Shown piece by piece: positions 1 to 64,000 of a stretch of DNA of 64,000 nt. This DNA comes from Moniliella sp. 'wahieum'. Taxonomy: Eukaryota > Basidiomycota > Moniliellomycetes > Moniliellales > Moniliellaceae. The stretch is taken from positions 558,001 through 622,000 of the forward strand of contig RSEE01000031.1 of NCBI GenBank assembly GCA_003971905.1, in the 5' to 3' direction. Positions within the stretch are counted from its first letter, which is position 1. Each line of letters begins with the position of its first letter. The position numbers were made by a program, and so were the translations under genes. The notes beneath the pieces were generated by a model, which saw only the letters and a program-made list of their open reading frames with translations, had not been told where the DNA came from and searched no databases.

Positions 1-1211
1 CGCGTTCCCCTGTGACTGCTATCGCTGCTCCGGGCCATGGGCGGCATGGTCTCCCACCTGCCCCCCATCCGATCCGACCGGGCGATGGCTTAGCACCTGT
101 TGGAAGCGAGTCGGATGGTACTCTGTACGTCCCCCCCCCGCTTCTCCTCATCTTTCAAGCGCGAGTGATTCCGTTTCTGACCCACTTGTTTGGCCTTAGG
201 CACGTCGTCTGGCCGAACCACCTGTCATACATGGGGGCTCAACTTTCCCATCGTGACGACACGCCCGCTCGGGCCGGAGTGACTCGGCGGATGTGACGTC
301 CGAAGTGATCAAGCAAGTTTGGGCCCAGCCTAGTGGACATGCGCTTCCCAATCCAGAGCCGGTCACTGCGACCAAGACTGCTGAGGTCGCAAAGGCGTCT
401 CCAGCGTCAGAGAAGGCAGCCCCAGCAGGTTCCTCCCCACGGGTGCCTACCTCTGACCCGGCTCGCGGCTCTCGGCGGCCGGAGCCACGTGCCGCTCCTC
501 CCCAAGGTCCGCATGGGTACGGGACGGAACATGCAGCCACGATGACTGGATCGACGCTCCCGCTCCACCTGGGTTGGGGACCCGAGTAGCGTCTGCGTCT
601 GCGTCCGCATCGGCCTCTGTCTCGCCCGTCTCGTTCCCGCCGGAAGGCCAAGAATGGAGCAGCGAATACGCCCCGGATTACGGCTACGGGTACTACCCCT
701 CCCCCGCAATGCCGTTATCCAGTCCAGGCGACTACCTTGTGCCGCACGGCATGCCAGCTTTCTCTGCGCCCAAGCCGCTGGACGCTGGCAACCGTTTCGG
801 ATCGGTCTACGCGCCCTACCCCCCCACGCAACCCACAGGCTTCTCCCCACCCTTTCTGCCCCGCTCCCGGCCCGCAACGGGCGCGGGGCCCGCGTTTCCT
901 TGGGTGGATCACCAATGTTGCACCCGTGGCAGTACCCCGGACCAGGAACGCAGTACTATTCGTACCGTACGACGCCGTTCCTCCGCCCAGCTCCTTGGCT
1001 CGTCCCTCGTCCGCCCACCGACGCTGGCTCCGCTCCCGCTCCCGCTCCGGCCTCCTCCGCCCCCGCCCGCACCCCCGTCTCCGCGGACCCGGACCGCTCC
1101 CCTCGCTCGCCCGTCGCACCGGCTGCCACGTCGTCGTCCGACTCGGTGCGACGCGACCGGCTGGCCGAGCCCGGGCCGAGCGCGTTTGCTAGCTACGATC
1201 CGGTTTGGTAA
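1..1211 (+). CDS. Tyr/Pro/Ser-rich protein, 3' part (5' end outside window)
   Basis: I do not recognise this gene. Protein-like sequence continues through several frames and ends at TAA 1209-1211 with the residues ASYDPVW. At about 590-640 there is an Ala-Ser dipeptide run, then a Tyr/Pro-rich stretch (SSEYAPDYGYGYYPSPAM, then VYAPYPPTQPTG) at about 650-850, a further stretch with WQYPGPGTQYYSY at about 920-965, and an Ala/Pro/Ser-rich tail. The frame changes at least twice (near 590 and near 900), which I read as indel errors because the composition stays the same across the breaks. The upstream frame is open only from about 290, so the 5' boundary is unknown. Its last 20 or so codons are also the left end of the 28-kb duplicated unit. 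It converges on the YPK9 gene. Low-complexity composition suggests a disordered protein; no domain is visible. Confidence 0.5.
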
Positions 1212-1609
1212 CCGCTACCCGTAATCGTACCCGCGGTACCCTGTCCCTCCCGTCCCGCATCGTGTCTGGGTCCGGTTTCTTTTTTTTTTGGGTCCCCTTT
1301 TGCTCTCGCCACTGATTTTGTCTGGGCGCCGGGTGGTGGGGAGCTTAGTTGTACTATAGGATGCACGTCCCTGTTATCTGGCAAAACGAGCTAAACAAGC
1401 TTGATTAGCAAGCAGGGAGGGTACGCTGGGTTGGACAGGCGCAAGGCAACAGTAGTAGATTGGAAGTTTGAAGGGTAGGGGGGGGAGGGAGAGATACGAA
1501 ATACGAGATACGAGAGAGGATCGACAAGAAGCTCAACCAAGTTCACCTTGGAATGCAGGTTCAACGAAGGCTTCGGCTTTAGGCTTTAGGCTTCAGGCTT
1601 CAGGCTTTT
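1212..1609. other. Convergent intergenic region, copy 1
   Basis: Spacer between the 3' ends of the Tyr/Pro-rich gene (+) and YPK9 (-). It has a poly-T run near 1280, a G run near 1480, AATACGAGATACGAGA near 1500, and a heptad array at its right edge that runs into the YPK9 stop codon. No gene is seen. Confidence 0.6.
1575..1607. repeat. Heptad array GGCTTYA, 4 units (copy 1)
   Basis: Four 7-nt units, GGCTTTA twice and GGCTTCA twice, then a T run reaching the YPK9 stop codon. Copy 2 has six units at the same place. Confidence 0.85.
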
Positions 1610-4600
1610 TTAGGCGGGTGTGCTCTCGTTGGCCATGCCCTGGGCCACGGCCTTGTACAGCTTGGACGAGGTAGGTGGGGGGCTCTGGGAGGTGCGGGAA
1701 GGGTGGTAGTGGATCACACCCACGGCGGCCAAGGAGCGACCGAGGGTGTGGCGCGGGTGGAGGCGGCGGGAGAGGGCCTTGACGGCGCGCGCGACGGGCG
1801 CGACGAGGTACGCCTCAAACGTAAAGGAGAGCAGCGTGTTGATGAGCACGAGGACAAACAAGCTCGTGTGGACGTAGGCAGGCAAATCGATCAGGCCCAG
1901 AATGTCAAACACCCAGCCGTGGCGGACAAAGAGCGCGTAGAGCGAGAAGCAGTCAAGAGGCACAACGAGGCAGCAACATGGGGTTAGTGTACATGGGCTT
2001 GCGGTACGGCGGACCGACGCTAAACACGGCGGCGACGAGAATGTACTGGAAGGAGGAGGAGGAACAGCGCCGAGTTGGGCGGGTTGACCACGTTCATGCT
2101 GTCGGGTCAAACGCCGGCGGGTCGTACCACGGCTGCGCCGTGATGTAGAAAAAGGCAACAAACTGCGTTACAGCACAGATGATCACTTGGCCCAGCATGG
2201 AGGTGAGGACCTTTTTGCTCATCAGGTTGGCCGTCGGCCGCTTGGTCGACAAGTGCTCAAATGGCTCGGTTCGCGCCATGGCCACAGCACGGGAATAATG
2301 ATAAAGAGGTCAATGTAAAGGAACTGAAAGTCGCCCAACGAGGCAGCCAACGAGTAGTAGAGAATGGTGATGGACGTGAACTGGATCAACGAGTAGAGCG
2401 CCATGTACTTGAAGCAGCCAAAGCTCGTCACCAGCGCCGCCCGTCCTTCTCGGATCGTCGACAGAACACATCCAATGTCCGGCTGGCGGGACGTGAAAGG
2501 CGCAGCCGACGCCTCGGCCTCCGAGAGAGAGATGCCCACGTCAGCCGCCTTGAGCGCACCACAATCGTTCGCTCCATCGCCACACATGCCCACCGTGTAA
2601 CCAAGGGCTTGCAACCGCTCTACCAGCTCGTGTTTCTCGTCCGGAGACATGCGAGCAAACACCGCCCCCTTGAGCAACATTCTCCGAACCGTCTCCACCG
2701 GCGCACAGTCCACCATCCAACGAAACACATCCGCTAGCGCAAGCTGATATCGTGTCCGCCACTCTCGTCGAGAGGGAGAACGTGCAAGTCAACGTCCGAC
2801 GGCTTCAGCGCCCACGGGTCCAGCTTCAGCTGTTCATCGTCCACGTTCTGCCACTCGATCGATTTGCCTTCCAACGGGCCACCTTCCGCCCCCGTCCAGA
2901 CCGGCATATACACCGCCGTCGACGGCCCCAGCATGCCACACTCGCGCGCAACACTCACTGCCGTACGAGGGTTGTCGCCCGTGACCATCTTGGTGCCAAT
3001 GTGGGCGTTCCGCAGGGCGGCAATGGCGGAAGGGGTGCCCGGCTTGATCTTGTTCTCAAAGATGATCAAGCCAAGGAACGTACTGCGACTCGGCCTGGGC
3101 ACGGGTCATGCGCTGGGCCTTGACCCAGCTCAGACCGGGAAGCGACTTGCCTGCACACGCAATAACACGGTACCCATGCTTGGTGTAGTACGCCAACAGG
3201 TCCTCGTAATCGGCCGGGAACGACTCGGGAGGCAAATGTCGGCCATCACCTCGGGCGCCCTTGACAAATACCTCCATCGAGTCGGATCGCATCCGCTTCA
3301 CCACCACACTCATCCGTCGCAACTGGCTCACAAACTCAAACGTCCGCAGCACCCCCAACTCGAGGAAATGGGCGCGCTTGCCCGGGCGCAAAGCGTCGGC
3401 CACATCAAACTCACCGCTGCCAGGCGGACGGACAACCGTTTGGACTAGGGCAGGAGGGCGGTCGGTCAAGCGCGCCTTCCCTTCCTTGGCCGTCGATCCG
3501 GTGCCTGTTGCCGCCCGCGCTGAGCGTTCTCGCCCCTCATCCAACGTCCATCCCGTGTACTCAAACATCTTGACATCCAATGGGTCCCCAATCACCTCTC
3601 CATCCACAACTTTGAGCGAATGGCAGGTGGCCAAAGCATGAAGCAGAGGCAGCTTGCGCGCCTCCCGGTCCTCCTTGGGCGCATTGTCCGCCGTTGGCAT
3701 TTCGTCCGCTGACTCGTGCACTCGGAAAACCGGTTCTCACGTGCCGAGATGGTGCGGGTACCAAGCACGTCCAGCCCATCTTCCGTTAACGTCCTGTCTT
3801 GTCAAAGCAAACACATTAATCTTGCCCGCCATGTTAACCCGGTTGGGGGAGATGCAAAAGATGTCCTTGGAGCGCAAACGTGAGATGGCAAATGCTGTCC
3901 CCACGCTCATCGTGGCGGCAAGGGGGGGAACCACCACGGTGATCAAGTCCAGCGCACGGACAACGATCAGGTGCCAAGCAATTCCCATACGCACAAAGCC
4001 CACGCCCGAGATGGTAAAGCCTACGCAGGCGATGCCGGCCAAGAAACCAATAAAGCGGAACGAGTCACGGTAGAATTTGAACCCCATAGGCTTGGGGAAA
4101 AGCATGGAGCGCACCAAGGCTCCCTTGGTGGTGTTGAACCCAGTACGGGCGACCATGGCCAGTGCATTCGCTTGGTCCTCATTGTCCGACGAAGGCACAG
4201 CCAATCCCCCCCCATTGGGGCGGATGCGCACAATACGTGTGCCTCCAAAGAGGAAGTGTCTTGCAGCTCGGGCGAAATTTCACTGCCAGGAGTCAAGAGC
4301 AACTTCATCTCAGCATCCGTCACTGGTACCTTGGAGACCGGAACACTCTCCCCTGTCAGCATTGACTCATTCACAATCGCATCGCCCGACAAGAGCACCG
4401 AGTCGGCAGGGAACAGAAGCAACCAGGCTCAGCCACGTCGTACACATCCCCGGGAACCAAGGCGGACTGTCGAGAGTGAGCCATTCGCCATCCCGAAGAA
4501 CTTTGACGGGGCAGGAGAAGCGGGACATCTCCCGCATCCGCTCCACCGTTGACTTGGTCTCGATCAGAGTCGTTGTAATCGAAGCGAGAGAAATGACGGC

Positions 4601-6556
4601 AACAAATGCGTAGTAGTAGTCATCCACACTCCAGAGCACAATTGAAACGATTTGGAACATGTAGAACGGATGCAGCACCTCGTCCACCAACAACGCCCAT
4701 ACCGACTTGGCCTCAATGTCGATCGCGTTCGGCCCAAACACAATGTGACGGTCTTCCAGCTGGTCGTCGCTCACGCCTTGCGCCACAGCTTTAACTGAGG
4801 TCCAACCGCCATCACGCCAGTCCTTCGCCATACGAAGGCGCCCTGAAGGCGGATGGAGAATAAAACGGGTGTAGCGGTAGTCAGAAACTTGAGCTCCATC
4901 AGTTGTTCAGTATCTGTGCCTGCATAGGGATTATTCGACCAGGAGGCCTGGGTACCATTCGCAGCCTGCTTGCCGTTTCCGTTGGCAGTGGCAGCTTGGA
5001 ACAGTTTGGTGCGCTGGTTCAACGCCGCCTGATCGGACGCTGTTGAGGGAGGATCAAATGAGAAGTCGGGGGGAATACGTAGCAAGGGGGCGAGCAAAAG
5101 GAATGGTGTTCATCTTCGCTTCAAAGAGGTCTCCCCATTCGGTTGTGACCATCACGAACTCGGCATCGACAAAGTCGCATTCGCGGCAAACCCACTTGAG
5201 CCGAAGGCGTGGAGCCAACGTGCCAGCAAGTAAACAACCCAAACGTGCAGACCGAAGCGATCATAAAGAGCAGGTGGTGGAAACGCACGATCTGATATCC
5301 TGTCAGGCGGATGAGCGAGTCCTCCTCCACAAGGTAAATTTGTTGCCGGGATTGAGAAGACTTGTCGAGGAACGTCTTGCCCTCTTGTTCCCGCTGCAAC
5401 GACTCGGCGGTGGGGGGGCCGTCATCCAGCGCACTCCCAGCCAGGAGGGGCTCTTGTCACCCCCAGAAAAGGCATGCATGCTGACCTCGGGGTGTTGGTG
5501 AAGGTAATGTGTTCCCGCTCCAGGTCGGCAAGGTCGAGGTCCAATTCATCCTCCGGGGCGCCAGCATCGTGGTCGCCAAAGACAGGATCGCCTCGTCCAC
5601 CCAGGGTGCCAAAGGCCGAGGCATCAACCCCCCACGGTCCTCGTCAGAGCTGGACTGGTCGTCGTGAATGCCCGAGGGGGAAGAGTCGCCACCACTGGAC
5701 AGAGCGTCATCCGAGTTCATGTAAGGGCCGTACCCATCCTCGGACAGACCGAGTGACTCGTTTGAGTCACGCCGAACCGGTGCATTTTCTTCGTCCCGCC
5801 GTGACTCGTCTCCACGAAGAGAGTTCATAATGGAAGACAGGAAACCCTGGTTGGACCGCGCGAACCCACCACCATGTCGTCATGACCATCGCGGGAGTGA
5901 CGCGCCCTACCAGCACGGCTAAACTGGCTCGACTGACGATGCGTGGGCAGGGCACCCGATACGCCCTCCTCGGCGGACCAAGGGAAATGACACTGGGACC
6001 TGGCGCTTCCAGCGACGCCATGCTGGTCCGGCGCGTGCGCCGCAGCACAGGTGAATGGGAAAAGCGTGTGACCGACGAGGAGCGACGGCTCGTCAAACCA
6101 GGGTGTGGAGGCTGGTGATGCATCTGGGTCGGAGGACGAAAGGTCAGCCATCCATGCCTCCACCAGGCTCTGCAGAAGACCAAAGCGCATGAGATGGGGG
6201 GGGGGGAGGACGGAATACATACGAGGTGTAGCTGCTGGGCACAGCTCCAGCCGAAGGGCCATCGAAGATGGAGCCCTGGTCGTTGTAGTGGCCAATCTGG
6301 CTGTCGCGGCGAGCACGAGAGCCGCCGACAGCGACGGGCGCAGAGTAGGTGGCCTCGTCGCCTTGAGGAGCAGCACCGGGCTCGCCGTCATGGATCCATG
6401 CAGGCCTCGGCGGTTTCCTTATCGGTGAAGAAAGGGGAGGCAGCAAGCTGGATGGGGGGTTGCTCCTTGGGGGCGGCATCGGGAGCGGGCACGGACTGGC
6501 GGGCCAAAGGGGGCCTGGTACTCGGCGTCGGCACGATGTGCTGGGGGACCGGGCAT
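1610..6556 (-). CDS. YPK9: P5B-type ATPase (YPK9/ATP13A2 family), copy 1, multiply frameshifted
   Basis: Membrane P-type ATPase of the P5B group. Known members sit in vacuole, lysosome or endosome membranes and export polyamines to the cytosol. Seen here: the dephosphorylation loop [13 protein letters not shown] (near 4350), hinge GDGANDC (near 2580), a six-helix C-terminal membrane half, and C-terminus MANESTPA just before the stop at 1610. The start is taken as the ATG at 6554-6556. An intron with donor GTATGT is predicted at about 6168-6222. At least ten single-base breaks interrupt the frame. One lies in the phosphorylation motif itself (3793-3812, where [10 protein letters not shown] lacks bases present in copy 2) and one in PPALP (near 3920). 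The TM5-6 region near 2300-2450 is open here but broken in copy 2, so the copies complement each other. I favour sequence errors over pseudogenisation. Confidence 0.88.
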
Positions 6557-7997
6557 GGTGGTGGGGGGAGGTCCTCCCGGGGGGGATGCTTGGCAGGCGC
6601 AAGAGTGGGGCGAGGAGAAGCGAGAGGTGGAGGTGGGGGCTCGAGAAAAATTTGCCGCGGGCGGGCTGCCCAAGTCGGATGCGGGCGGCGGCTGGGACGA
6701 TGCAAGGGGCGGCTGGGCAGCGCGGCGGCAGGCAACGCCCCTCGTAATCGAGCAATCAGTAATCACCGCTCGTGCGCCCTCTCACCGCACACGGCCGATT
6801 GCAGGCGGCATCCAAACGTCCCAGCGCGCTTGCAGCGCCTCGCACACTGCCCCCCTGCGCCCGCATCCAATGGGCCAGGGCCAGCTGGGGCAACCCTAGC
6901 CGACGCACACCCGTGCCTGGGGCCACCTGCTGCCTCGTGTTGAGTCAAGTGACTAGCACCGACTACGTCGAATTCAGCGCCGCAGTCTTCCAGGCTGCCG
7001 CTGCCTCCCTCCCGCCGGCCCTCCTCTTCGGCACATCATCCACATCCACCGTCGGCATCCCTCGCTCATCTCCCCACCGCCTGCACCTCCACCGCCACGC
7101 CGGCACCGCCCTCAGCGTAGCACCAATGGGTTATCCAATAACAAAGACCCCGAACCACTGTGGTTGTATCTCGTTAATCACTGACCAGGAAACTTATCCG
7201 AGCAGAAGCATGGCGGGACGAAGATGACCTAGTAGATTGCGCCTCCGAACAACAAAAAGCGTGAATTGAATCCGCTGCCCGAGGGAAGTGGAAGAAAGGT
7301 CTATATTTGGTGTGGGCACTGGACGAAAATTCTTTTAACGACAAGCGATGGAGCCGGGTTTCATCCTCCTAGCTGAGGCAGACATGGGTGTCAAACTGGC
7401 AGACAAAAGGCTGAGGGGCAGGGCCGCAGGTTGGAGCTGCTATGGTTTTTCGCTTCAAGTGGGTATAGGGAGGGTGAGAGGGCGATGCCCTTCCACTTGT
7501 GGAGACGGTGGCACAGTATACTCGTGCTGCATGGACCATCGATGGTGAGTGGCTCCGTGATGGCGTTCCCAAGGGAGAAAAGATGCTGCATTGCAGAGAA
7601 ATTGCTTGGCCCGGCACCGGAGCGAGCTGCGCCTGTGGCTATCGTACTAAGATTGAGATCCGCTTATAGATTAACAAGTGGAATTCAACCTCAGGATATG
7701 GTTTGCCGCACTAATGCCTCTCTACTTACGTCTGGTATGACATGTGCAACACTACCTGACCCCCCATCTCACAGATAGATAAGACTGTCGCTCATCCAGC
7801 TGCTAACCTCTCCTCGACGCCTTCGTCGCCTAGCCCGACCACAGCACTCTGCTGGACAGCGCCCCCAACAAGCCAATGATTCCTGCACACACAAACGTCC
7901 GATTCACACGTACTATAGCCAAGGTATACACTCGGTACACAATCACTCTGCCGCCTACATCCCGGGCCCACATCGTCCCCACATCCTTTTCCCCCAT
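6557..7997. other. Intergenic region upstream of YPK9, copy 1
   Basis: This 1.4 kb holds the presumed promoter and 5' leader of YPK9 (-) and the 3' flank of SSH4 (-). The first part (6560-7000) is GC-rich. The part from about 7130 to 7800 is more AT-rich and contains no protein-like frame. Nothing else is recognised. Confidence 0.5.
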
Positions 7998-9781
7998 TTA
8001 CCCTCGGGGCTCCCCGGGCGCAGGGGCGTGCACCAGGATAGTTGGTGCGGTGGGTGCGGTGGGTGCGGCGGCGGGTACATCGGGGGGGGCGGGGGCGGGG
8101 TGGAGGAGGAGAGGGGCAATTGCACGCCCCTCCTGGTTCCGGGGCGAATCCAGCGGCGCAGTGCCGTCCACATTCCGCCGTCTTGCTCTTCCCCAAAAGC
8201 CGAGTAGGGGGGGGAGAAGCTCGCCGGGGCGCGGCGCGGGTAGTGGTGTGGCTGGTCATGCCGTGTCCGCTGCGCGGGGCAGCCAGCGAGTGCAAGGAGA
8301 TATCCACCCCGCTCGAGCGGGGGGACAGCATAGGGCTTGAAGGGGCAAGCGATACGCGGTCCTCCTCCCCTTCGCTGAGGTCGGAAATGGAAAGGTCACC
8401 CCCTTGGGGGGGCAGCAGATGAGGAGAAATGCTGCGCTGTAGCGGGGCTCGGACCGCATCCGCAGCACCGAGCAACGGCGAGATGGGTGGTGGAGGGAGC
8501 AATGGGTGTCCAGGTCCGGCAGTGGGGAGGAGCGAGGCCGAGGTGCCCTGAGCCGCATCGGAAGATTGGATCAACACGCTTCCGCCCTCGGCCCCATAGG
8601 CTGGGGGAGGGGGCAAGTTGCCCACCATCGGTGCCAACCCCCACTTTTTAACGTTAGCTTCGATGAAGACAAAGCCAGCCTGACCTAGGTTGACATGTAC
8701 CTCGGCCGGCCCATCGGCCGCCAAGGTGGGGAAAAAGTCGTGGTTGGTCAAGCCGACAAAAGCTTCATGGAAGCGCTTGCCATTACGCGTAAAGAACACC
8801 CGACCCAACCGCGGACGGTAGCCCATACCAATCACATCGCCTTGTCGGTACGGCACGCTGTAGGGCATTTCGTTCCAGGGAGCATTGTGACACCGCGTAC
8901 CATCCAAGCTAAAGTACCCAATCGAATACTTGAGCAGACCTACTCAGCCCGCGTTAGCTAGCCATGCCCCCTCGTCCCATCGACCCAAGAAAACAACGTA
9001 CCTGGAAAGCGAAAGGCGGGGTAGGGTTTGGTTGCCAAGCCGATCGCGACATTGGTCGTTTCGGGCTTGCGGAACATCTTGACCTCGAGATAATACACCT
9101 CATTCGTTTTCGGAAGGGGCAAGTTGGATTGCACGCTCACAGCCCCACCTTCTTCGGGGGCTAAGCCATGGCCATCATCGAGAAACGTAATTTCGGTCCG
9201 GCCCTGGACGTAAACAGGCGGGTTGGCTTCGTAGTCCGGTTCAAAGGACCACGCTTGCACGCCCTTTTCCTGGATGGTCACCATCTGAGGCGGCGTCAAC
9301 TCAGTCGGCACACTGCCTAGCGGGTGAGTGCGCGCCCACGCTTGGGCGCGTCCGTATCCGGTGCGCTCGCCGGGCCCCAAACTGGCAAGGTACGCTCGTT
9401 CTCGCTCCGCATCGGAACGGCGCGCCGCGGCGTCCGTCTCCTCGCGCATAATGTTGGTCGGAAGCCGGTCCTCGCGCAGCGCGATCCCCGCGCTCCGCCG
9501 TACCAGCAACACAATCAGCAGGACCAAGAACATGACGCCGGCCATGGCGGACAAGACAATGATGAGGGCCACCAGAAGGGGGAGATGCCATCGCTTGCGC
9601 GGAGCTGGACAGGAGGCCCCTCCAGCTGTGACGATCGGTCCAAGCCAAAGGGAGGTGCCGGCGCGGCGCGCACACCAGGTGGCAAGAAGGGAGGCAAGGT
9701 CATGCCCCAGGCTAGAACGGCGGCCCCAGCACGGGCGGCCAGAGGGGGGGGCAGCGATGCAGCGCCGCGGCGTGGAGGCAT
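7998..9781 (-). CDS. SSH4: SSH4/EAR1-type SPRY-domain Rsp5 adaptor, copy 1
   Basis: Single-pass endosomal/vacuolar membrane protein. In yeast, Ssh4 recruits Rsp5 ubiquitin ligase to cargo for sorting into multivesicular bodies. Order: Pro-rich N-terminus (chosen start MPPRRGAASL at 9781), a transmembrane helix (LIIVLSAMAGVMFLVLLIVLL, near 9500-9570), a linker, and the family signature block with FEPDYEANPPVYVQGRTEI and VQSNLPLPKTNEVYYLE. An intron at 8940-9001 (62 nt, GTACGT...TAG) restores FPGLLKYSIGYFSLDG across the splice. The SPRY part continues with IGMGYRPRLGRVFFTRNG and NLGQAGFVFIEANVKKWGLAP. The tail is Ser/Pro-rich. Breaks: one base missing near 9570 before the TM helix, and one in the tail that hides the PPPY motif seen in copy 2. 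Stop inferred from copy 2. Confidence 0.85.
8940..9001 (-). other. SSH4 intron, copy 1
   Basis: 62 nt. Donor GTACGT directly after CCAG, branch-like GCTAAC, acceptor GAGTAG. Removing it joins FRFPG to LLKYSIGYF, as in other SSH4 proteins. Copy 2 has the same intron at 37039-37100. Confidence 0.85.
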
Positions 9782-10832
9782 GGTGACGAGGAAGGTGGTG
9801 GGGCCAAGAATGATTTCCTTCGGGGTGGGTGCTGCGGAGCAAACACAGCCGAGCTTCTTGCTGGTTGGGCGAGGGGATGGCTTGCCGGTACTCGATCGTC
9901 GATGGCAGTTGGTTCTGCGTATCCACACAGGACACCGAGTGCTGAGTTGAGTGTCCTGAGTGCTGAGTGTGGTGTGCTGATACAGTGCTCAGTGTAGTGC
10001 GGAGCGCTGAGCCAGCACGCCCTCAGCGCTGACATGCTGACACTGCCCCACGGCGTCTGAGAGCGGGCTGGCGGCTCGTGGCACATATGACGTAAGGTGT
10101 GCCTTGCGGCGGGCTGCACGCCGGAGGTTGCCGGCCATAAGGCCTAAGGCGCTCGCTTATAGCTCAGGCGCTCCACAAGCGAAGCGCTTACAACGTCAAA
10201 ATTCCAATGCTCAGGCGGGGGACAATCCAACTCGGATGGCCGGTGGCGGCGCAACGAGTAACCATCGGGACCCATACACGGCCTGCACAGCCACTGCCAT
10301 CCCACCAGCTAGAGAGACCAGCCCAGCCCTTCTGGGGCGTCCGCGGTCTGATGGGAGCCCCCCCGGGGCGGCGTTTTTCTCACGACTCGCGCCCAGTCTC
10401 CTCTCGCCTCTTCCAAACAACGCTCACCCACGCAGACATCCTAGTACTCCTGTTGCGCTCGCCTCCGCACCACCCCTATACCGAACAAACAGGAGGAGGC
10501 AATACAGGATGAGCGGCACGAGTATGATGGCATTCGAAAGAACGGATACGAGAGACAACATCGTGACAAAAATCAGGGCCGTACCGTGACCCCATAAGAC
10601 CAACAAACATTGGGTCAGACGGATGGGTTAGGGAGCCGTGGGTGCCGGCGTCTGGGACGGCAAAACAGGAGGGTCAGGGCGGTACGAGCGAGGGTAAATA
10701 GGGGTAGGGCGAGGACGATGGTACATCATCACAGGCGCCGTACCGATCGCGACCCGGTTCCGGCCCGAGTCGGGGTGGACAGGTGCGCTGGACGGCAAAC
10801 GCGACGGTGCAACAGGCGTTGGTGGGTGCGAA
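9782..10832. other. Intergenic region, copy 1 (SSH4 upstream / orphan 3' side)
   Basis: Contains repeated GTGCTGAGT-like units at about 9938-9990 and palindrome-rich sequence around AAGGCCTAAGGCGC at 10140. On the minus strand, 10621-10860 gives a 78-codon Pro-rich reading ending APTAP, which continues the copy-2 orphan frame past its TGA. At 10424-10600 there is a hydrophobic reading (VLSNAIILVPLILYCLLLFV) in another frame. Neither is convincing as an independent gene. Confidence 0.4.
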
Positions 10833-13333
10833 TCAGAAGTAAGAGGGGCGTGGCAGGCCGGAGGTCAGGTCCTGCTGGCCAGATGCGACAAGATGCGTCT
10901 GGCCCAGTGGTTCTTCTTCTCCGTGTTTCTCTTCTTCGTCCGGGGGACGGGGGAGCGGCTTGAGGTCCCTTGCTTGCGGCACATACAGATCGGGCAGGAG
11001 CGCATACCGTTTCGTGTTGGGGTACCTTGGGCCCTGTTTAGGCGAGCTCAAGCAGGGCGAAGATTCTCTCGGGGGAGATAAGAGCGCCTCCAGGGCATTG
11101 GTGTCCGTCGAACCATGAGCCACTTGTTGGCCCGCATGTCTGGATTCCGATCCAGGCCGTTGCGGCACCGGCATTCCCCGTCCCGCCTGACATACGAAAT
11201 AGGGGTGCGTGTTCGAGGGGGAGGCGGGGTGAGACCAAGCTTGTCCAATACCTCTGCGATGCGTGCGTCCTGGGAAAAAGCTTCGGCCTCGGGCGCGGGA
11301 GCAGAGTGATCGTGTATCGAGGGCAAGTCAGTTGGGATGTAAGTTGTGGGCATGGGTGAACCCTGCGGTGCTGAGCCCACCGGGGACCGAGGTGGACAAG
11401 GGCAAGGAGAGGACACTGGTTCCTCCGCTGCACCTGCTTTCCCACGGCGAGGAAATCGCGAAGACGACTCAGAGGTGGCGCGACGTTCTCGCAACGTCAG
11501 CGGAACGATCATAGGCGATGGCAACGCCGTCGGTGTAGGAATTGGCATGGGAGCTGAGATTTCGCCAATGGCCGACACCCCAGGGCTAGAGGGTTCCTTG
11601 GCCAAGAAGTTTTTCGTGTTGTGATGGGAGGGTGGAGAAAATGAGCCAGGAGATCGATTGAGATGAAGGTGCTGAGGTGGCACAACGTGCCGCAACCCCG
11701 CGAGGGAAAGTGGTTTGCGAAATCCTTTTGAAGGCTTGGGCGAGTCGGGCGTGGAAACAGACCGTTCCTTGCGCCAGCTAGAACGATGATGGAAGTCCCA
11801 CAATTGGCCGTTTTCTTTCGACGACAAAACTGGGGGGCAAATTTTGCCCTTTTTCTGGCGTCCCATCTCGACCGAATTGGGAGTCGTATAGGGCCTGTTG
11901 GACAAAAAGACACTGGGCTCCAAATCATTCGAAACGGTACCATCCCCGCTGGATGGAATCGGGCCGAGAGAATGAGCCCGATATGGGGTTGTAGTCTTTG
12001 GCGGCGCGGCCAGAAAAGGAGAGTCGGACATCATCTCTACTGGAGGGACAGTGGTTAATGATGATGGTGCCATGGTGGACGCAGGTTGGATAGGGGTTGA
12101 TGGCGAGAAGCAGCTTTGGGGAATAGAGAAAGCGCCATGCGCCGTTGCCTGCACAGGCAACGGAGATGTTGGGGAGACAACTCGGGTGTCCGAGGAGTTA
12201 AGATGCAAGTTGAGGGTATCAAGGGCCGGCAGAGGGGGAGGATCGGGCTTAATCCACCCGTGCCGTTTATATGGCATTGGAGAGAGGGAACATTCCGACC
12301 TGGCGAATTTTCCCGAGGGAGGGGGGTGAACCAAATTCGGGCAACTTGGCTGTGCGTCCGCTCCGTGGGGAGACAGCTTTCCTCGCATGATGTTCGTGCA
12401 ACCCGTGAAGATTGCCGAGTGAAACTGCTTTAAGGGGCCCTCTACCGCCCAATGGATGGGAGGGGGAGCGACGCGGAGGGCTCTCCGGCTGGAAGACAGG
12501 AATGACAGTGTCGTCCACGGTCAGAGCGCCTGTAGGGGTAGAAAAAGACGCCGTCTGCAACCCGAGCTCCTCGGTTGAGGAGGGTCGATTCTCAAGGCTG
12601 GTAAGGGATGTGCGGCGGCGTTGGCAGAGGCATGAGGTAAAGCGGAGTAGGAGCTGATTGGCGACGATGCTATGCTGGTTGCAACAGGTACAGTAAACGG
12701 AACATCCAACATGGATGCTGGCAATTTACACTGCTCCACGGGGCTGCCCTCAAGTACAGCTGATTCTGCACTCAAATCGCTCAAGAACTTATTATCGTTC
12801 TACAGGGAAGAAAAAACAAGTCAGCACTTTTGGATGGAATTCTCGATCCCCATGCAACATAGGATGGCGGCAGCGGCGGGCAAGGAACGAACCTTATCCC
12901 ACATGTCGTCGTCGACGCTGGTGCCGCCAAAGCTGTCGTCGGAGCTGTAGCGGCTCGCGGAGGAACCATGAGAAGAGCGCAGAGGAAGGTCGTGAAGCAA
13001 GGATCGCCACAGGCCGACGCCGACACCACCGCTCTCGTGACGGCTTGGTGAATCCGGCGGTATAGCGAGACCAGTCGGCCTGTGGAGCGCGTGGCGGGAG
13101 CCATGATGTAGGGGTGTACTAGACGAGCCGGGATTCATGGGCGAGGGCGCGTCGCCAGGTCGGGGGAGGAGAGAGATGGTGGTAGAGCGAAGGAGAGTGG
13201 AAGGCGGGAGACATATGGTATGAGGCACTGGATTTGAGCTATAAGCCGATGCGAACGAGAGGCCCATGGGGGAAAGGAGGCGGCAAGAAGTGTGCTCCAA
13301 TGCCGGCGGCGGACCATCGATGATCGATGACAT
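10833..13333 (-). CDS. Large disordered orphan protein, copy 1
   Basis: Not recognised. Two exons. Exon 1 (12893-13333) starts at ATG 13331-13333 (MSSIIDGPPPALEH) and ends at VDDDMWDK. A 93-nt intron (12800-12892, GTTCGT...CTGTAG, with CTGAC branch) is followed by an in-frame exon 2 beginning NDNKFLSDLSAESAVLEG. The product is about 790 aa, rich in Ser, Pro and Thr, with basic patches (GRQKKGK, SSWRKERS), a possible short helix (DARIAEVLDKLGL) and an acidic cluster (PDEEEKHGEEE) near the end. No transmembrane segment or known domain is seen. One extra base near 10899 relative to copy 2 changes the C-terminus: here it ends SGLPRPSYF at 10833, while copy 2 stops 34 nt earlier. One further break near 12600-12625 is repaired by copy 2. 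Confidence 0.65.
12800..12892 (-). other. Orphan-gene intron, copy 1
   Basis: 93 nt, donor GTTCGT, branch-like CTGAC, acceptor CCCTGTAG, phase 0. It joins DMWDK to NDNKFLSD. Confidence 0.75.
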
Positions 13334-13950
13334 GTGACAGGGCCCCTTCACGCTACCTTGACAGAGTCCTGAGGCTCAGGCCAGAGCGCCCGAGCCGTCG
13401 AATGCGGTCGGGCGTGGGATGTGCTGGCAGGTGCCGGTGGGTGTGCGTGTATGAAACAAATATAGGCCAATACAGAGCGCTACAATGGCACGACGCACTC
13501 GACACTGCCCCGGTGCGGACGGGGCGTGCGGCTGCTGGGCCGAGCCGCTGGGCGTGGCACTGGTCTCCGCACCAAGCTCCCCAGGGCGCTCCTCCGGGGC
13601 ACGGCGCCGCTCGTGAGCGCGCCTCATTCCCAGACCTCAGGCTTCTGCATCACACATCTTTTTGCCTCCTCACCTGTCGTGCACACATGTCGCAGGAGCA
13701 GCGGCTATGAGCTACTAACTACTAGGGCTCGACGGTGTGAAGCCCGCCGGAAGCGAAGGTCGGAGATGCGCAACTGCCCATGCCCATGCTACTCACACGC
13801 ATATGGTGCAATTTCTCCTCTCGGGCATCTCATCTGTTGCTCCTCCTCCGACCCGAAGAGTACGTGGCAGACGCGGCGGTCCATTGCCACGCGTTCCACA
13901 GCGCCCTGTTCGCTATCGTGTCTGCTGGTATGGGGGGCAACCGCCGGACT

Positions 13951-13983
13951 CATGATGCATGATGCATGATGCATGATGCATCA
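13951..13983. repeat. Heptad array CATGATG x4 (copy 1)
   Basis: Four perfect 7-nt units. Read as TGA+TGCA, each unit is the palindrome ATGCAT plus one G spacer. Confidence 0.95.
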
Positions 13984-13988
13984 CCATC

Positions 13989-14014
13989 GGTCACGGTGAC
14001 CCCTCACGGTGAGG
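13989..14014. promoter_or_regulatory. Two adjoining 13-bp odd palindromes
   Basis: GGTCACGGTGACC (13989-14001) abuts CCTCACGGTGAGG (14002-14014). Each is a perfect inverted repeat around a central G, and both share TCACGGTGA. They follow the CATGATG array directly and lie upstream of the minus-strand orphan gene. A dimeric transcription-factor site is possible; function unknown. Confidence 0.4.
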
Positions 14015-14375
14015 CGTGTGAGGCATTTCCTGCCCCTCAGGCCTCGCACCTCACTGGCATGCTTTAAGTATAGCGCGAAAAAAGCTTGGGTGCCACACTG
14101 ACACTGAGAGTTCTGATCACATATAAACCTGACGGGCCTATACGTGCCCAATAACTTTCACAAATGCTATACCCCCTGCGGGATCCCTCTGTGGTCGCAT
14201 ATGTCCCAGGATACATTGCTACCGCCTGTTTAATAGTAACGCGTAACACGAGTACAAAATAGTTTATGCTTCTTTTGAATCCATATCATTGACAGAGCTT
14301 AAGGCTGGGACAGGGGGAACGCTACGTCTAAACCTAAGTGTTCATCTTGGGGGTTACTTGGAAGCGCCACTAAGG

Positions 14376-14663
14376 TCAAGGAACCAGGGGGATCGCCAGG
14401 ATATCAGGACCCTCCGGTTCTCGCCATCCGGTCCCGTACCCTAGGAAGCGCGCGTGGACACGGATGAACGTGGTTGACATCCGAGCGAGGAACCATTTCC
14501 ACTGAGACTTAGTAGCCAACTCCTTCCAATGCGCAAACAACTTGCCCGCTGTCTTGGTGCCGTAGTATCCTCGCGTCGTCAAAACCAGGGGGAAAAACGG
14601 CTCTTGAGTGCGTCCCTGGTACTTGGCGTTCTTGTCGCATTCTGCTTGTTCAAGCAGCTTCTT
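14376..14663 (-). mobile_element. Non-LTR retrotransposon ORF remnant, C-terminal tail (copy 1)
   Basis: An open frame of about 95 codons starts just after a TGA at 14664 and ends DILAIPLVP-stop at 14376. It shows the order typical of the region downstream of reverse transcriptase in LINE-type polyproteins: a charged run (LLEQAECDKNAKYQGRTQ), then FFPLVLTTRGYYG, then a Trp-containing helix and LARMSTTFIRVHARFLG. This resembles the widespread xPLVxxxxG...ARMSxxIxRAxxRxLRG pattern. No RT catalytic motif is present, so only the tail survives. Homology is by memory of the family, not by search. Confidence 0.5.
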
Positions 14664-15420
14664 TCATAAATATGCACAGCCGAAGTTTACAAGACGATGC
14701 GTTCTTCCCGGCCGGTGTGCCCCGTGGACGTCTATCATATATCACCGATCGCCTCCGAAATCGAACATCCGCCCATCACGCGTTCAATGCGTTCGCGCTC
14801 TCAGAGATGAGCCTCATCCTTGTCATCCTTCTCTTGTGCACGTATTGCAGTTCGCCACTGCATCATCCGCGCTGTGGGGCGGGTTCTGCGTTTTACATTC
14901 AAGGTTTCAACCGGACACGCTCGATGGCTTCGTCTCTTCGGCTTCGTCCAACAGTGAAAACACCCACCGTGGTGCCCTCCCTTTAACAATGTCATTTTCA
15001 GAGCACATCCAGTCGAGTAGAGCCGAAACCATAGAGCGAGCCAGGGAAAAGGGCAGAAAACAAAACTACACAGCCAAGTGTGCGTGATTAATGGACGATA
15101 GTTGATGCCGAGGCAGTCCCAAAGCCCTCCCTGAGCCTGAGGCCTGAGGGAAAGAGCAAACAATACTGGGCCCGAACACAAAATCCCAGAGGAAAAGGGA
15201 CGAAAGGTTGGAGAGCGAAGAGTAACTGTCACATGTCACTAATGGCTAGTAAAACTAAAGCTTGAAGCAAATAATGCCAAGGCCTAAAGTAAGGTGTGTG
15301 AGATGCGTGACTCGTGAGGCGCAGAGAATCAGATGTTTTGAAGCGAGGGTCGGTGTGTCTGGGATGCATGTGATGCTCGCTTCGCCTCGTGCCGGAATCC
15401 CTATCTCCCCGCATTGCATA

Positions 15421-15469
15421 TTGAACGTTGAACGTTGAACATTGATCGGTGAGCGGTGAACGTTGAACA
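15421..15469. repeat. Heptad array TTGAACG-type, 7 diverged units (copy 1)
   Basis: Seven consecutive 7-nt units (TTGAACG, TTGAACG, TTGAACA, TTGATCG, GTGAGCG, GTGAACG, TTGAACA). The core is TGA+ACGT in the undiverged units. The strict period is kept even though the units differ. Confidence 0.9.
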
Positions 15470-15545
15470 GCAAACAGTGACTCTCCCTTTAGTACATGCC
15501 GCAACACATATGCCCTCCATTTGTATGGCTCCAGTATAATCATGC

Positions 15546-15573
15546 AGGCCTTAGGCCTTAGGTCTTAGGCCTT
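15546..15573. repeat. Heptad array AGGCCTT x4 (copy 1)
   Basis: AGGCCTT, AGGCCTT, AGGTCTT, AGGCCTT. The palindrome AGGCCT plus one T. It is followed by GACCTAAGGCTTAG, an inverted match of the same motif. Confidence 0.9.
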
Positions 15574-15640
15574 ATTATATGACCTAAGGCTTAGACCAGA
15601 ACCACCACCACCACAGCGATTACATTGCTCTACACTTCCA

Positions 15641-15830
15641 GAGGGTTTCCCCCCAAATCCTTGGGTTCCTCCGGTCTTACATCCTGATTTTCTGGCGATT
15701 CCCCTTGTTCCCTAAAGGGGGTTAGTGCTAACGCGCAACATACACGCCGGATGAACGGGTCCGTTGAGGCGCAGCGTTCCTTTGTCCCCAGCCTCAAGCT
15801 CTGTCAATGATGTGGTTACAATATAGGAGT
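15641..15830 (+). mobile_element. Second retrotransposon tail, opposite orientation (copy 1)
   Basis: On the plus strand, 15641-15715 reads EGFPPNPWVPPVLHPDFLAIPLVP-stop. Its end matches the minus-strand fragment at 14376 (PDILAIPLVP-stop). The nucleotides after both stops also align by eye as an imperfect inverted repeat down to AAGCTCTGTCAATGAT (about 15800-15815 against 14281-14300 reversed). So the 3' ends of two copies of one element family lie tail-out here. Confidence 0.5.
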
Positions 15831-15892
15831 TAATGGACGCGATAGAGGAGTTTTTTAGCACGCACTTAATATGGTACACCTGCTCTTTTCAC

Positions 15893-15909
15893 AAGCTTCA
15901 AGCTTCAAT
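15893..15909. repeat. Heptad array AAGCTTC x2 (copy 1)
   Basis: AAGCTTC AAGCTTC AAT, then AAGCTTT. The palindrome AAGCTT plus one C. Confidence 0.75.
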
Positions 15910-16192
15910 AAGCTTTAGGCCTCAGGCTGCCTGAGGGTTATAGCCTCAAGTTCAAACCGCCACTCGTACTCATGCACTCATGCTTCATGAGCATGCGGGT
16001 CCACCTCGTCACGACACGAATGCCTCAGGTTCGTTCATACATCTAGCATTTGGGCTTTCGTTGGATTCCATGCCTGATTGTCTAGCTGGCTTGCATCGCA
16101 GCCCCGCATATGGCCATGGCGATTGGCTAACTTGTTGATCATCTAGCCATTCTGGTATACTATCCTTCCTTAAATCACTAGTCACTATAGAG

Positions 16193-16723
16193 TTGTCACT
16201 ATTATTACGCGGTACACATAGTTACTACATCCAGGTTAGTCTCTTAAAGCTTAACGCCAGAAAAAGGGATGCACCTCTGAGTCTGGGGCTCCGTCAAAGT
16301 TATTTGATGGGGTTCAAGTGCCTTCGTTTTCATGTCCGTTGTGGTCATACGCATACAGTTGTGTTCGATCGACGTTTTTCGTACCCATATATACATACCC
16401 GCTCCGCCCGGCAAAGTACCCATCCATACATGAGAAGGGACATTATTGACCGAACAGATCAACTTTTCAGCAGTACTTACACTTGGCCCGCCCTGGGCCT
16501 GAGAGAGGTTGATGGCCACACCGTGTACCACCTCCCAGCCTGGATGATTGTCACCTTGGGGGTATTTGCAGCGATATTATCTCTTGGTAAGCCTGTCACT
16601 CCGGCCATAGTAGTAGGGCCGGAACGAGGGCGTGTGCGCAATATGTTGGCCGAGAAGTCTTATCTCCTTGCCTGTTTGAAGAAGGGTCGCAATGTCACAT
16701 GTCCATGTCACCAGAAGAGATGA
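16193..16723 (+). other. Unclassified open frame in gene-poor block (copy 1)
   Basis: 176-codon frame, with a hydrophobic stretch (AWMIVTLGVFAAILSLG). Copy 2 keeps 44299-44865, but its last part differs because of a 3-4 nt indel near 44706. The opposite strand is also open over 16244-16531 and carries a strong splice donor (GTAAGTACTG near 16475-16485), so the coding strand is undecided. No family recognised. Confidence 0.2.
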
Positions 16724-18543
16724 TGTTCGAGAGGTTTATCATTAACGCGGTTCTCTTATAAGAGGCACCGACTCAGGCAAATCAGTGTAGCAATACATAC
16801 TGATACCAGCCGGGGCACGTTCTCTCGAAAGCTGCCGCTGTTGGACTCAAAAAAAGGGGACAACAGTTTATTCATGACAGGCTGGGCAACAGAATCGAGT
16901 GAAGCGCGTGCGGTGTGGTTGTACTTCTTCCATGCGGGAGAAGTATTATATATTAGCGAGCGCTGACAAGGGGATGGAACCAACCAGGGCCGAAGTGGCC
17001 CAGGACACCACATGGACAAAAGCCGAGATGTGTGCTGCTGCCCTTCAGAGGCGGGACCGACGACGCGATATGTCGGCGGAGCGTCCAAGGATTGTGGTCC
17101 TATAAAACGGTAACTCCGTATATAATACACCAAAAATATTATCGTCTTGGTAAACGAAGCGCTGGCCAAATCGTGCGGGCTCGATAAGGCGCAGCAGTGA
17201 GACGGTGGTGCCACCGGAGAGGCAAGAGCCAAAACACGGACCGAGTAGATATAACAGAGCGGGGCAAAACGCTGATCTGCGTCCTGCTGCAGCGTGGGAG
17301 TGATCCAGCACATTCGCAACGATCAATGGGGGATTTTTCAACATCCGACACGGTTGAAGACGTTGAAGAGTCTGTATGTTTCAGGTGCTCATTCTGTAGG
17401 TCAGCACTTTCATCACTTCAGTGGTGGGCAAAAATATAGAGTGCGTGTCACGGGCGAAGACGGGCTAGCAAGCCCGCCAGCGCTGTTATCCAATTCTACG
17501 TATATCCGTGCGGCATCTCAGTATAGTCGCCTCTCTTTCCCATGTGAATTGGTAGCCACCGCGTGGCCACCCAATTGCCAGTACCATTGGCGTCTCCCCC
17601 TACTCTCCTCGCCAATTTGAACAACCCAGTACGAGCAACTTCTTAGTTGCTCCTCCGATTCCCGTCCTCGTCCTACAGCTCCCGTCTTCAGCTCTCCATC
17701 CCTCAGACAAAACCTAGTTCCCGTGGGCCTCCCAGGTGCCACGTCGTTGCCGGCTGTTTCATTAAGTGAGAGGTGAGGTCTTACTGATGGTTTTACAGGT
17801 CAAGCAGGGTGCTGGCGACAAGGCTAGGCCGCTTGGCGGATGTGCTCTCGCTGCCGTTCACAATACCACGGTGGTATATTTGTCGGTGCCGATGGACATA
17901 ATATAGGACGAGCAGGGGTAGTAGTGGTAAAGCACAGAACAGAAGGATGGTCTGTTTTGATGCGTTGATTGGAGACGGGGACACATCACCCACTCACAAC
18001 CTTCCATATAGTCCCATGTCTCCCGCGCCCTCGGACATCTCTATCCCTACTTCGCCCATCCCCAACGCCCCCCGCCTATGTCCGCCAGTTCACACACCGA
18101 ACACCTTCGTCACACGGGCGTCTCGACTTCTATATATCTGGAGGATGCCTTGCATAATAGGTCGGCGTAGGACCCTTCACCCAACCCCCGGTGGCTACAG
18201 CCTCCCATGCGGGCTTCCTCCCACAGCCACGACTTGTCTGGGTGGGCGCGTGAGGTGGTCCTTTCCATTCCCTATACTTCTTTGCCCCAGTTGGCTCTCG
18301 GCGGCGATCGACACAAACACCCTTATATAACCGCGAAACTATTCAGGCTCTCATTCTGTATATCCTCTCGTTCCCACAACTCTATGACCACACTATCACC
18401 GGCAAAAGAAGAGATCCGTAGGCACTTCTCGGTGAGACCTGGGTGTATACCTCTGCAGAAGTCTGCCCTTCTCGGGGAGGCCCCTCCCTGATACCCCTAC
18501 CCTGCTTTCACGTGCACCGTCGCTACCTGCTGCCCCACTAAGA

Positions 18544-18888
18544 ATGGAGGCAAGCCCTGCGGACGCCCCGCCTACACCGGCAGCAGTACAACCTTACCCC
18601 CCCAGAGAGTTCGCTGATGCAGTACTTCCCCTATACCGGGCAAATAATGACGCCTCCGTTATAGCAGAGCCCGACATTTACCCTCCACACCGTCTGCCTC
18701 TTAGCGCCCTCTCACCAGGAGAGCACGTCCTCCGCGGATGCTGCCAGCTCCCCAGCAGTCTCACATTCCCGTCACTTTCCCACCCCCCCCCTAACCGCAC
18801 TTTTGAGGACCTCACATTTCCTGCCGCTACCTCCCACAAGTCTCGTCGCCCAACTCGGGTGTTCACGTTCCCCTCCTATCCCCAATGA
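18544..18888 (+). other. Pro-rich open frame, unclassified (copy 1)
   Basis: 114-codon frame (MEASPADAPPTPAAVQPY...). Pro/Ser-rich frames also lie on both sides, from about 17950 to 19000. In copy 2 the matching frame is 46652-46999. It could be a broken disordered-protein gene or GC-driven chance opening. No domain. Confidence 0.2.
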
Positions 18889-19335
18889 AACCGCTTTGGC
18901 GTCTTTGGAAACTAGTGCCCCGGTGTCTCTCCTTCATCATTCCTCCTATTACGATCAAAGTACAAAATTGCTTCGTCCTTTTGATGCACCGCAAGCCCGC
19001 TGATCCAAACAATCGAGCCACTCTCGATAGCAGCGATTGCCTCGTCAACGCCACAAGGTTAGCTTTGTGTGGACCATATGTATACCAACAGGGCCGCGAG
19101 TTTGGTTCCATACTCCCCATGGCTCTCTCATCGATCTCATCCCCCCCTCTCGGCATTCGGCACCATAAGGCGACCGATGATAATGATGCAGCAGGCGCAC
19201 GCGCACGTGCCCCTGTGTCAGATGCCAGACAGAGCTCAAGACCGCTGGCAAAACCGGTCGGGGAGGGTGGATCATGCATCTTGGCTCGAGACAAGGCGGA
19301 AGTCTGCCGGAGAATTGAGAAGATCTGAACCTCTG

Positions 19336-19378
19336 TGAGATCTGAGCGATCTGAGATCTGAGCGATCTGAGATCTGAG
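19336..19378. repeat. Heptad array GATCTGA, 5-6 units with GC spacers (copy 1)
   Basis: TGAGATC-type heptads; every second unit is followed by an extra GC, giving a 16-nt superperiod. The palindrome is AGATCT. It lies about 0.4 kb upstream of the arrestin start. Confidence 0.9.
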
Positions 19379-19760
19379 CCGGCCAAGGTTCAACGTTCAA
19401 GCTCTGATTAGATTAACGCTTAGCCTAAGCACTTAGCAGCCGGAAGGCGCTGCTTCGATTGGGGAATTGAAACATGAATGTTGCCAGCGGATATTGGCGG
19501 CACCGCATGGAGATTGAAATGGGAAACGCACGTGCGAGGCGCCGTGCACGTGACTGCGCAGCAGCGCAGCCTGGGCTGTCGTCAGTCGCTGCGAGTCGCC
19601 GACGCCCGCCAAGAGCCCGCTCACCGGTCACCCCCGCCCTCGCCGCCGCCACCGCCGCCACAACCACACCACACCACCACCACCATCGCCCGGGCCTCAT
19701 CCACCCCCTCGTCGCGTGCCTCCGCTGGCAATCGCTCCTGCTCCAGCCTCCGTTGCTGGG

Positions 19761-22700
19761 ATGTCCTCCCCATCCATGCCCATTCCGTCCGGACCCTTGG
19801 GGAGGTCCGCCCCCAGCCTCGCACCCCTTGAGGCCGGTGATTCGATTCTCAGCGTCACCCCACCTCGACGCGGCCTCCTTCCAGGACGGATGGCTGGGCG
19901 TGCCCGACACAAGTGCCTTTGTCCGCGGTGATGTGCTGGCCAAGTTGGACGAGCGCATTTATGCTGCATTTGACCTGCTCCAGGTCCGCATCCACCTGCA
20001 CGCACTCGAACGCACCCCCAGTTCCCATGCTGTTTGTACTCCGCCTCCCTCCCGCTCTGGACCCTCCCGATCCAGAAACGCAGCTTGCTTCCCCTACCAC
20101 ACCGCAAGGGCAACAGCAGCAGCAGCAGCAGCAGCATCCCCACACACGCCTCCCGAGCTCGATGCCCTTTGAGTTCCGTATGACGCCCGACCTACCCCAA
20201 TGTGTCCATCTGCCGTCCTCGGGTGTGCGCTACGTCCTTACGGCCGAGCTACTTGTCGCCCCAAAGCAACCATCTCAGCCGTTTTCCTGGCAGATGCGCA
20301 AGGTCGTTTCCTCCGTACCCGTGCATCTCACACGGTACATGCCTCCTGGACCGCTCTCACGCCTACTCTCACCGGCCCAGGTGCCGGCCCAGGCACAAGG
20401 CCGGCCACCCGCCTACTCTGATGAGCCCTCACTCCCCAATTGCCGCGGGTCTTCCACCTCATTCGCCACTGCGGCAGCAGCTTCCTCCAGCGACCGGCTT
20501 GGAGCAGATTCAGCATTGGACCCCTCCCTGGGTGCTGCCGGCACAATTCATGTGCCTCCTGGATACGGTCTGGCACCCCACGCCTGGTCCGCCCGCTATC
20601 CTACCGTCGTACATGCCCAATTGGCTCGCACCCTTTTTCGCCGCGGCGAGCCTATGCGTATCAACGTATTAATTCCTCCCCCGCCCCAGGGGTTGGCTAC
20701 GGAGAAGGGCATGTCTCTCCGCTCGGTCGAAGCCCGACTAGTGCGGGTCATCACGGCGACAGAGCCACCTAAGGAGGAAGATGCTACGGGCACTGCTTCT
20801 CATTCTGTCGCAGGACCCAGGCCGGTGCCTGCCCCCCCCGCTTCATTAGCAACCCATGCGTCTGGCTCAGGCTTGGCTTCTCCAGCTCATCCCGTCCTTT
20901 TGGCGAGAGAGAAACAGACAGTGTACGAGGCACAGCTCTCCTACTCGGGCAAGTTGGCCCGCTTTAATTCGTCCCGGGCCATCGTCTTGCGTCTGGCGCT
21001 CCATTCGCCCTACAACATTGCTTGCCCCCCCGCCCCGAGTGCAGAGATTGATCGTGCTCTGTACGATGTGCGCGTTTCATCTGGCGCTCCAAACAGGGGG
21101 AATACCGCCGTTCCTGTTCCGTCCCAGCCGGGTGGCACTTGGTCCGAGACAGAAGCCGAAGCCAATGCTGCTGCCTTGGTAGACGCAGATGTGGCACACG
21201 ATCATCAGAGGGAAGGCACAGCGTGTGCAAGCATTAGCCAAGAAACCTCTTTCACAAGGTGGAGTACGAAGTTCGGGTGCGCATTGTTCTCTCCTCCACA
21301 CGATCCTACTCTCGCTCCCCTCACCGTCCCACGAGGCCGAAGCGAGCTTCATGGACGAGACCAAGGGACATGGTTCTTCTCACGTTGGGCATTCGGCTGC
21401 GCCCAGCACGTCGGAGGCGAAATTGCCTGTTCAACCTGCTCCACCACGGTCTCCGCCCCGTGCTGCCGGTGCATCGGAAGATCGACCACGAGATGTTCAC
21501 ATCCGCTTCTCGCGCAAAGTATTTGTTCTCCCCGGCATACCTCCCGAGGCAGCAATCGGACTTAACTCCGATGGTGACCCGTTGTGGACCGAAGACTTTG
21601 TCGATGCAAGTGAGCTTCATGGCGATGCTGAAGGGGCGATGACACTCGACCAACGCGAGGGGAGTGCGGCAGACCCCGGTGTTGCCCACACCCTTCACAG
21701 CGTACGTGCTGAAAAGATGCGCGCGGCCGAAGCGCTGACTGGGGGCGGAGACGATGCTGAAGCGGCCGGTTCGGGCCATGGAGGCAGTGTGTTCGAAGGG
21801 TTTGACCAGTTGGAGGAATTTGACGGGTACGAAGATAGCATCATCTACGATGAAGGTGGTGCCAGCTCCAGTGCGCCTGGACTGGAACAACGGGCGGTTG
21901 CCACGGGAGGGGATACTCTGTCGGCACCGGCCTTGGAACCGACCCTGCCTTGCCACCCCCGGCGATCTCGACTCCCGATCCCCCAACTGCATGGGATGCT
22001 CCTCCTTCCGAGGAAGCCCCACCCCCTGTAGGGGCAGATGACGATCTTAATGAGTTTGAATTACGGATGGGCATGGAAATTGGTCGTCGGATCGCTGCGA
22101 TTGGGGCTGAGCGGCCGGTGCCGCAATGGACCACTGGAGACGAAGATGATGACTTGCGTCCGCCTCCAGGCGAACCACCTGAAGAGCAAGAGATTGATGC
22201 GGATGCCCATGCAGTTCTTGCTGGTGCTCGGGCAGAGAATCCCCCGCCTTCCATGCCTCTGCAGCCTCCTGCTTGGACAGCTGCGCCCGAAGACGCCCAC
22301 GTCACCATCGCCCCTCAAATGGAGACTGGCGAAGATGGTGCAAGCGAGCAGGACGATTCTTCATGGGATGCCCCTCCCGCCTCAGCTCCACCTCCTGATG
22401 AGAATCACCCAGATCCCGGGGCTTCGATTAGCAGCGGCTGCTCGCCAGATGAACTTGAACCCCACCCTGCTGGGTCAAGTTAGGACGCGATCGTCGGGTA
22501 CCCGCCTACATTCCGAGCCACCTCCCAGTTTCGGGGACGCGACCGCCCCGGATGCCCCTCTTCCTCCTCCACAGGACTTTGCCTACGCCTATTCTTCCAA
22601 TTCTTCAAGCCGCCGCCCTTCGGCTCATAGCGTCCACCCTGTACTTGTCCACGGCCTCCTCCGCAGCTTGCATTCATCGTCGGTCGGCATGGGAGGGCCG

Positions 22701-22937
22701 AGCCTTGAGACGGGGCATGCTCCACCCCCACCACCGTACCATGGGTCCCATGAGCACGATGATGAACATGGGCTGGAAGACCCCCACCATTCGACCCAAC
22801 CACCTTCGTATTCGGCTGCAAGAGGGCTTGTGTCGCTTCGCAGAGCGTCGCCGGCGTCCGATTCTAGGGGAGCCCCGCCCCTGCCTGCCTCGGACGATCA
22901 AGAGCTGCCCACTTATGCCGAGTACGATCGACACTGA
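19761..22937 (+). CDS. PPxY-containing alpha-arrestin (ART family), copy 1
   Basis: Alpha-arrestins bridge membrane transporters and the Rsp5 ubiquitin ligase. The start is taken as MSSPSMPIPSGPL (19761). Early region: DERIYAAFDLLQVRIHLHAL, then a poly-Gln run of 8 (20111-20134), then the arrestin-N signature MPFEFRMTPDLP...GVRYVLTAELLV (about 20160-20250). A PPAYSDE motif is near 20410. The second arrestin half follows (FRRGEPMRINVLIPPPP, SVEARLVRVITA, RDVHIRFSRKVFVLPGIPPE). A long acidic/Pro linker leads to a tail with PPPYHGS, QPPSYSAA and LPTYAEYDRH before the stop at 22935. About 1060 aa. The middle (19913 to about 21240) is open in this copy. Breaks occur near 20030, 21245 and 22420; the last coincides with a break in copy 2. 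Confidence 0.82.
20111..20134 (+). repeat. Poly-Gln (CAG) microsatellite, 8 codons (copy 1)
   Basis: One CAA followed by seven CAG, in frame in the arrestin gene. Copy 2 has ten codons. Confidence 0.95.
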
Positions 22938-23167
22938 CACTGACACTACCTTTCGGATTTCCCCTTTCATCTATCCTGCATCCTACCTAGCCTCATGTGT
23001 TCCTTTGCCGCCGGACGCTCGTTCCACTTTCTATATGCATACCATTCAAGGGTAATTCCCACCCACATTGTGCTCAGCCGGTAGCCTGCCAGTACCCAAT
23101 CCCGAGGTCGTTTCGCCACCGACCATAGCGAATGCAATGCGGCATAGAGCCCGGGGTCCAAAAGGAC

Positions 23168-24261
23168 TTAGGGAAGCGAAGGGAAAAGTTGTTGGAGCAG
23201 CAAGATGGTGTCCTCGGGGCAAGTGACTGAGTGACCTTGAGTCCGCTCGTCCTCGAAGATCTCATGGTCGTTACCACCCTAATTGGAGAAGAAAGACAGG
23301 TTAGAGGATGTTGTGCGTACATCGTGTGGAACGGGGGGGGTGGGGTGGTGGGTAGCGGGGGAGAAGGGACGTACAGCATAGGTTTTGTCACCAAAGAAGT
23401 GGATCTCGTCCCAATCCCAGCGTGGTGCACCGGCGGCGGCCGCCACAGCCGCAGCCTCGGCCTTGGCGTCCGCAACGAGCTCTGTGGTGGCCTCCTCGGA
23501 CTTCTCTAGCGCTTGGATTTGGGCATACTCTTCCTCCAGACGCTGGAGGGCGTAACGCTTGTCCCACCCGTCGGGGAACACATCAAAGCTGATCTGCCGC
23601 CAATGGCGAAGCGCAGCCCAAAGTCCTTAAACTGGGTTTGAAGCGCCTTGACAAACTGAGCACGGATCGTGTATCTGTCGTACGCCTCAAAGTCGTGACG
23701 CTCTTGCACAGACGCATTACGCCCAATGGGACTAATGTTGACATGCCCTTGCGGAACTCGACAAACGTGCCACGCATCACGGGCAGGTCCAGTTCAGAGA
23801 TGTACCGCAGCACAAACTTGACCAACTGCTTGTACCGATCCCCCCGAGCCAGGAGATGAAGCTAACCGGCGCGAACTGGGTGGTGGGGCGGGTCGGCGCG
23901 GCGGTGGTAGTAGAACGTACTGGCGTAGCCGCCGCTGGACCGACACTGTCCTCGTCCGGCCCAAGAGGCAGTACAGTGCGGGGGGTGGTGCCGCCCATGC
24001 CGTCAATCCATTCTCGGCAAACCCATAGTCAAACACTTCCTCCATCTTGGGGCCACCAGGCACCTCGAGCTGCTCCCGAATCTTGTTCATGTCGCTTCCG
24101 CCGACAAAGCCCACGTGGTGCCGGTGGTATTGCGGAGACGCTGAAGCTCGGTGAGCATGTCAGGCTTGATGCCCTGGCGCGCAAGCGTGAGCGTGCCATC
24201 CATCGAAGAGGACGATGCGGCGAGTGTGGCGACGGGCCTGCAGGTCAGAAGGGGCCGACAT
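23168..24261 (-). CDS. SEC53: Phosphomannomutase (SEC53/PMM), copy 1, frameshifted
   Basis: Cytosolic HAD-fold enzyme converting mannose-6-phosphate to mannose-1-phosphate for GDP-mannose. Start [11 protein letters not shown] at 24261. The nucleophile motif DVDGTLT near 24200, the [11 protein letters not shown] block, RFAIGG and FFGDKTYA are visible. The second exon (23168-23278) encodes [20 protein letters not shown] and ends [10 protein letters not shown]. The intron is 23279-23374 (GTACGT...TTAG, 96 nt). At least five single-base breaks (for example near 24125, 24205 and 23600-23690) are absent from copy 2, whose exon 1 is fully open. See copy 2 for the unusual insertions. Confidence 0.9.
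23279..23374 (-). other. SEC53 intron, copy 1 (96 nt)
   Basis: GTACGT donor, AATTAG acceptor. It is 19 nt longer than the copy-2 intron because of a G/GT-rich stretch. Confidence 0.85.
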
Positions 24262-25567
24262 AGGAAGAGACGGGAGGGGAGGGGAGGGGATGGAAAGATG
24301 AAGGAAGCAAGTGCGGACGGCTCCAGACAGCCACCTCATTAAAACGCAAAGATGGCTCCAATGCCAGTCGACTGGCCACGTGTACGCCCTCCACGTCGCC
24401 CTTCCATGTTGGTCACTCTAATCACTGTCCCGTGAACGCGTGAACATTGCAAAGTGCCACGTCAAGCAAGGCATCATGCATTGTTGATTGTTTCGGTGAT
24501 CGATCCGCGATCGTCCCCCCCAGTTTCCCCTTTCTGGGCCAAGGCAACCTCGGATACCTACTTGGAGGGGTTGGTTGGACGATGTTGAACAGCTTCAACA
24601 TTGAGGGGTGCCAAAGCACATTGGACGACCGAACCTGAAAAAAAAGAGGGACGCGAGGGGTGCGGGGCAGTATAGCCGCGCACGATAATAAATGGTCGAA
24701 AATTAAGTGTCTGTCTTAGCTTGAGGGAAGAGAGGGTTCTGATACTTAGAGCTGATGTGCTGATGCTTGAAGCTTGAAGCTCTTGAAGGAGAGGCATATG
24801 CCTAAAACGGAGAGATGCGCGACGTCGTGCCTCCAGACCTTTCTGATCCGTGGCTCAGTGGAGATAGGGCCAGGGAGCTGATTCCAGCTAGGTAATACTG
24901 CCCGAGTGTCTTCACGGAGACTGTTGGTAGAGAAATGGATATTGAACCTACTACAATTCCCATCTGACTATGAGTCCGCCTCTGAGTCAGGGCCAGTAGA
25001 TGAGAAAAAAAGAAAAATATCAGACTGGGGGTAAGTAAACGATAAGGACTCCCACGATAAGGATGGAACAGGGTAATCACAGGGAGACAAGGCTATAGCC
25101 GCCTTCCCCAACGTACATGGATGACCGAGGCAAGGAAAAGGGAAAGGCTGAAGGGATAAAATGGGAGAGGGGGTGGTGAAAGGGGGGGAGGGGCGAGGGG
25201 TGGAGGCATGGGGCCGACGGAAGAAGAGTCGTAGTAGGGGAGCAGGTCACGTGGAAATAAGGTATCAGACGATTGTGGCAGCCCCATGCCAAGTGAGGGC
25301 AACTTGTTCCCTGTCGCTAGAGGGGAGAGGGTGGGAAGGGTGGAGGGATAGTAACGAAAGGCTTGCCCATGAACCCTCCCGAGTCACGGACCAGAAATGA
25401 GAGGGAGGGAACCGAAGATGAGAAACAGGAGGGCGGATGGATATCAAGCATGAATAGCCGGAGGAGAGACATGGTGGGCACCTTGCTTACCGTGCTGGGC
25501 CCGACGAGAGGATGGTCCCTCCGACACGAACGCAAGCACGGGCATAGCGCGAAAATAAACGGAAGGG
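24262..25567. other. Intergenic region, copy 1 (SEC53 upstream / membrane-protein 3' side)
   Basis: 1.3 kb between two minus-strand genes. It holds the SEC53 promoter side, one heptad array (24765-24789), an A-rich run near 25005 and a G/A-rich run at 25160-25340. No protein-like frame is seen. Confidence 0.5.
24765..24789. repeat. Heptad array GCTTGAA x3 (copy 1)
   Basis: GCTTGAA GCTTGAA GCTCTTGAAG. The palindrome AAGCTT plus one G. Confidence 0.8.
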
Positions 25568-26784
25568 CTATGCCGTAGCCTGGCTGGCCTTTTGAGCTGC
25601 ACGACGGTGGGCAAAACTTGTGGGGGTACGGCCTGGATCGGAAGGCGGGCGCTAGGGAAAGCGGCGGTATTGGTGCTTGGCTCGAGCTTTTCCAATCAGC
25701 TCAACAGCGGCTGCTGCGCCAGAGGCATCGGTTGGACTTGACGAAGCAGGAATGTCGGTGGGCAGGTGGAGGGAGCGCGCTTGGAGTTGCTTGTACTGCC
25801 CGACCCCGAACCGGAAGAAGAAGAGGAAGACTTGTGGGAGGCAGGGTGCCAACCGCGAGTTCCAATGATCAGAGCGACCAACAAAACAAGCGTGAGGTAG
25901 ACCCCGATCCGCATCTACGGTTGGCCCGTTTCTGGAGGAGGAAACGAACTCCTTACTCTGTTGAGTTAAAGGATCAGCTTGGTTCTGGGGTGACGCGGGC
26001 AATGGAGAAACGTTTCCAAAACGATGCGCCGGAACCATCCACGTCCAATTCATTTCCCCACCGCCCCACCCAGGAAGGGGTCCTTGCTGCCCGGACCCGA
26101 TTTCTCCGTCGCCATGGTAGGTGTATCTCCAATTCCAGGCGCCAAGCGGACAGCAGGTGGGGGACCCAAGAGCCAGGCCATGCTCTTGCGCAGCGCCGAA
26201 GGCTTGCGCTGCAGCCCGCCTGCACCACCGCTGTGTGGGTGGCCCATCTGGCTCATCCGATTCCCGCCCGTGAGGGCCACAACGCTACGACGGAAAAGGG
26301 AGGGCTTCTTGGAATGCCGCTGCTGTTGGCGCGGAGCATCAGAGAAGCTGGTGGGGGCTTGGAACTGCTGGGCATACGCCGAGGGGGAGGTGGCCCCATG
26401 TGCGCCCATCGCAGCCGACGGCATCGCCGGCTCGTGTGAAGGTGCCTTGGGCACACGGGCTGCAGTGGCGGCGGCCCTTGCGGCCTGGAGCGCCGGATGG
26501 GTCGCTTGGCGAGCAGGTTCCGGCACAGCCGGCTCGTCGGAAAAGGGGTCGTGGTCCACGGGGGGCTTCTCGAGACTCAGATTGTGGTACAGTTCATCGC
26601 GGCGGACAGAGGGAGAGCGAGCGGCCATAGTTGGAGGGCAGGGTGGGGGAAGGGAAGAGAACGAGCGGTTGACCCCAGAGAACGGTGGAGAGGAATGGAG
26701 AGAGGGAGGTGACGGTGGTGGTGGAGCACTCTTTGATACGGGATGGAGCGAAGCGGACAGGGAGGAGCGGTGGTTGTGTGACAT
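25568..26784 (-). CDS. Single-pass membrane protein of unknown function, copy 1, frameshifted
   Basis: Copy 1 of the gene described in full at 53671-54894. The N-terminal two thirds (26050-26784) are open and match copy 2. The C-terminal third has several 1-2 nt indels around 25600-26060, including in the transmembrane segment near 25860-25900. The start is ATG 26782-26784 (MSHNHRSSLSASL) and the stop TAG at 25568. Confidence 0.7.
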
Positions 26785-27256
26785 GTCACCTGTCACCGTC
26801 ACCGGTGGTGAGCGGCCAGCAGATCATCGAGCAACAATCATTAAGCCGCGCTGAGGCGCTGGGGCTCTGCCGCTCAGCCAACCACGCCAGGCCATTGACG
26901 ATTGACCCTGCCGCATGCCCAGCGCAGCCCAGCGTCCAGCAGCCCTGTGCCCCGGCGGCCGCCAGCAGATGCGCGCGCACCGCTACACTGTTCCTGTGCT
27001 GGTGTGGAGCGCGGTGGCAACACAGGCGTCGGGCCTGTGACGGGCCGCCTCGCCAGTCATGCTGTTCCAGACTGTTCCAGTGTTGTCCCGTATCGATCGT
27101 ATTGCAGCAGTGTTGCATGCGTGGGTGATCTGCACCCCAAAACGCCGCCCGCCTTTGCGCGCGCCGCCCTGCCATGCCTTGCCGCTGTCATTTGCAGCCC
27201 CTTGCCACCGCCGCGGTCTAGCCTGGCCTAGCGCGCCAGGCTTGGCCTGGCTTGCC

Positions 27257-27273
27257 TCATTAATCATTAATCA
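27257..27273. repeat. Heptad array TCATTAA x2 (copy 1)
   Basis: The palindrome ATTAAT plus one C, two units and a partial third. Confidence 0.7.
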
Positions 27274-27569
27274 CTACTAGTCACTGGCATCCACATCGCT
27301 GCCAGTGTCAGTCACCTAGTCAAGCTAGTCGCCGCTCACCGCTCACCTGCCGTCGCCACCACCACCAACAGAAGATCGCCGTAACGATTGTGATCATTTC
27401 ATTGATTTCTGTGCATGTTGGGCAGATGGCCGCCTAGACCTGGGAGCAACTGGGAGGCGCGTGCGCAAGAATTTGTGACGATCGATGATCGCAGCGTGTC
27501 CTAGGACCAGACCACCCTGTACTCGGGGCTGGCAGGTCGCCTTGGCCTCGAGTTTCGCGCAGCCACGCG

Positions 27570-27596
27570 TCAGATCTCAGATCTCAGGATCTCAGG
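27570..27596. repeat. Heptad array TCAGATC x3 (copy 1)
   Basis: TCAGATC TCAGATC TCAGGATC TCAGG. The palindrome AGATCT plus one C. Confidence 0.85.
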
Positions 27597-27983
27597 GAGG
27601 AAGATACTCCGCAACGCGTAACAGTGCGTAACGCGCATACCGCAGATGGCAGAACAACGGGCACAAAGCGGAGAGCTTTGAATGTGTCACGGCAGCCTCT
27701 CCGCGACTGGCCGTCTGCATGGGCAAGGAGATTGGCGAGACCATCCGTGCCTCTACCAGAGGGGGCACGACGGTATCAGCGGTGCCTGACGCACTAGTGT
27801 GGCTCGCCAGTGTGGCTCGCCCAAACTCGGCTTCTTCGTTCCGGCTGATCCAGCCACACCTCCATTCAGCACACGGCCACTATTCGTTCTGCGCCCACTG
27901 ACTGTATTGAGTATTGAGTCTCAGTACTGACTAGGACTAGCGTCTGAAGAAGGCACTGAGCAACTGAGTACACTGGTACTGAG

Positions 27984-28041
27984 GCTTAAAGCTTAAAGCT
28001 TAAAAGCCAAGCTCTAAAGGCTAAGCGCTAAGCGCTAAAGC
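27984..28041. repeat. Two adjoining heptad arrays, GCTTAAA x3 and AGCGCTA x2-3 (copy 1)
   Basis: 27984-28008 is three GCTTAAA units (AAGCTT plus A). 28019-28041 is CTAAGCG units (AGCGCT plus A). Confidence 0.85.
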
Positions 28042-28089
28042 TGCTTCAGGAAGCTCGCGCTGATCCTGCTCGGTCATCGATCGTGCACC

Positions 28090-28107
28090 ATGCATCATGC
28101 ATCATGC
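28090..28107. repeat. Heptad array ATGCATC x2 (copy 1)
   Basis: The palindrome ATGCAT plus C. Same palindrome as the CATGATG array 14 kb away. Confidence 0.75.
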
Positions 28108-29233
28108 CAGCCTCCCATATGATACGTCCTTCCACTTCCGGCCAAGTCGCAGTAGCATTTCGTAGCACCGTCTCTGGGCTCGGCGCTCATGGCCAACCTC
28201 GGCCAACCCACTCTTCGTCTTTTGCTTCCACTCAGTCAGTACTCAGTGTACCAGTCTGAGAACTCTTCTGCGCAGAGCTTCATTGACTTGACTTTGATAT
28301 AACGCAACATTCCCTACTGTGCGTCTGTCGATCTTTGCAGTGTGAACGCGAATAATGGACCAGCCCCGTTTCCTTCCATATTATACTACACTTTTATCGG
28401 TCTTACCCCCCACGGTGTGGGCGCTACTCAAAGTCTGAAGAACTTCCACAATAGGTGTTCTGGTCTACTGAGGCGGATGTAACCCGCTCCGTACTCTTAA
28501 ACGTTGTAGGGGTTGCAATCCGCGTCGTCTCTTCCCCCCTTTTATCAATGATTTTGAAAGCAAGATTCAAGCAAGGTTCCTTTATGGTTTTAGCGACGTT
28601 GTGGCCAATGGTGGAGGTGAAGGCCAAAAAGAAGCAAGTCGCGTCGGTCAACGGTGACTGGCATGCCCCCGACCCGAATCATCTTACCCCACCCTTCTTT
28701 CTTATTTTGGCGACCTGGTTGATGACGGGATGCGGTCTTTTTGAATGATGGCTTCGAGGCCAGGGGTTGGGTTTCCGAAACAGGGTTGAACCTCTCAACG
28801 AGGTTGCCGCGCACGTCTCCCCGATCATGTACGACCAGCATGGAATTGATGACAAGGACGATGCTATTCAAAGGTTGACTTTTTTGAAGTGAAAGGCTGC
28901 ATATACAGCGTAGGTTCACATTAATGGCCTACTTTTTGACGACACACTATCATATCTCACCGCTGCTGGTCGCGATGCGTGTAGTCAACAATCAGGGAAT
29001 CCAAGAGGCGGGCATTGACACCCTTCTCTGGGGGAAATCGGGGCAGCGATGAAGAAAGTGCTGGAATCCGGCCAGTATGAGGTTGACGGCCCGTTATATC
29101 AAGTCAAGTGCACCAGCAATTTCCAAAAGGGTACAAAACATTGGCCCCTTCGAAGAGATATGAGGTGGTACGTTGGTTCCCACATTGTTGCTCAGCCTAC
29201 CAATGATTAATGATGATGTCAAGGTGGTTTTAA

Positions 29234-29293
29234 CGCGACCGGCTGGCCGAGCCCGGGCCGAGCGCGTTTGCTAGCTACGATCCGGTTTGGTAA
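29234..29293 (+). pseudogene. Duplicated 3' stub of the Tyr/Pro-rich gene
   Basis: The last 19 codons and stop of the gene ending at 1211 (DRLAEPGPSAFASYDPVW) recur here without the rest. The duplication breakpoint cut inside the coding region, so the stub has no start. Confidence 0.9.
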
Positions 29294-29701
29294 CCGCTAC
29301 CCGCTAATCGGTACCCGCGGTACCCTGTCCCTCCCGTCCCGCACGTCGTGTCTGGGTCCGGTTTCTTTTTTTTTTGGGTCCCCTTTTGCTCTCGCCACTG
29401 ATTTGTCTGGGCGCCGGGTTGGTGGGGAGCTTAGTTGTACTATAGGATGCACGTCCCTGTTATCTGGCAAAACGAGCTAAACAAGCTTGATTAGCAAGCA
29501 GGGAGGGTACGCTGGGCTTGGACAGGCGCAAGGCAACAGTAGTAGATTGGAAGTTTGAAGGGTAGGGGGGGGGGAGAGATACGAAATACGAGATACGAGA
29601 GAGGATCGACAAGAAGCTCAACCAAGTTCACACCTTGGAATTGCAGGTTCAACGAAGGCTTCGGCTTTAGGCTTTAGGCTTCAGGCTTCAGGCTTTAGGC
29701 T
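29294..29701. other. Convergent intergenic region, copy 2
   Basis: Counterpart of 1212-1609 with small indels. It holds the six-unit heptad array at its right end. Confidence 0.6.
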
Positions 29702-29707
29702 TTAGGC
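29663..29707. repeat. Heptad array GGCTTYA, 6 units (copy 2)
   Basis: GGCTTTA, GGCTTTA, GGCTTCA, GGCTTCA, GGCTTTA, GGCTTTA. It runs into the YPK9 stop codon (TTA at 29702-29704). Two more units than copy 1. Confidence 0.9.
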
Positions 29708-32700
29708 GGGTGTGCTCTCGTTGGCCATGCCCTGGGCCACGGCCTTGTACAGCTTGGACGAGGTAGGTGGGGGGCTCTGGGAGGTGCGGGAAGGGTGGTA
29801 GTGGATCACACCCACGGCGGCCAAGGAGCGACCGAGGGTGTGGCGCGGGTGGAGGCGGCGGGAGAGGGCCTTGACGGCGCGCGCGACGGGCGCGACGAGG
29901 TACGCCTCAAACGTAAAGGAGAGCAGCGTGTTGATGAGCACGAGGACAAACAAGCTCGTGTGGACGTAGGCAGGCAAATCGATCAGGCCCAGAATGTCAA
30001 ACACCCAGCCGTGGCGGACAAAGAGCGCGTAGAGCGAGAAGCAAGTCAAGAGGCACAACGAGGCCAGCAACATCGGGTTAGTGTACATGGGCTTGCGGTA
30101 CGGCGGACCGACGCTAAACACGGCGGCGACGAGAATGTACTGGAAGAGGATACGAGGAACAGCGCCGAGTTGGGCGGTTGACCACGTTCATGCTGTCCGG
30201 GTCAAACGCCGGCGGTCGTACCACGGCTGCGCCGTGATGTAGAAAAAGGCAACAACTGCGTTCAGCACAGATGATCACTTGGCCCAGCATGGAGGTGAGG
30301 ACCTTTTGCTCATCAGGTTGGCCGTCGGCCGCTTGGTCGCAAGTGCTCAAATGGCTCGGTTCGCGCCATGGCCACAGCGACGGGAATAATGATAAAGAGG
30401 TCAATGTAAAGGAACTGAAAGTCGCCCAACGAGGCAGCCAACGAGTAGAGAATGGTGATGGACGGAACTGATCGAGTAGAGCGCCATGTACTTGAAGCCC
30501 AAAGCTCGTCACCTCGCCGCCCGTCCCTTCTCGGATCGTCGACAGAACACATCCAATGTCCGGCTGGCGGGACGTGAAAGGCGCAGCAACCGACGCCTCG
30601 GCCTCCGAGAGAGAGATGCCCACGTCAGCCGCCTTGAGCGCACCACAATCGTTCGCTCCATCGCCACACATGCCCACCGTGTAACCAAGGGCTTGCAACC
30701 GCTCTACCAGCTCGTGTTTCTCGTCCGGAGACATGCGAGCAAACACCGCCCCCTTGAGCAACATTCTCCGAACCGTCTCCACCGGCGCACAGTCCACCAT
30801 CCAACGAAACACATCTCCGCTTAGCGCAAGCTGATAATCGTGTCCGCCACTCTCGTCGAGAGGGAGAACGTGCAAGTCAACGTCCGACGGCTTCAGCGCC
30901 CACGGGTCCAGCTTCAGCTGTTCATCGTCCACGTTCTGCCACTCGATCGATTTGCCTTCCAACGGGCCACCTTCCGCCCCCGTCCAGACCGGCATATACA
31001 CCGCCGTCGACGGCCCCAGCATGCCACACTCGCGCGCAACACTCACTGCCGTACGAGGGTTGTCGCCCGTGACCATCTTGGTGCCAATGTGGGCGTTCCG
31101 CAGGGCGGCAATGGCAGAAGGGGTGCCCGTGATCTTGTTCTCAAAGATGATCAAGCCAAGGAAGCGTAGCTGCGACTCGGCCTGGGCACGGGTCATGCGC
31201 TGGGCCTTGACCCAGCTCAGACCGGGAAGCGACTTGCCTGCACACGCAATAACACGGTACCCATGCTTGGTGTAGTACGCCAACAGGTCCTCGTAATCGG
31301 CCGGGAACGACTCGGGAAGGCAAATGTCGGCCATCACCTCGGGCGCTCCCTTGACAAATACCTCCATCGAGTCGGATCGCATCCGCTTCACCACCACACT
31401 CATCCGTCGCAACTGGCTCACAAACTCAAACGTCCGCAGCACCCCCAACTCGAGGAAATGGGCACGCTTGCCCGGGCGCAAAGCGTCGGCCACATCAAAC
31501 TCACCGCTGCCAGGCGGACGGACAACCGTTTGGACTAGGGCAGGAGGGCGGTCGGTCAAGCGCGCCTTACCATCCTTGGCCGTCGATCCGGTGCCTGTTG
31601 CCGCCCGCGCTGAGCGTTCTCGCCCCTCATCCAACGTCCATCCCGTGTACTCAAACATCTTGACATCCAATGGGTCCCCATCACCTCTCCATCCACAACT
31701 TTGAGCGAATGGCAGGTGGCCAAAGCATGAAGCAGAGGCAGCTTGCGCGCCTCCCGGTCCTCCTTGGGCGCATTGTCCGCCGTTGGCATTTCGTCCGCTG
31801 ACTCGTGCAGCTCGGAAAACCGGTTCTCACGTGCCGAGATGGTGCGGGTACCAAGCACGTCCAGCCCATCTTCCGTTAACGTCCCTGTCTTGTCAAAGCA
31901 GAACACATTAATCTTGCCCGCCATGTTAACTCGGTTGGGGGAGATGCAAAAGATGTCCTTGGAGCGCAAACGTGAGATGGCAAATGCTGTCCCCACGCTC
32001 ATCGTGGCTGGCAAGGCGGGGGGAACCACCACGGTAATCAAGTCCAGCGCACGGACAACGATCAGGTGCCAAGCAATTCCCATACGCACAAAGCCCACGC
32101 CCGAGATGGTAAAGCCTACGCAGGCGATGCCGGCCAAGAAACCAATAAAGCGGAACGAGTCACGGTAGAATTTGAACCCCATAGGCTTGGGGAAAAGCAT
32201 GGAGCGCACCAAGGCTCCCTTGGTGTGTGTTGAACCCAGTACGGGCGACCATGGCCAGTGCATTCGCTTGGTCCTCATTGTCCGACGAAGGCACAGCCAA
32301 TCCCCCCCATTGGGGCGGATGCGCACAATACGTGTGCCTCCAAAGAGTAGTGTCTTGCCAGCTCGGGCGAAATTTCACTGCCAGGAGTCAAGAGCAACTT
32401 CATCTCAGCATCCGTCACTGGTACCTTGGAGACCGGAACACTCCCCTGTCAGCATTGACTCATTCACAATCGCATCGCCCGACAAGAGCACCGAGTCGGC
32501 AGGGAACAGAAGCAAACCAGGCTCAGCCACGTCGTACACATCCCCGGGAACCAAGGTGGAACTGTCGAGAGTGAGCCATTCGCCATCCCGAAGAACTTTG
32601 AGGGGCAGGAGAAGCGGGACATCTCCCGCATCCGCTCCACCGTTGACTTGGTCTCGATCAGAGTCGTTGTAATCGAAGCGAGAGAAATGACGGCAATACA

Positions 32701-34671
32701 AAATGCGTAGTAGTAGTAGTCATCCACACTCCAGAGCACAATTGAAACGATTTGGAACATGTAGAACGGATGCAGCACCTCGTCCACCAACAACGCCCAT
32801 ACCGACTTGGCCTCAATGTCGATCGCGTTCGGCCCAAACACAATGTGACGGTCTTCCAGCTGGTCGTCGCTCACGCCTTGCGCCACAGCTTTAACTGAGG
32901 TCCAACCGCCATCACGCCAGTCCTTCGCCATACGAAGGCGCCCTGAAGGCGGATGGAGAATAAAACGGGTGTAGCGGTAGTCAAGAAACTTGAGCTCCAT
33001 CAGTTGTTCAGTATCTGTGCCTGCATAGGGATTATTCGACCAGGAGGCCTGGGTACCATTCGCAGCCTGCTTGCCGTTTCCGTTGGCAGTGGCAGCTTGG
33101 AACAGTTTGGTGCGCTGGCTCAACGCCGCCTGATAGTCGGACGCTGTTGAGGGAGGATCAAATGAGAAGTCGGGAGGGAATACCGTAGCAAGGGGGCGAG
33201 CAAAAGGAATGGTGTTCATCTTCGCTTCAAAGAGGTCTCCCCATTCGGTTGTGACCATCACGAACTCGGCATCGACAAAGTCGCATTCGCGGCAAACCCA
33301 CTTGAGCCGAAGGCGTGGGAGCCAACGTGCCAGCAAGTAAACAACCCAAACGTGCAGACCGAAGCGATCATAAAGAGCAGGTGGTGGAAACGCACGATCT
33401 GATATCCTGTCAGGCGGATGAGCGAGTCCTCCTCCACAAGGTAAATTTGTTGCCGGGATTGAGAAGACTTGTCGAGGAACGTCTTGCCCTCTTGTTCCCG
33501 CTGCAACGACTCGGCGGTGGGGGGACCGTCATCCAGCGCGCTCCCAGCCAGGAGGGGCTCGTTGTCACCCCAGAAAAGGCATGCATGCTGACCTCGGGGT
33601 GTTGGTGAAGGTAATGGTGTTCCCGCTCCAGGTCGGCAAGGTCGAGGTCCAATTCATCCTCCGGGGCGCCAGCATCGTGGTCGCCAAAGACAGGATCGCC
33701 TCGTCCACCCAGGGTGCCAAAGGCCGAGGGCATCAACCCCCCACGGTCCTCGTCAGAGCTGGACTGGTCGTCGTGAATGCCGAGGGGGAAGAGTCGCCAC
33801 CACTGGACAGAGCGTCATCCGAGTTCATGTAAGGGCCGTACCCATCCTCGGACAGACCGAGTGACTCGTTTGAGTCACGCCGAACCGGTGCATTTTCTTC
33901 GTCCCGCCGTGACTCGTCTCCACGAAGAGAGTTCATAATGGAAGACAGGAAACCCTGGTTGGACCGACGCGAACCCACCACCATGTCGTCATGACCATCG
34001 CGGGAGTGACGCGCCCTACCAGCACGGCTAAACTGGCTCGACTGACGATGCGTGGGCAGGGCACCCGATACGCCCTCCTCGGCAGGACCAAGGGAATGAC
34101 ACTGGGACCTGCGGCGCTTCCAGCGGACGCCATGCTGGTCCGGCGCGTGCGCCGCAGCACAGGTGAATGGGAAAGCGTGTGACCGACGAGGAGCGACGGC
34201 TCGTCAAACCAGGGTGTGGAGGCTGGTGATGCATTCTGGGTCGGAGGAGACGAAAGGTCAGCCCATCCATGCCTCCACCAGGCTCTGCAGAAGACCAAAG
34301 CGCATGAGATGGGGGGGGGAGGACGGATACATACGAGGTGTAGCTGGGCACAGCTCCAGCCGAAGGGCCATCGAAGATGGAGCCCTGGTCGTTGTAGTGG
34401 CCAATCTGGCTGTCGCGGCGAGCACGAGAGCCGCCGACAGCGACGGGCGCAGAGTAGGTGGCCTCGTCGCTTGAGGAGCAGCACCGGGCTCGCCGTCATG
34501 GATCCATGCAGCGGCCTCGGCGGTTTCCTTATCGGTGAAGAAAGGGGAGGCAGCAAGCTGGATGGGGGGTTGCTCCTTGGGGGCGGCATCGGGAGCGGGC
34601 ACGGACTGGGCCGGGCCAAAGGGGGCCTGGTACTCGGCGTCGGCCACGATGTGCTGGGCGGGACCGGGCAT
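29702..34671 (-). CDS. YPK9: P5B-type ATPase (YPK9/ATP13A2 family), copy 2
   Basis: About 1640 aa, longer than yeast Ypk9 because of a long acidic N-terminal region. The start is taken as [15 protein letters not shown] at 34669-34671. An intron with GTATGT donor lies at about 34283-34334. Approximate residues: disordered N-terminus 1-390, first membrane segment near 405 ([15 protein letters not shown]), TGES loop near 725, PPALP in TM4 near 865, phosphorylation motif [15 protein letters not shown] near 910, hinge GDGANDC near 1320, then the six-helix C-terminal half. PPALP (not PPELP) marks P5B, the vacuolar/endolysosomal polyamine-type pump, rather than P5A/Spf1. Breaks remain near 30164, 30260-30310, 30450-30525, 32230, 32440, 32600 and 34469; most are open in copy 1. 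The stop codon lies inside a heptad array. Confidence 0.92.
34283..34334 (-). other. YPK9 intron, copy 2 (predicted)
   Basis: GTATGT donor and CAG acceptor; exact acceptor is uncertain because of CAGAG. It joins the residues before YTS to [15 protein letters not shown]. The copy-1 counterpart is 6168-6222. Confidence 0.6.
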
Positions 34672-36100
34672 GGTGGGGGGAGGTCCTCCCGGGGGGGATG
34701 CTTGGCAGGCGCAAGAGTGGGGCGAGGAGAAGCGAGAGGTGGAGGTGGGGGCTCGAGAAAAATTTGCCGCGGGCGGGCTGCCCAAGTCGGATGCGGGCGG
34801 CGGCTGGGACGATGCAAGGGCGGCTGGGCAGCGCGGCGGCAGGCAACGCCCTCGTAATCGAGCAATCAGTAATCACCGCTCGTGCGCCCTCTCACCGCAC
34901 GGCCGATTGCAGGCGGCATCCAAACGTCCCAGCGCGCTTGCAGCGCCTCGCACACTGCCCCCCTGCGCCCGCATCCAATGGGCCAGGGCCAGCTGGGGCA
35001 ACCCTAGCCGACGCACACCCGTGCCTGGGGCCACCTGCTGCCTCGTGTTGAGTCAAGTGACTAGCACCGACTACGTCGAATTCAGCGCCGCAGTCTTCCA
35101 GGCTGCCGCTGCCTCCCTCCCGCCGGCCCTCCTCTTCGGCACATCATCCATCCACCGTCGGCATCCCTCGCTCATCTCCCCACCGCCTGCACCTCCACCG
35201 CCACGCCGGCACCGCCCTCAGCGTAGCACCAATGGGTTATCCAATAACAAAGACCCCGAACCAGTGGTTGTATCTCGTTATCACTGACCAGGAAACTTAT
35301 CCGAGCAGAAGCATGGCGGGACGAAGATGACCTAGTAGATTGCGCCTCCGAACAACAAAAAGCGTGAATTGAATCCGCTGCCCGAGGGAAGTGGAAGAAA
35401 GGTCTATATTTGGTGTGGGCACTGGACGAAAATTTTTAACGACAAGCGATGGAGCCGGGTTCATCCTCCTAGCTGAGGCAGACATGGGTGTCAAACTGGC
35501 AGACAAAAGGCTGAGGGGCAGGGCCGCAGGTTGGAGCTGCTATGGTTTTTCGCTTCAAGTGGGTATAGGGAGGGTGAGAGGGCGATGCCCTTCCACTTGT
35601 GGAGACGGTGGCACAGTATACTCGTGCTGCATGGACCATCGATGGTGAGTGGCTCCGTGATGGCGTTCCCAAGGGAGAAAAGATGCTGCATTGCAGAGAA
35701 ATTGCTTGGCCCGGCACCGGAGCGAGCTGCGCCTGTGGCTATCGTACTAAGATTGAGATCCGCTTATAGATTAACAAGTGGAATTCAACCTCAGGATATG
35801 GTTTGCCGCACTAATGCCTCTCTACTTACGTCTGGTATGACATGTGCAACACTACCTGACCCCCCATCTCACAGATAGATAAGACTGTCGCTCATCCAGC
35901 TGCTAACCTCTCCTCGACGCCTTCGTCGCCTAGCCCGACCACAGCACTCTGCTGGACAGCGCCCCCAACAAGCCAATGATTCCTGCACACACAAACGTCC
36001 GATTCACACGTACTATAGCCAAGGGTATACACTCGGTACACAATCACTCTGCCGCCTACATCCCCGCGGCCCACATCGTCCCCACATCCTTTTCCCCCAT
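34672..36100. other. Intergenic region upstream of YPK9, copy 2
   Basis: Counterpart of 6557-7997. YPK9 promoter side plus SSH4 3' flank; nothing else recognised. Confidence 0.5.
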
Positions 36101-37878
36101 TTACCCTCGGGGCTCCCCGGGCGCAGGGGCGTGCACCAGGATAGTTGGTGCGGTGGGTGCGGTGGGTGCGGCGGCGGGTACATCGGGCGGGGGCGGGGTG
36201 GAGGAGGAGAGGGGCAATTGCACGCCCCTCCTGGTTCCGGGGCGAATCCAGCGGCGCAGTGCCGTCCACATTCCGCCGTCTTGCTCTTCCCCAAAAGCCG
36301 AGTAGGGCGGGGGAGAAGCTCGCCGGGGCGCGGCGCGGGTAGTGGTGTGGCTGGTCATGCCGTGTCCGCTGCGCGGGGCAGCCAGCGAGTGCAAGGAGAT
36401 ATCCACCCCGCTCGAGCGGGGGGACAGCATAGGGCTTGAAGGGGCAAGCGATACGCGGTCCTCCTCCTCCCTTCGCTGAGGTCGGAAATGGAAAGGTCCC
36501 CCTTGGGGGGGCAGCAGATGAGGAGAAATGCTGCGCTGTAGCGGGGCTCGGACCGCATCCGCAGCACCGAGCAACGGCGAGATGGGTGGTGGAGGGAGCA
36601 ATGGGTGTCCAGGTCCGGCAGTGGGGAGGAGCGAGGCCGAGGTGCCCTGAGCCGCATCGGAAGATTGGATCAACACGCTTCCGCCCTCGGCCCCATAGGC
36701 TGGGGGAGGGGGCAAGTTGCCCACCATCGGTGCCAACCCCCACTTTTTAACGTTAGCTTCGATGAAGACAAAGCCAGCCTGACCTAGGTTGACATGTACC
36801 TCGGCCGGCCCATCGGCCGCCAAGGTGGGGAAAAAGTCGTGGTTGGTCAAGCCGACAAAAGCTTCATGGAAGCGCTTGCCATTACGCGTAAAGAACACCC
36901 GACCCAACCGCGGACGGTAGCCCATACCAATCACATCGCCTTGTCGGTACGGCACGCTGTAGGGCATTTCGTTCCAGGGAGCATTGTGACACCGCGTACC
37001 ATCCAAGCTAAAGTACCCAATCGAATACTTGAGCAGACCTACTCAGCCCGCGTTAGCTAGCCATGCCCCCTCGTCCCATCGACCCAAGAAAACAACGTAC
37101 CTGGAAAGCGAAAGGCGGGTAGGGTTTGGTTGCCAAGCCGATCGCGACATTGGTCGTTTCGGGCTTGCGGAACATCTTGACCTCGAGATAATACACCTCA
37201 TTCGTTTTCGGAAGGGGCAAGTTGGATTGCACGCTCACAGCCCCACCTTCTTCGGGGGCTAAGCCATGGCCATCATCGAGAAACGTAATTTCGGTCCGGC
37301 CCTGGACGTAAACAGGCGGGTTGGCTTCGTAGTCCGGTTCAAAGGACCACGCTTGCACGCCCTTTTCCTGGATGGTCACCATCTGAGGCGGCGTCAACTC
37401 AGTCGGCACACTGCCTAGCGGGTGAGTGCGCGCCCACGCTTGGGCGCGTCCGTATCCGGTGCGCGCCGGGCCCCAAACTGGCAAGGTACGCTCGTTCTCG
37501 CTCCGCATCGGAACGGCGCGCCGCGGCGTCCGTCTCCTCGCGCATAATGTTGGTCGGAAGCCGGTCCTCGCGCAGCGCGATCCCCGCGCTCCGCCGTACC
37601 AGCAACACAATCAGCAGGACCAAGAACATGACGCCGGCCATGGCGGACAAGACAATGATGAGGGCCAACCAGAAGGGGGAGATGCCATCGCTTGCGCGGA
37701 GCTGGACAGGAGGCCCCTCCAGCTGTGACGATCGGTCCAAGCCAAAGGGAGGTGCCGGCGCGGCGCGCACACCAGGTGGCAAGAAGGGAGGCAAGGTCAT
37801 GCCCCAGGCTAGAACGGCGGCCCCAGCACGGGCGGCCAGAGGGGGGGGCAGCGATGCAGCGCCGCGGCGTGGAGGCAT
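36101..37878 (-). CDS. SSH4: SSH4/EAR1-type SPRY-domain Rsp5 adaptor, copy 2
   Basis: About 570 aa. N-terminal stretch with Pro-rich sequence, transmembrane helix (LALIIVLSAMAGVMFLVLLIV, open here), juxtamembrane charged linker (REETDAAARRSDAERERAYL), then the SPRY domain across the 37039-37100 intron. The C-terminal tail ends APAPGEPRG at TAA 36101-36103. In the tail, ASPPPYSAFGEE at about residue 500 (36298-36316) is a PPxY motif of the kind bound by Rsp5 WW domains, which supports the adaptor role. Two bases are missing near 37463 relative to copy 1 (ASLGPGERTGYG is broken), and indels near 36470-36500 shift a short stretch of the tail. Confidence 0.87.
37039..37100 (-). other. SSH4 intron, copy 2
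   Basis: 62 nt, GTACGT...TAG, same length as in copy 1. Confidence 0.85.
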
Positions 37879-38964
37879 GGTGACGAGGAAGGTGGTGGGG
37901 CCAAGAATGATTTCCTTCGGGGTGGGTGCTGCGGAGCAAACACAGCCGAGCTTCTTGCTGGTTGGGCGAGGGGATGGCTTGCCGGTACTCGATCGTCGAT
38001 GGCAGTTGGTTCTGCGTATCCACACAGGACACCGAGTGCTGAGTTGAGTGTCCTGAGTGCTGAGTGTGGTGTGCTGATACAGTGCTCAGTGAGTAGTGCG
38101 TGAGCGCTGAGCCAGCACGCCCTCAGCGCTGACATGCTGACACTGCCCCCACGGCGTCTGAGAGCGGGCTGGCGGCTCGTGGCACATATGACGTAAGGTG
38201 TGCCTTGCGGCGGGCTGCACGCCGGAGGTTGCCGGCCATAAGGCCTAAGGCGCTCGCTTATAGCTCAGGCGCTCCACAAGCGAAGCGCTTACAACGTCAA
38301 AATTCCAATGCTCAGGCGGGGGACAATCCAACTCGGATGGCCGGTGGCGGCGCAACGAGTAACCATCGGGACCCATACACGGCCTGCACAGCCACTGCCA
38401 TCCCACCAGCTAGAGAGACCAGCCCAGCCCTTCTGGGGCGTCCGCGGTCTGATGGGAGCCCCCCGGGGCGGCGTTTTTCTCACGACTCGCGCCCAGTCTC
38501 CCTCTCGCCTCTTCCAAACAACGCTCACCCACGCAGACATCCTAGTACTCCTGTTGCGCTCGCCTCCGCACCACCCCTATACCGAACAAACAGGAGGAGG
38601 CAATACAGGATGAGCGGCACGAGTATGATGGCATTCGAAAGAACGGATACGAGAGAAACATCGTGACAAAAATCAGGGCCGTACCGTGACCCCATAAGAC
38701 CAACAAACATTGGGTCAGACGGATGGGTTAGGGAGCCGTGGGTGCCGGCGTCTGGGACGGCAAAACAGGAGGGTCAGGGCGGTACGAGCGAGGGTAAATA
38801 GGGGTAGGGCGAGGACGATGGTACATCATCACAGGCGCCGTACCGATCGCGACCCGGTTCCGGCCCGAGTCGGGGTGGACAGGTGCGCTGGACGGCAAAC
38901 GCGACGGTGCAACAGGCGTTGGTGGGTGCGAATCAGAAGTAAGAGGGGCGTGGCAGGCCGGAGG
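37879..38964. other. Intergenic region, copy 2
   Basis: Counterpart of 9782-10832. A 61-codon minus-strand frame at 38525-38710 (MFVGLMGSRYG...) with one hydrophobic helix exists only here, because of an indel near 38656. The orphan-gene frame continues open for 78 codons after its TGA (38964 down to about 38731). Confidence 0.4.
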
Positions 38965-41440
38965 TCAGGTCCTGCTGGCCAGATGCGACAAGATGCGTCG
39001 GCCCAGTGGTTCTTCTTCTCCGTGTTTCTCTTCTTCGTCCGGGGGACGGGGGAGCGGCTTGAGGTCCCTTGCTTGCGGCACATACAGATCGGGCAGGAGC
39101 GCATACCGTTTCGTGTTGGGGTACCTTGGGCTGCCCTGTTTAGGCGAGCTCAAGCAGGGCGAAGATTCTCTCGGGGGAGATAAGAGCGCCTCCAGGGCAT
39201 TGGTGTCCGTCGAACCATGAGCCACTTGTTGGCCCGCATGTCTGGATTCCGATCCAGGCCGTTGCGGCACCGGCATTCCCCGTCCCGCCCTGACATACGA
39301 AATAGGGGTGCGTGTTCGAGGGGGAGGCGGGGTGAGACCAAGCTTGTCCAATACCTCTGCGATGCGTGCGTCCTGGGAAAAAGCTTCGGCCTCGGGCGCG
39401 GGAGCAGAGTGATCGTGTATCGAGGGCAAGTCAGTTGGGATGTAAGTTGTGGGCATGGGTGAACCCTGCGGTGCTGAGCCCACCGGGGACCGAGGTGGAC
39501 AAGGGCAAGGAGAGGACACTGGTTCCTCCGCTGCACCTGCTTTCCCACGGCGAGGAAATCGCGAAGACGACTCAGAGGTGGCGCGACGTTCTCGCAACGT
39601 CAGCGGAACGATCATAGGCGATGGCAACGCCGTCGGTGTAGGAATTGGCATGGGAGCTGAGATTTCGCCAATGGCCGACACCCCAGGGCTAGAGGGTTCC
39701 TTGGCCAAGAAGTTTTTCGTGTTGTGATGGGAGGGTGGAGAAAATGAGCCAGGAGATCGATTGAGATGAAGGTGCTGAGGTGGCACAACGTGCCGCAACC
39801 CCGCGAGGGAAAGTGGTTTGCGAAATCCTTTTGAAGGCTTGGGCGAGTCGGGCGTGGAAACAGACCGTTCCTTGCGCCAGCTAGAACGATGATGGAAGTC
39901 CCACAATTGGCCGTTTTCTTTCGACGACAAAACTGGGGGGCAAATTTTGCCCTTTTTCTGGCGTCCCATCTCGACCGAATTGGGAGTCGTATAGGGCCTG
40001 TTGGACAAAAAGACACTGGGCTCCAAATCATTCGAAACGGTACCATCCCCGCTGGATGGAATCGGGCCGAGAGAATGAGCCCGATATGGGGTTGTAGTCT
40101 TTGGCGGCGCGGCCAGAAAAGGAGAGTCGGACATCATCTCTACTGGAGGGACAGTGGTTAATGATGATGGTGCCATGGTGGACGCAGGTTGGATAGGGGT
40201 TGATGGCGAGAAGCAGCTTTGGGGAATAGAGAAAGCGCCATGCGCCGTTGCCTGCACAGGCAACGGAGATGTTGGGGAGACAACTCGGGTGTCCGAGGAG
40301 TTAAGATGCAAGTTGAGGGTATCAAGGGCCGGCAGAGGGGGAGGATCGGGCTTAATCCACCCGTGCCGTTTATATGGCATTGGAGAGAGGGAACATTCCG
40401 ACCTGGCGAATTTTCCCGAGAGGGACGGGGGTGAACCAAATTCGGGCAACTTGGCTGTGCGTCCGCTCCGTGGGGAGACAGCTTTCCTCGCATGATGTTC
40501 GTGCAACCCGTGAAGATTGCCGAGTGAAACTGCTTTAAGGGGCCCTCTACCGCCCAATGGATGGGAGGGGGAGCGACGCGGAGGGCTCTCCGGCTGGAAG
40601 ACAGGAATGACAGTGTCGTCCACGGTCAGAGCGCCTGTAGGGGTAGAAAAAGACGCCGTCTGCAACCCGAGCTCCTCGGTTGAGGAGGGTCGATTCTCAA
40701 GGCTGGTAAGGGATGTGTCGGCGGCGTTGGCAGAGGCATGAGGTAAAGCAGGAGTAGGAGCTGATTGGCGACGATGCTATGCTGGTTGCAACAGGTACAG
40801 TAAACGGAACATCCAACATGGATGCTGGCAATTTACACTGCTCCACGGGGCTGCCCTCAAGTACAGCTGATTCTGCACTCAAATCGCTCAAGAACTTATT
40901 ATCGTTCTACAGGGAAGAAAAAACAAGTCAGCACTTTTGGATGGAATTCTCGATCCCCATGCAACATAGGATGGCGGCAGCGGCGGGCAAGGAACGAACC
41001 TTATCCCACATGTCGTCGTCGACGCTGGTGCCGCCAAAGCTGTCGTCGGAGCTGTAGCGGCTCGCGGAGGAACCATGAGAAGAGCGCAGAGGAAGGTCGT
41101 GAAGCAAGGATCGCCACAGGCCGACGCCGACACCACCGCTCTCGTGACGGCTTGGTGAATCCGGCGGTATAGCGAGACCAGTCGGCCTGTGGAGCGCGTG
41201 GCGGGAGCCATGATGTAGGGGTGTACTAGACGAGCCGGGATTCATGGGCGAGGGCGCGTCGCCAGGTCGGGGGAGGAGAGAGATGGTGGTAGAGCGAAGG
41301 AGAGTGGAAGGCGGGAGACATATGGTATGAGGCACTGGATTTGAGCTATAAGCCGATGCGAACGAGAGGCCCATGGGGGAAAGGAGGCGGCAAGAAGTGT
41401 GCTCCAATGCCGGCGGCGGACCATCGATGATCGATGACAT
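38965..41440 (-). CDS. Large disordered orphan protein, copy 2
   Basis: Exon 1 41000-41440, intron 40907-40999, exon 2 38965-40906. About 790 aa. Most of exon 2 is one open frame of over 560 codons here (from QTASFSTPTGALTVDD), the best evidence that this is a real gene. The frame is broken once near 40750 (SYSALPHASANAAD is open in copy 1). The copy-2 C-terminus is GRRILSHLASRT at TGA 38965-38967, in TGA-C context. The copy-1 C-terminus differs by one base and ends SGLPRPSYF. Ser/Pro-rich throughout; no known domain and no membrane segment. The start codon region overlaps ATCGATGATCGATG, another heptad pair. Confidence 0.7.
40907..40999 (-). other. Orphan-gene intron, copy 2
   Basis: 93 nt, GTTCGT...CTGTAG; same as in copy 1. 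Confidence 0.75.
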
Positions 41441-42057
41441 GTGACAGGGCCCCTTCACGCTACCTTGACAGAGTCCTGAGGCTCAGGCCAGAGCGCCCGA
41501 GCCGTCGAATGCGGTCGCTGGCGTGGGATGTGCTGGCAGGTGCCGGTGGGTGTGCGTGTATGAAACAAATATAGGCCAATACAGAGCGCTACAATGGCAC
41601 GACGCACTCGACACTGCCCCGGTGCGGACGGGGCGTGCGGCTGCTGGGCCGAGCCGCTGGGCGTGGCACTGGTCTCCGCACCAAGCTCCCCAGGGCGCTC
41701 CTCCGGGGCACGGCGCCGCTCGTGAGCGCCTCATTCCCAGACCTCAGGCTTCTGCATCACACATCTTTTTGCCTCCTCACCTGTCGTGCACACATGTCGC
41801 AGGAGCAGCGGCTATGAGCTACTAACTACTAGGGCTCGACGGTGTGAAGCCCGCCGGAAGCGAAGGTCGGAGATGCGCAACTGCCCATGCCCATGCTACT
41901 CACACGCATATGGTGCAATTTCTCCTCTCGGGCATCTCATCTGTTGCTCCTCCTCCGACCCGAAGAGTACGTGGCAGACGCGGCGGTCCATTGCCACGCG
42001 TTCCACAGCGCCCTGTTCGCTATCGTGTCTGCTGGTATGGGGGGCAACCGCCGGACT

Positions 42058-42090
42058 CATGATGCATGATGCATGATGCATGATGCATCA
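42058..42090. repeat. Heptad array CATGATG x4 (copy 2)
   Basis: Identical to 13951-13983. Confidence 0.95.
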
Positions 42091-42095
42091 CCATC

Positions 42096-42121
42096 GGTCA
42101 CGGTGACCCCTCACGGTGAGG
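42096..42121. promoter_or_regulatory. Two adjoining 13-bp odd palindromes (copy 2)
   Basis: GGTCACGGTGACC then CCTCACGGTGAGG, unchanged from copy 1. Confidence 0.4.
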
Positions 42122-42483
42122 CGTGTGAGGCATTTCCTGCCCCTCAGGCCTCGCACCTCACTGGCATGCTTTAAGTATAGCGCGAAAAAAGCTTGGGTGC
42201 CACACTGACACTGAGAGTTCTGATCACATATAAACCTGACGGGCCTATACGTGCCCAATAACTTTCACAAATGCTATACCCCCTGCGGGATCCCTCTGTG
42301 GTCGCATATGTCCCAGGATACATTGCTACCGCCTGTTTAATAGTAACGCGTAACACGAGTACAAAATAGTTTATGCTTCTTTTGAATCCATATCATTGAC
42401 AGAGCTTAAGGCTGGGACAGGGGGAACGCTACGTCTAAACCTAAGTGTTCATCTTGCGGGGTTACTTGGAAGCGCCACTAAGG

Positions 42484-42786
42484 TCAAGGAACCAGGGGGA
42501 TCGCCAGGATATCAGGACCCTCCGGTTCTCGCCATCCGGTCCCGTACCCTAGGAAGCGCGCGTGGACACGGATGAACGTGGTTGACATCCGAGCGAGGAA
42601 CCATTTCCACTGAGACTTAGTAGCCAACTCCTTCCAATGCGCAAACAACTTGCCCGCTGTCTTGGTGCCGTAGTATCCTCGCGTCGTCAAAACCAGGGGG
42701 AAAAAACGGCTCTTGAGTGCGTCCCTGGTACTTGGCGTTCTTGTCGCATTCTGCTTGTTCAAGCAGCTTCTTTCATAAATATGCAC
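42484..42786 (-). mobile_element. Non-LTR retrotransposon ORF remnant (copy 2)
   Basis: Same fragment as 14376-14663. One extra A near 42706 moves the N-terminal part out of the protein-like frame seen in copy 1. FFPLVLTTRGYYG and the tail are intact. Confidence 0.5.
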
Positions 42787-43526
42787 AGCCGAAGTTTACA
42801 AGACGATGCGTTTCTTCCCGGCCGGTGTGCCCCGTGGACGTCTATCATATATCACCGATCGCCTCCGAAATCGAACATCCGCCCATCACGCGTTCAATGC
42901 GTTCGCGCTCTCAGAGATGAGCCTCATCCTTGTCATCCTTCTCTTGTGCACGTATTGCAGTTCGCCACTGCATCATCCGCGCTGTGGGGCGGGTTCTGCG
43001 TTTTACATTCAAGGTTTCAACCGGACACGCTCGATGGCTTCGTCTCTTCGGCTTCGTCCAACAGTGAAACACACCCACCGTGGTGCCCTCCCTTTAACAA
43101 TGTCATTTTCAGAGCACATCCAGTCGAGTAGAGCCGAAACCATAGAGCGAGCCAGGGAAAAGGGCAGAAAACTACACAGCCAAGTGTGCGTGATTAATGG
43201 ACGATAGTTGATGCCGAGGCAGTCCCAAAGCCCTCCCTGAGCCTGAGGCCTGAGGGAAAGAGCAAACAATACTGGGCCCGAACACAAAATCCCAGAGGAA
43301 AAGTTGGACGAAAGGTTGGAGAGCGAAGAGTAACTGTCACATGTCACTAATGGCTAGTAAAACTAAAGCTTGAAGCAAATAATGCCAAGGCCTAAAGTAA
43401 GGTGTGTGAGATGCGTGACTCGTGAGGCGCAGAGAATCAGATGTTTTGAAGCGAGGGTGTGTGTCTGGGATGCATGTGATGCTCGCTTCGCCTCGTGCCG
43501 GAATCCCTATCTCCCCGCATTGCATA

Positions 43527-43575
43527 TTGAACGTTGAACGTTGAACATTGATCGGTGAGCGGTGAACGTTGAACA
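43527..43575. repeat. Heptad array TTGAACG-type, 7 units (copy 2)
   Basis: Identical to 15421-15469. Confidence 0.9.
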
Positions 43576-43651
43576 GCAAACAGTGACTCTCCCTTTAGTA
43601 CATGCCGCAACACATATGCCCTCCATTTGTATGGCTCCAGTATAATCATGC

Positions 43652-43679
43652 AGGCCTTAGGCCTTAGGTCTTAGGCCTT
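43652..43679. repeat. Heptad array AGGCCTT x4 (copy 2)
   Basis: Identical to 15546-15573. Confidence 0.9.
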
Positions 43680-43746
43680 ATTATATGACCTAAGGCTTAG
43701 ACCAGAACCACCACCACCACAGCGATTACATTGCTCTACACTTCCA

Positions 43747-43936
43747 GAGGGTTTCCCCCCAAATCCTTGGGTTCCTCCGGTCTTACATCCTGATTTTCTG
43801 GCGATTCCCCTTGTTCCCTAAAGGGGGTTAGTGCTAACGCGCAACATACACGCCGGATGAACGGGTCCGTTGAGGCGCAGCGTTCCTTTGTCCCCAGCCT
43901 CAAGCTCTGTCAATGATGTGGTTACAATATAGGAGT
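43747..43936 (+). mobile_element. Second retrotransposon tail, opposite orientation (copy 2)
   Basis: Counterpart of 15641-15830. HPDFLAIPLVP-stop at 43819-43821. Confidence 0.5.
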
Positions 43937-44298
43937 TAATGGACGCGATAGAGGAGTTTTTTAGCACGCACTTAATATGGTACACCTGCTCTTTTCACAA
44001 GCTTCAAGCTTCAATAAGCTTTAGGCCTCAGGCTGCCTGAGGGTTATAGCCTCAAGTTCAAACCGCCACTCGTACTCATGCACTCATGCTTCATGAGCAT
44101 GCGGGTCCACCTCGTCACGACACGAATGCCTCAGGTTCGTTCATACATCTAGCATTTGGGCTTTCGTTGGATTCCATGCCTGATTGTCTAGCTGGCTTGC
44201 ATCGCAGCCCCGCATATGGCCATGGCGATTGGCTAACTTGTTGATCATCTAGCCATTCTGGTATACTATCCTTCCTTAAATCACTAGTCACTATAGAG

Positions 44299-44865
44299 TT
44301 GTCACTATTATTACGCGGTACACATAGTTACTACATCCAGGTTAGTCTCTTAAAGCTTAACGCCAGAAAAAGGGATGCACCTCTGAGTCTGGGGCTCCGT
44401 CAAAGTTATTTGATGGGGTTCAAGTGCCTTCGTTTTCATGTCCGTTGTGGTCATACGCATACAGTTGTGTTCGATCGACGTTTTTCGTACCCATATATAC
44501 ATACCCGCTCCGCCCGGCAAAGTACCCATCCATACATGAGAAGGGACATTATTGACCGAACAGATCAACTTTTCAGCAGTACTTACACTTGGCCCGCCCT
44601 GGGCCTGAGAGAGGTTGATGGCCACACCGTGTACCACCTCCCAGCCTGGATGATTGTCACCTTGGGGGTATTTGCAGCGATATTATCTCTTGGTAAGCCT
44701 GTCACTCCCCATAGTAGTAGGGCCGGAACGAGGGCGTGTGCGCAATATGTTGGCCGAGAAGTCTTATCTCCTTGCCTGTTTGAAGAAGGGTCGCAATGTC
44801 ACATGTCCATGTCACCAGAAGAGATGATGTTCGAGAGGTTTATCATTAACGCGGTTCTCTTATAA
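44299..44865 (+). other. Unclassified open frame in gene-poor block (copy 2)
   Basis: 188 codons. The first two thirds match copy 1; the end differs after the indel near 44706. Status unknown. Confidence 0.2.
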
Positions 44866-47450
44866 GAGGCACCGACTCAGGCAAATCAGTGTAGCAATAC
44901 ATACTGATACCAGCCGGGGCACGTTCTCTCGAAAGCTGCCGCTGTTGGACTCAAAAAAAGGGGACAACAGTTTATTCATGACAGGCTGGGCAACAGAATC
45001 GAGTGAAGCGCGTGCGCGTGTGGTTGTACTTCTTCCATGCGGGAGAAGTATTATATATTAGCGAGCGCTGACAAGGGGATGGAACCAACCAGGGCCGAAG
45101 TGGCCCAGGACACCACATGGACAAAAGCCGAGATGTGCTGCTGCTGCCCTTCAGAGGCGGGACCGACGACGCGATATGTCGGCGGAGCGTCCAAGGATTG
45201 TGGTCCTATAAAACGGTAACTCCGTATATAATACACCAAAAATATTATCGTCTTGGTAAACGAAGCGCTGGCCAAATCGTGCGGGCTCGATAAGGCGCAG
45301 CAGTGAGACGGTGGTGCCACCGGAGAGGCAAGAGCCAAAACACGGACCGAGTAGATATAACAGAGCGGGGCAAAACGCTGATCTGCGTCCTGCTGCAGCG
45401 CGTGGGAGTGATCCAGCACATTCGCAACGATCAATGGGGGATTTTTCAACATCCGACACGGTTGAAGACGTTGAAGAGTCTGTATGTTTCAGGTGCTCAT
45501 TCTGTAGGTCAGCACTTTCATCACTTCAGTGGTGGGCAAAAATATAGAGTGCGTGTCACGGGCGAAGACGGGCTAGCAAGCCCGCCAGCGCTGTTATCCA
45601 ATTCTACGTATATCCGTGCGGCATCTCAGTATAGTCGCCTCTCTTTCCCATGTGAATTGGTAGCCACCGCGTGGCCACCCAATTGCCAGTACCATTGGCG
45701 TCTCCCCCTACTCTCCTCGCCAATTTGAACAACCCAGTACGAGCAACTTCTTAGTTGCTCCTCCGATTCCCGTCCTCGTCCTACAGCTCCGTCTTCAGCT
45801 CTCCATCCCTCAGACAAAACCTAGTTCCCGTGGGCCTCCCAGGTGCCACGTCGTTGCCGGCTGTTTCATTAAGTGAGAGGTGAGGTCTTACTGATGGTTT
45901 TACAGGTCAAGCAGGGTGCTGGCGACAAGGCTAGGCCGCTTGGCGGATGTGCTCTCGCTGCCGTTCACAATACCACGGTGGTATATATTTGTCGGTGCCG
46001 ATGGACATAATATAGGACGAGCAGGGGTAGTAGTGGTAAAGCACAGAACAGAAGGATGGTCTGTTTTGATGCGTTGATTGGAGACGGGGACACATCACCC
46101 ACTCACAACCTTCCATATAGTCCCATGTCTCCCGCGCCCTCGGACATCTCTATCCCTACTTCGCCCATCCCCAACGCCCCCCCGCCTATGTCCGCCAGTT
46201 CACACACCGAACACCTTCGTCACACGGGCGTCTCGACTTCTATATATCTGGAGGATGCCTTGCATAATAGGTCGGCGTAGGACCCTTCACCCAACCCCCG
46301 GTGGCTACAGCCTCCCATGCGGGCTTCCTCCCACAGCCACGACTTGTCTGGGTGGGCGCGTGAGGTGGTCCTTTCCATTCCCTATATCTTTGCCCCAGTT
46401 GGCTCTCGGCGGCGATCGACACAAACACCCTTATATAACCGCGAATACTATTCAGGCTCTCATTCTGTATATCCTCTCGTTCCCACAACTCTATGACACA
46501 CTATCACCGGCAAAAGAAGAGATCCGTAGGCACTTCTCGGTGAGACCTGGGTGTATACCTCTGCAGAAGTCTGCCCTTCTCGGGGAGGCCCCTCCCTGAT
46601 ACCCCTACCCCTGCTTTCACGTGCACCGTCGCTACCTGCTGCCCACTAAGAATGGAGGCAAGCCCTGCGGACGCCCCGCCTACACCGGCAGCAGTACAAC
46701 CTTACCCCCCAGAGAGTTCGCTGATGCATGCAGTACTTCCCCTATACCGGGCAAATAATGACGCCTCCGTTATAGCAGAGCCCGACATTTACCCTCCACA
46801 CCGTCTGCCTCTTAGCGCCCTCTCACCAGGAGAGCACGTCCTCCGCGGATGCTGCCAGCTCCCCAGCAGTCTCACATTCCCGTCACTTTCCCACCCCCCC
46901 CCTAACCGCACTTTTGAGGACCTCACATTTCCTGCCGCTACCTCCCACAAGTCTCGTCGCCCAACTCGGGTGTTCACGTTCCCCTCCTATCCCCAATGAA
47001 ACCGCTTTGGCGTCTTTGGAAACTAGTGCCCCGGTGTCTCTCCTTCATCATTCCTCCTCCTATTACGATCAAAGTACAAAATTGCTTCGTCCTTTTGATG
47101 CACCGCAAGCCCGCTGATCCAAACAATCGAGCCACTCTCGATAGCAGCGATTGCCTCGTCAACGCCACAAGGTTAGCTTTGTGTGGACCATATGTATACC
47201 AACAGGGCCGCGAGTTTGGTTCCATACTCCCCATGGCTCTCTCATCGATCTCATCCCGCCCCTCTCGGCATTCGGCACCATAAGGCGACCGATGATAATG
47301 ATGCAGCAGGCGCACGCGCACGTGCCCCTGTGTCAGATGCCAGACAGAGCTCAAGACCGCTGGCAAAACCGGTCGGGGAGGGTGGATCATGCATCTTGGC
47401 TCGAGACAAGGCGGAAGTCTGCCGGAGAATTGAGAAGATCTGAACCTCTG

Positions 47451-47493
47451 TGAGATCTGAGCGATCTGAGATCTGAGCGATCTGAGATCTGAG
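47451..47493. repeat. Heptad array GATCTGA with GC spacers (copy 2)
   Basis: Identical to 19336-19378. Confidence 0.9.
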
Positions 47494-47874
47494 CCGGCCA
47501 AGGTTCAACGTTCAAGCTCTGATTAGATTAACGCTTAGCCTAAGCACTTAGCAGCCGGAAGGCGCTGCTTCGATTGGGGAATTGAAACATGAATGTTGCC
47601 AGCGGATATTGGCGGCACCGCATGGAGATTGAAATGGGAAACGCACGTGCGAGGCGCCGTGCACGTGACTGCGCAGCAGCGCAGCCTGGGCTGTCGTCAG
47701 TCGCTGCGAGTCGCCGACGCCCGCCAAGAGCCCGCTCACCGGTCACCCCGCCCTCGCCGCCGCCACCGCCGCCACAACCACACCACACCACCACCACCAT
47801 CGCCCGGGCCTCATCCACCCCCTCGTCGCGTGCCTCCGCTGGCAATCGCTCCTGCTCCAGCCTCCGTTGCTGGG

Positions 47875-48226
47875 ATGTCCTCCCCATCCATGCCCATTCC
47901 GTCCGGACCCTTGGGGAGGTCCGCCCCCAGCCTCGCACCCCTTGAGGCCGGTGATTCGATTCTCAGCGTCACACCCCACCTCGACGCGGCCTCCTTCCAG
48001 GACGGATGGCTGGGCGTGCCCGACACAAGTGCCTTTGTCCGCGGTGATGTGCTGGCCAAGTTGGACGAGCGCATTTATGCTGCATTTGACCTGCTCCAGG
48101 TCCGCATCCACCTGCACGCACTCGAACGCACCCCCAGTTCCCATGCTGTTTTGTACTCCGCCTCCCTCCCGCTCTGGACCCCTCCCGATCCAGAAACGCA
48201 GCTTGCTTCCCCTACCACACCGCAAG

Positions 48227-48260
<34 letters not shown>

Positions 48261-51062
48261 TCCCCACACACGCCTCCCGAGCTCGATGCCCTTTGAGTTC
48301 CGTATGACGCCCGACCTACCCCAATGTGTCCATCTGCCGTCCTCGGGTGTGCGCTACGTCCTTACGGCCGAGCTACTTGTCGCCCCAAAGCAACCATCTC
48401 AGCCGTTTTCCTGGCAGATGCGCAAGGTCGTTTCCTCCGTACCCGTGCATCTCACACGGTACATGCCTCCTGGACCGCTCTCACGCCTACTCTCACCGGC
48501 CCAGGTGCCGGCCCAGGCACAAGGCCGGCCACCCGCCTACTCTGATGAGCCCTCCCCAATTGCCGCGGGTCTTCCACCTCATTCGCCACTGCGGCAGCAG
48601 CTTCCTCCAGCGACCGGCTTGGAGCAGATTCAGCATTGGACCCCTCCCTGGGTGCTGCCGGCACAATTCATGTGCCTCCTGGATACGGTCTGGCACCCCA
48701 CGCCTGGTCCGCCCGCTATCCTACCGTCGTACATGCCCAATTGGCTCGCACCCTTTTTCGCCGCGGCGAGCCTATGCGTATCAACGTATTAATTCCTCCC
48801 CCGCCCCAGGGGTTGGCTACGGAGAAGGGCATGTCTCTCCGCTCGGTCGAAGCCCGACTAGTGCGGGTCATCACGGCGACAGAGCCACCTAAGGAGGAAG
48901 ATGCTACGGGCACTGCTCTCATTCTGTCGCAGGACCCAGGCCGGTGCCTGCCCCCCCGCTTCATTAGCAACCCATGCGTCTGGCTCAGGCTTGGCTTCTC
49001 CAGCTCATCCCGTCCTTTTGGCGAGAGAGAAACAGACAGTGTACGAGGCACAGCTCTCCTACTCGGGCAAGTTGGCCCGCTTTAATTCGTCCCGGGCCAT
49101 CGTCTTGCGTCTGGCGCTCCATTCGCCCTACAACATTGCTTGCCCCCCCGCCCCGAGTGCAGAGATTGATCGTGCTCTGTACGATGTGCGCGTTTCATCT
49201 GGCGCTCCAAACAGGGGGAATACCGCCGTTCCTGTTCCGTCCCAGCCGGGTGGCACTTGGTCCGAGACAGAAGCCGAAGCCAATGCTGCTGCCTTGGTAG
49301 ACGCAGATGTGGCACACGATCATCAGAGGGAAGGCACAGCGTGTGCAAGCATTAGCCAAGAAACCCTCTTTCACAAGGTGGAGTACGAAGTTCGGGTGCG
49401 CATTGTTCTCTCCTCCACACGATCCTACTCTCGCTCCCCCTCACCGTCCCACGAGGCCGAAGCGAGCTTCATGGACGAGACCAAGGGACATGGTTCTTCT
49501 CACGTTGGGCATTCGGCTGCGCCCAGCACGTCGGAGGCGAAATTGCCTGTTCAACCTGCTCCACCACGGTCTCCGCCCCGTGCTGCCGGTGCATCGGAAG
49601 ATCGACCACGAGATGTTCACATCCGCTTCTCGCGCAAAGTATTTGTTCTCCCCGGCATACCTCCCGAGGCAGCAATCGGACTTAACTCCGATGGTGACCC
49701 GTTGTGGACCGAAGACTTTGTCGATGCAAGTGAGCTTCATGGCGATGCTGAAGGGGCGATGACACTCGACCAACGCGAGGGGAGTGCGGCAGACCCCGGT
49801 GTTGCCCACACCCTTCACAGCGTACGTGCTGAAAAGATGCGCGCGGCCGAAGCGCTGACTGGGGGCGGAGACGATGCTGAAGCGGCCGGTTCGGGCCATG
49901 GAGGCAGTGTGTTCGAAGGGTTTGACCAGTTGGAGGAATTTGACGGGTACGAAGATAGCATCATCTACGATGAAGGTGGTGCCAGCTCCAGTGCGCCTGG
50001 ACTGGAACAACGGGCGGTTGCCACGGGAGGGGATACTCTTGTCGGCACCGGCCTTGGAACCGACCCTGCCTTGCCACCCCCGGCGATCTCGACTCCCGAT
50101 CCCCCAACTGCATGGGATGCTCCTCCTTCCGAGGAAGCCCCACCCCCTGTAGGGGCAGATGACGATCTTAATGAGTTTGAATTACGGATGGGCATGGAAA
50201 TTGGTCGTCGGATCGCTGCGATTGGGGCTGAGCGGCCGGTGCCGCAATGGACCACTGGAGACGAAGATGATGACTTGCGTCCGCCTCCAGGCGAACCACC
50301 TGAAGAGCAAGAGATTGATGCGGATGCCCATGCAGTTCTTGCTGGTGCTCGGGCAGAGAATCCCCCGCCTTCCATGCCTCTGCAGCCTCCTGCTTGGACA
50401 GCTGCGCCCGAAGACGCCCACGTCACCATCGCCCCTCAAATGGAGACTGGCGAAGATGGTGCAAGCGAGCAGGACGATTCTTCATGGGATGCCCCTCCCG
50501 CCTCAGCTCCACCTCCTGATGAGAATCACCCAGATCCCGTGGGCTTCGATTAGCAGCGGCTGCTCGCCAGATGAACTTGAACCCCACCCTGCTGGGTCAA
50601 GTTAGGACGCGATCGTCGGGTACCCGCCTACATTCCGAGCCACCTCCCAGTTTCGGGGACGCGACCGCCCCGGATGCCCCTCTTCCTCCTCCACAGGACT
50701 TTGCCTACGCCTATTCTTCCAATTCTTCAAGCCGCCGCCCTTCGGCTCATAGCGTCCACCCTGTACTTGTCCACGGCCTCCCTCGCAGCTTGCATTCATC
50801 GTCGGTCGGCATGGGAGGGCCGAGCCTTGAGACGGGGCATGCTCCACCCCCACCACCGTACCATGGGTCCCATGAGCACGATGATGAACATGGGCTGGAA
50901 GACCCCCACCATTCGACCCAACCACCTTCGTATTCGGCTGCAAGAGGGCTTGTGTCGCTTCGCAGAGCGTCGCCGGCGTCCGATTCTAGGGGAGCTACGC
51001 CGCCCCTGCCTGCCTCGGACGATCAAGAGCTGCCCACTTATGCCGAGTACGATCGACACTGA
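47875..51062 (+). CDS. PPxY-containing alpha-arrestin (ART family), copy 2
   Basis: Same gene as 19761-22937. Here the N-terminal part from the start through the first arrestin half (about 47875-48550) is open, with poly-Gln of 10 (48229-48258). The frame breaks near 48552 and 48917, then the second half and acidic linker are open from about 48960 to 50553 (550 codons, ENHPDPVGFD-stop). The tail frame with PPPYHGS, QPPSYSAA and LPTYAEY runs to the stop at 51060. Taking whichever copy is open gives one continuous protein except around 50540, where both copies break. In-frame ATG codons upstream at 47593 would add a low-complexity extension; I prefer 47875 because MSSPSMPIPSG begins the Pro/Ser leader. 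Confidence 0.83.
48229..48258 (+). repeat. Poly-Gln (CAG) microsatellite, 10 codons (copy 2)
   Basis: One CAA plus nine CAG, two codons longer than in copy 1. Confidence 0.95.
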
Positions 51063-51286
51063 CACTACCTTTCGGATTTCCCCTTTCATCTATCCTGCAT
51101 CCTACCTAGCCTCATGTGTTCCTTTGCCGCCGGACGCTCGTTCCACTTTCTATATGCATACCATTCAAGGGTAATTCCCACCCACATTGTGCTCAGCCGG
51201 TAGCCTGCCAGTACCCAATCCCGAGGTCGTTTCGCCACCGACCATAGCGAATGCAATGCGGCATAGAGCCCGGGGTCCAAAAGGAC

Positions 51287-52365
51287 TTAGGGAAGCGAAG
51301 GGAAAAGTTGTTGGAGCAGCAAGATGGTGTCCTCGGGGCAAGTGACTGAGTGACCTTGAGTCCGCTCGTCCTCGAAGATCTCATGGTCGTTACCACCCTA
51401 ATTGGAGAAGAAAGACAGGTTAGAGGATGTTGTGCGTACATCGTGGAACGGGGTACGGGGGAGAAGGGACGTACAGCATAGGTTTTGTCACCAAAGAAGT
51501 GGATCTCGTCCCAATCCCAGCGTGGTGCACCGGCGGCGGCCGCCACAGCCGCAGCCTCGGCCTTGGCGTCCGCAACGAGCTCTGTGGTGGCCTCCTCGGA
51601 CTTCTCTAGCGCTTGGATTTGGGCATACTCTTCCTCCAGACGCTGGAGGGCGTAACGCTTGTCCCACCCGTCGGGGAACACATCAAAGCTGATCTGCCCG
51701 CCAATGGCGAAGCGCAGCCCAAAGTCCTTAAACTGGGTTTGAAGCGCCTTGACAAACTGAGCACGGATCTGGTGTATCTTGTCGTACGCCTCAAAGTCGT
51801 GACGCTCTTGCACAGACGCATTACGCCCAATGGGACTAATGTTGACCATGCCCTTGCGGAACTCGACAAACGTGCCACGCATCACGGGCAGGTCCAGTTC
51901 AGAGATGTACCGCAGCACAAACTTGACCAACTGCTTGTACCGATCCTCCCCGAGCCAGGAGATGAAGCTAACCGGCGCGAACTGGGTGGTGGGGCGGGTC
52001 GGCGCGGGGGTGGTAGAACGTACTGGCGTAGCCGCCGCTGGACCGACACTGTCCTCGTCCGGCCCAAGAGGCAGTACAGTGCGGGGTGGTGCCGCCCATG
52101 CCGTCAATCCATTCTCGGCAAACCCATAGTCAAACACTTCCTCCATCTTGGGGCCACCAGGCACCTCGAGCTGCTCCCGAATCTTGTTCATGTCGCTTCC
52201 GCCGACAAAGCCCACGTGGCTGCCGGTGGTATTGCGGAGACGCTGAAGCTCGGTGAGCATGTCAGGCTTGATGCCCTGGCGCGCAAGCGTGAGCGTGCCA
52301 TCCACATCGAAGAGGACGATGCGGCGAGTGTGGCGACGGGCCTGCAGGTCAGAAGGGGCCGACAT
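51287..52365 (-). CDS. SEC53: Phosphomannomutase (SEC53/PMM), copy 2, intact
   Basis: Two exons (51475-52365 and 51287-51397), 333 aa, fully open. Converts mannose-6-phosphate to mannose-1-phosphate in the cytosol. In order: nucleophile motif DVDGTLT near residue 20, [78 protein letters not shown], then [20 protein letters not shown]. Typical PMM is about 245-255 aa. The excess sits in two places: about 40 residues ([20 protein letters not shown] and on) between FAENGLTA and FISWLGE, and about 45 residues of coiled-coil-like and Ala-rich sequence before [11 protein letters not shown]. Catalytic motifs are unchanged. Intron 51398-51474. Confidence 0.96.
51398..51474 (-). other. SEC53 intron, copy 2 (77 nt)
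   Basis: GTACGT...AATTAG, phase 0, joining DKTYA to GGNDHE. Confidence 0.88.
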
Positions 52366-53670
52366 AGGAAGAGACGGGAGGGGAGGGGAGGGGATGGAAA
52401 GATGAAGGAAGCAAGTGCGGGACGCTGCTCCAGACAGCCCACCTCATTAAAACGCAAAGATGGCTCCAATGCCAGTCGACTGGCCACGTGTACGCCCTCC
52501 ACGTCGCCCTTCCATGTTGGTCACTCTAATCACTGTCCCGTGAACGCGTGAACATTGCAAAGTGCCACGTCAAGCAAGGCATCATGCATTGTTGATTGTT
52601 TTCGGTGATCGATCCGCGATCGTCCCCCCCAGTTTCCCCTTTCTGGGCCAAGGCAACCTCGGATACCTACTTGGAGGGGTTGGTTGGACGATGTTGAACA
52701 GCTTCAACATTGAGGGGTGCCAAAAGCACATTGGACGACCGAACCTGAAAAAAGAGGGACGCGAGGGGTGCGGGGCAGTATAGCCGCGCACGATAATAAA
52801 TGGTCGAAAATTAAGTGTCTGTCTTAGCTTGAGGGAAGAGAGGGTTCTGATACTTAGAGCTGATGTGCTGATGCTTGAAGCTTGAAGCTCTTGAAGGGAG
52901 AGGCATATGCCTAAAACGGAGAGATGCGCGACGTCGTGCCTCCAGACCTTTCTGATCCTGTGGCTCAGTGGAGATAGGGCCAGGGAGCTGATTCCAGCTA
53001 GGTAATACTGCCCGAGTGTCTTCACGGAGACTGTTGGTAGAGAAATGGATATTGAACCTACTACAATTCCCATCTGACTATGAGTCCGCCTCTGAGTCAG
53101 GGCCAGTAGATGTAGAAAAAAAGAAAAATATCAGACTGGGGGTAAGTAAACGATAAGGACTCCCACGATAAGGATGGATACAGGGTCATCACAGGGAAGA
53201 CAAGGCTATAGCCGCCTTCCCCCACCGTACCATGGATGACCGAGGCAAGGAAAAGGGAAAGGTCTGAAGGGATAAAATGGGAGAGGGGGTGAAAGGGGGC
53301 GGAGGTGGAGGCATGGGGCCGACGGAAGAAGAGATCGTAGTAGGGGAGCAGGTCACGTGGAAATAAGGTATCAGACGATTGTGGCAGCCCCATGCCAAGT
53401 GAGGGCAACTTGTTTCCCTGTCGCTAGAGGGGAGAGGGTGGGAAGGGTGGAGGGATAGTAACGAAAGGCTTGCCCATGAACCCTCCCGAGTCACGGACCA
53501 GAAATGATTGGAGGGAACCGAAGATGAGAACAGGAGGGCCGGATGGATCAAGCACCTGAATAGCCGGAGGAGACATGGTGGGCACCTTGCTTACCGTGCT
53601 GGGCCCGACGAGAGATGGTCCCTCCGACACCGAACGCAAGCACCGGGCATAGCGCGAATAAACGGAAGGG
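52366..53670. other. Intergenic region, copy 2
   Basis: Counterpart of 24262-25567. SEC53 promoter side and membrane-protein 3' flank. It differs from copy 1 by many small indels in the G/A-rich stretch at 53280-53560. Confidence 0.5.
52873..52897. repeat. Heptad array GCTTGAA x3 (copy 2)
   Basis: Matches 24765-24789. Confidence 0.8.
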
Positions 53671-54894
53671 CTATGCCGTAGCCTGGCTGGCCTTTTGAGC
53701 TGCACGACGGTGGGCAAACTTGTGGTGGGTACGGCCCTGGATCGGAAGGCGGGCGCTAGGGAAAGCGGCGGTATTGGTGCTTGGCTCGAGCTTTTTCCAA
53801 TCAGCCTCAACAGCGGCTGCTGCGCCAGAGGCATCGGTTGGACTTGACGAAGCAGGAATGTCGGTGGGCAGGTGGAGGAGAGCGCGCTTGGAGTTGCTTG
53901 TACTGCCCGACCCCGAACCGGAAGAAGAAGAGGAAGACTTGTGGGAGGCAGGGATGCCAACCGCGAGTCCAATGATCAGAGCGACCAACAAAACAAGCGT
54001 GAGGTAGACCCCGATCCGCATCTTACGGTTGGCCCGTTTCTGGGAGGAAACGAACTCCTTACTCTGTTGAGTTAAAGGATCAGCTTGGTTCTGGGCGTGA
54101 CGCTGGGCAATGGAGAAACGTTTCCAAAACGCTGCGCCGGAACCATCCACGTCCCATTCATTTCCCTCACCGCCTCCACCCAGGAAGGGGTCCTTGCTGC
54201 CCGGACCCGATTTCTCCGTCGCCATGGTAGGTGTATCTCCAATTCCAGGCGCCAAGCGGACAGCAGGTGGGGGACCCAAGAGCCAGGCCATGCTCTTGCG
54301 CAGCGCCGAAGGCTTGCGCTGCAGCCCGCCTGCACCACCGCTGTGTGGGTGGCCCATCTGGCTCATCCGATTCCCGCCCGTGAGGGCCACAACGCTACGA
54401 CGGAAAAGGGAGGGCTTCTTGGAATGCCGCTGCTGTTGGCGCGGAGCATCAGAGAAGCTGGTGGGGGCTTGGAACTGCTGGGCATACGCCGAGGGGGAGG
54501 TGGCCCCATGTGCGCCCATCGCAGCCGACGGCATCGCCGGCTCGTGTGAAGGTGCCTTGGGCACACGGGCTGCAGTGGCGGCGGCCCTTGCGGCCTGGAG
54601 CGCCGGATGGGTCGCTTGGCGAGCAGGTTCCGGCACAGCCGGCTCGTCGGAAAAGGGGTCGTGGTCCACGGGGGGCTTCTCGAGACTCAGATTGTGGTAC
54701 AGTTCATCGCGGCGGACAGAGGGAGAGCGAGCGGCCATAGTTGGAGGGCAGGGTGGGGGAAGGGAAGAGAACGAGCGGTTGACCCCAGAGAACGGTGGAG
54801 AGGAATGGAGAGAGGGAGGTGACGGTGGTGGTGGAGCACTCTTTGATACGGGATGGAGCGAAGCGGACAGGGAGGAGCGGTGGTTGTGTGACAT
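53671..54894 (-). CDS. Single-pass membrane protein of unknown function, copy 2, intact
   Basis: 407 aa from ATG 54892-54894 (MSHNHRSSLSASL) to TAG 53671. No family recognised with certainty. Residues 1-260 are Ser/Pro/Ala-rich with basic patches (KKPSLFRRS, RKPSALRKSMAWLLG). A conserved-looking stretch WDVDGSGAAFWKRFSIAQRH precedes a juxtamembrane basic segment (SSQKRANRKMR). One transmembrane helix follows (IGVYLTLVLLVALIIGLAVGI, about residues 295-320). The remaining 90 residues start with a poly-Ser/Gly run and end RRAAQKASQATA. No signal peptide is visible, so a cytosolic N-terminus and lumenal or external C-terminus is the simplest topology. The poly-Ser linker after the helix could be O-mannosylated (inference). 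Confidence 0.8.
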   Translation of the reverse strand: MSHNHRSSLSASLHPVSKSAPPPPSPPSLHSSPPFSGVNRSFSSLPPPCPPTMAARSPSVRRDELYHNLSLEKPPVDHDPFSDEPAVPEPARQATHPALQAARAAATAARVPKAPSHEPAMPSAAMGAHGATSPSAYAQQFQAPTSFSDAPRQQQRHSKKPSLFRRSVVALTGGNRMSQMGHPHSGGAGGLQRKPSALRKSMAWLLGPPPAVRLAPGIGDTPTMATEKSGPGSKDPFLGGGGEGNEWDVDGSGAAFWKRFSIAQRHAQNQADPLTQQSKEFVSSQKRANRKMRIGVYLTLVLLVALIIGLAVGIPASHKSSSSSSGSGSGSTSNSKRALLHLPTDIPASSSPTDASGAAAAVEADWKKLEPSTNTAAFPSARLPIQGRTHHKFAHRRAAQKASQATA

Positions 54895-55366
54895 GTCACC
54901 TGTCACCGTCACCGGTGGTGAGCGGCCAGCAGATCATCGAGCAACAATCATTAAGCCGCGCTGAGGCGCTGGGGCTCTGCCGCTCAGCCAACCACGCCAG
55001 GCCATTGACGATTGACCCTGCCGCATGCCCAGCGCAGCCCAGCGTCCAGCAGCCCTGTGCCCCGGCGGCCGCCAGCAGATGCGCGCGCACCGCTACACTG
55101 TTCCTGTGCTGGTGTGGAGCGCGGTGGCAACACAGGCGTCGGGCCTGTGACGGGCCGCCTCGCCAGTCATGCTGTTCCAGACTGTTCCAGTGTTGTCCCG
55201 TATCGATCGTATTGCAGCAGTGTTGCATGCGTGGGTGATCTGCACCCCAAAACGCCGCCCGCCTTTGCGCGCGCCGCCCTGCCATGCCTTGCCGCTGTCA
55301 TTTGCAGCCCCTTGCCACCGCCGCGGTCTAGCCTGGCCTAGCGCGCCAGGCTTGGCCTGGCTTGCC

Positions 55367-55383
55367 TCATTAATCATTAATCA
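55367..55383. repeat. Heptad array TCATTAA x2 (copy 2)
   Basis: Identical to 27257-27273. Confidence 0.7.
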
Positions 55384-55679
55384 CTACTAGTCACTGGCAT
55401 CCACATCGCTGCCAGTGTCAGTCACCTAGTCAAGCTAGTCGCCGCTCACCGCTCACCTGCCGTCGCCACCACCACCAACAGAAGATCGCCGTAACGATTG
55501 TGATCATTTCATTGATTTCTGTGCATGTTGGGCAGATGGCCGCCTAGACCTGGGAGCAACTGGGAGGCGCGTGCGCAAGAATTTGTGACGATCGATGATC
55601 GCAGCGTGTCCTAGGACCAGACCACCCTGTACTCGGGGCTGGCAGGTCGCCTTGGCCTCGAGTTTCGCGCAGCCACGCG

Positions 55680-55706
55680 TCAGATCTCAGATCTCAGGAT
55701 CTCAGG
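55680..55706. repeat. Heptad array TCAGATC x3 (copy 2)
   Basis: Identical to 27570-27596. Confidence 0.85.
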
Positions 55707-56093
55707 GAGGAAGATACTCCGCAACGCGTAACAGTGCGTAACGCGCATACCGCAGATGGCAGAACAACGGGCACAAAGCGGAGAGCTTTGAATGTGTCAC
55801 GGCAGCCTCTCCGCGACTGGCCGTCTGCATGGGCAAGGAGATTGGCGAGACCATCCGTGCCTCTACCAGAGGGGGCACGACGGTATCAGCGGTGCCTGAC
55901 GCACTAGTGTGGCTCGCCAGTGTGGCTCGCCCAAACTCGGCTTCTTCGTTCCGGCTGATCCAGCCACACCTCCATTCAGCACACGGCCACTATTCGTTCT
56001 GCGCCCACTGACTGTATTGAGTATTGAGTCTCAGTACTGACTAGGACTAGCGTCTGAAGAAGGCACTGAGCAACTGAGTACACTGGTACTGAG

Positions 56094-56151
56094 GCTTAAA
56101 GCTTAAAGCTTAAAAGCCAAGCTCTAAAGGCTAAGCGCTAAGCGCTAAAGC
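56094..56151. repeat. Heptad arrays GCTTAAA x3 and AGCGCTA x2-3 (copy 2)
   Basis: Identical to 27984-28041. Confidence 0.85.
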
Positions 56152-56199
56152 TGCTTCAGGAAGCTCGCGCTGATCCTGCTCGGTCATCGATCGTGCACC

Positions 56200-56217
56200 A
56201 TGCATCATGCATCATGC
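56200..56217. repeat. Heptad array ATGCATC x2 (copy 2)
   Basis: Identical to 28090-28107. Confidence 0.75.
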
Positions 56218-57418
56218 CAGCCTCCCATATGATACGTCCTTCCACTTCCGGCCAAGTCGCAGTAGCATTTCGTAGCACCGTCTCTGGGCTCGGCGCTCAT
56301 GGCCAACCTCGGCCAACCCACTCTTCGTCTTTTGCTTCCACTCAGTCAGTACTCAGTGTACCAGTCTGAGAACTCTTCTGCGCAGAGCTTCATTGACTTG
56401 ACTTTGATATAACGCAACATTCCCTACTGTGCGTCTGTCGATCTTTGCAGTGTGAACGCGAATAATGGACCAGCCCCGTTTCCTTCCATATTATACTACA
56501 CTTTTATCGGTCTTACCCCCCACGGTGTGGGCGCTACTCAAAGTCTGAAGAACTTCCACAATAGGTGTTCTGGTCTACTGAGGCGGATGTAACCCGCTCC
56601 GTACTCTTAAACGTTGTAGGGGTTGCAATCCGCGTCGTCTCTTCCCCCTTTTATCAATGATTTTGAAAGCAAGATTCAAGCAAGGTTCCTTTATGGTTTT
56701 AGCGACGTTGTGGCCAATGGTGGAGGTGAAGGCCAAAAAGAAGCAAGTCGCGTCGGTCAACGGTGACTGGCATGCCCCCGACCCGAATCATCTTACCCCA
56801 CCCTTCTTTCTTATTTTGGCGACCTGGTTGATGACGGGATGCGGTCTTTTTGAATGATGGCTTCGAGGCCAGGGGTTGGGTTTCCGAAACAGGGTTGAAC
56901 CTCTCAACGAGGTTGCCGCGCACGTCTCCCCGATCATGTACGACCAGCATGGAATTGATGACAAGGACGATGCTATTCAAAGGTTGACTTTTTTGAAGTG
57001 AAAGGCTGCATATACAGCGTAGGTTCACATTAATGGCCTACTTTTTGACGACACACTATCATATCTCACCGCTGCTGGTCGCGATGCGTGTAGTCAACAA
57101 TCAGGGAATCCAAGAGGCGGGCATTGACACCCTTCTCTGGGGGAAATCGGGGCAGCGATGAAGAAAGTGCTGGAATCCGGCCAGTATGAGGTTGACGGCC
57201 CGTTATATCAAGTCAAGTGCACCAGCAATTTCCAAAAGGGTACAAAACATTGGCCCCTTCGAAGAGATATGAGGTGGTACGTTGGTTCCCACATTGTTGC
57301 TCAGCCTACCAATGATTAATGATGATGTCAAGGTGGTTTTGAAGGCGAGTGATTTGCTATTGAGACGTTATTTGGTTCTAGAATCTGTGGACCGATCATC
57401 CCTCAGAGGGCGAGTTAA

Positions 57419-57958
57419 GCCATACACTTCCCCGAACAATTCTGGTCTCCCCGGCCATGCGATAACGTTGCGTCATTTGCAGAGCGCCAAAAGAAATACA
57501 TTTTTTGCTTCGCCCCATTGACTACAACTTTGGCACGATTCCCTGGCGCCACTGTTATCTGGAACGGGCAGGGGAAGAAGAATCACTTTGCTTGGTTTGC
57601 GCCACCCTACTCAGCTGTTGAGCAAGGGATTCTGATCGTACAGGACGTTGTCCCCCCCTGGCCCGCATTCCTGTCTCAATGACGGTTCAGTTTGAGCATA
57701 TCCTCCTCCTTTTCCATCCAGCGGGAAAAAGCGGATGTTTCGTGTGGCGAGATGACTACTACCTCGTTCGCCGTGGTAGCATGGGTCTTAGGGATGAGGC
57801 CGGGAGTGTACTTCTACACATGTGCCAAAAAACGGTTACCATCAGTATGTATCGTCCGTTCTGCCCGTCTTTTGGTTCGCTGCGGCATATTGGGGTCTCA
57901 GAGATCTCCGATCTCCGATCTCATTAGGCTCGTCACATACACGACCTATACACAGTAG
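57419..57958 (+). pseudogene. Decayed ORF of unknown family
   Basis: One frame runs from after a TAA at 57416-57418 to TAG 57956-57958, interrupted by a single TGA at 57680-57682. The first part reads FPEQFWSPRPCDNVASFAER, then ARFPGATVIWNGQGKKNHFA and VEQGILIVQDVVPPWPAFLSQ. The part after the TGA includes TTSFAVVAWVLGMRPGVYFY. Composition (many Trp, Phe and Tyr, few low-complexity runs) is unlike GC-driven shadow frames and unlike neighbouring genes. No start codon context and no recognised domain. It could be a transposon remnant, or exons of a gene whose 5' part was cut by the duplication edge at 57340. Confidence 0.35.
57899..57923. repeat. Heptad array GATCTCC x3
   Basis: GAGATCTCC GATCTCC GATCTCA. 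Unique flank, outside the duplicated unit. Confidence 0.8.
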
Positions 57959-58470
57959 ACTGCTGGGTCGATGATATAATGGGCGGCAAAAATGCGGGTG
58001 GGTTTTGGCGGTGCTGTACCGTGCTGTACCCAGAATGAGCGATGTAGATGAGACCGATGAGGTCGATAAGGTCGGTATTGTTTCAACTACTGTGATGATT
58101 TGGTGATGGCTGTGGGGGTGCTGGTGTGGGCCACTCGCAAATACACTAACCTAGCTGTTGGTCCGATCGGCCCGCCTTGCTAGGAGCGATTGCTGAGCTA
58201 AGCGCTAAGTCCTGCTGGACGACCATCGATCAGCGTCAAACGTCAACGTGTCAAGGAATGATCGATGATCGATGACCTCGATGGTCTGATCAACGTTGAG
58301 GCCAATTGAAATGTCAAGTTCAACATGCCCTCCAAAGTAGTCCCATTGGCGATTGCAGCGATGCTGACCTAAGAATTGCAACTGGGTCTGTGAGGGGGCC
58401 GCACACGAGACCGACTGAGACCAGCCGCGCCGGCGAGATCACGTACCAGTCAAGTTCCCCCAATTCGAGC
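57959..58470. other. Intergenic region upstream of second arrestin
   Basis: Holds GTGCTGTACC twice in tandem (near 58010), GATGAGACCGATGAGGTCGA-type repeats (58050-58075), an AGCGCT element near 58200 and a TGATCGA array. It probably contains the arrestin promoter. Confidence 0.5.
58260..58276. repeat. Heptad array TGATCGA x2
   Basis: The palindrome ATCGAT plus one G. Unique flank; the same unit overlaps the orphan-gene start codon at 13316-13329. Confidence 0.75.
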
Positions 58471-61180
58471 ATGGGCGGCTACAGCCCCCCCATCCACCAC
58501 CATTCCCGCCCGGGCGATGATCAACAGCTTTGTCCAGCATCCCTGCAGGTTGCGCTCCATGTTAGCAGCCCGACGTCTTTATCCACCCGCCGCCGCCGCA
58601 CAGCCGTATGCCCGGCAACGACCAGACCGTCTCGGGCGTGGTCGAGATCCGCTGCCCCTCGGAGCGCACGATCCAAGGTGTCAAGGTCACGCTCCAGGGT
58701 CTGCAGACCCTCGCCTTCCCCGAGCCCTCGGCCCAGGGCGGCATCCGTTGGGAGGAGAAGATGGTCATGAACAAGACGGTTGAGATTGTCAACGGTCCGG
58801 CGAACGCGCCCCCTCCCAGTACACCGAGCCAAACCCCCGATCACTGATGGGGCGACTTGACCATCACTGCCTCCGCTGAGGACACTCCTTTGGACGAGGA
58901 GGTTCCTGACCCAGAGGAGGGTGCCCTCGCCAGGCTCGCGTGATGCGCCTGATGTATCCCTCACCGAGTCTCTCAACGTCAAGCAGGAGGGGCTGCTTTT
59001 GACCAAGGGAATTCATGGGTACGTCCTACCTGGTTTGAACGAAGCCAGCTGCTGATCGTTCTTCTTGTTGCCCCCCCCCCCTCAATGCCACCAAACAGAT
59101 TCGAATATGCGTTCATCATCCCTGCTACCAGCCCCCCCTATGAGCGGACAATGGCCGTTTGCGCTACGTACTCACTGCTACCGCCGTCGGTGCCGGCCGT
59201 GGAAAGCCAACGTTTCGACTGGCAAGAGATTATGTCATATCACAAGTCGCTGCTTCGATGGTGGTCCTACTGCACTGGATGTACAGTATCACGACATTCA
59301 CGATGCGTTGGGACCAATGAGCGTTTCCCTCGTCTCGGCCTCCCTGACTGTGGGCGGGGCGGCTGCGCTCCAGATCTATCACCCCGAGCCACCGCCTGGG
59401 TGAGCGTGCACGTCATCCGCGTCTTCCTCGAACAGACGTCGAGATCTACAGTGCGGTGCGAAAGGCATGGCTGAAGCTCCCGATGGAGAAGTTGCGCCTG
59501 TGGGAGAAAGGGTGCATGCCCTACAAGGCGCGCCATCCTGACACGTTTCGGAAAAGGACACGATCTGGTTTGCGCGTACGGATCCGGAAACGGGCAAGCC
59601 AGTACATGGTACCCCGGGACGTGGCGCAGGGGATGGGCGTCCCTCTCTTGCTCCCTTTGGCGAATCGCTGGTGGGCACGTTTGCTCAGCATGCTGTCCTG
59701 GCCCTGCCCGGCTTCCGCAGGGGCAGGGAGAAGGGTATGCCATCAAAGCGATTATGCGCCTGCCTGAGCACCGTATTTGTCGCCCTAGCACCGTGCGGGG
59801 ATCCAAGACGGACATTCGGATCACCCACGAGATTGGTGTGGAAACCTTCTTTTCGCGTTTGTCGGTGCTGGACGAGCGGCCTGGGTCCGAATCGTACGGT
59901 AAACCCAAGGTGCAAGTCTTTTCGATGCGCCGGGCCGTAGCAATCCCCAGCTGTGCGTTCACTACGACACATTCATTTGCCCCCTACTCGTTCGAGGCTC
60001 CTATACCTTCTCGTCCAGGATCGCCGTCGAACGGGTGAGTTTTTCCACCATTTCAGCGCCTGGCACCCCGGGACCGGGGATGACATCGGGCGTGGGCGGT
60101 CGTTCGGCAGTGGGGCAGGCCGAACTCGACGCATGGAAGGCCACCACTTCCCTCGCCCATACGCTGCCCTCTTTGACCCACCCTTCTCCTCCCGCAGCTC
60201 CCCCTCGGATTCCCGCATTCCGTCCCGGTCAGCGTCCCGTGCAGGCAGCCGTGAACCGTCTCCGGAACGAGACGAGCGCGCCAGCCGGTCGCGCCGCCCG
60301 TCATTTGGCGCGGGCCTGGCCGCTGCGTTGGGCCGGCGCTCGCGGCACTCGTCGCCCGAGCGGTCCGAGGCAACTTCGGAGCTTGGGACCCGCCCCGCGC
60401 TGTCGCGGCGTGGATCCAGTGTGTCGCTGCACCCCCCCGCGCCTGCACGCCTTCACTCCTTCTCATCCGGTCAGTCGGCCGCCTTCCCCGCCCGCTCACT
60501 CTGCTACCGCCGGGCCACCCTCGGCGCCGGCCCATCCTTCTTCCCCCCTTCCGCCAGCGTTCCTGTCCGGTCGTCCAGCACCGCTCCTATGTCGCCGTCG
60601 GGCGTGCCGATCACCACGTTTGGCGGGCACTTCCCTCCCGCCTCGGGCGCTTCGACTCCGTCGCGACCCTCTCGCCTGCGCCGCAACGCCCTGCTCTCGG
60701 CTCACGTTCCTCGAGCTTCAATCGATCGTTTGCCAACTTGAGCTTGACGGTGCCCGGATCGCCGGGCGGCGGGCTGGCGGCTGGTGCGGCGCGGGAGCAG
60801 GAGCAGGACCGGAGCAGGAGCAGGAGCAGGGACATGGGCGGAGGGCGGGATGAGCTCTACAGCACCCAGTGTACCGGCGTGGTCTACGTTGGTGGGCTAT
60901 GGAACGGGGAGACCAAGACATCGCATACGCTTTGCAACTGTGGTCGTTCGACCGACGAGTTGGCCGAGGCGAGCAGCGGTTGCTCGAAGGCGTGCCCACC
61001 GCGCCGGGCGCGTGGGTGGACCTGCACGACCCCGGGTCCACGCCGCCGCCCTGGATGCCGCCCAGCTCCAGCTCCAGCGACGTCCCGGCCTGGGCGGTGG
61101 GCGGCACCAGTCCGGAGGGGGCGCGGGCGCGCGCGCGGGGCAAGCTGGCGGAGCTGGCGTCGGAGGACGAGTCGTCGTGA
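58471..61180 (+). CDS. Second alpha-arrestin-like protein, frameshifted
   Basis: The start is taken as MGGYSPPIHHHSRPG (58471). The arrestin-N region follows: LQVALHVSSP, VSGVVEIRCPSERTIQGVKV and TLQGLQTLAFPE. An intron at 59019-59098 (GTACGT...AAACAG, CTGAT branch) joins LLLTKGIHG to FEYAFIIPATSPPYER. Then come GRLRYVLTATAVGAGRGK, HDALGPMSVSLVSASLTVGG and VHVIRVFLEQT (linker and arrestin-C), RKAWLKLPMEKLRLWEKG, and ITHEIGVETFFSRLSVLDER with YGKPKVQVFSMRRAVAIPSC. The tail is Ser/Arg-rich (SRSASRAGSREPSPERDE) and probably ends ELASEDESS at 61180. Frame breaks near 58570, 58850, 58940, 59150, 59240, 59450, 59560, 60715 and 60870 are judged to be indel errors. Apart from SPPYER inside the fold, no tail PPxY is visible. 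Likely role: adaptor for transporter ubiquitination. Confidence 0.75.
59019..59098 (+). other. Second-arrestin intron 1
   Basis: 80 nt, GTACGT donor, CTGAT branch-like site, poly-C tract, CAAACAG acceptor, phase 2 (GG|A). Confidence 0.75.
60035..60197 (+). other. Second-arrestin intron 2 (candidate)
   Basis: 163 nt, GTGAGT donor and CCCGCAG acceptor. Removal keeps phase (GG|C) and joins RPGSPSNG to SPSDSRIPSRSASRAG. However, the interval also reads openly in another frame (FSTISAPGTPGPGMTSG), so retention is possible. Confidence 0.45.
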
Positions 61181-61937
61181 GGGATGCGTGCGCGTCAGTG
61201 CAGTGGGGCTAGGGGGGATCGGCAGTTGTGCGGGGCCAGGGCGAGGAGGGGAATGGGATGGACGTGTATGGAGATGTGCAGTGCGGGGGGTGCCTGGGCT
61301 CCGACCAGGGTCGGGCAGGTATTGGTTGCAGCGAATAGGGCCAGGCGGATGCCACATGCCATGTCGGCTGTCGCATGTCAGCTGTCAGTGCATGTCAGCA
61401 GGCGCCCGCTGTCACGTGATGTGGGATATCGATGCGGTGGTTGATAGCTGACGTCGGCTGGGCGGCGGCGGGCAAGGCGGGTGGAGGGGCATGGGGCCAG
61501 TGGCCGGCCGGTGCTGGGTGGGCCGCCGCCACACAGGCGTCCTGCTGTTGGGGGCGCTGGTGGGCGCGTACGCACGGGTAGGGTTGGGCCCAGCGGTGGG
61601 TGACATACCATGGGTGATGCTGGTGCCTGATGGGGCTGGGCTGCCGAGGCTTGAAGCGGGAGGCCTGATTAACTGATTGGCTGCCTGGCGGTCGGCCGAG
61701 CTGTAAGCACTGGAGTGCCGCACTGCGCAGCACTCCCGCCGTCCCGCCAGCCGCCCATCCACCCGTCGGCCCAGCTCATCCAGCCCATCCCATCCGTCCC
61801 ATCCCAGCTGCCCCATCTGCCCCATCCGCCCCATCCGCCCCATCCGCCCATCCGCCCCATCCGCCATCCATCCCATCTATCCCATCCTCCCCTCCCGCCT
61901 CCTCCCGAGCCCCGCGCTCGCCCCCCCCCCCGCCCCC
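61181..61937. other. Intergenic region, right flank
   Basis: GC-rich, about 0.76 kb, with ATGTCRGCTGTC-type repeats (61358-61400) and the CCCATCCG minisatellite at its right end. It is the presumed promoter of the last gene. The long minus-strand opening (61669-62706) is a Gly/Arg shadow of this repeat. Confidence 0.5.
61783..61889. repeat. CCCATCCG(C) minisatellite
   Basis: About ten imperfect copies of CCCATCCGC or CCCATCTGC, 8-10 nt each, ending about 50 nt upstream of the ATG at 61938. It would lie in the promoter or 5' leader. Confidence 0.85.
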
Positions 61938-64000
61938 ATGGACGACCGCCGCGCCGCGCCCCCACCCACTCCCCAGCGCCACGACCGCCCGCCGGTGCGT
62001 GCCGATGCCGACTCGACGCTGAATGCCAACCCCACCGCCCATCCCATCGCCAATCCTCTTGTTGGGCATGGTGGTGCCGATACTGGCGCCAATCCTGGTC
62101 CCGACCCTGGTCCCGATGGCGGTCCCGAGGCGGTGCGGAGACGGATGCTGGTGCTGCGCCTGCTGCCCCCTCCTCGTCGTCCGCTCCTGCCGCTGCGGTC
62201 CTAGGCATCGGCCGCCGCTTGGCTGCCCACCCTGTCCGCCACGCTTCCAACTTGTCCACCGCATCCAGCCTCTCCACCACAAGTCCCCGCCTCTCCCACG
62301 CCGCCTCCACTGCGTCGATGATTCTCCCTCTTCCCCCTGTCCTGCCTCCGCCACGCCCGTCGCGTTGGCCCCTGCCCCTCCGTCGACTGCGGCTGCGCCC
62401 GCGGCACTGGCCGCCCCTGCGGCTCCCCCCGCCACGCCAGGCGCGCCGATCCCCCTTGCTCGTACCACCTCCCATGCTCGCCGTCCCACACTCGATCGTC
62501 CCCGCGCTGCTCAAATCGTACCCGGGCGCCGCAGCCCTTCGGTCCACGCCGGCATGGCCGCCAATCCTCCTCTGCTGGCCTCGCTGCACCTTGGACCGAT
62601 GCCGGACTGGGACCAGACCAGTCGTTGTCTTGCGCCCCTCGCCCACGCTGCGCACCCGTGATCTACCCCACTGGGTACTGCCCTTTCGCCCTCCCTTCCT
62701 CCGCAAAGAATCGCATCAAGCACGCGGCTCATGGCCAGCCATCGTCGGGGGACTATGCCAGCTCGGTGGTTGGCTCGCCCAGCCAAAACTTTGCGCCAAG
62801 CACGTCTATTCCTCGCTTTTGGGGCATGCCCCATCCTCTCACACTCCCCCTCTGTCTCTGTTGGTGGCCCCGACGGCGTGGATCCGGACTTTATTGCTGC
62901 TGTATCGGGTCTGACCCCTGCTACAGGGCGGCGCCCACCTCGGTTGCTGATAATGTGTCCCCATGGTGCCTTCTGCCCTGCCCAGTGCCATGCCTTCCAC
63001 TGCTTCCTCCGGTCCGGCGTCCTACCAATCGGCCATTATGGGCTCAGCACAGGCTCCCCCCTTGTCGGCTGGGTCTGGGTCAGGGTCCGCTTCGGGGTCT
63101 TGGTCAGGGTCCCATGACGAGCCACTTCCCACCGCTTTGTTATCCCCTGCCCATGTGGCACCTTCGAGCATGCCTTCTTCTTCCGGTCCTTCCTTCAACC
63201 ATCCACATTACCCCCTTCACTCGGCTGTTCCCATGCCACGTCCTCGCCCTCCCTCTCCTTTCGACATGCCCACTCTCACGTGCACTCGGCCTCCCACCTG
63301 GGATCGAATCCATCGTCAGCGGCGGGCTCCCTGCCCACTTGGGACTCGGGCTGTCGATCATTTCTCCATTTGCGTCCGTCCACTCACCGACGCTCGGAAA
63401 GGCACCCCTTCCTGACTTGGAGCGATCGCCGGATCGGAGGGGCGAGGCAAGGGATGAACCCGAGTCGGCGCCGACAAGTGAGATGCGCTTGCAGAAAGTT
63501 CCCGCCCATGTGCACCGAGCGGGGGATCTGTTCAACCCTTCGCCATTGCCAGCAGCCCGGCTGCCCTCGACCATGGCTGGTTCTTCGGGGATCGGCACCC
63601 CGACCCACGAGCGGCAGAGGATGTACCCGGCAGACGTCCAGGTCGAGCACACGTTCCCGTTCCTCTTCATCGGCGTACCATCATTCACGGCATCCCCCGC
63701 CACCCACTCCCAGGGGATCTCGCAATCCCTCTCCGGAGCGGGAGGGTGGGGCGCCTCGCCGCCTGTGGAAAACGATATTCTTTTGGCATTGACGGGCTCG
63801 GCAAGGAGCCCTGCTTCATCCCCTGCGTCATGGGGGCGAACGACTCCGGATCCACCCCCGCGGCCAAGCGGATTACCGGGTAGCCCTTCTCGCTCTCATC
63901 TTGCAGAACCGATGAACCTTCCTGGACTCCGTTCTGGCCAGAAAGCCTCAGGTCTGAGTCTCAGCCGGAACAGCTCCTCGCCTTCGCCTTCTTCCCTCCC
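61938..64000 (+). CDS. Ser/Pro/Ala-rich protein, 5' part (runs off window)
   Basis: Not recognised. Start MDDRRAAPPPTPQRHD at 61938. The N-terminus has Asn/Pro/Gly repeats (GANPGPDPGPDGGPE), then an Ala/Ser-rich region with HASNLSTASSLSTTSPRLSH, then MAANPPLLASLHLGPMPDWD. Further on come SVSVGGPDGVDPDFIAAVSG, GSGSGSASGSWSGSHDE and ERQRMYPADVQVEHTFPFLF, the last being the only stretch that looks folded (about 63605-63670). The sequence is still open at 64000 in a Ser-rich run. Frame changes near 62120, 62330, 62660, 62850, 62930, 63260 and 63350 are judged to be indel errors because composition stays constant across them. Disordered scaffold or regulator is possible; no function assigned. Confidence 0.45.

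Follow-up and report, generated by a model that had tools for sequence, protein, structure and literature searches.

Palindromic heptads in Moniliella sp. 'wahieum' as probable products of seven-base fold-back insertion at TNA

What leaves short arrays of seven-base units, each a T-N-A followed by a 4-bp palindrome, in the DNA between genes? The question is raised by a window of 64,000 nt (the whole stretch that was analysed) from Moniliella sp. 'wahieum' (GCA_003971905.1; RSEE01000031.1, forward strand, 558,001 to 622,000), in which a first-pass annotation had listed twelve arrays with a strict 7-nt period. Eleven of these do hold an exact period-7 run of the listed type of at least 15 bases; the twelfth, at 19336, is interrupted and, read at its coordinates, runs TGA GATC TGAGC GATC with a period of 16 rather than 7. 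Because the window is mostly a duplication of about 28 kb, the chains found in its two copies are not independent. Our main sample combined window positions 28,091-64,000 with 20 stretches of 10 kb at fixed positions on contigs C1-C4 (236 kb in all); double counting in it amounts to 1.1 kb (28,091-29,238 recurs at 56,201-57,348) and 3 of the 152 chains. The features of the window are as follows, with no strand assigned to any of them.

10138..10147, TAA-GGCC-TAA, right flank follows the rule
13321..13337, mixed chain TGA-TCGA-TGA-CATG-TGA, both flanks as predicted
13953..13976, TGA/TGCA, 3 units
14237..14246, TAA-CGCG-TAA, flank unmatched
14735..14744, TCA-TATA-TCA
15138..15147, TGA-GGCC-TGA
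15229..15238, TCA-CATG-TCA
15422..15438, TGA/ACGT, 2 units
15457..15466, TGA-ACGT-TGA
15551..15560, TTA-GGCC-TTA
15565..15574, TTA-GGCC-TTA, flank unmatched
15898..15907, TCA-AGCT-TCA
16175..16184, TCA-CTAG-TCA
16245..16254, TAA-AGCT-TAA
16946..16955, TTA-TATA-TTA
19336..19377, TGA-GATC-TGA three times (19336, 19352, 19368), GC-interrupted, period 16
19390..19399, TCA-ACGT-TCA
19621..19630, TCA-CCGG-TCA
24768..24777, TGA-AGCT-TGA
27257..27273, TCA/TTAA, 2 units, flank unmatched
27570..27586, TCA/GATC, 2 units, flank unmatched
27987..28003, TAA/AGCT, 2 units
28022..28038, TAA/GCGC, 2 units
28095..28104, TCA-TGCA-TCA
28236..28245, TCA-GTAC-TCA
29204..29213, TGA-TTAA-TGA
38101..38110, TGA-GCGC-TGA, one base absent in the other duplication copy
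38239..38248, TAA-GGCC-TAA, second copy of 10138
41428..41444, TGA-TCGA-TGA-CATG-TGA, second copy of 13321
42060..42083, TGA/TGCA, 3 units, second copy
42344..43346, second copies: TAA-CGCG-TAA 42344, TCA-TATA-TCA 42845, TGA-GGCC-TGA 43244, TCA-CATG-TCA 43337
43528..43680, second copies: TGA/ACGT 43528 and 43563, TTA/GGCC 43657 and 43671
44004..45060, second copies: TCA-AGCT-TCA 44004, TCA-CTAG-TCA 44281, TAA-AGCT-TAA 44351, TTA-TATA-TTA 45051
47451..47745, second copies: TGA-GATC-TGA 47451, 47467 and 47483, TCA-ACGT-TCA 47505, TCA-CCGG-TCA 47736
52876..52885, TGA-AGCT-TGA, second copy
55367..55696, second copies: TCA/TTAA 55367, TCA/GATC 55680
56097..56355, second copies: TAA/AGCT 56097, TAA/GCGC 56132, TCA-TGCA-TCA 56205, TCA-GTAC-TCA 56346
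57313..57322, TGA-TTAA-TGA, second copy of 29204
58199..58208, TAA-GCGC-TAA, in the unique right flank of the window
58259..58275, TGA/TCGA, 2 units, in the unique right flank of the window, flank unmatched

We confirmed that the heptads are real and that they recur throughout the genome sample. Positions 28,091-64,000 of the window contain 23 period-7 runs against 0.6 in shuffled sequence, with 0-14 runs at the other periods from 4 to 12, and the 20 ten-kilobase stretches contain 76 against 3.3. The unit is fully palindromic in 16 of the 23 window runs, all 16 of the proposed A-xyYX-T form, and in 42 of the 76 others, where the closing pair is A..T in 41. The corresponding counts at periods 5, 6, 8 and 9 are 1 of 19, 1 of 63, 0 of 18 and 0 of 42. 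The T-N-A plus palindrome grammar was likewise borne out: TNA-palindrome-TNA occurs 187 times in the 236 kb against 10.3 in shuffles, at least once in each of the 20 stretches, and the 152 chains use 15 of the 16 possible 4-bp palindromes.

Could the duplication, or the assembly as a whole, have manufactured this pattern? The two copies of the duplication differ by 326 gap positions against 30 mismatches, as might be expected of a long-read assembly, and this lends some colour to an assembly or sequencing artefact. However, each of the 26 chains in copy 1 has an identical counterpart in copy 2, which means that they are not random read errors, and inserts at many loci obey one rule; we consider an artefact barely credible. 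Copy 2 has one further chain, at 38101, where copy 1 lacks a single base.

Tandem arrays had been taken as the basic feature. They do exist, as 25 of the 152 chains have at least two units, but the other 127 are single units, and the arrays are therefore a minority by-product. The elementary feature is instead a 12-bp unit, TNAwx-XW-TNAwx, in which XW is the reverse complement of wx. On both strands of the 236 kb we found 220 such units against 0.8 in shuffles (a second set gave 222 against 1.0), and when runs of A..T-palindromic heptads are sorted by length, their number rises abruptly at exactly 12 nt (61, compared with 4 in one shuffle). Among 66 clean singles, of which 2 are counted twice, N follows the genomic frequency of TNA words (TGA 28, TCA 25, TTA 8, TAA 5) and wx is free, with 14 of 16 dinucleotides present. 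Across 60 flanking positions of these events there was no strong preference beyond TNA (largest single-position chi-square 13.8), and other stem lengths gave no comparable excess, except for shadows of the 7-bp events and general tandem repeats.

We then asked where the inverted bases come from. In 130 of the 152 chains the palindrome matches an adjacent flank, against 25 in permuted data (maximum 44 in 500 permutations), while 22 match neither flank. Among five mixed arrays, both flanks were matched in three, the left only in one and neither in one. Related copies of the same sequence provide a more direct view: where one copy has a five-base word, the other has that word twice with two copied-back bases in the middle, a gain of 7 bp. 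Four such pairs are exact, namely C44:160962 at TCAAG, C154:66058 at TCAGG, and L024 versus L069 at GGTAA and at TGACA (in the last, one more base difference adjoins). Five carry one further substitution: L009 TCTTA versus L018 TCTGA, L031 at TCAGG, L039 at GATAA (GAAAA or GGAAA in other copies), L039 at TGAGA, and C110:125085 at TCAAA/TCAAG. The empty site was not already palindromic in eight of the nine, the exception being TG-TGA-CA in L024/L069.

A set of 93 repeat copies contains three +7 insertions, all three of the TNA copy-back form; copies with ACCAGG for ATCAGG, which removes the TNA, have none at that place. In another segment of this repeat, 0 of 70 copies had the event. Some insertions follow other patterns. 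Of eight rows with 7-bp inserts (a comparison in which the L039 GATAA event is aligned as 9 bp), two fit, one is L034, whose insertion lacks a TNA, and five reflect a subfamily difference of 5-7 bp beside a TGG microsatellite that is not of the TNA form. We also found a +10 insertion at C104:201526, a +4 at C20:335569, and 18-bp and other insertions outside the rule in L024/L069.

The sequences themselves show the insertion, its usual length, its TNA target, the same N on both sides (218 of 240; different in 22) and two new bases that reverse-complement the neighbours of TNA. We reasoned that a sequence-directed mutation process, a fold-back insertion of exactly seven bases at TNA, would account for this, and we give that reading a probability of roughly 0.6. 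It would convert ab-TNA-cd into ab-TNA-cd-d'c'-TNA-cd (primes denote complements) or, with the other side used, into ab-TNA-b'a'-ab-TNA-cd. A 3' end just past d'c'-TN'A would fold back, TNA forming the loop of a tiny hairpin with a 2-bp stem and a 3-base loop, and two bases would be copied from its own strand. Synthesis would then resume at the hairpin's foot, back on the original template, which would duplicate the five bases and leave the two inverted ones in the middle. Repeated events at the same TNA, perhaps with slippage, could build the heptad arrays. Both halves of this scheme have a counterpart in the data: the inserted bases are the reverse complement of neighbouring sequence (the 220 units and the 130 chains above), and the word is repeated after the inverted bases in the empty/filled pairs, as on a return to the original template. 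The earlier suggestion of snap-back synthesis fits, as the pairs and flanks have the event making a palindrome from the two bases beside TNA.

Slippage had been proposed alongside it. Ordinary tandem-repeat slippage favoured by hairpin-forming heptads would explain the multi-unit chains, the homogeneous palindromic arrays of up to 44 bp and the tendency of adjacent units to be the same (58 same, 13 different), and it may still lengthen arrays. It fits badly as the primary step, because single events are in large excess. Nor can it generate two new inverted bases, and empty sites carry the five-base word only once. Periods 5 and 9 are hairpin-capable too but have no palindrome excess, and a G..C closing pair occurs just once in 42. 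We therefore regard slippage as an improbable primary source.

The other suggestion, spaced dimer-binding sites, would mean that the arrays are under selection as protein-binding sites built on TNA half-sites. Their location is what speaks for it. The chains do lie mostly between genes, with 131 in the 118,741 bp outside stop-to-stop frames of at least 200 codons and 21 in the 117,169 bp inside them, so that the intergenic placement holds for most but not all; an intergenic bias also follows from the frameshifts that 7-bp inserts would cause in genes. Against selection stand the use of nearly every palindrome, the lack of strong context beyond TNA, the fact that the flank largely dictates the palindrome, and the events inside solo LTR copies. 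We find this account very improbable.

A transposon footprint is harder to set aside. An element with 5-bp TNANN duplications (6-7 bp in variants) might excise through a hairpin-ended break whose off-centre opening leaves two P bases. Palindromic bases added at an end are known from P nucleotides in V(D)J junctions and from the footprints of hairpin-opening transposons, and a duplicated TNANN with two bases reverse-complementing the end is what such a footprint should look like; here, too, a TNANN duplication flanks the residual bases, and direct repeats of TNANN are enriched at every spacer length from 1 to 4 bases. The transposon Tc5 has a CTNAG target and duplicates TNA. The account of Tc4 in PMC11071193 gives the same target and duplication, with cuts at C/TNA/G. 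Our sites share the duplicated TNA core, but they need no C or G beside it, no element was found, and the four added bases come from the host flank. The two inverted bases likewise derive from that flank, with wx free, rather than from a fixed element end, and the five-unit chain at one TNA would require repeated reinsertion.

A search of 288 kb, including the window duplication, for inverted-repeat elements gave no convincing element. Counted by duplication length, 8-base inverted-repeat pairs with a TNA-type duplication numbered 1 (5-bp), 8 (4-bp), 1 (6-bp) and 0 (7/8-bp); their ends match over 11-13 bases in nine pairs and over 20 in the tenth, which chance could produce. Searches for hAT, DDE_4, DDE_1, Plavaka and KDZ transposases returned no genome matches, which does not prove their absence because the control genomes were silent for all but DDE_4; the positive control, LTR integrase, returned 148. 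An LTR integrase scar was rejected, as only 3 of 23 local LTR-family duplications were TNA-type (37 copies examined, 14 without a clear duplication). Overall, excision footprints seem an unlikely origin.

Short-range template switches, as described in PMC7954356, create new bases that reverse-complement adjacent sequence before synthesis returns to the original template, and foldback priming at breaks is described in PMC10622511. Our insertions resemble template-switch and quasi-palindrome mutations in both respects, but differ in their usual length of 7 and their TNA target. Such mutations are not known to have a fixed length or a fixed target word. As in P nucleotides, two palindromic bases are added (XW from wx); unlike V(D)J joining, the event shows neither a recombination signal nor an element, and it falls at TNA, duplicating 5 bp, at a density of about 0.7 per kb. 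The arrays look like period-7 tandem repeats, but in contrast to microsatellites the majority of sites record a single event that made new inverted bases. The fold-back insertion at TNA looks like an undescribed mutation process with products mostly between genes.

Fold-back copying alone explains neither the copying of exactly two bases nor the need for TNA. Taken with the TNA rule, the constant geometry suggests an enzyme at TNA (a nuclease, a transposase-like protein or a specialised polymerase) that would make the nick or hairpin end. One form of this idea is a dedicated TNA-recognising activity, a programmed or parasite-derived mutator that would leave a nick or hairpin-ended break two bases away, to be mended by two-base fold-back repair; we put this at somewhat below even odds.

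If the 144 sites in 200 kb are typical, a density of about 0.7 per kb implies some 50,000 sites genome-wide. Small insertions are usually regarded as random or as slippage, whereas this frequent class comes with its own target word and a fixed length, and its templating rule predicts every base of the product. The sites could serve as a record of past events at TNA, as a natural assay for DNA synthesis by fold-back or for the processing of hairpin ends, and as a candidate trace of a TNA-acting enzyme. They also advise caution: a palindromic repeat in a genome of this kind may be the product of mutation and not a binding site.

The unit also has variants. The 15 other pairs of first and third base are about 10 times rarer than TNA, or more, but CNA (22), TNG (13), GNA (11, against 2.0 expected) and TNT (9) occur weakly, so the TNA rule is not absolute. 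GNA is a very stable loop in DNA, and its rarity speaks against fold-back copying alone as the reason why TNA is needed. If the loop took in one or two bases besides TNA, for a total of 4 or 5, it could yield the rarer 8- and 9-bp versions, and in these the extra spacer bases are those before TNA in 16 of 21 and 20 of 34 cases, respectively.

The first-pass annotation had claimed that tandem heptads in the window follow a single form, T-N-A plus a 4-bp palindrome, and had suggested hairpin-primed slippage, snap-back synthesis or spaced dimer-binding sites as possible explanations. We confirmed a large excess of period-7 repeats whose palindromic units are closed by A..T, both in the window and in 20 stretches elsewhere in the assembly. 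The assembly is of eukaryotic size, with 223 contigs totalling 69.5 Mb, and the 20 sampled stretches have a G+C content of about 58%. Counts were taken in a 236-kb sample made up of 20 stretches from contigs C1-C4 and window positions 28,091-64,000, with 1.1 kb of the window part counted twice. A palindromic N4 lay between two copies of the same word 84 times for TGA (2.6 expected), 73 times for TCA (3.8), 11 times for TTA (0.2) and 18 times for TAA (0.6). Mixed pairs were seen as well, TGA..TCA 8 times and TCA..TGA 13 times (about 3 expected for each), and the control words were near expectation (ACA, 4 versus 3.2; AGT, 0 versus 1.4). TNA-palindrome-TNA was present at 144 places in 200 kb, whereas shuffled sequence had about 10 in 236 kb, and extrapolation from contigs C1-C4 suggests some 50,000 such places in the genome. 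The exact 21-mer TGATGCATGATGCATGATGCA, which consists of three TGATGCA units, has 453 matches genome-wide, while the same letters reversed have none. TGCA is the most frequent palindrome (28) among chains, by which we mean one or more TNA-palindrome-TNA units run together; TGATGCA arrays were noted in fetched stretches L001-L008 and across the genome.

A tandem duplication within the window bears on random read errors. Its copies lie at 1151-28200 and about 29233-56310 (period about 28.1 kb) and continue further, with 28,091-29,238 found again at 56,201-57,348. Across 27,227 aligned positions they share 98.7% identity and differ mainly by gaps, with 326 gap positions and 30 mismatches. All 26 of 26 chains are common to both copies, which excludes random read errors; a 27th chain in copy 2 differs by one base in copy 1. 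The duplication is either recent or in part an assembly effect. We set it aside as a time series for the arrays, which are identical in both copies and so speak only against read error. The window also codes for a eukaryotic phosphomannomutase, matched piecewise as though introns interrupted it, and for part of a P-type ATPase; an Rfam scan of the window gave no match.

Most chains are single units: among 152 in the 236-kb sample, 127 were single, 17 double, 7 triple and one of five units. Slippage, as a source of the units, is unable to make singles or new inverted bases. Run lengths of A..T-palindromic period-7 repeats show a sharp peak at 12 nt (61 runs, versus 4 in a shuffle). These 12-nt runs extend from T to x or, when read on the opposite strand, from X to A, and the elementary unit is therefore TNAwx-XW-TNAwx, in which XW is the reverse complement of wx. 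We counted 220 such 12-mers in the sample versus 0.8 in shuffles. The other 15 pairs of first and third letters gave counts of 1 to 22 versus 0.7 to 3.7, led by CNA (22), TNG (13) and GNA (11), after leaving out 60 matches that overlap TNA sites. In 50 kb of E. coli, a bacterium and thus a weak negative control, the 12-bp unit was absent and TNA-palindrome-TNA occurred 7 times versus 2.3 when shuffled. Among clean single events (at most one extra matching base; n=66, two of them duplicates), N tracks genomic TNA frequencies, and a strong base preference was not seen at any flanking position. Six-base duplications with one spacer base are common outside TNA sites. They depart from the complement rule, which holds in 119 of 558, close to the 1 in 4 expected; these look like general short tandem repeats and were set aside.

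We reasoned that if the two bases are copied from sequence on either side of TNA, the expected palindrome is b'a'ab when the left flank is the source and cdd'c' when the right flank is. Of 152 chains, 130 conform, compared with a mean of 25 and a maximum of 44 in 500 permutations of the flanks. For mixed arrays, the left palindrome should come from the left flank and the right palindrome from the right; in five mixed chains, both sides fit in three, the left only in one and neither in one. Binding-site arrays leave unexplained that the palindromes are free and set by the flank. An earlier candidate, a 3-bp TNA duplication plus a 4-bp footprint of element ends, was dropped once the two bases had been traced to the flank. 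In rarer versions, the second word is separated from the inverted bases by one or two extra bases. Because these match the bases preceding TNA (16 of 21 with one extra base, 20 of 34 with two), the duplicated word there has six or seven bases.

Related copies with and without an insert were found at the following places (L, fetched stretches; C, contigs):
L009 and L018, two copies of an 83-bp repeat: one word (TCTTA) in L009, TCTGA-GA-TCTGA in L018
L039 and L031, among 40 solo-LTR copies fetched: 7-bp inserts of TNA form, one base changed in each
L039, second 7-bp insert of TNA form, likewise with one substitution
C44:160962, among 93 copies of one solo-LTR segment in the whole genome: TCAAG-CT-TCAAG
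C154:66058, same 93 copies: TCAGG-CC-TCAGG
C110:125085, same 93 copies: TCAAA-TT-TCAAG
C154:15364 (+15), same 93 copies: seemingly two events
C104:201526 (+10), same 93 copies: possibly a longer variant of the event
L024/L069, an 8-kb duplicate pair, 93.2% identical: two TNA-type inserts differ, GGTAA-CC-GGTAA and TGACA-TG-TGACA, the latter with an alignment gap of 6 bp and one further base difference beside it

The empty site was non-palindromic in 8 of 9 empty/filled cases, so the palindrome is a product of the event. Those of the 93 segment copies that read ACCAGG, and hence lack TNA there, showed no event at that place, and a second segment of the solo-LTR family showed events in 0 of 70 copies. 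L024 and L069 also differ by indels outside the rule and by a complex TNA-rich cluster. Directly after a solo LTR (C16 near 33960), L069 reads TGA-ACGT-TGA-GT-TCA-ACGT-TCA-TCGA-TCA, where L024 has TGATGATTTTCC; the cluster holds a 10-bp inverted repeat, as if a longer stretch had been copied by fold-back.

Transposon footprints, insertions left by an excised element, need such an element, and in 288 kb the inverted-repeat candidates that carried TNA-type duplications were all weak, none convincing; a separate earlier element search covered the 3-bp duplication only. Transposases of the hAT, DDE_4, DDE_1, Plavaka and KDZ families had no genome matches, which is weak evidence for all but DDE_4, the control genomes being silent for the other four as well. 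An LTR integrase search gave 148 matches. We rejected a link to LTR integrase and its 5-bp duplications: in one LTR family these show no TNA preference, 3 of 23 being TNA-type (37 of 40 solo-LTR copies taken in). That solo-LTR-like family (about 220 bp, L029-L068) is abundant, carries 5-bp duplications, has 586 first-look candidates in the genome and is well suited to studying mutation spectra; it served here as a natural experiment. A 180-bp LTR pair (TGTCA..TGACA) lies 3.4 kb apart at L021:2862-3044 and 6320-6499, flanked by the 5-bp duplication ACCAC; this type has 442 first-look candidates.

We propose that a 3' end just past TNA would fold back with TNA as the loop, copy two bases of itself, and then, starting where the small hairpin begins, return to synthesis on its template. 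Such fold-back would account for the repeated N and the inversion of the pair, and for inserts that are 7 bp long or, less often, 8 or 9 bp. Polymerase behaviour alone leaves the two-base length and the TNA word unexplained, which points to a putative enzyme acting at TNA. In an equivalent view, judged from sequence, a break with a 5-base stagger would have one end closed as a hairpin and then opened at a point two bases from its centre, an opening that we liken to that which gives P nucleotides. Fold-back and template-switch mutations (PMC7954356; PMC10622511) and Tc4 elements, with their TNA target (PMC11071193), are the nearest known systems; no description of the TNA insertion rule itself was found in the literature searched, whose coverage was partial, most subscription journals lying outside it.

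Heptad arrays of less palindromic character are also present. GCACCAA repeats with period 7 over 110 bp (L009:9014-9123) and is not palindromic. GGCTTTA/AGGCTTC arrays at window positions 1575-1608 and 29663-29707 are not fully palindromic, and their copy number is unequal between the duplicates (4.9 versus 6.4); we take these heptads to resemble the plant-type telomere word.
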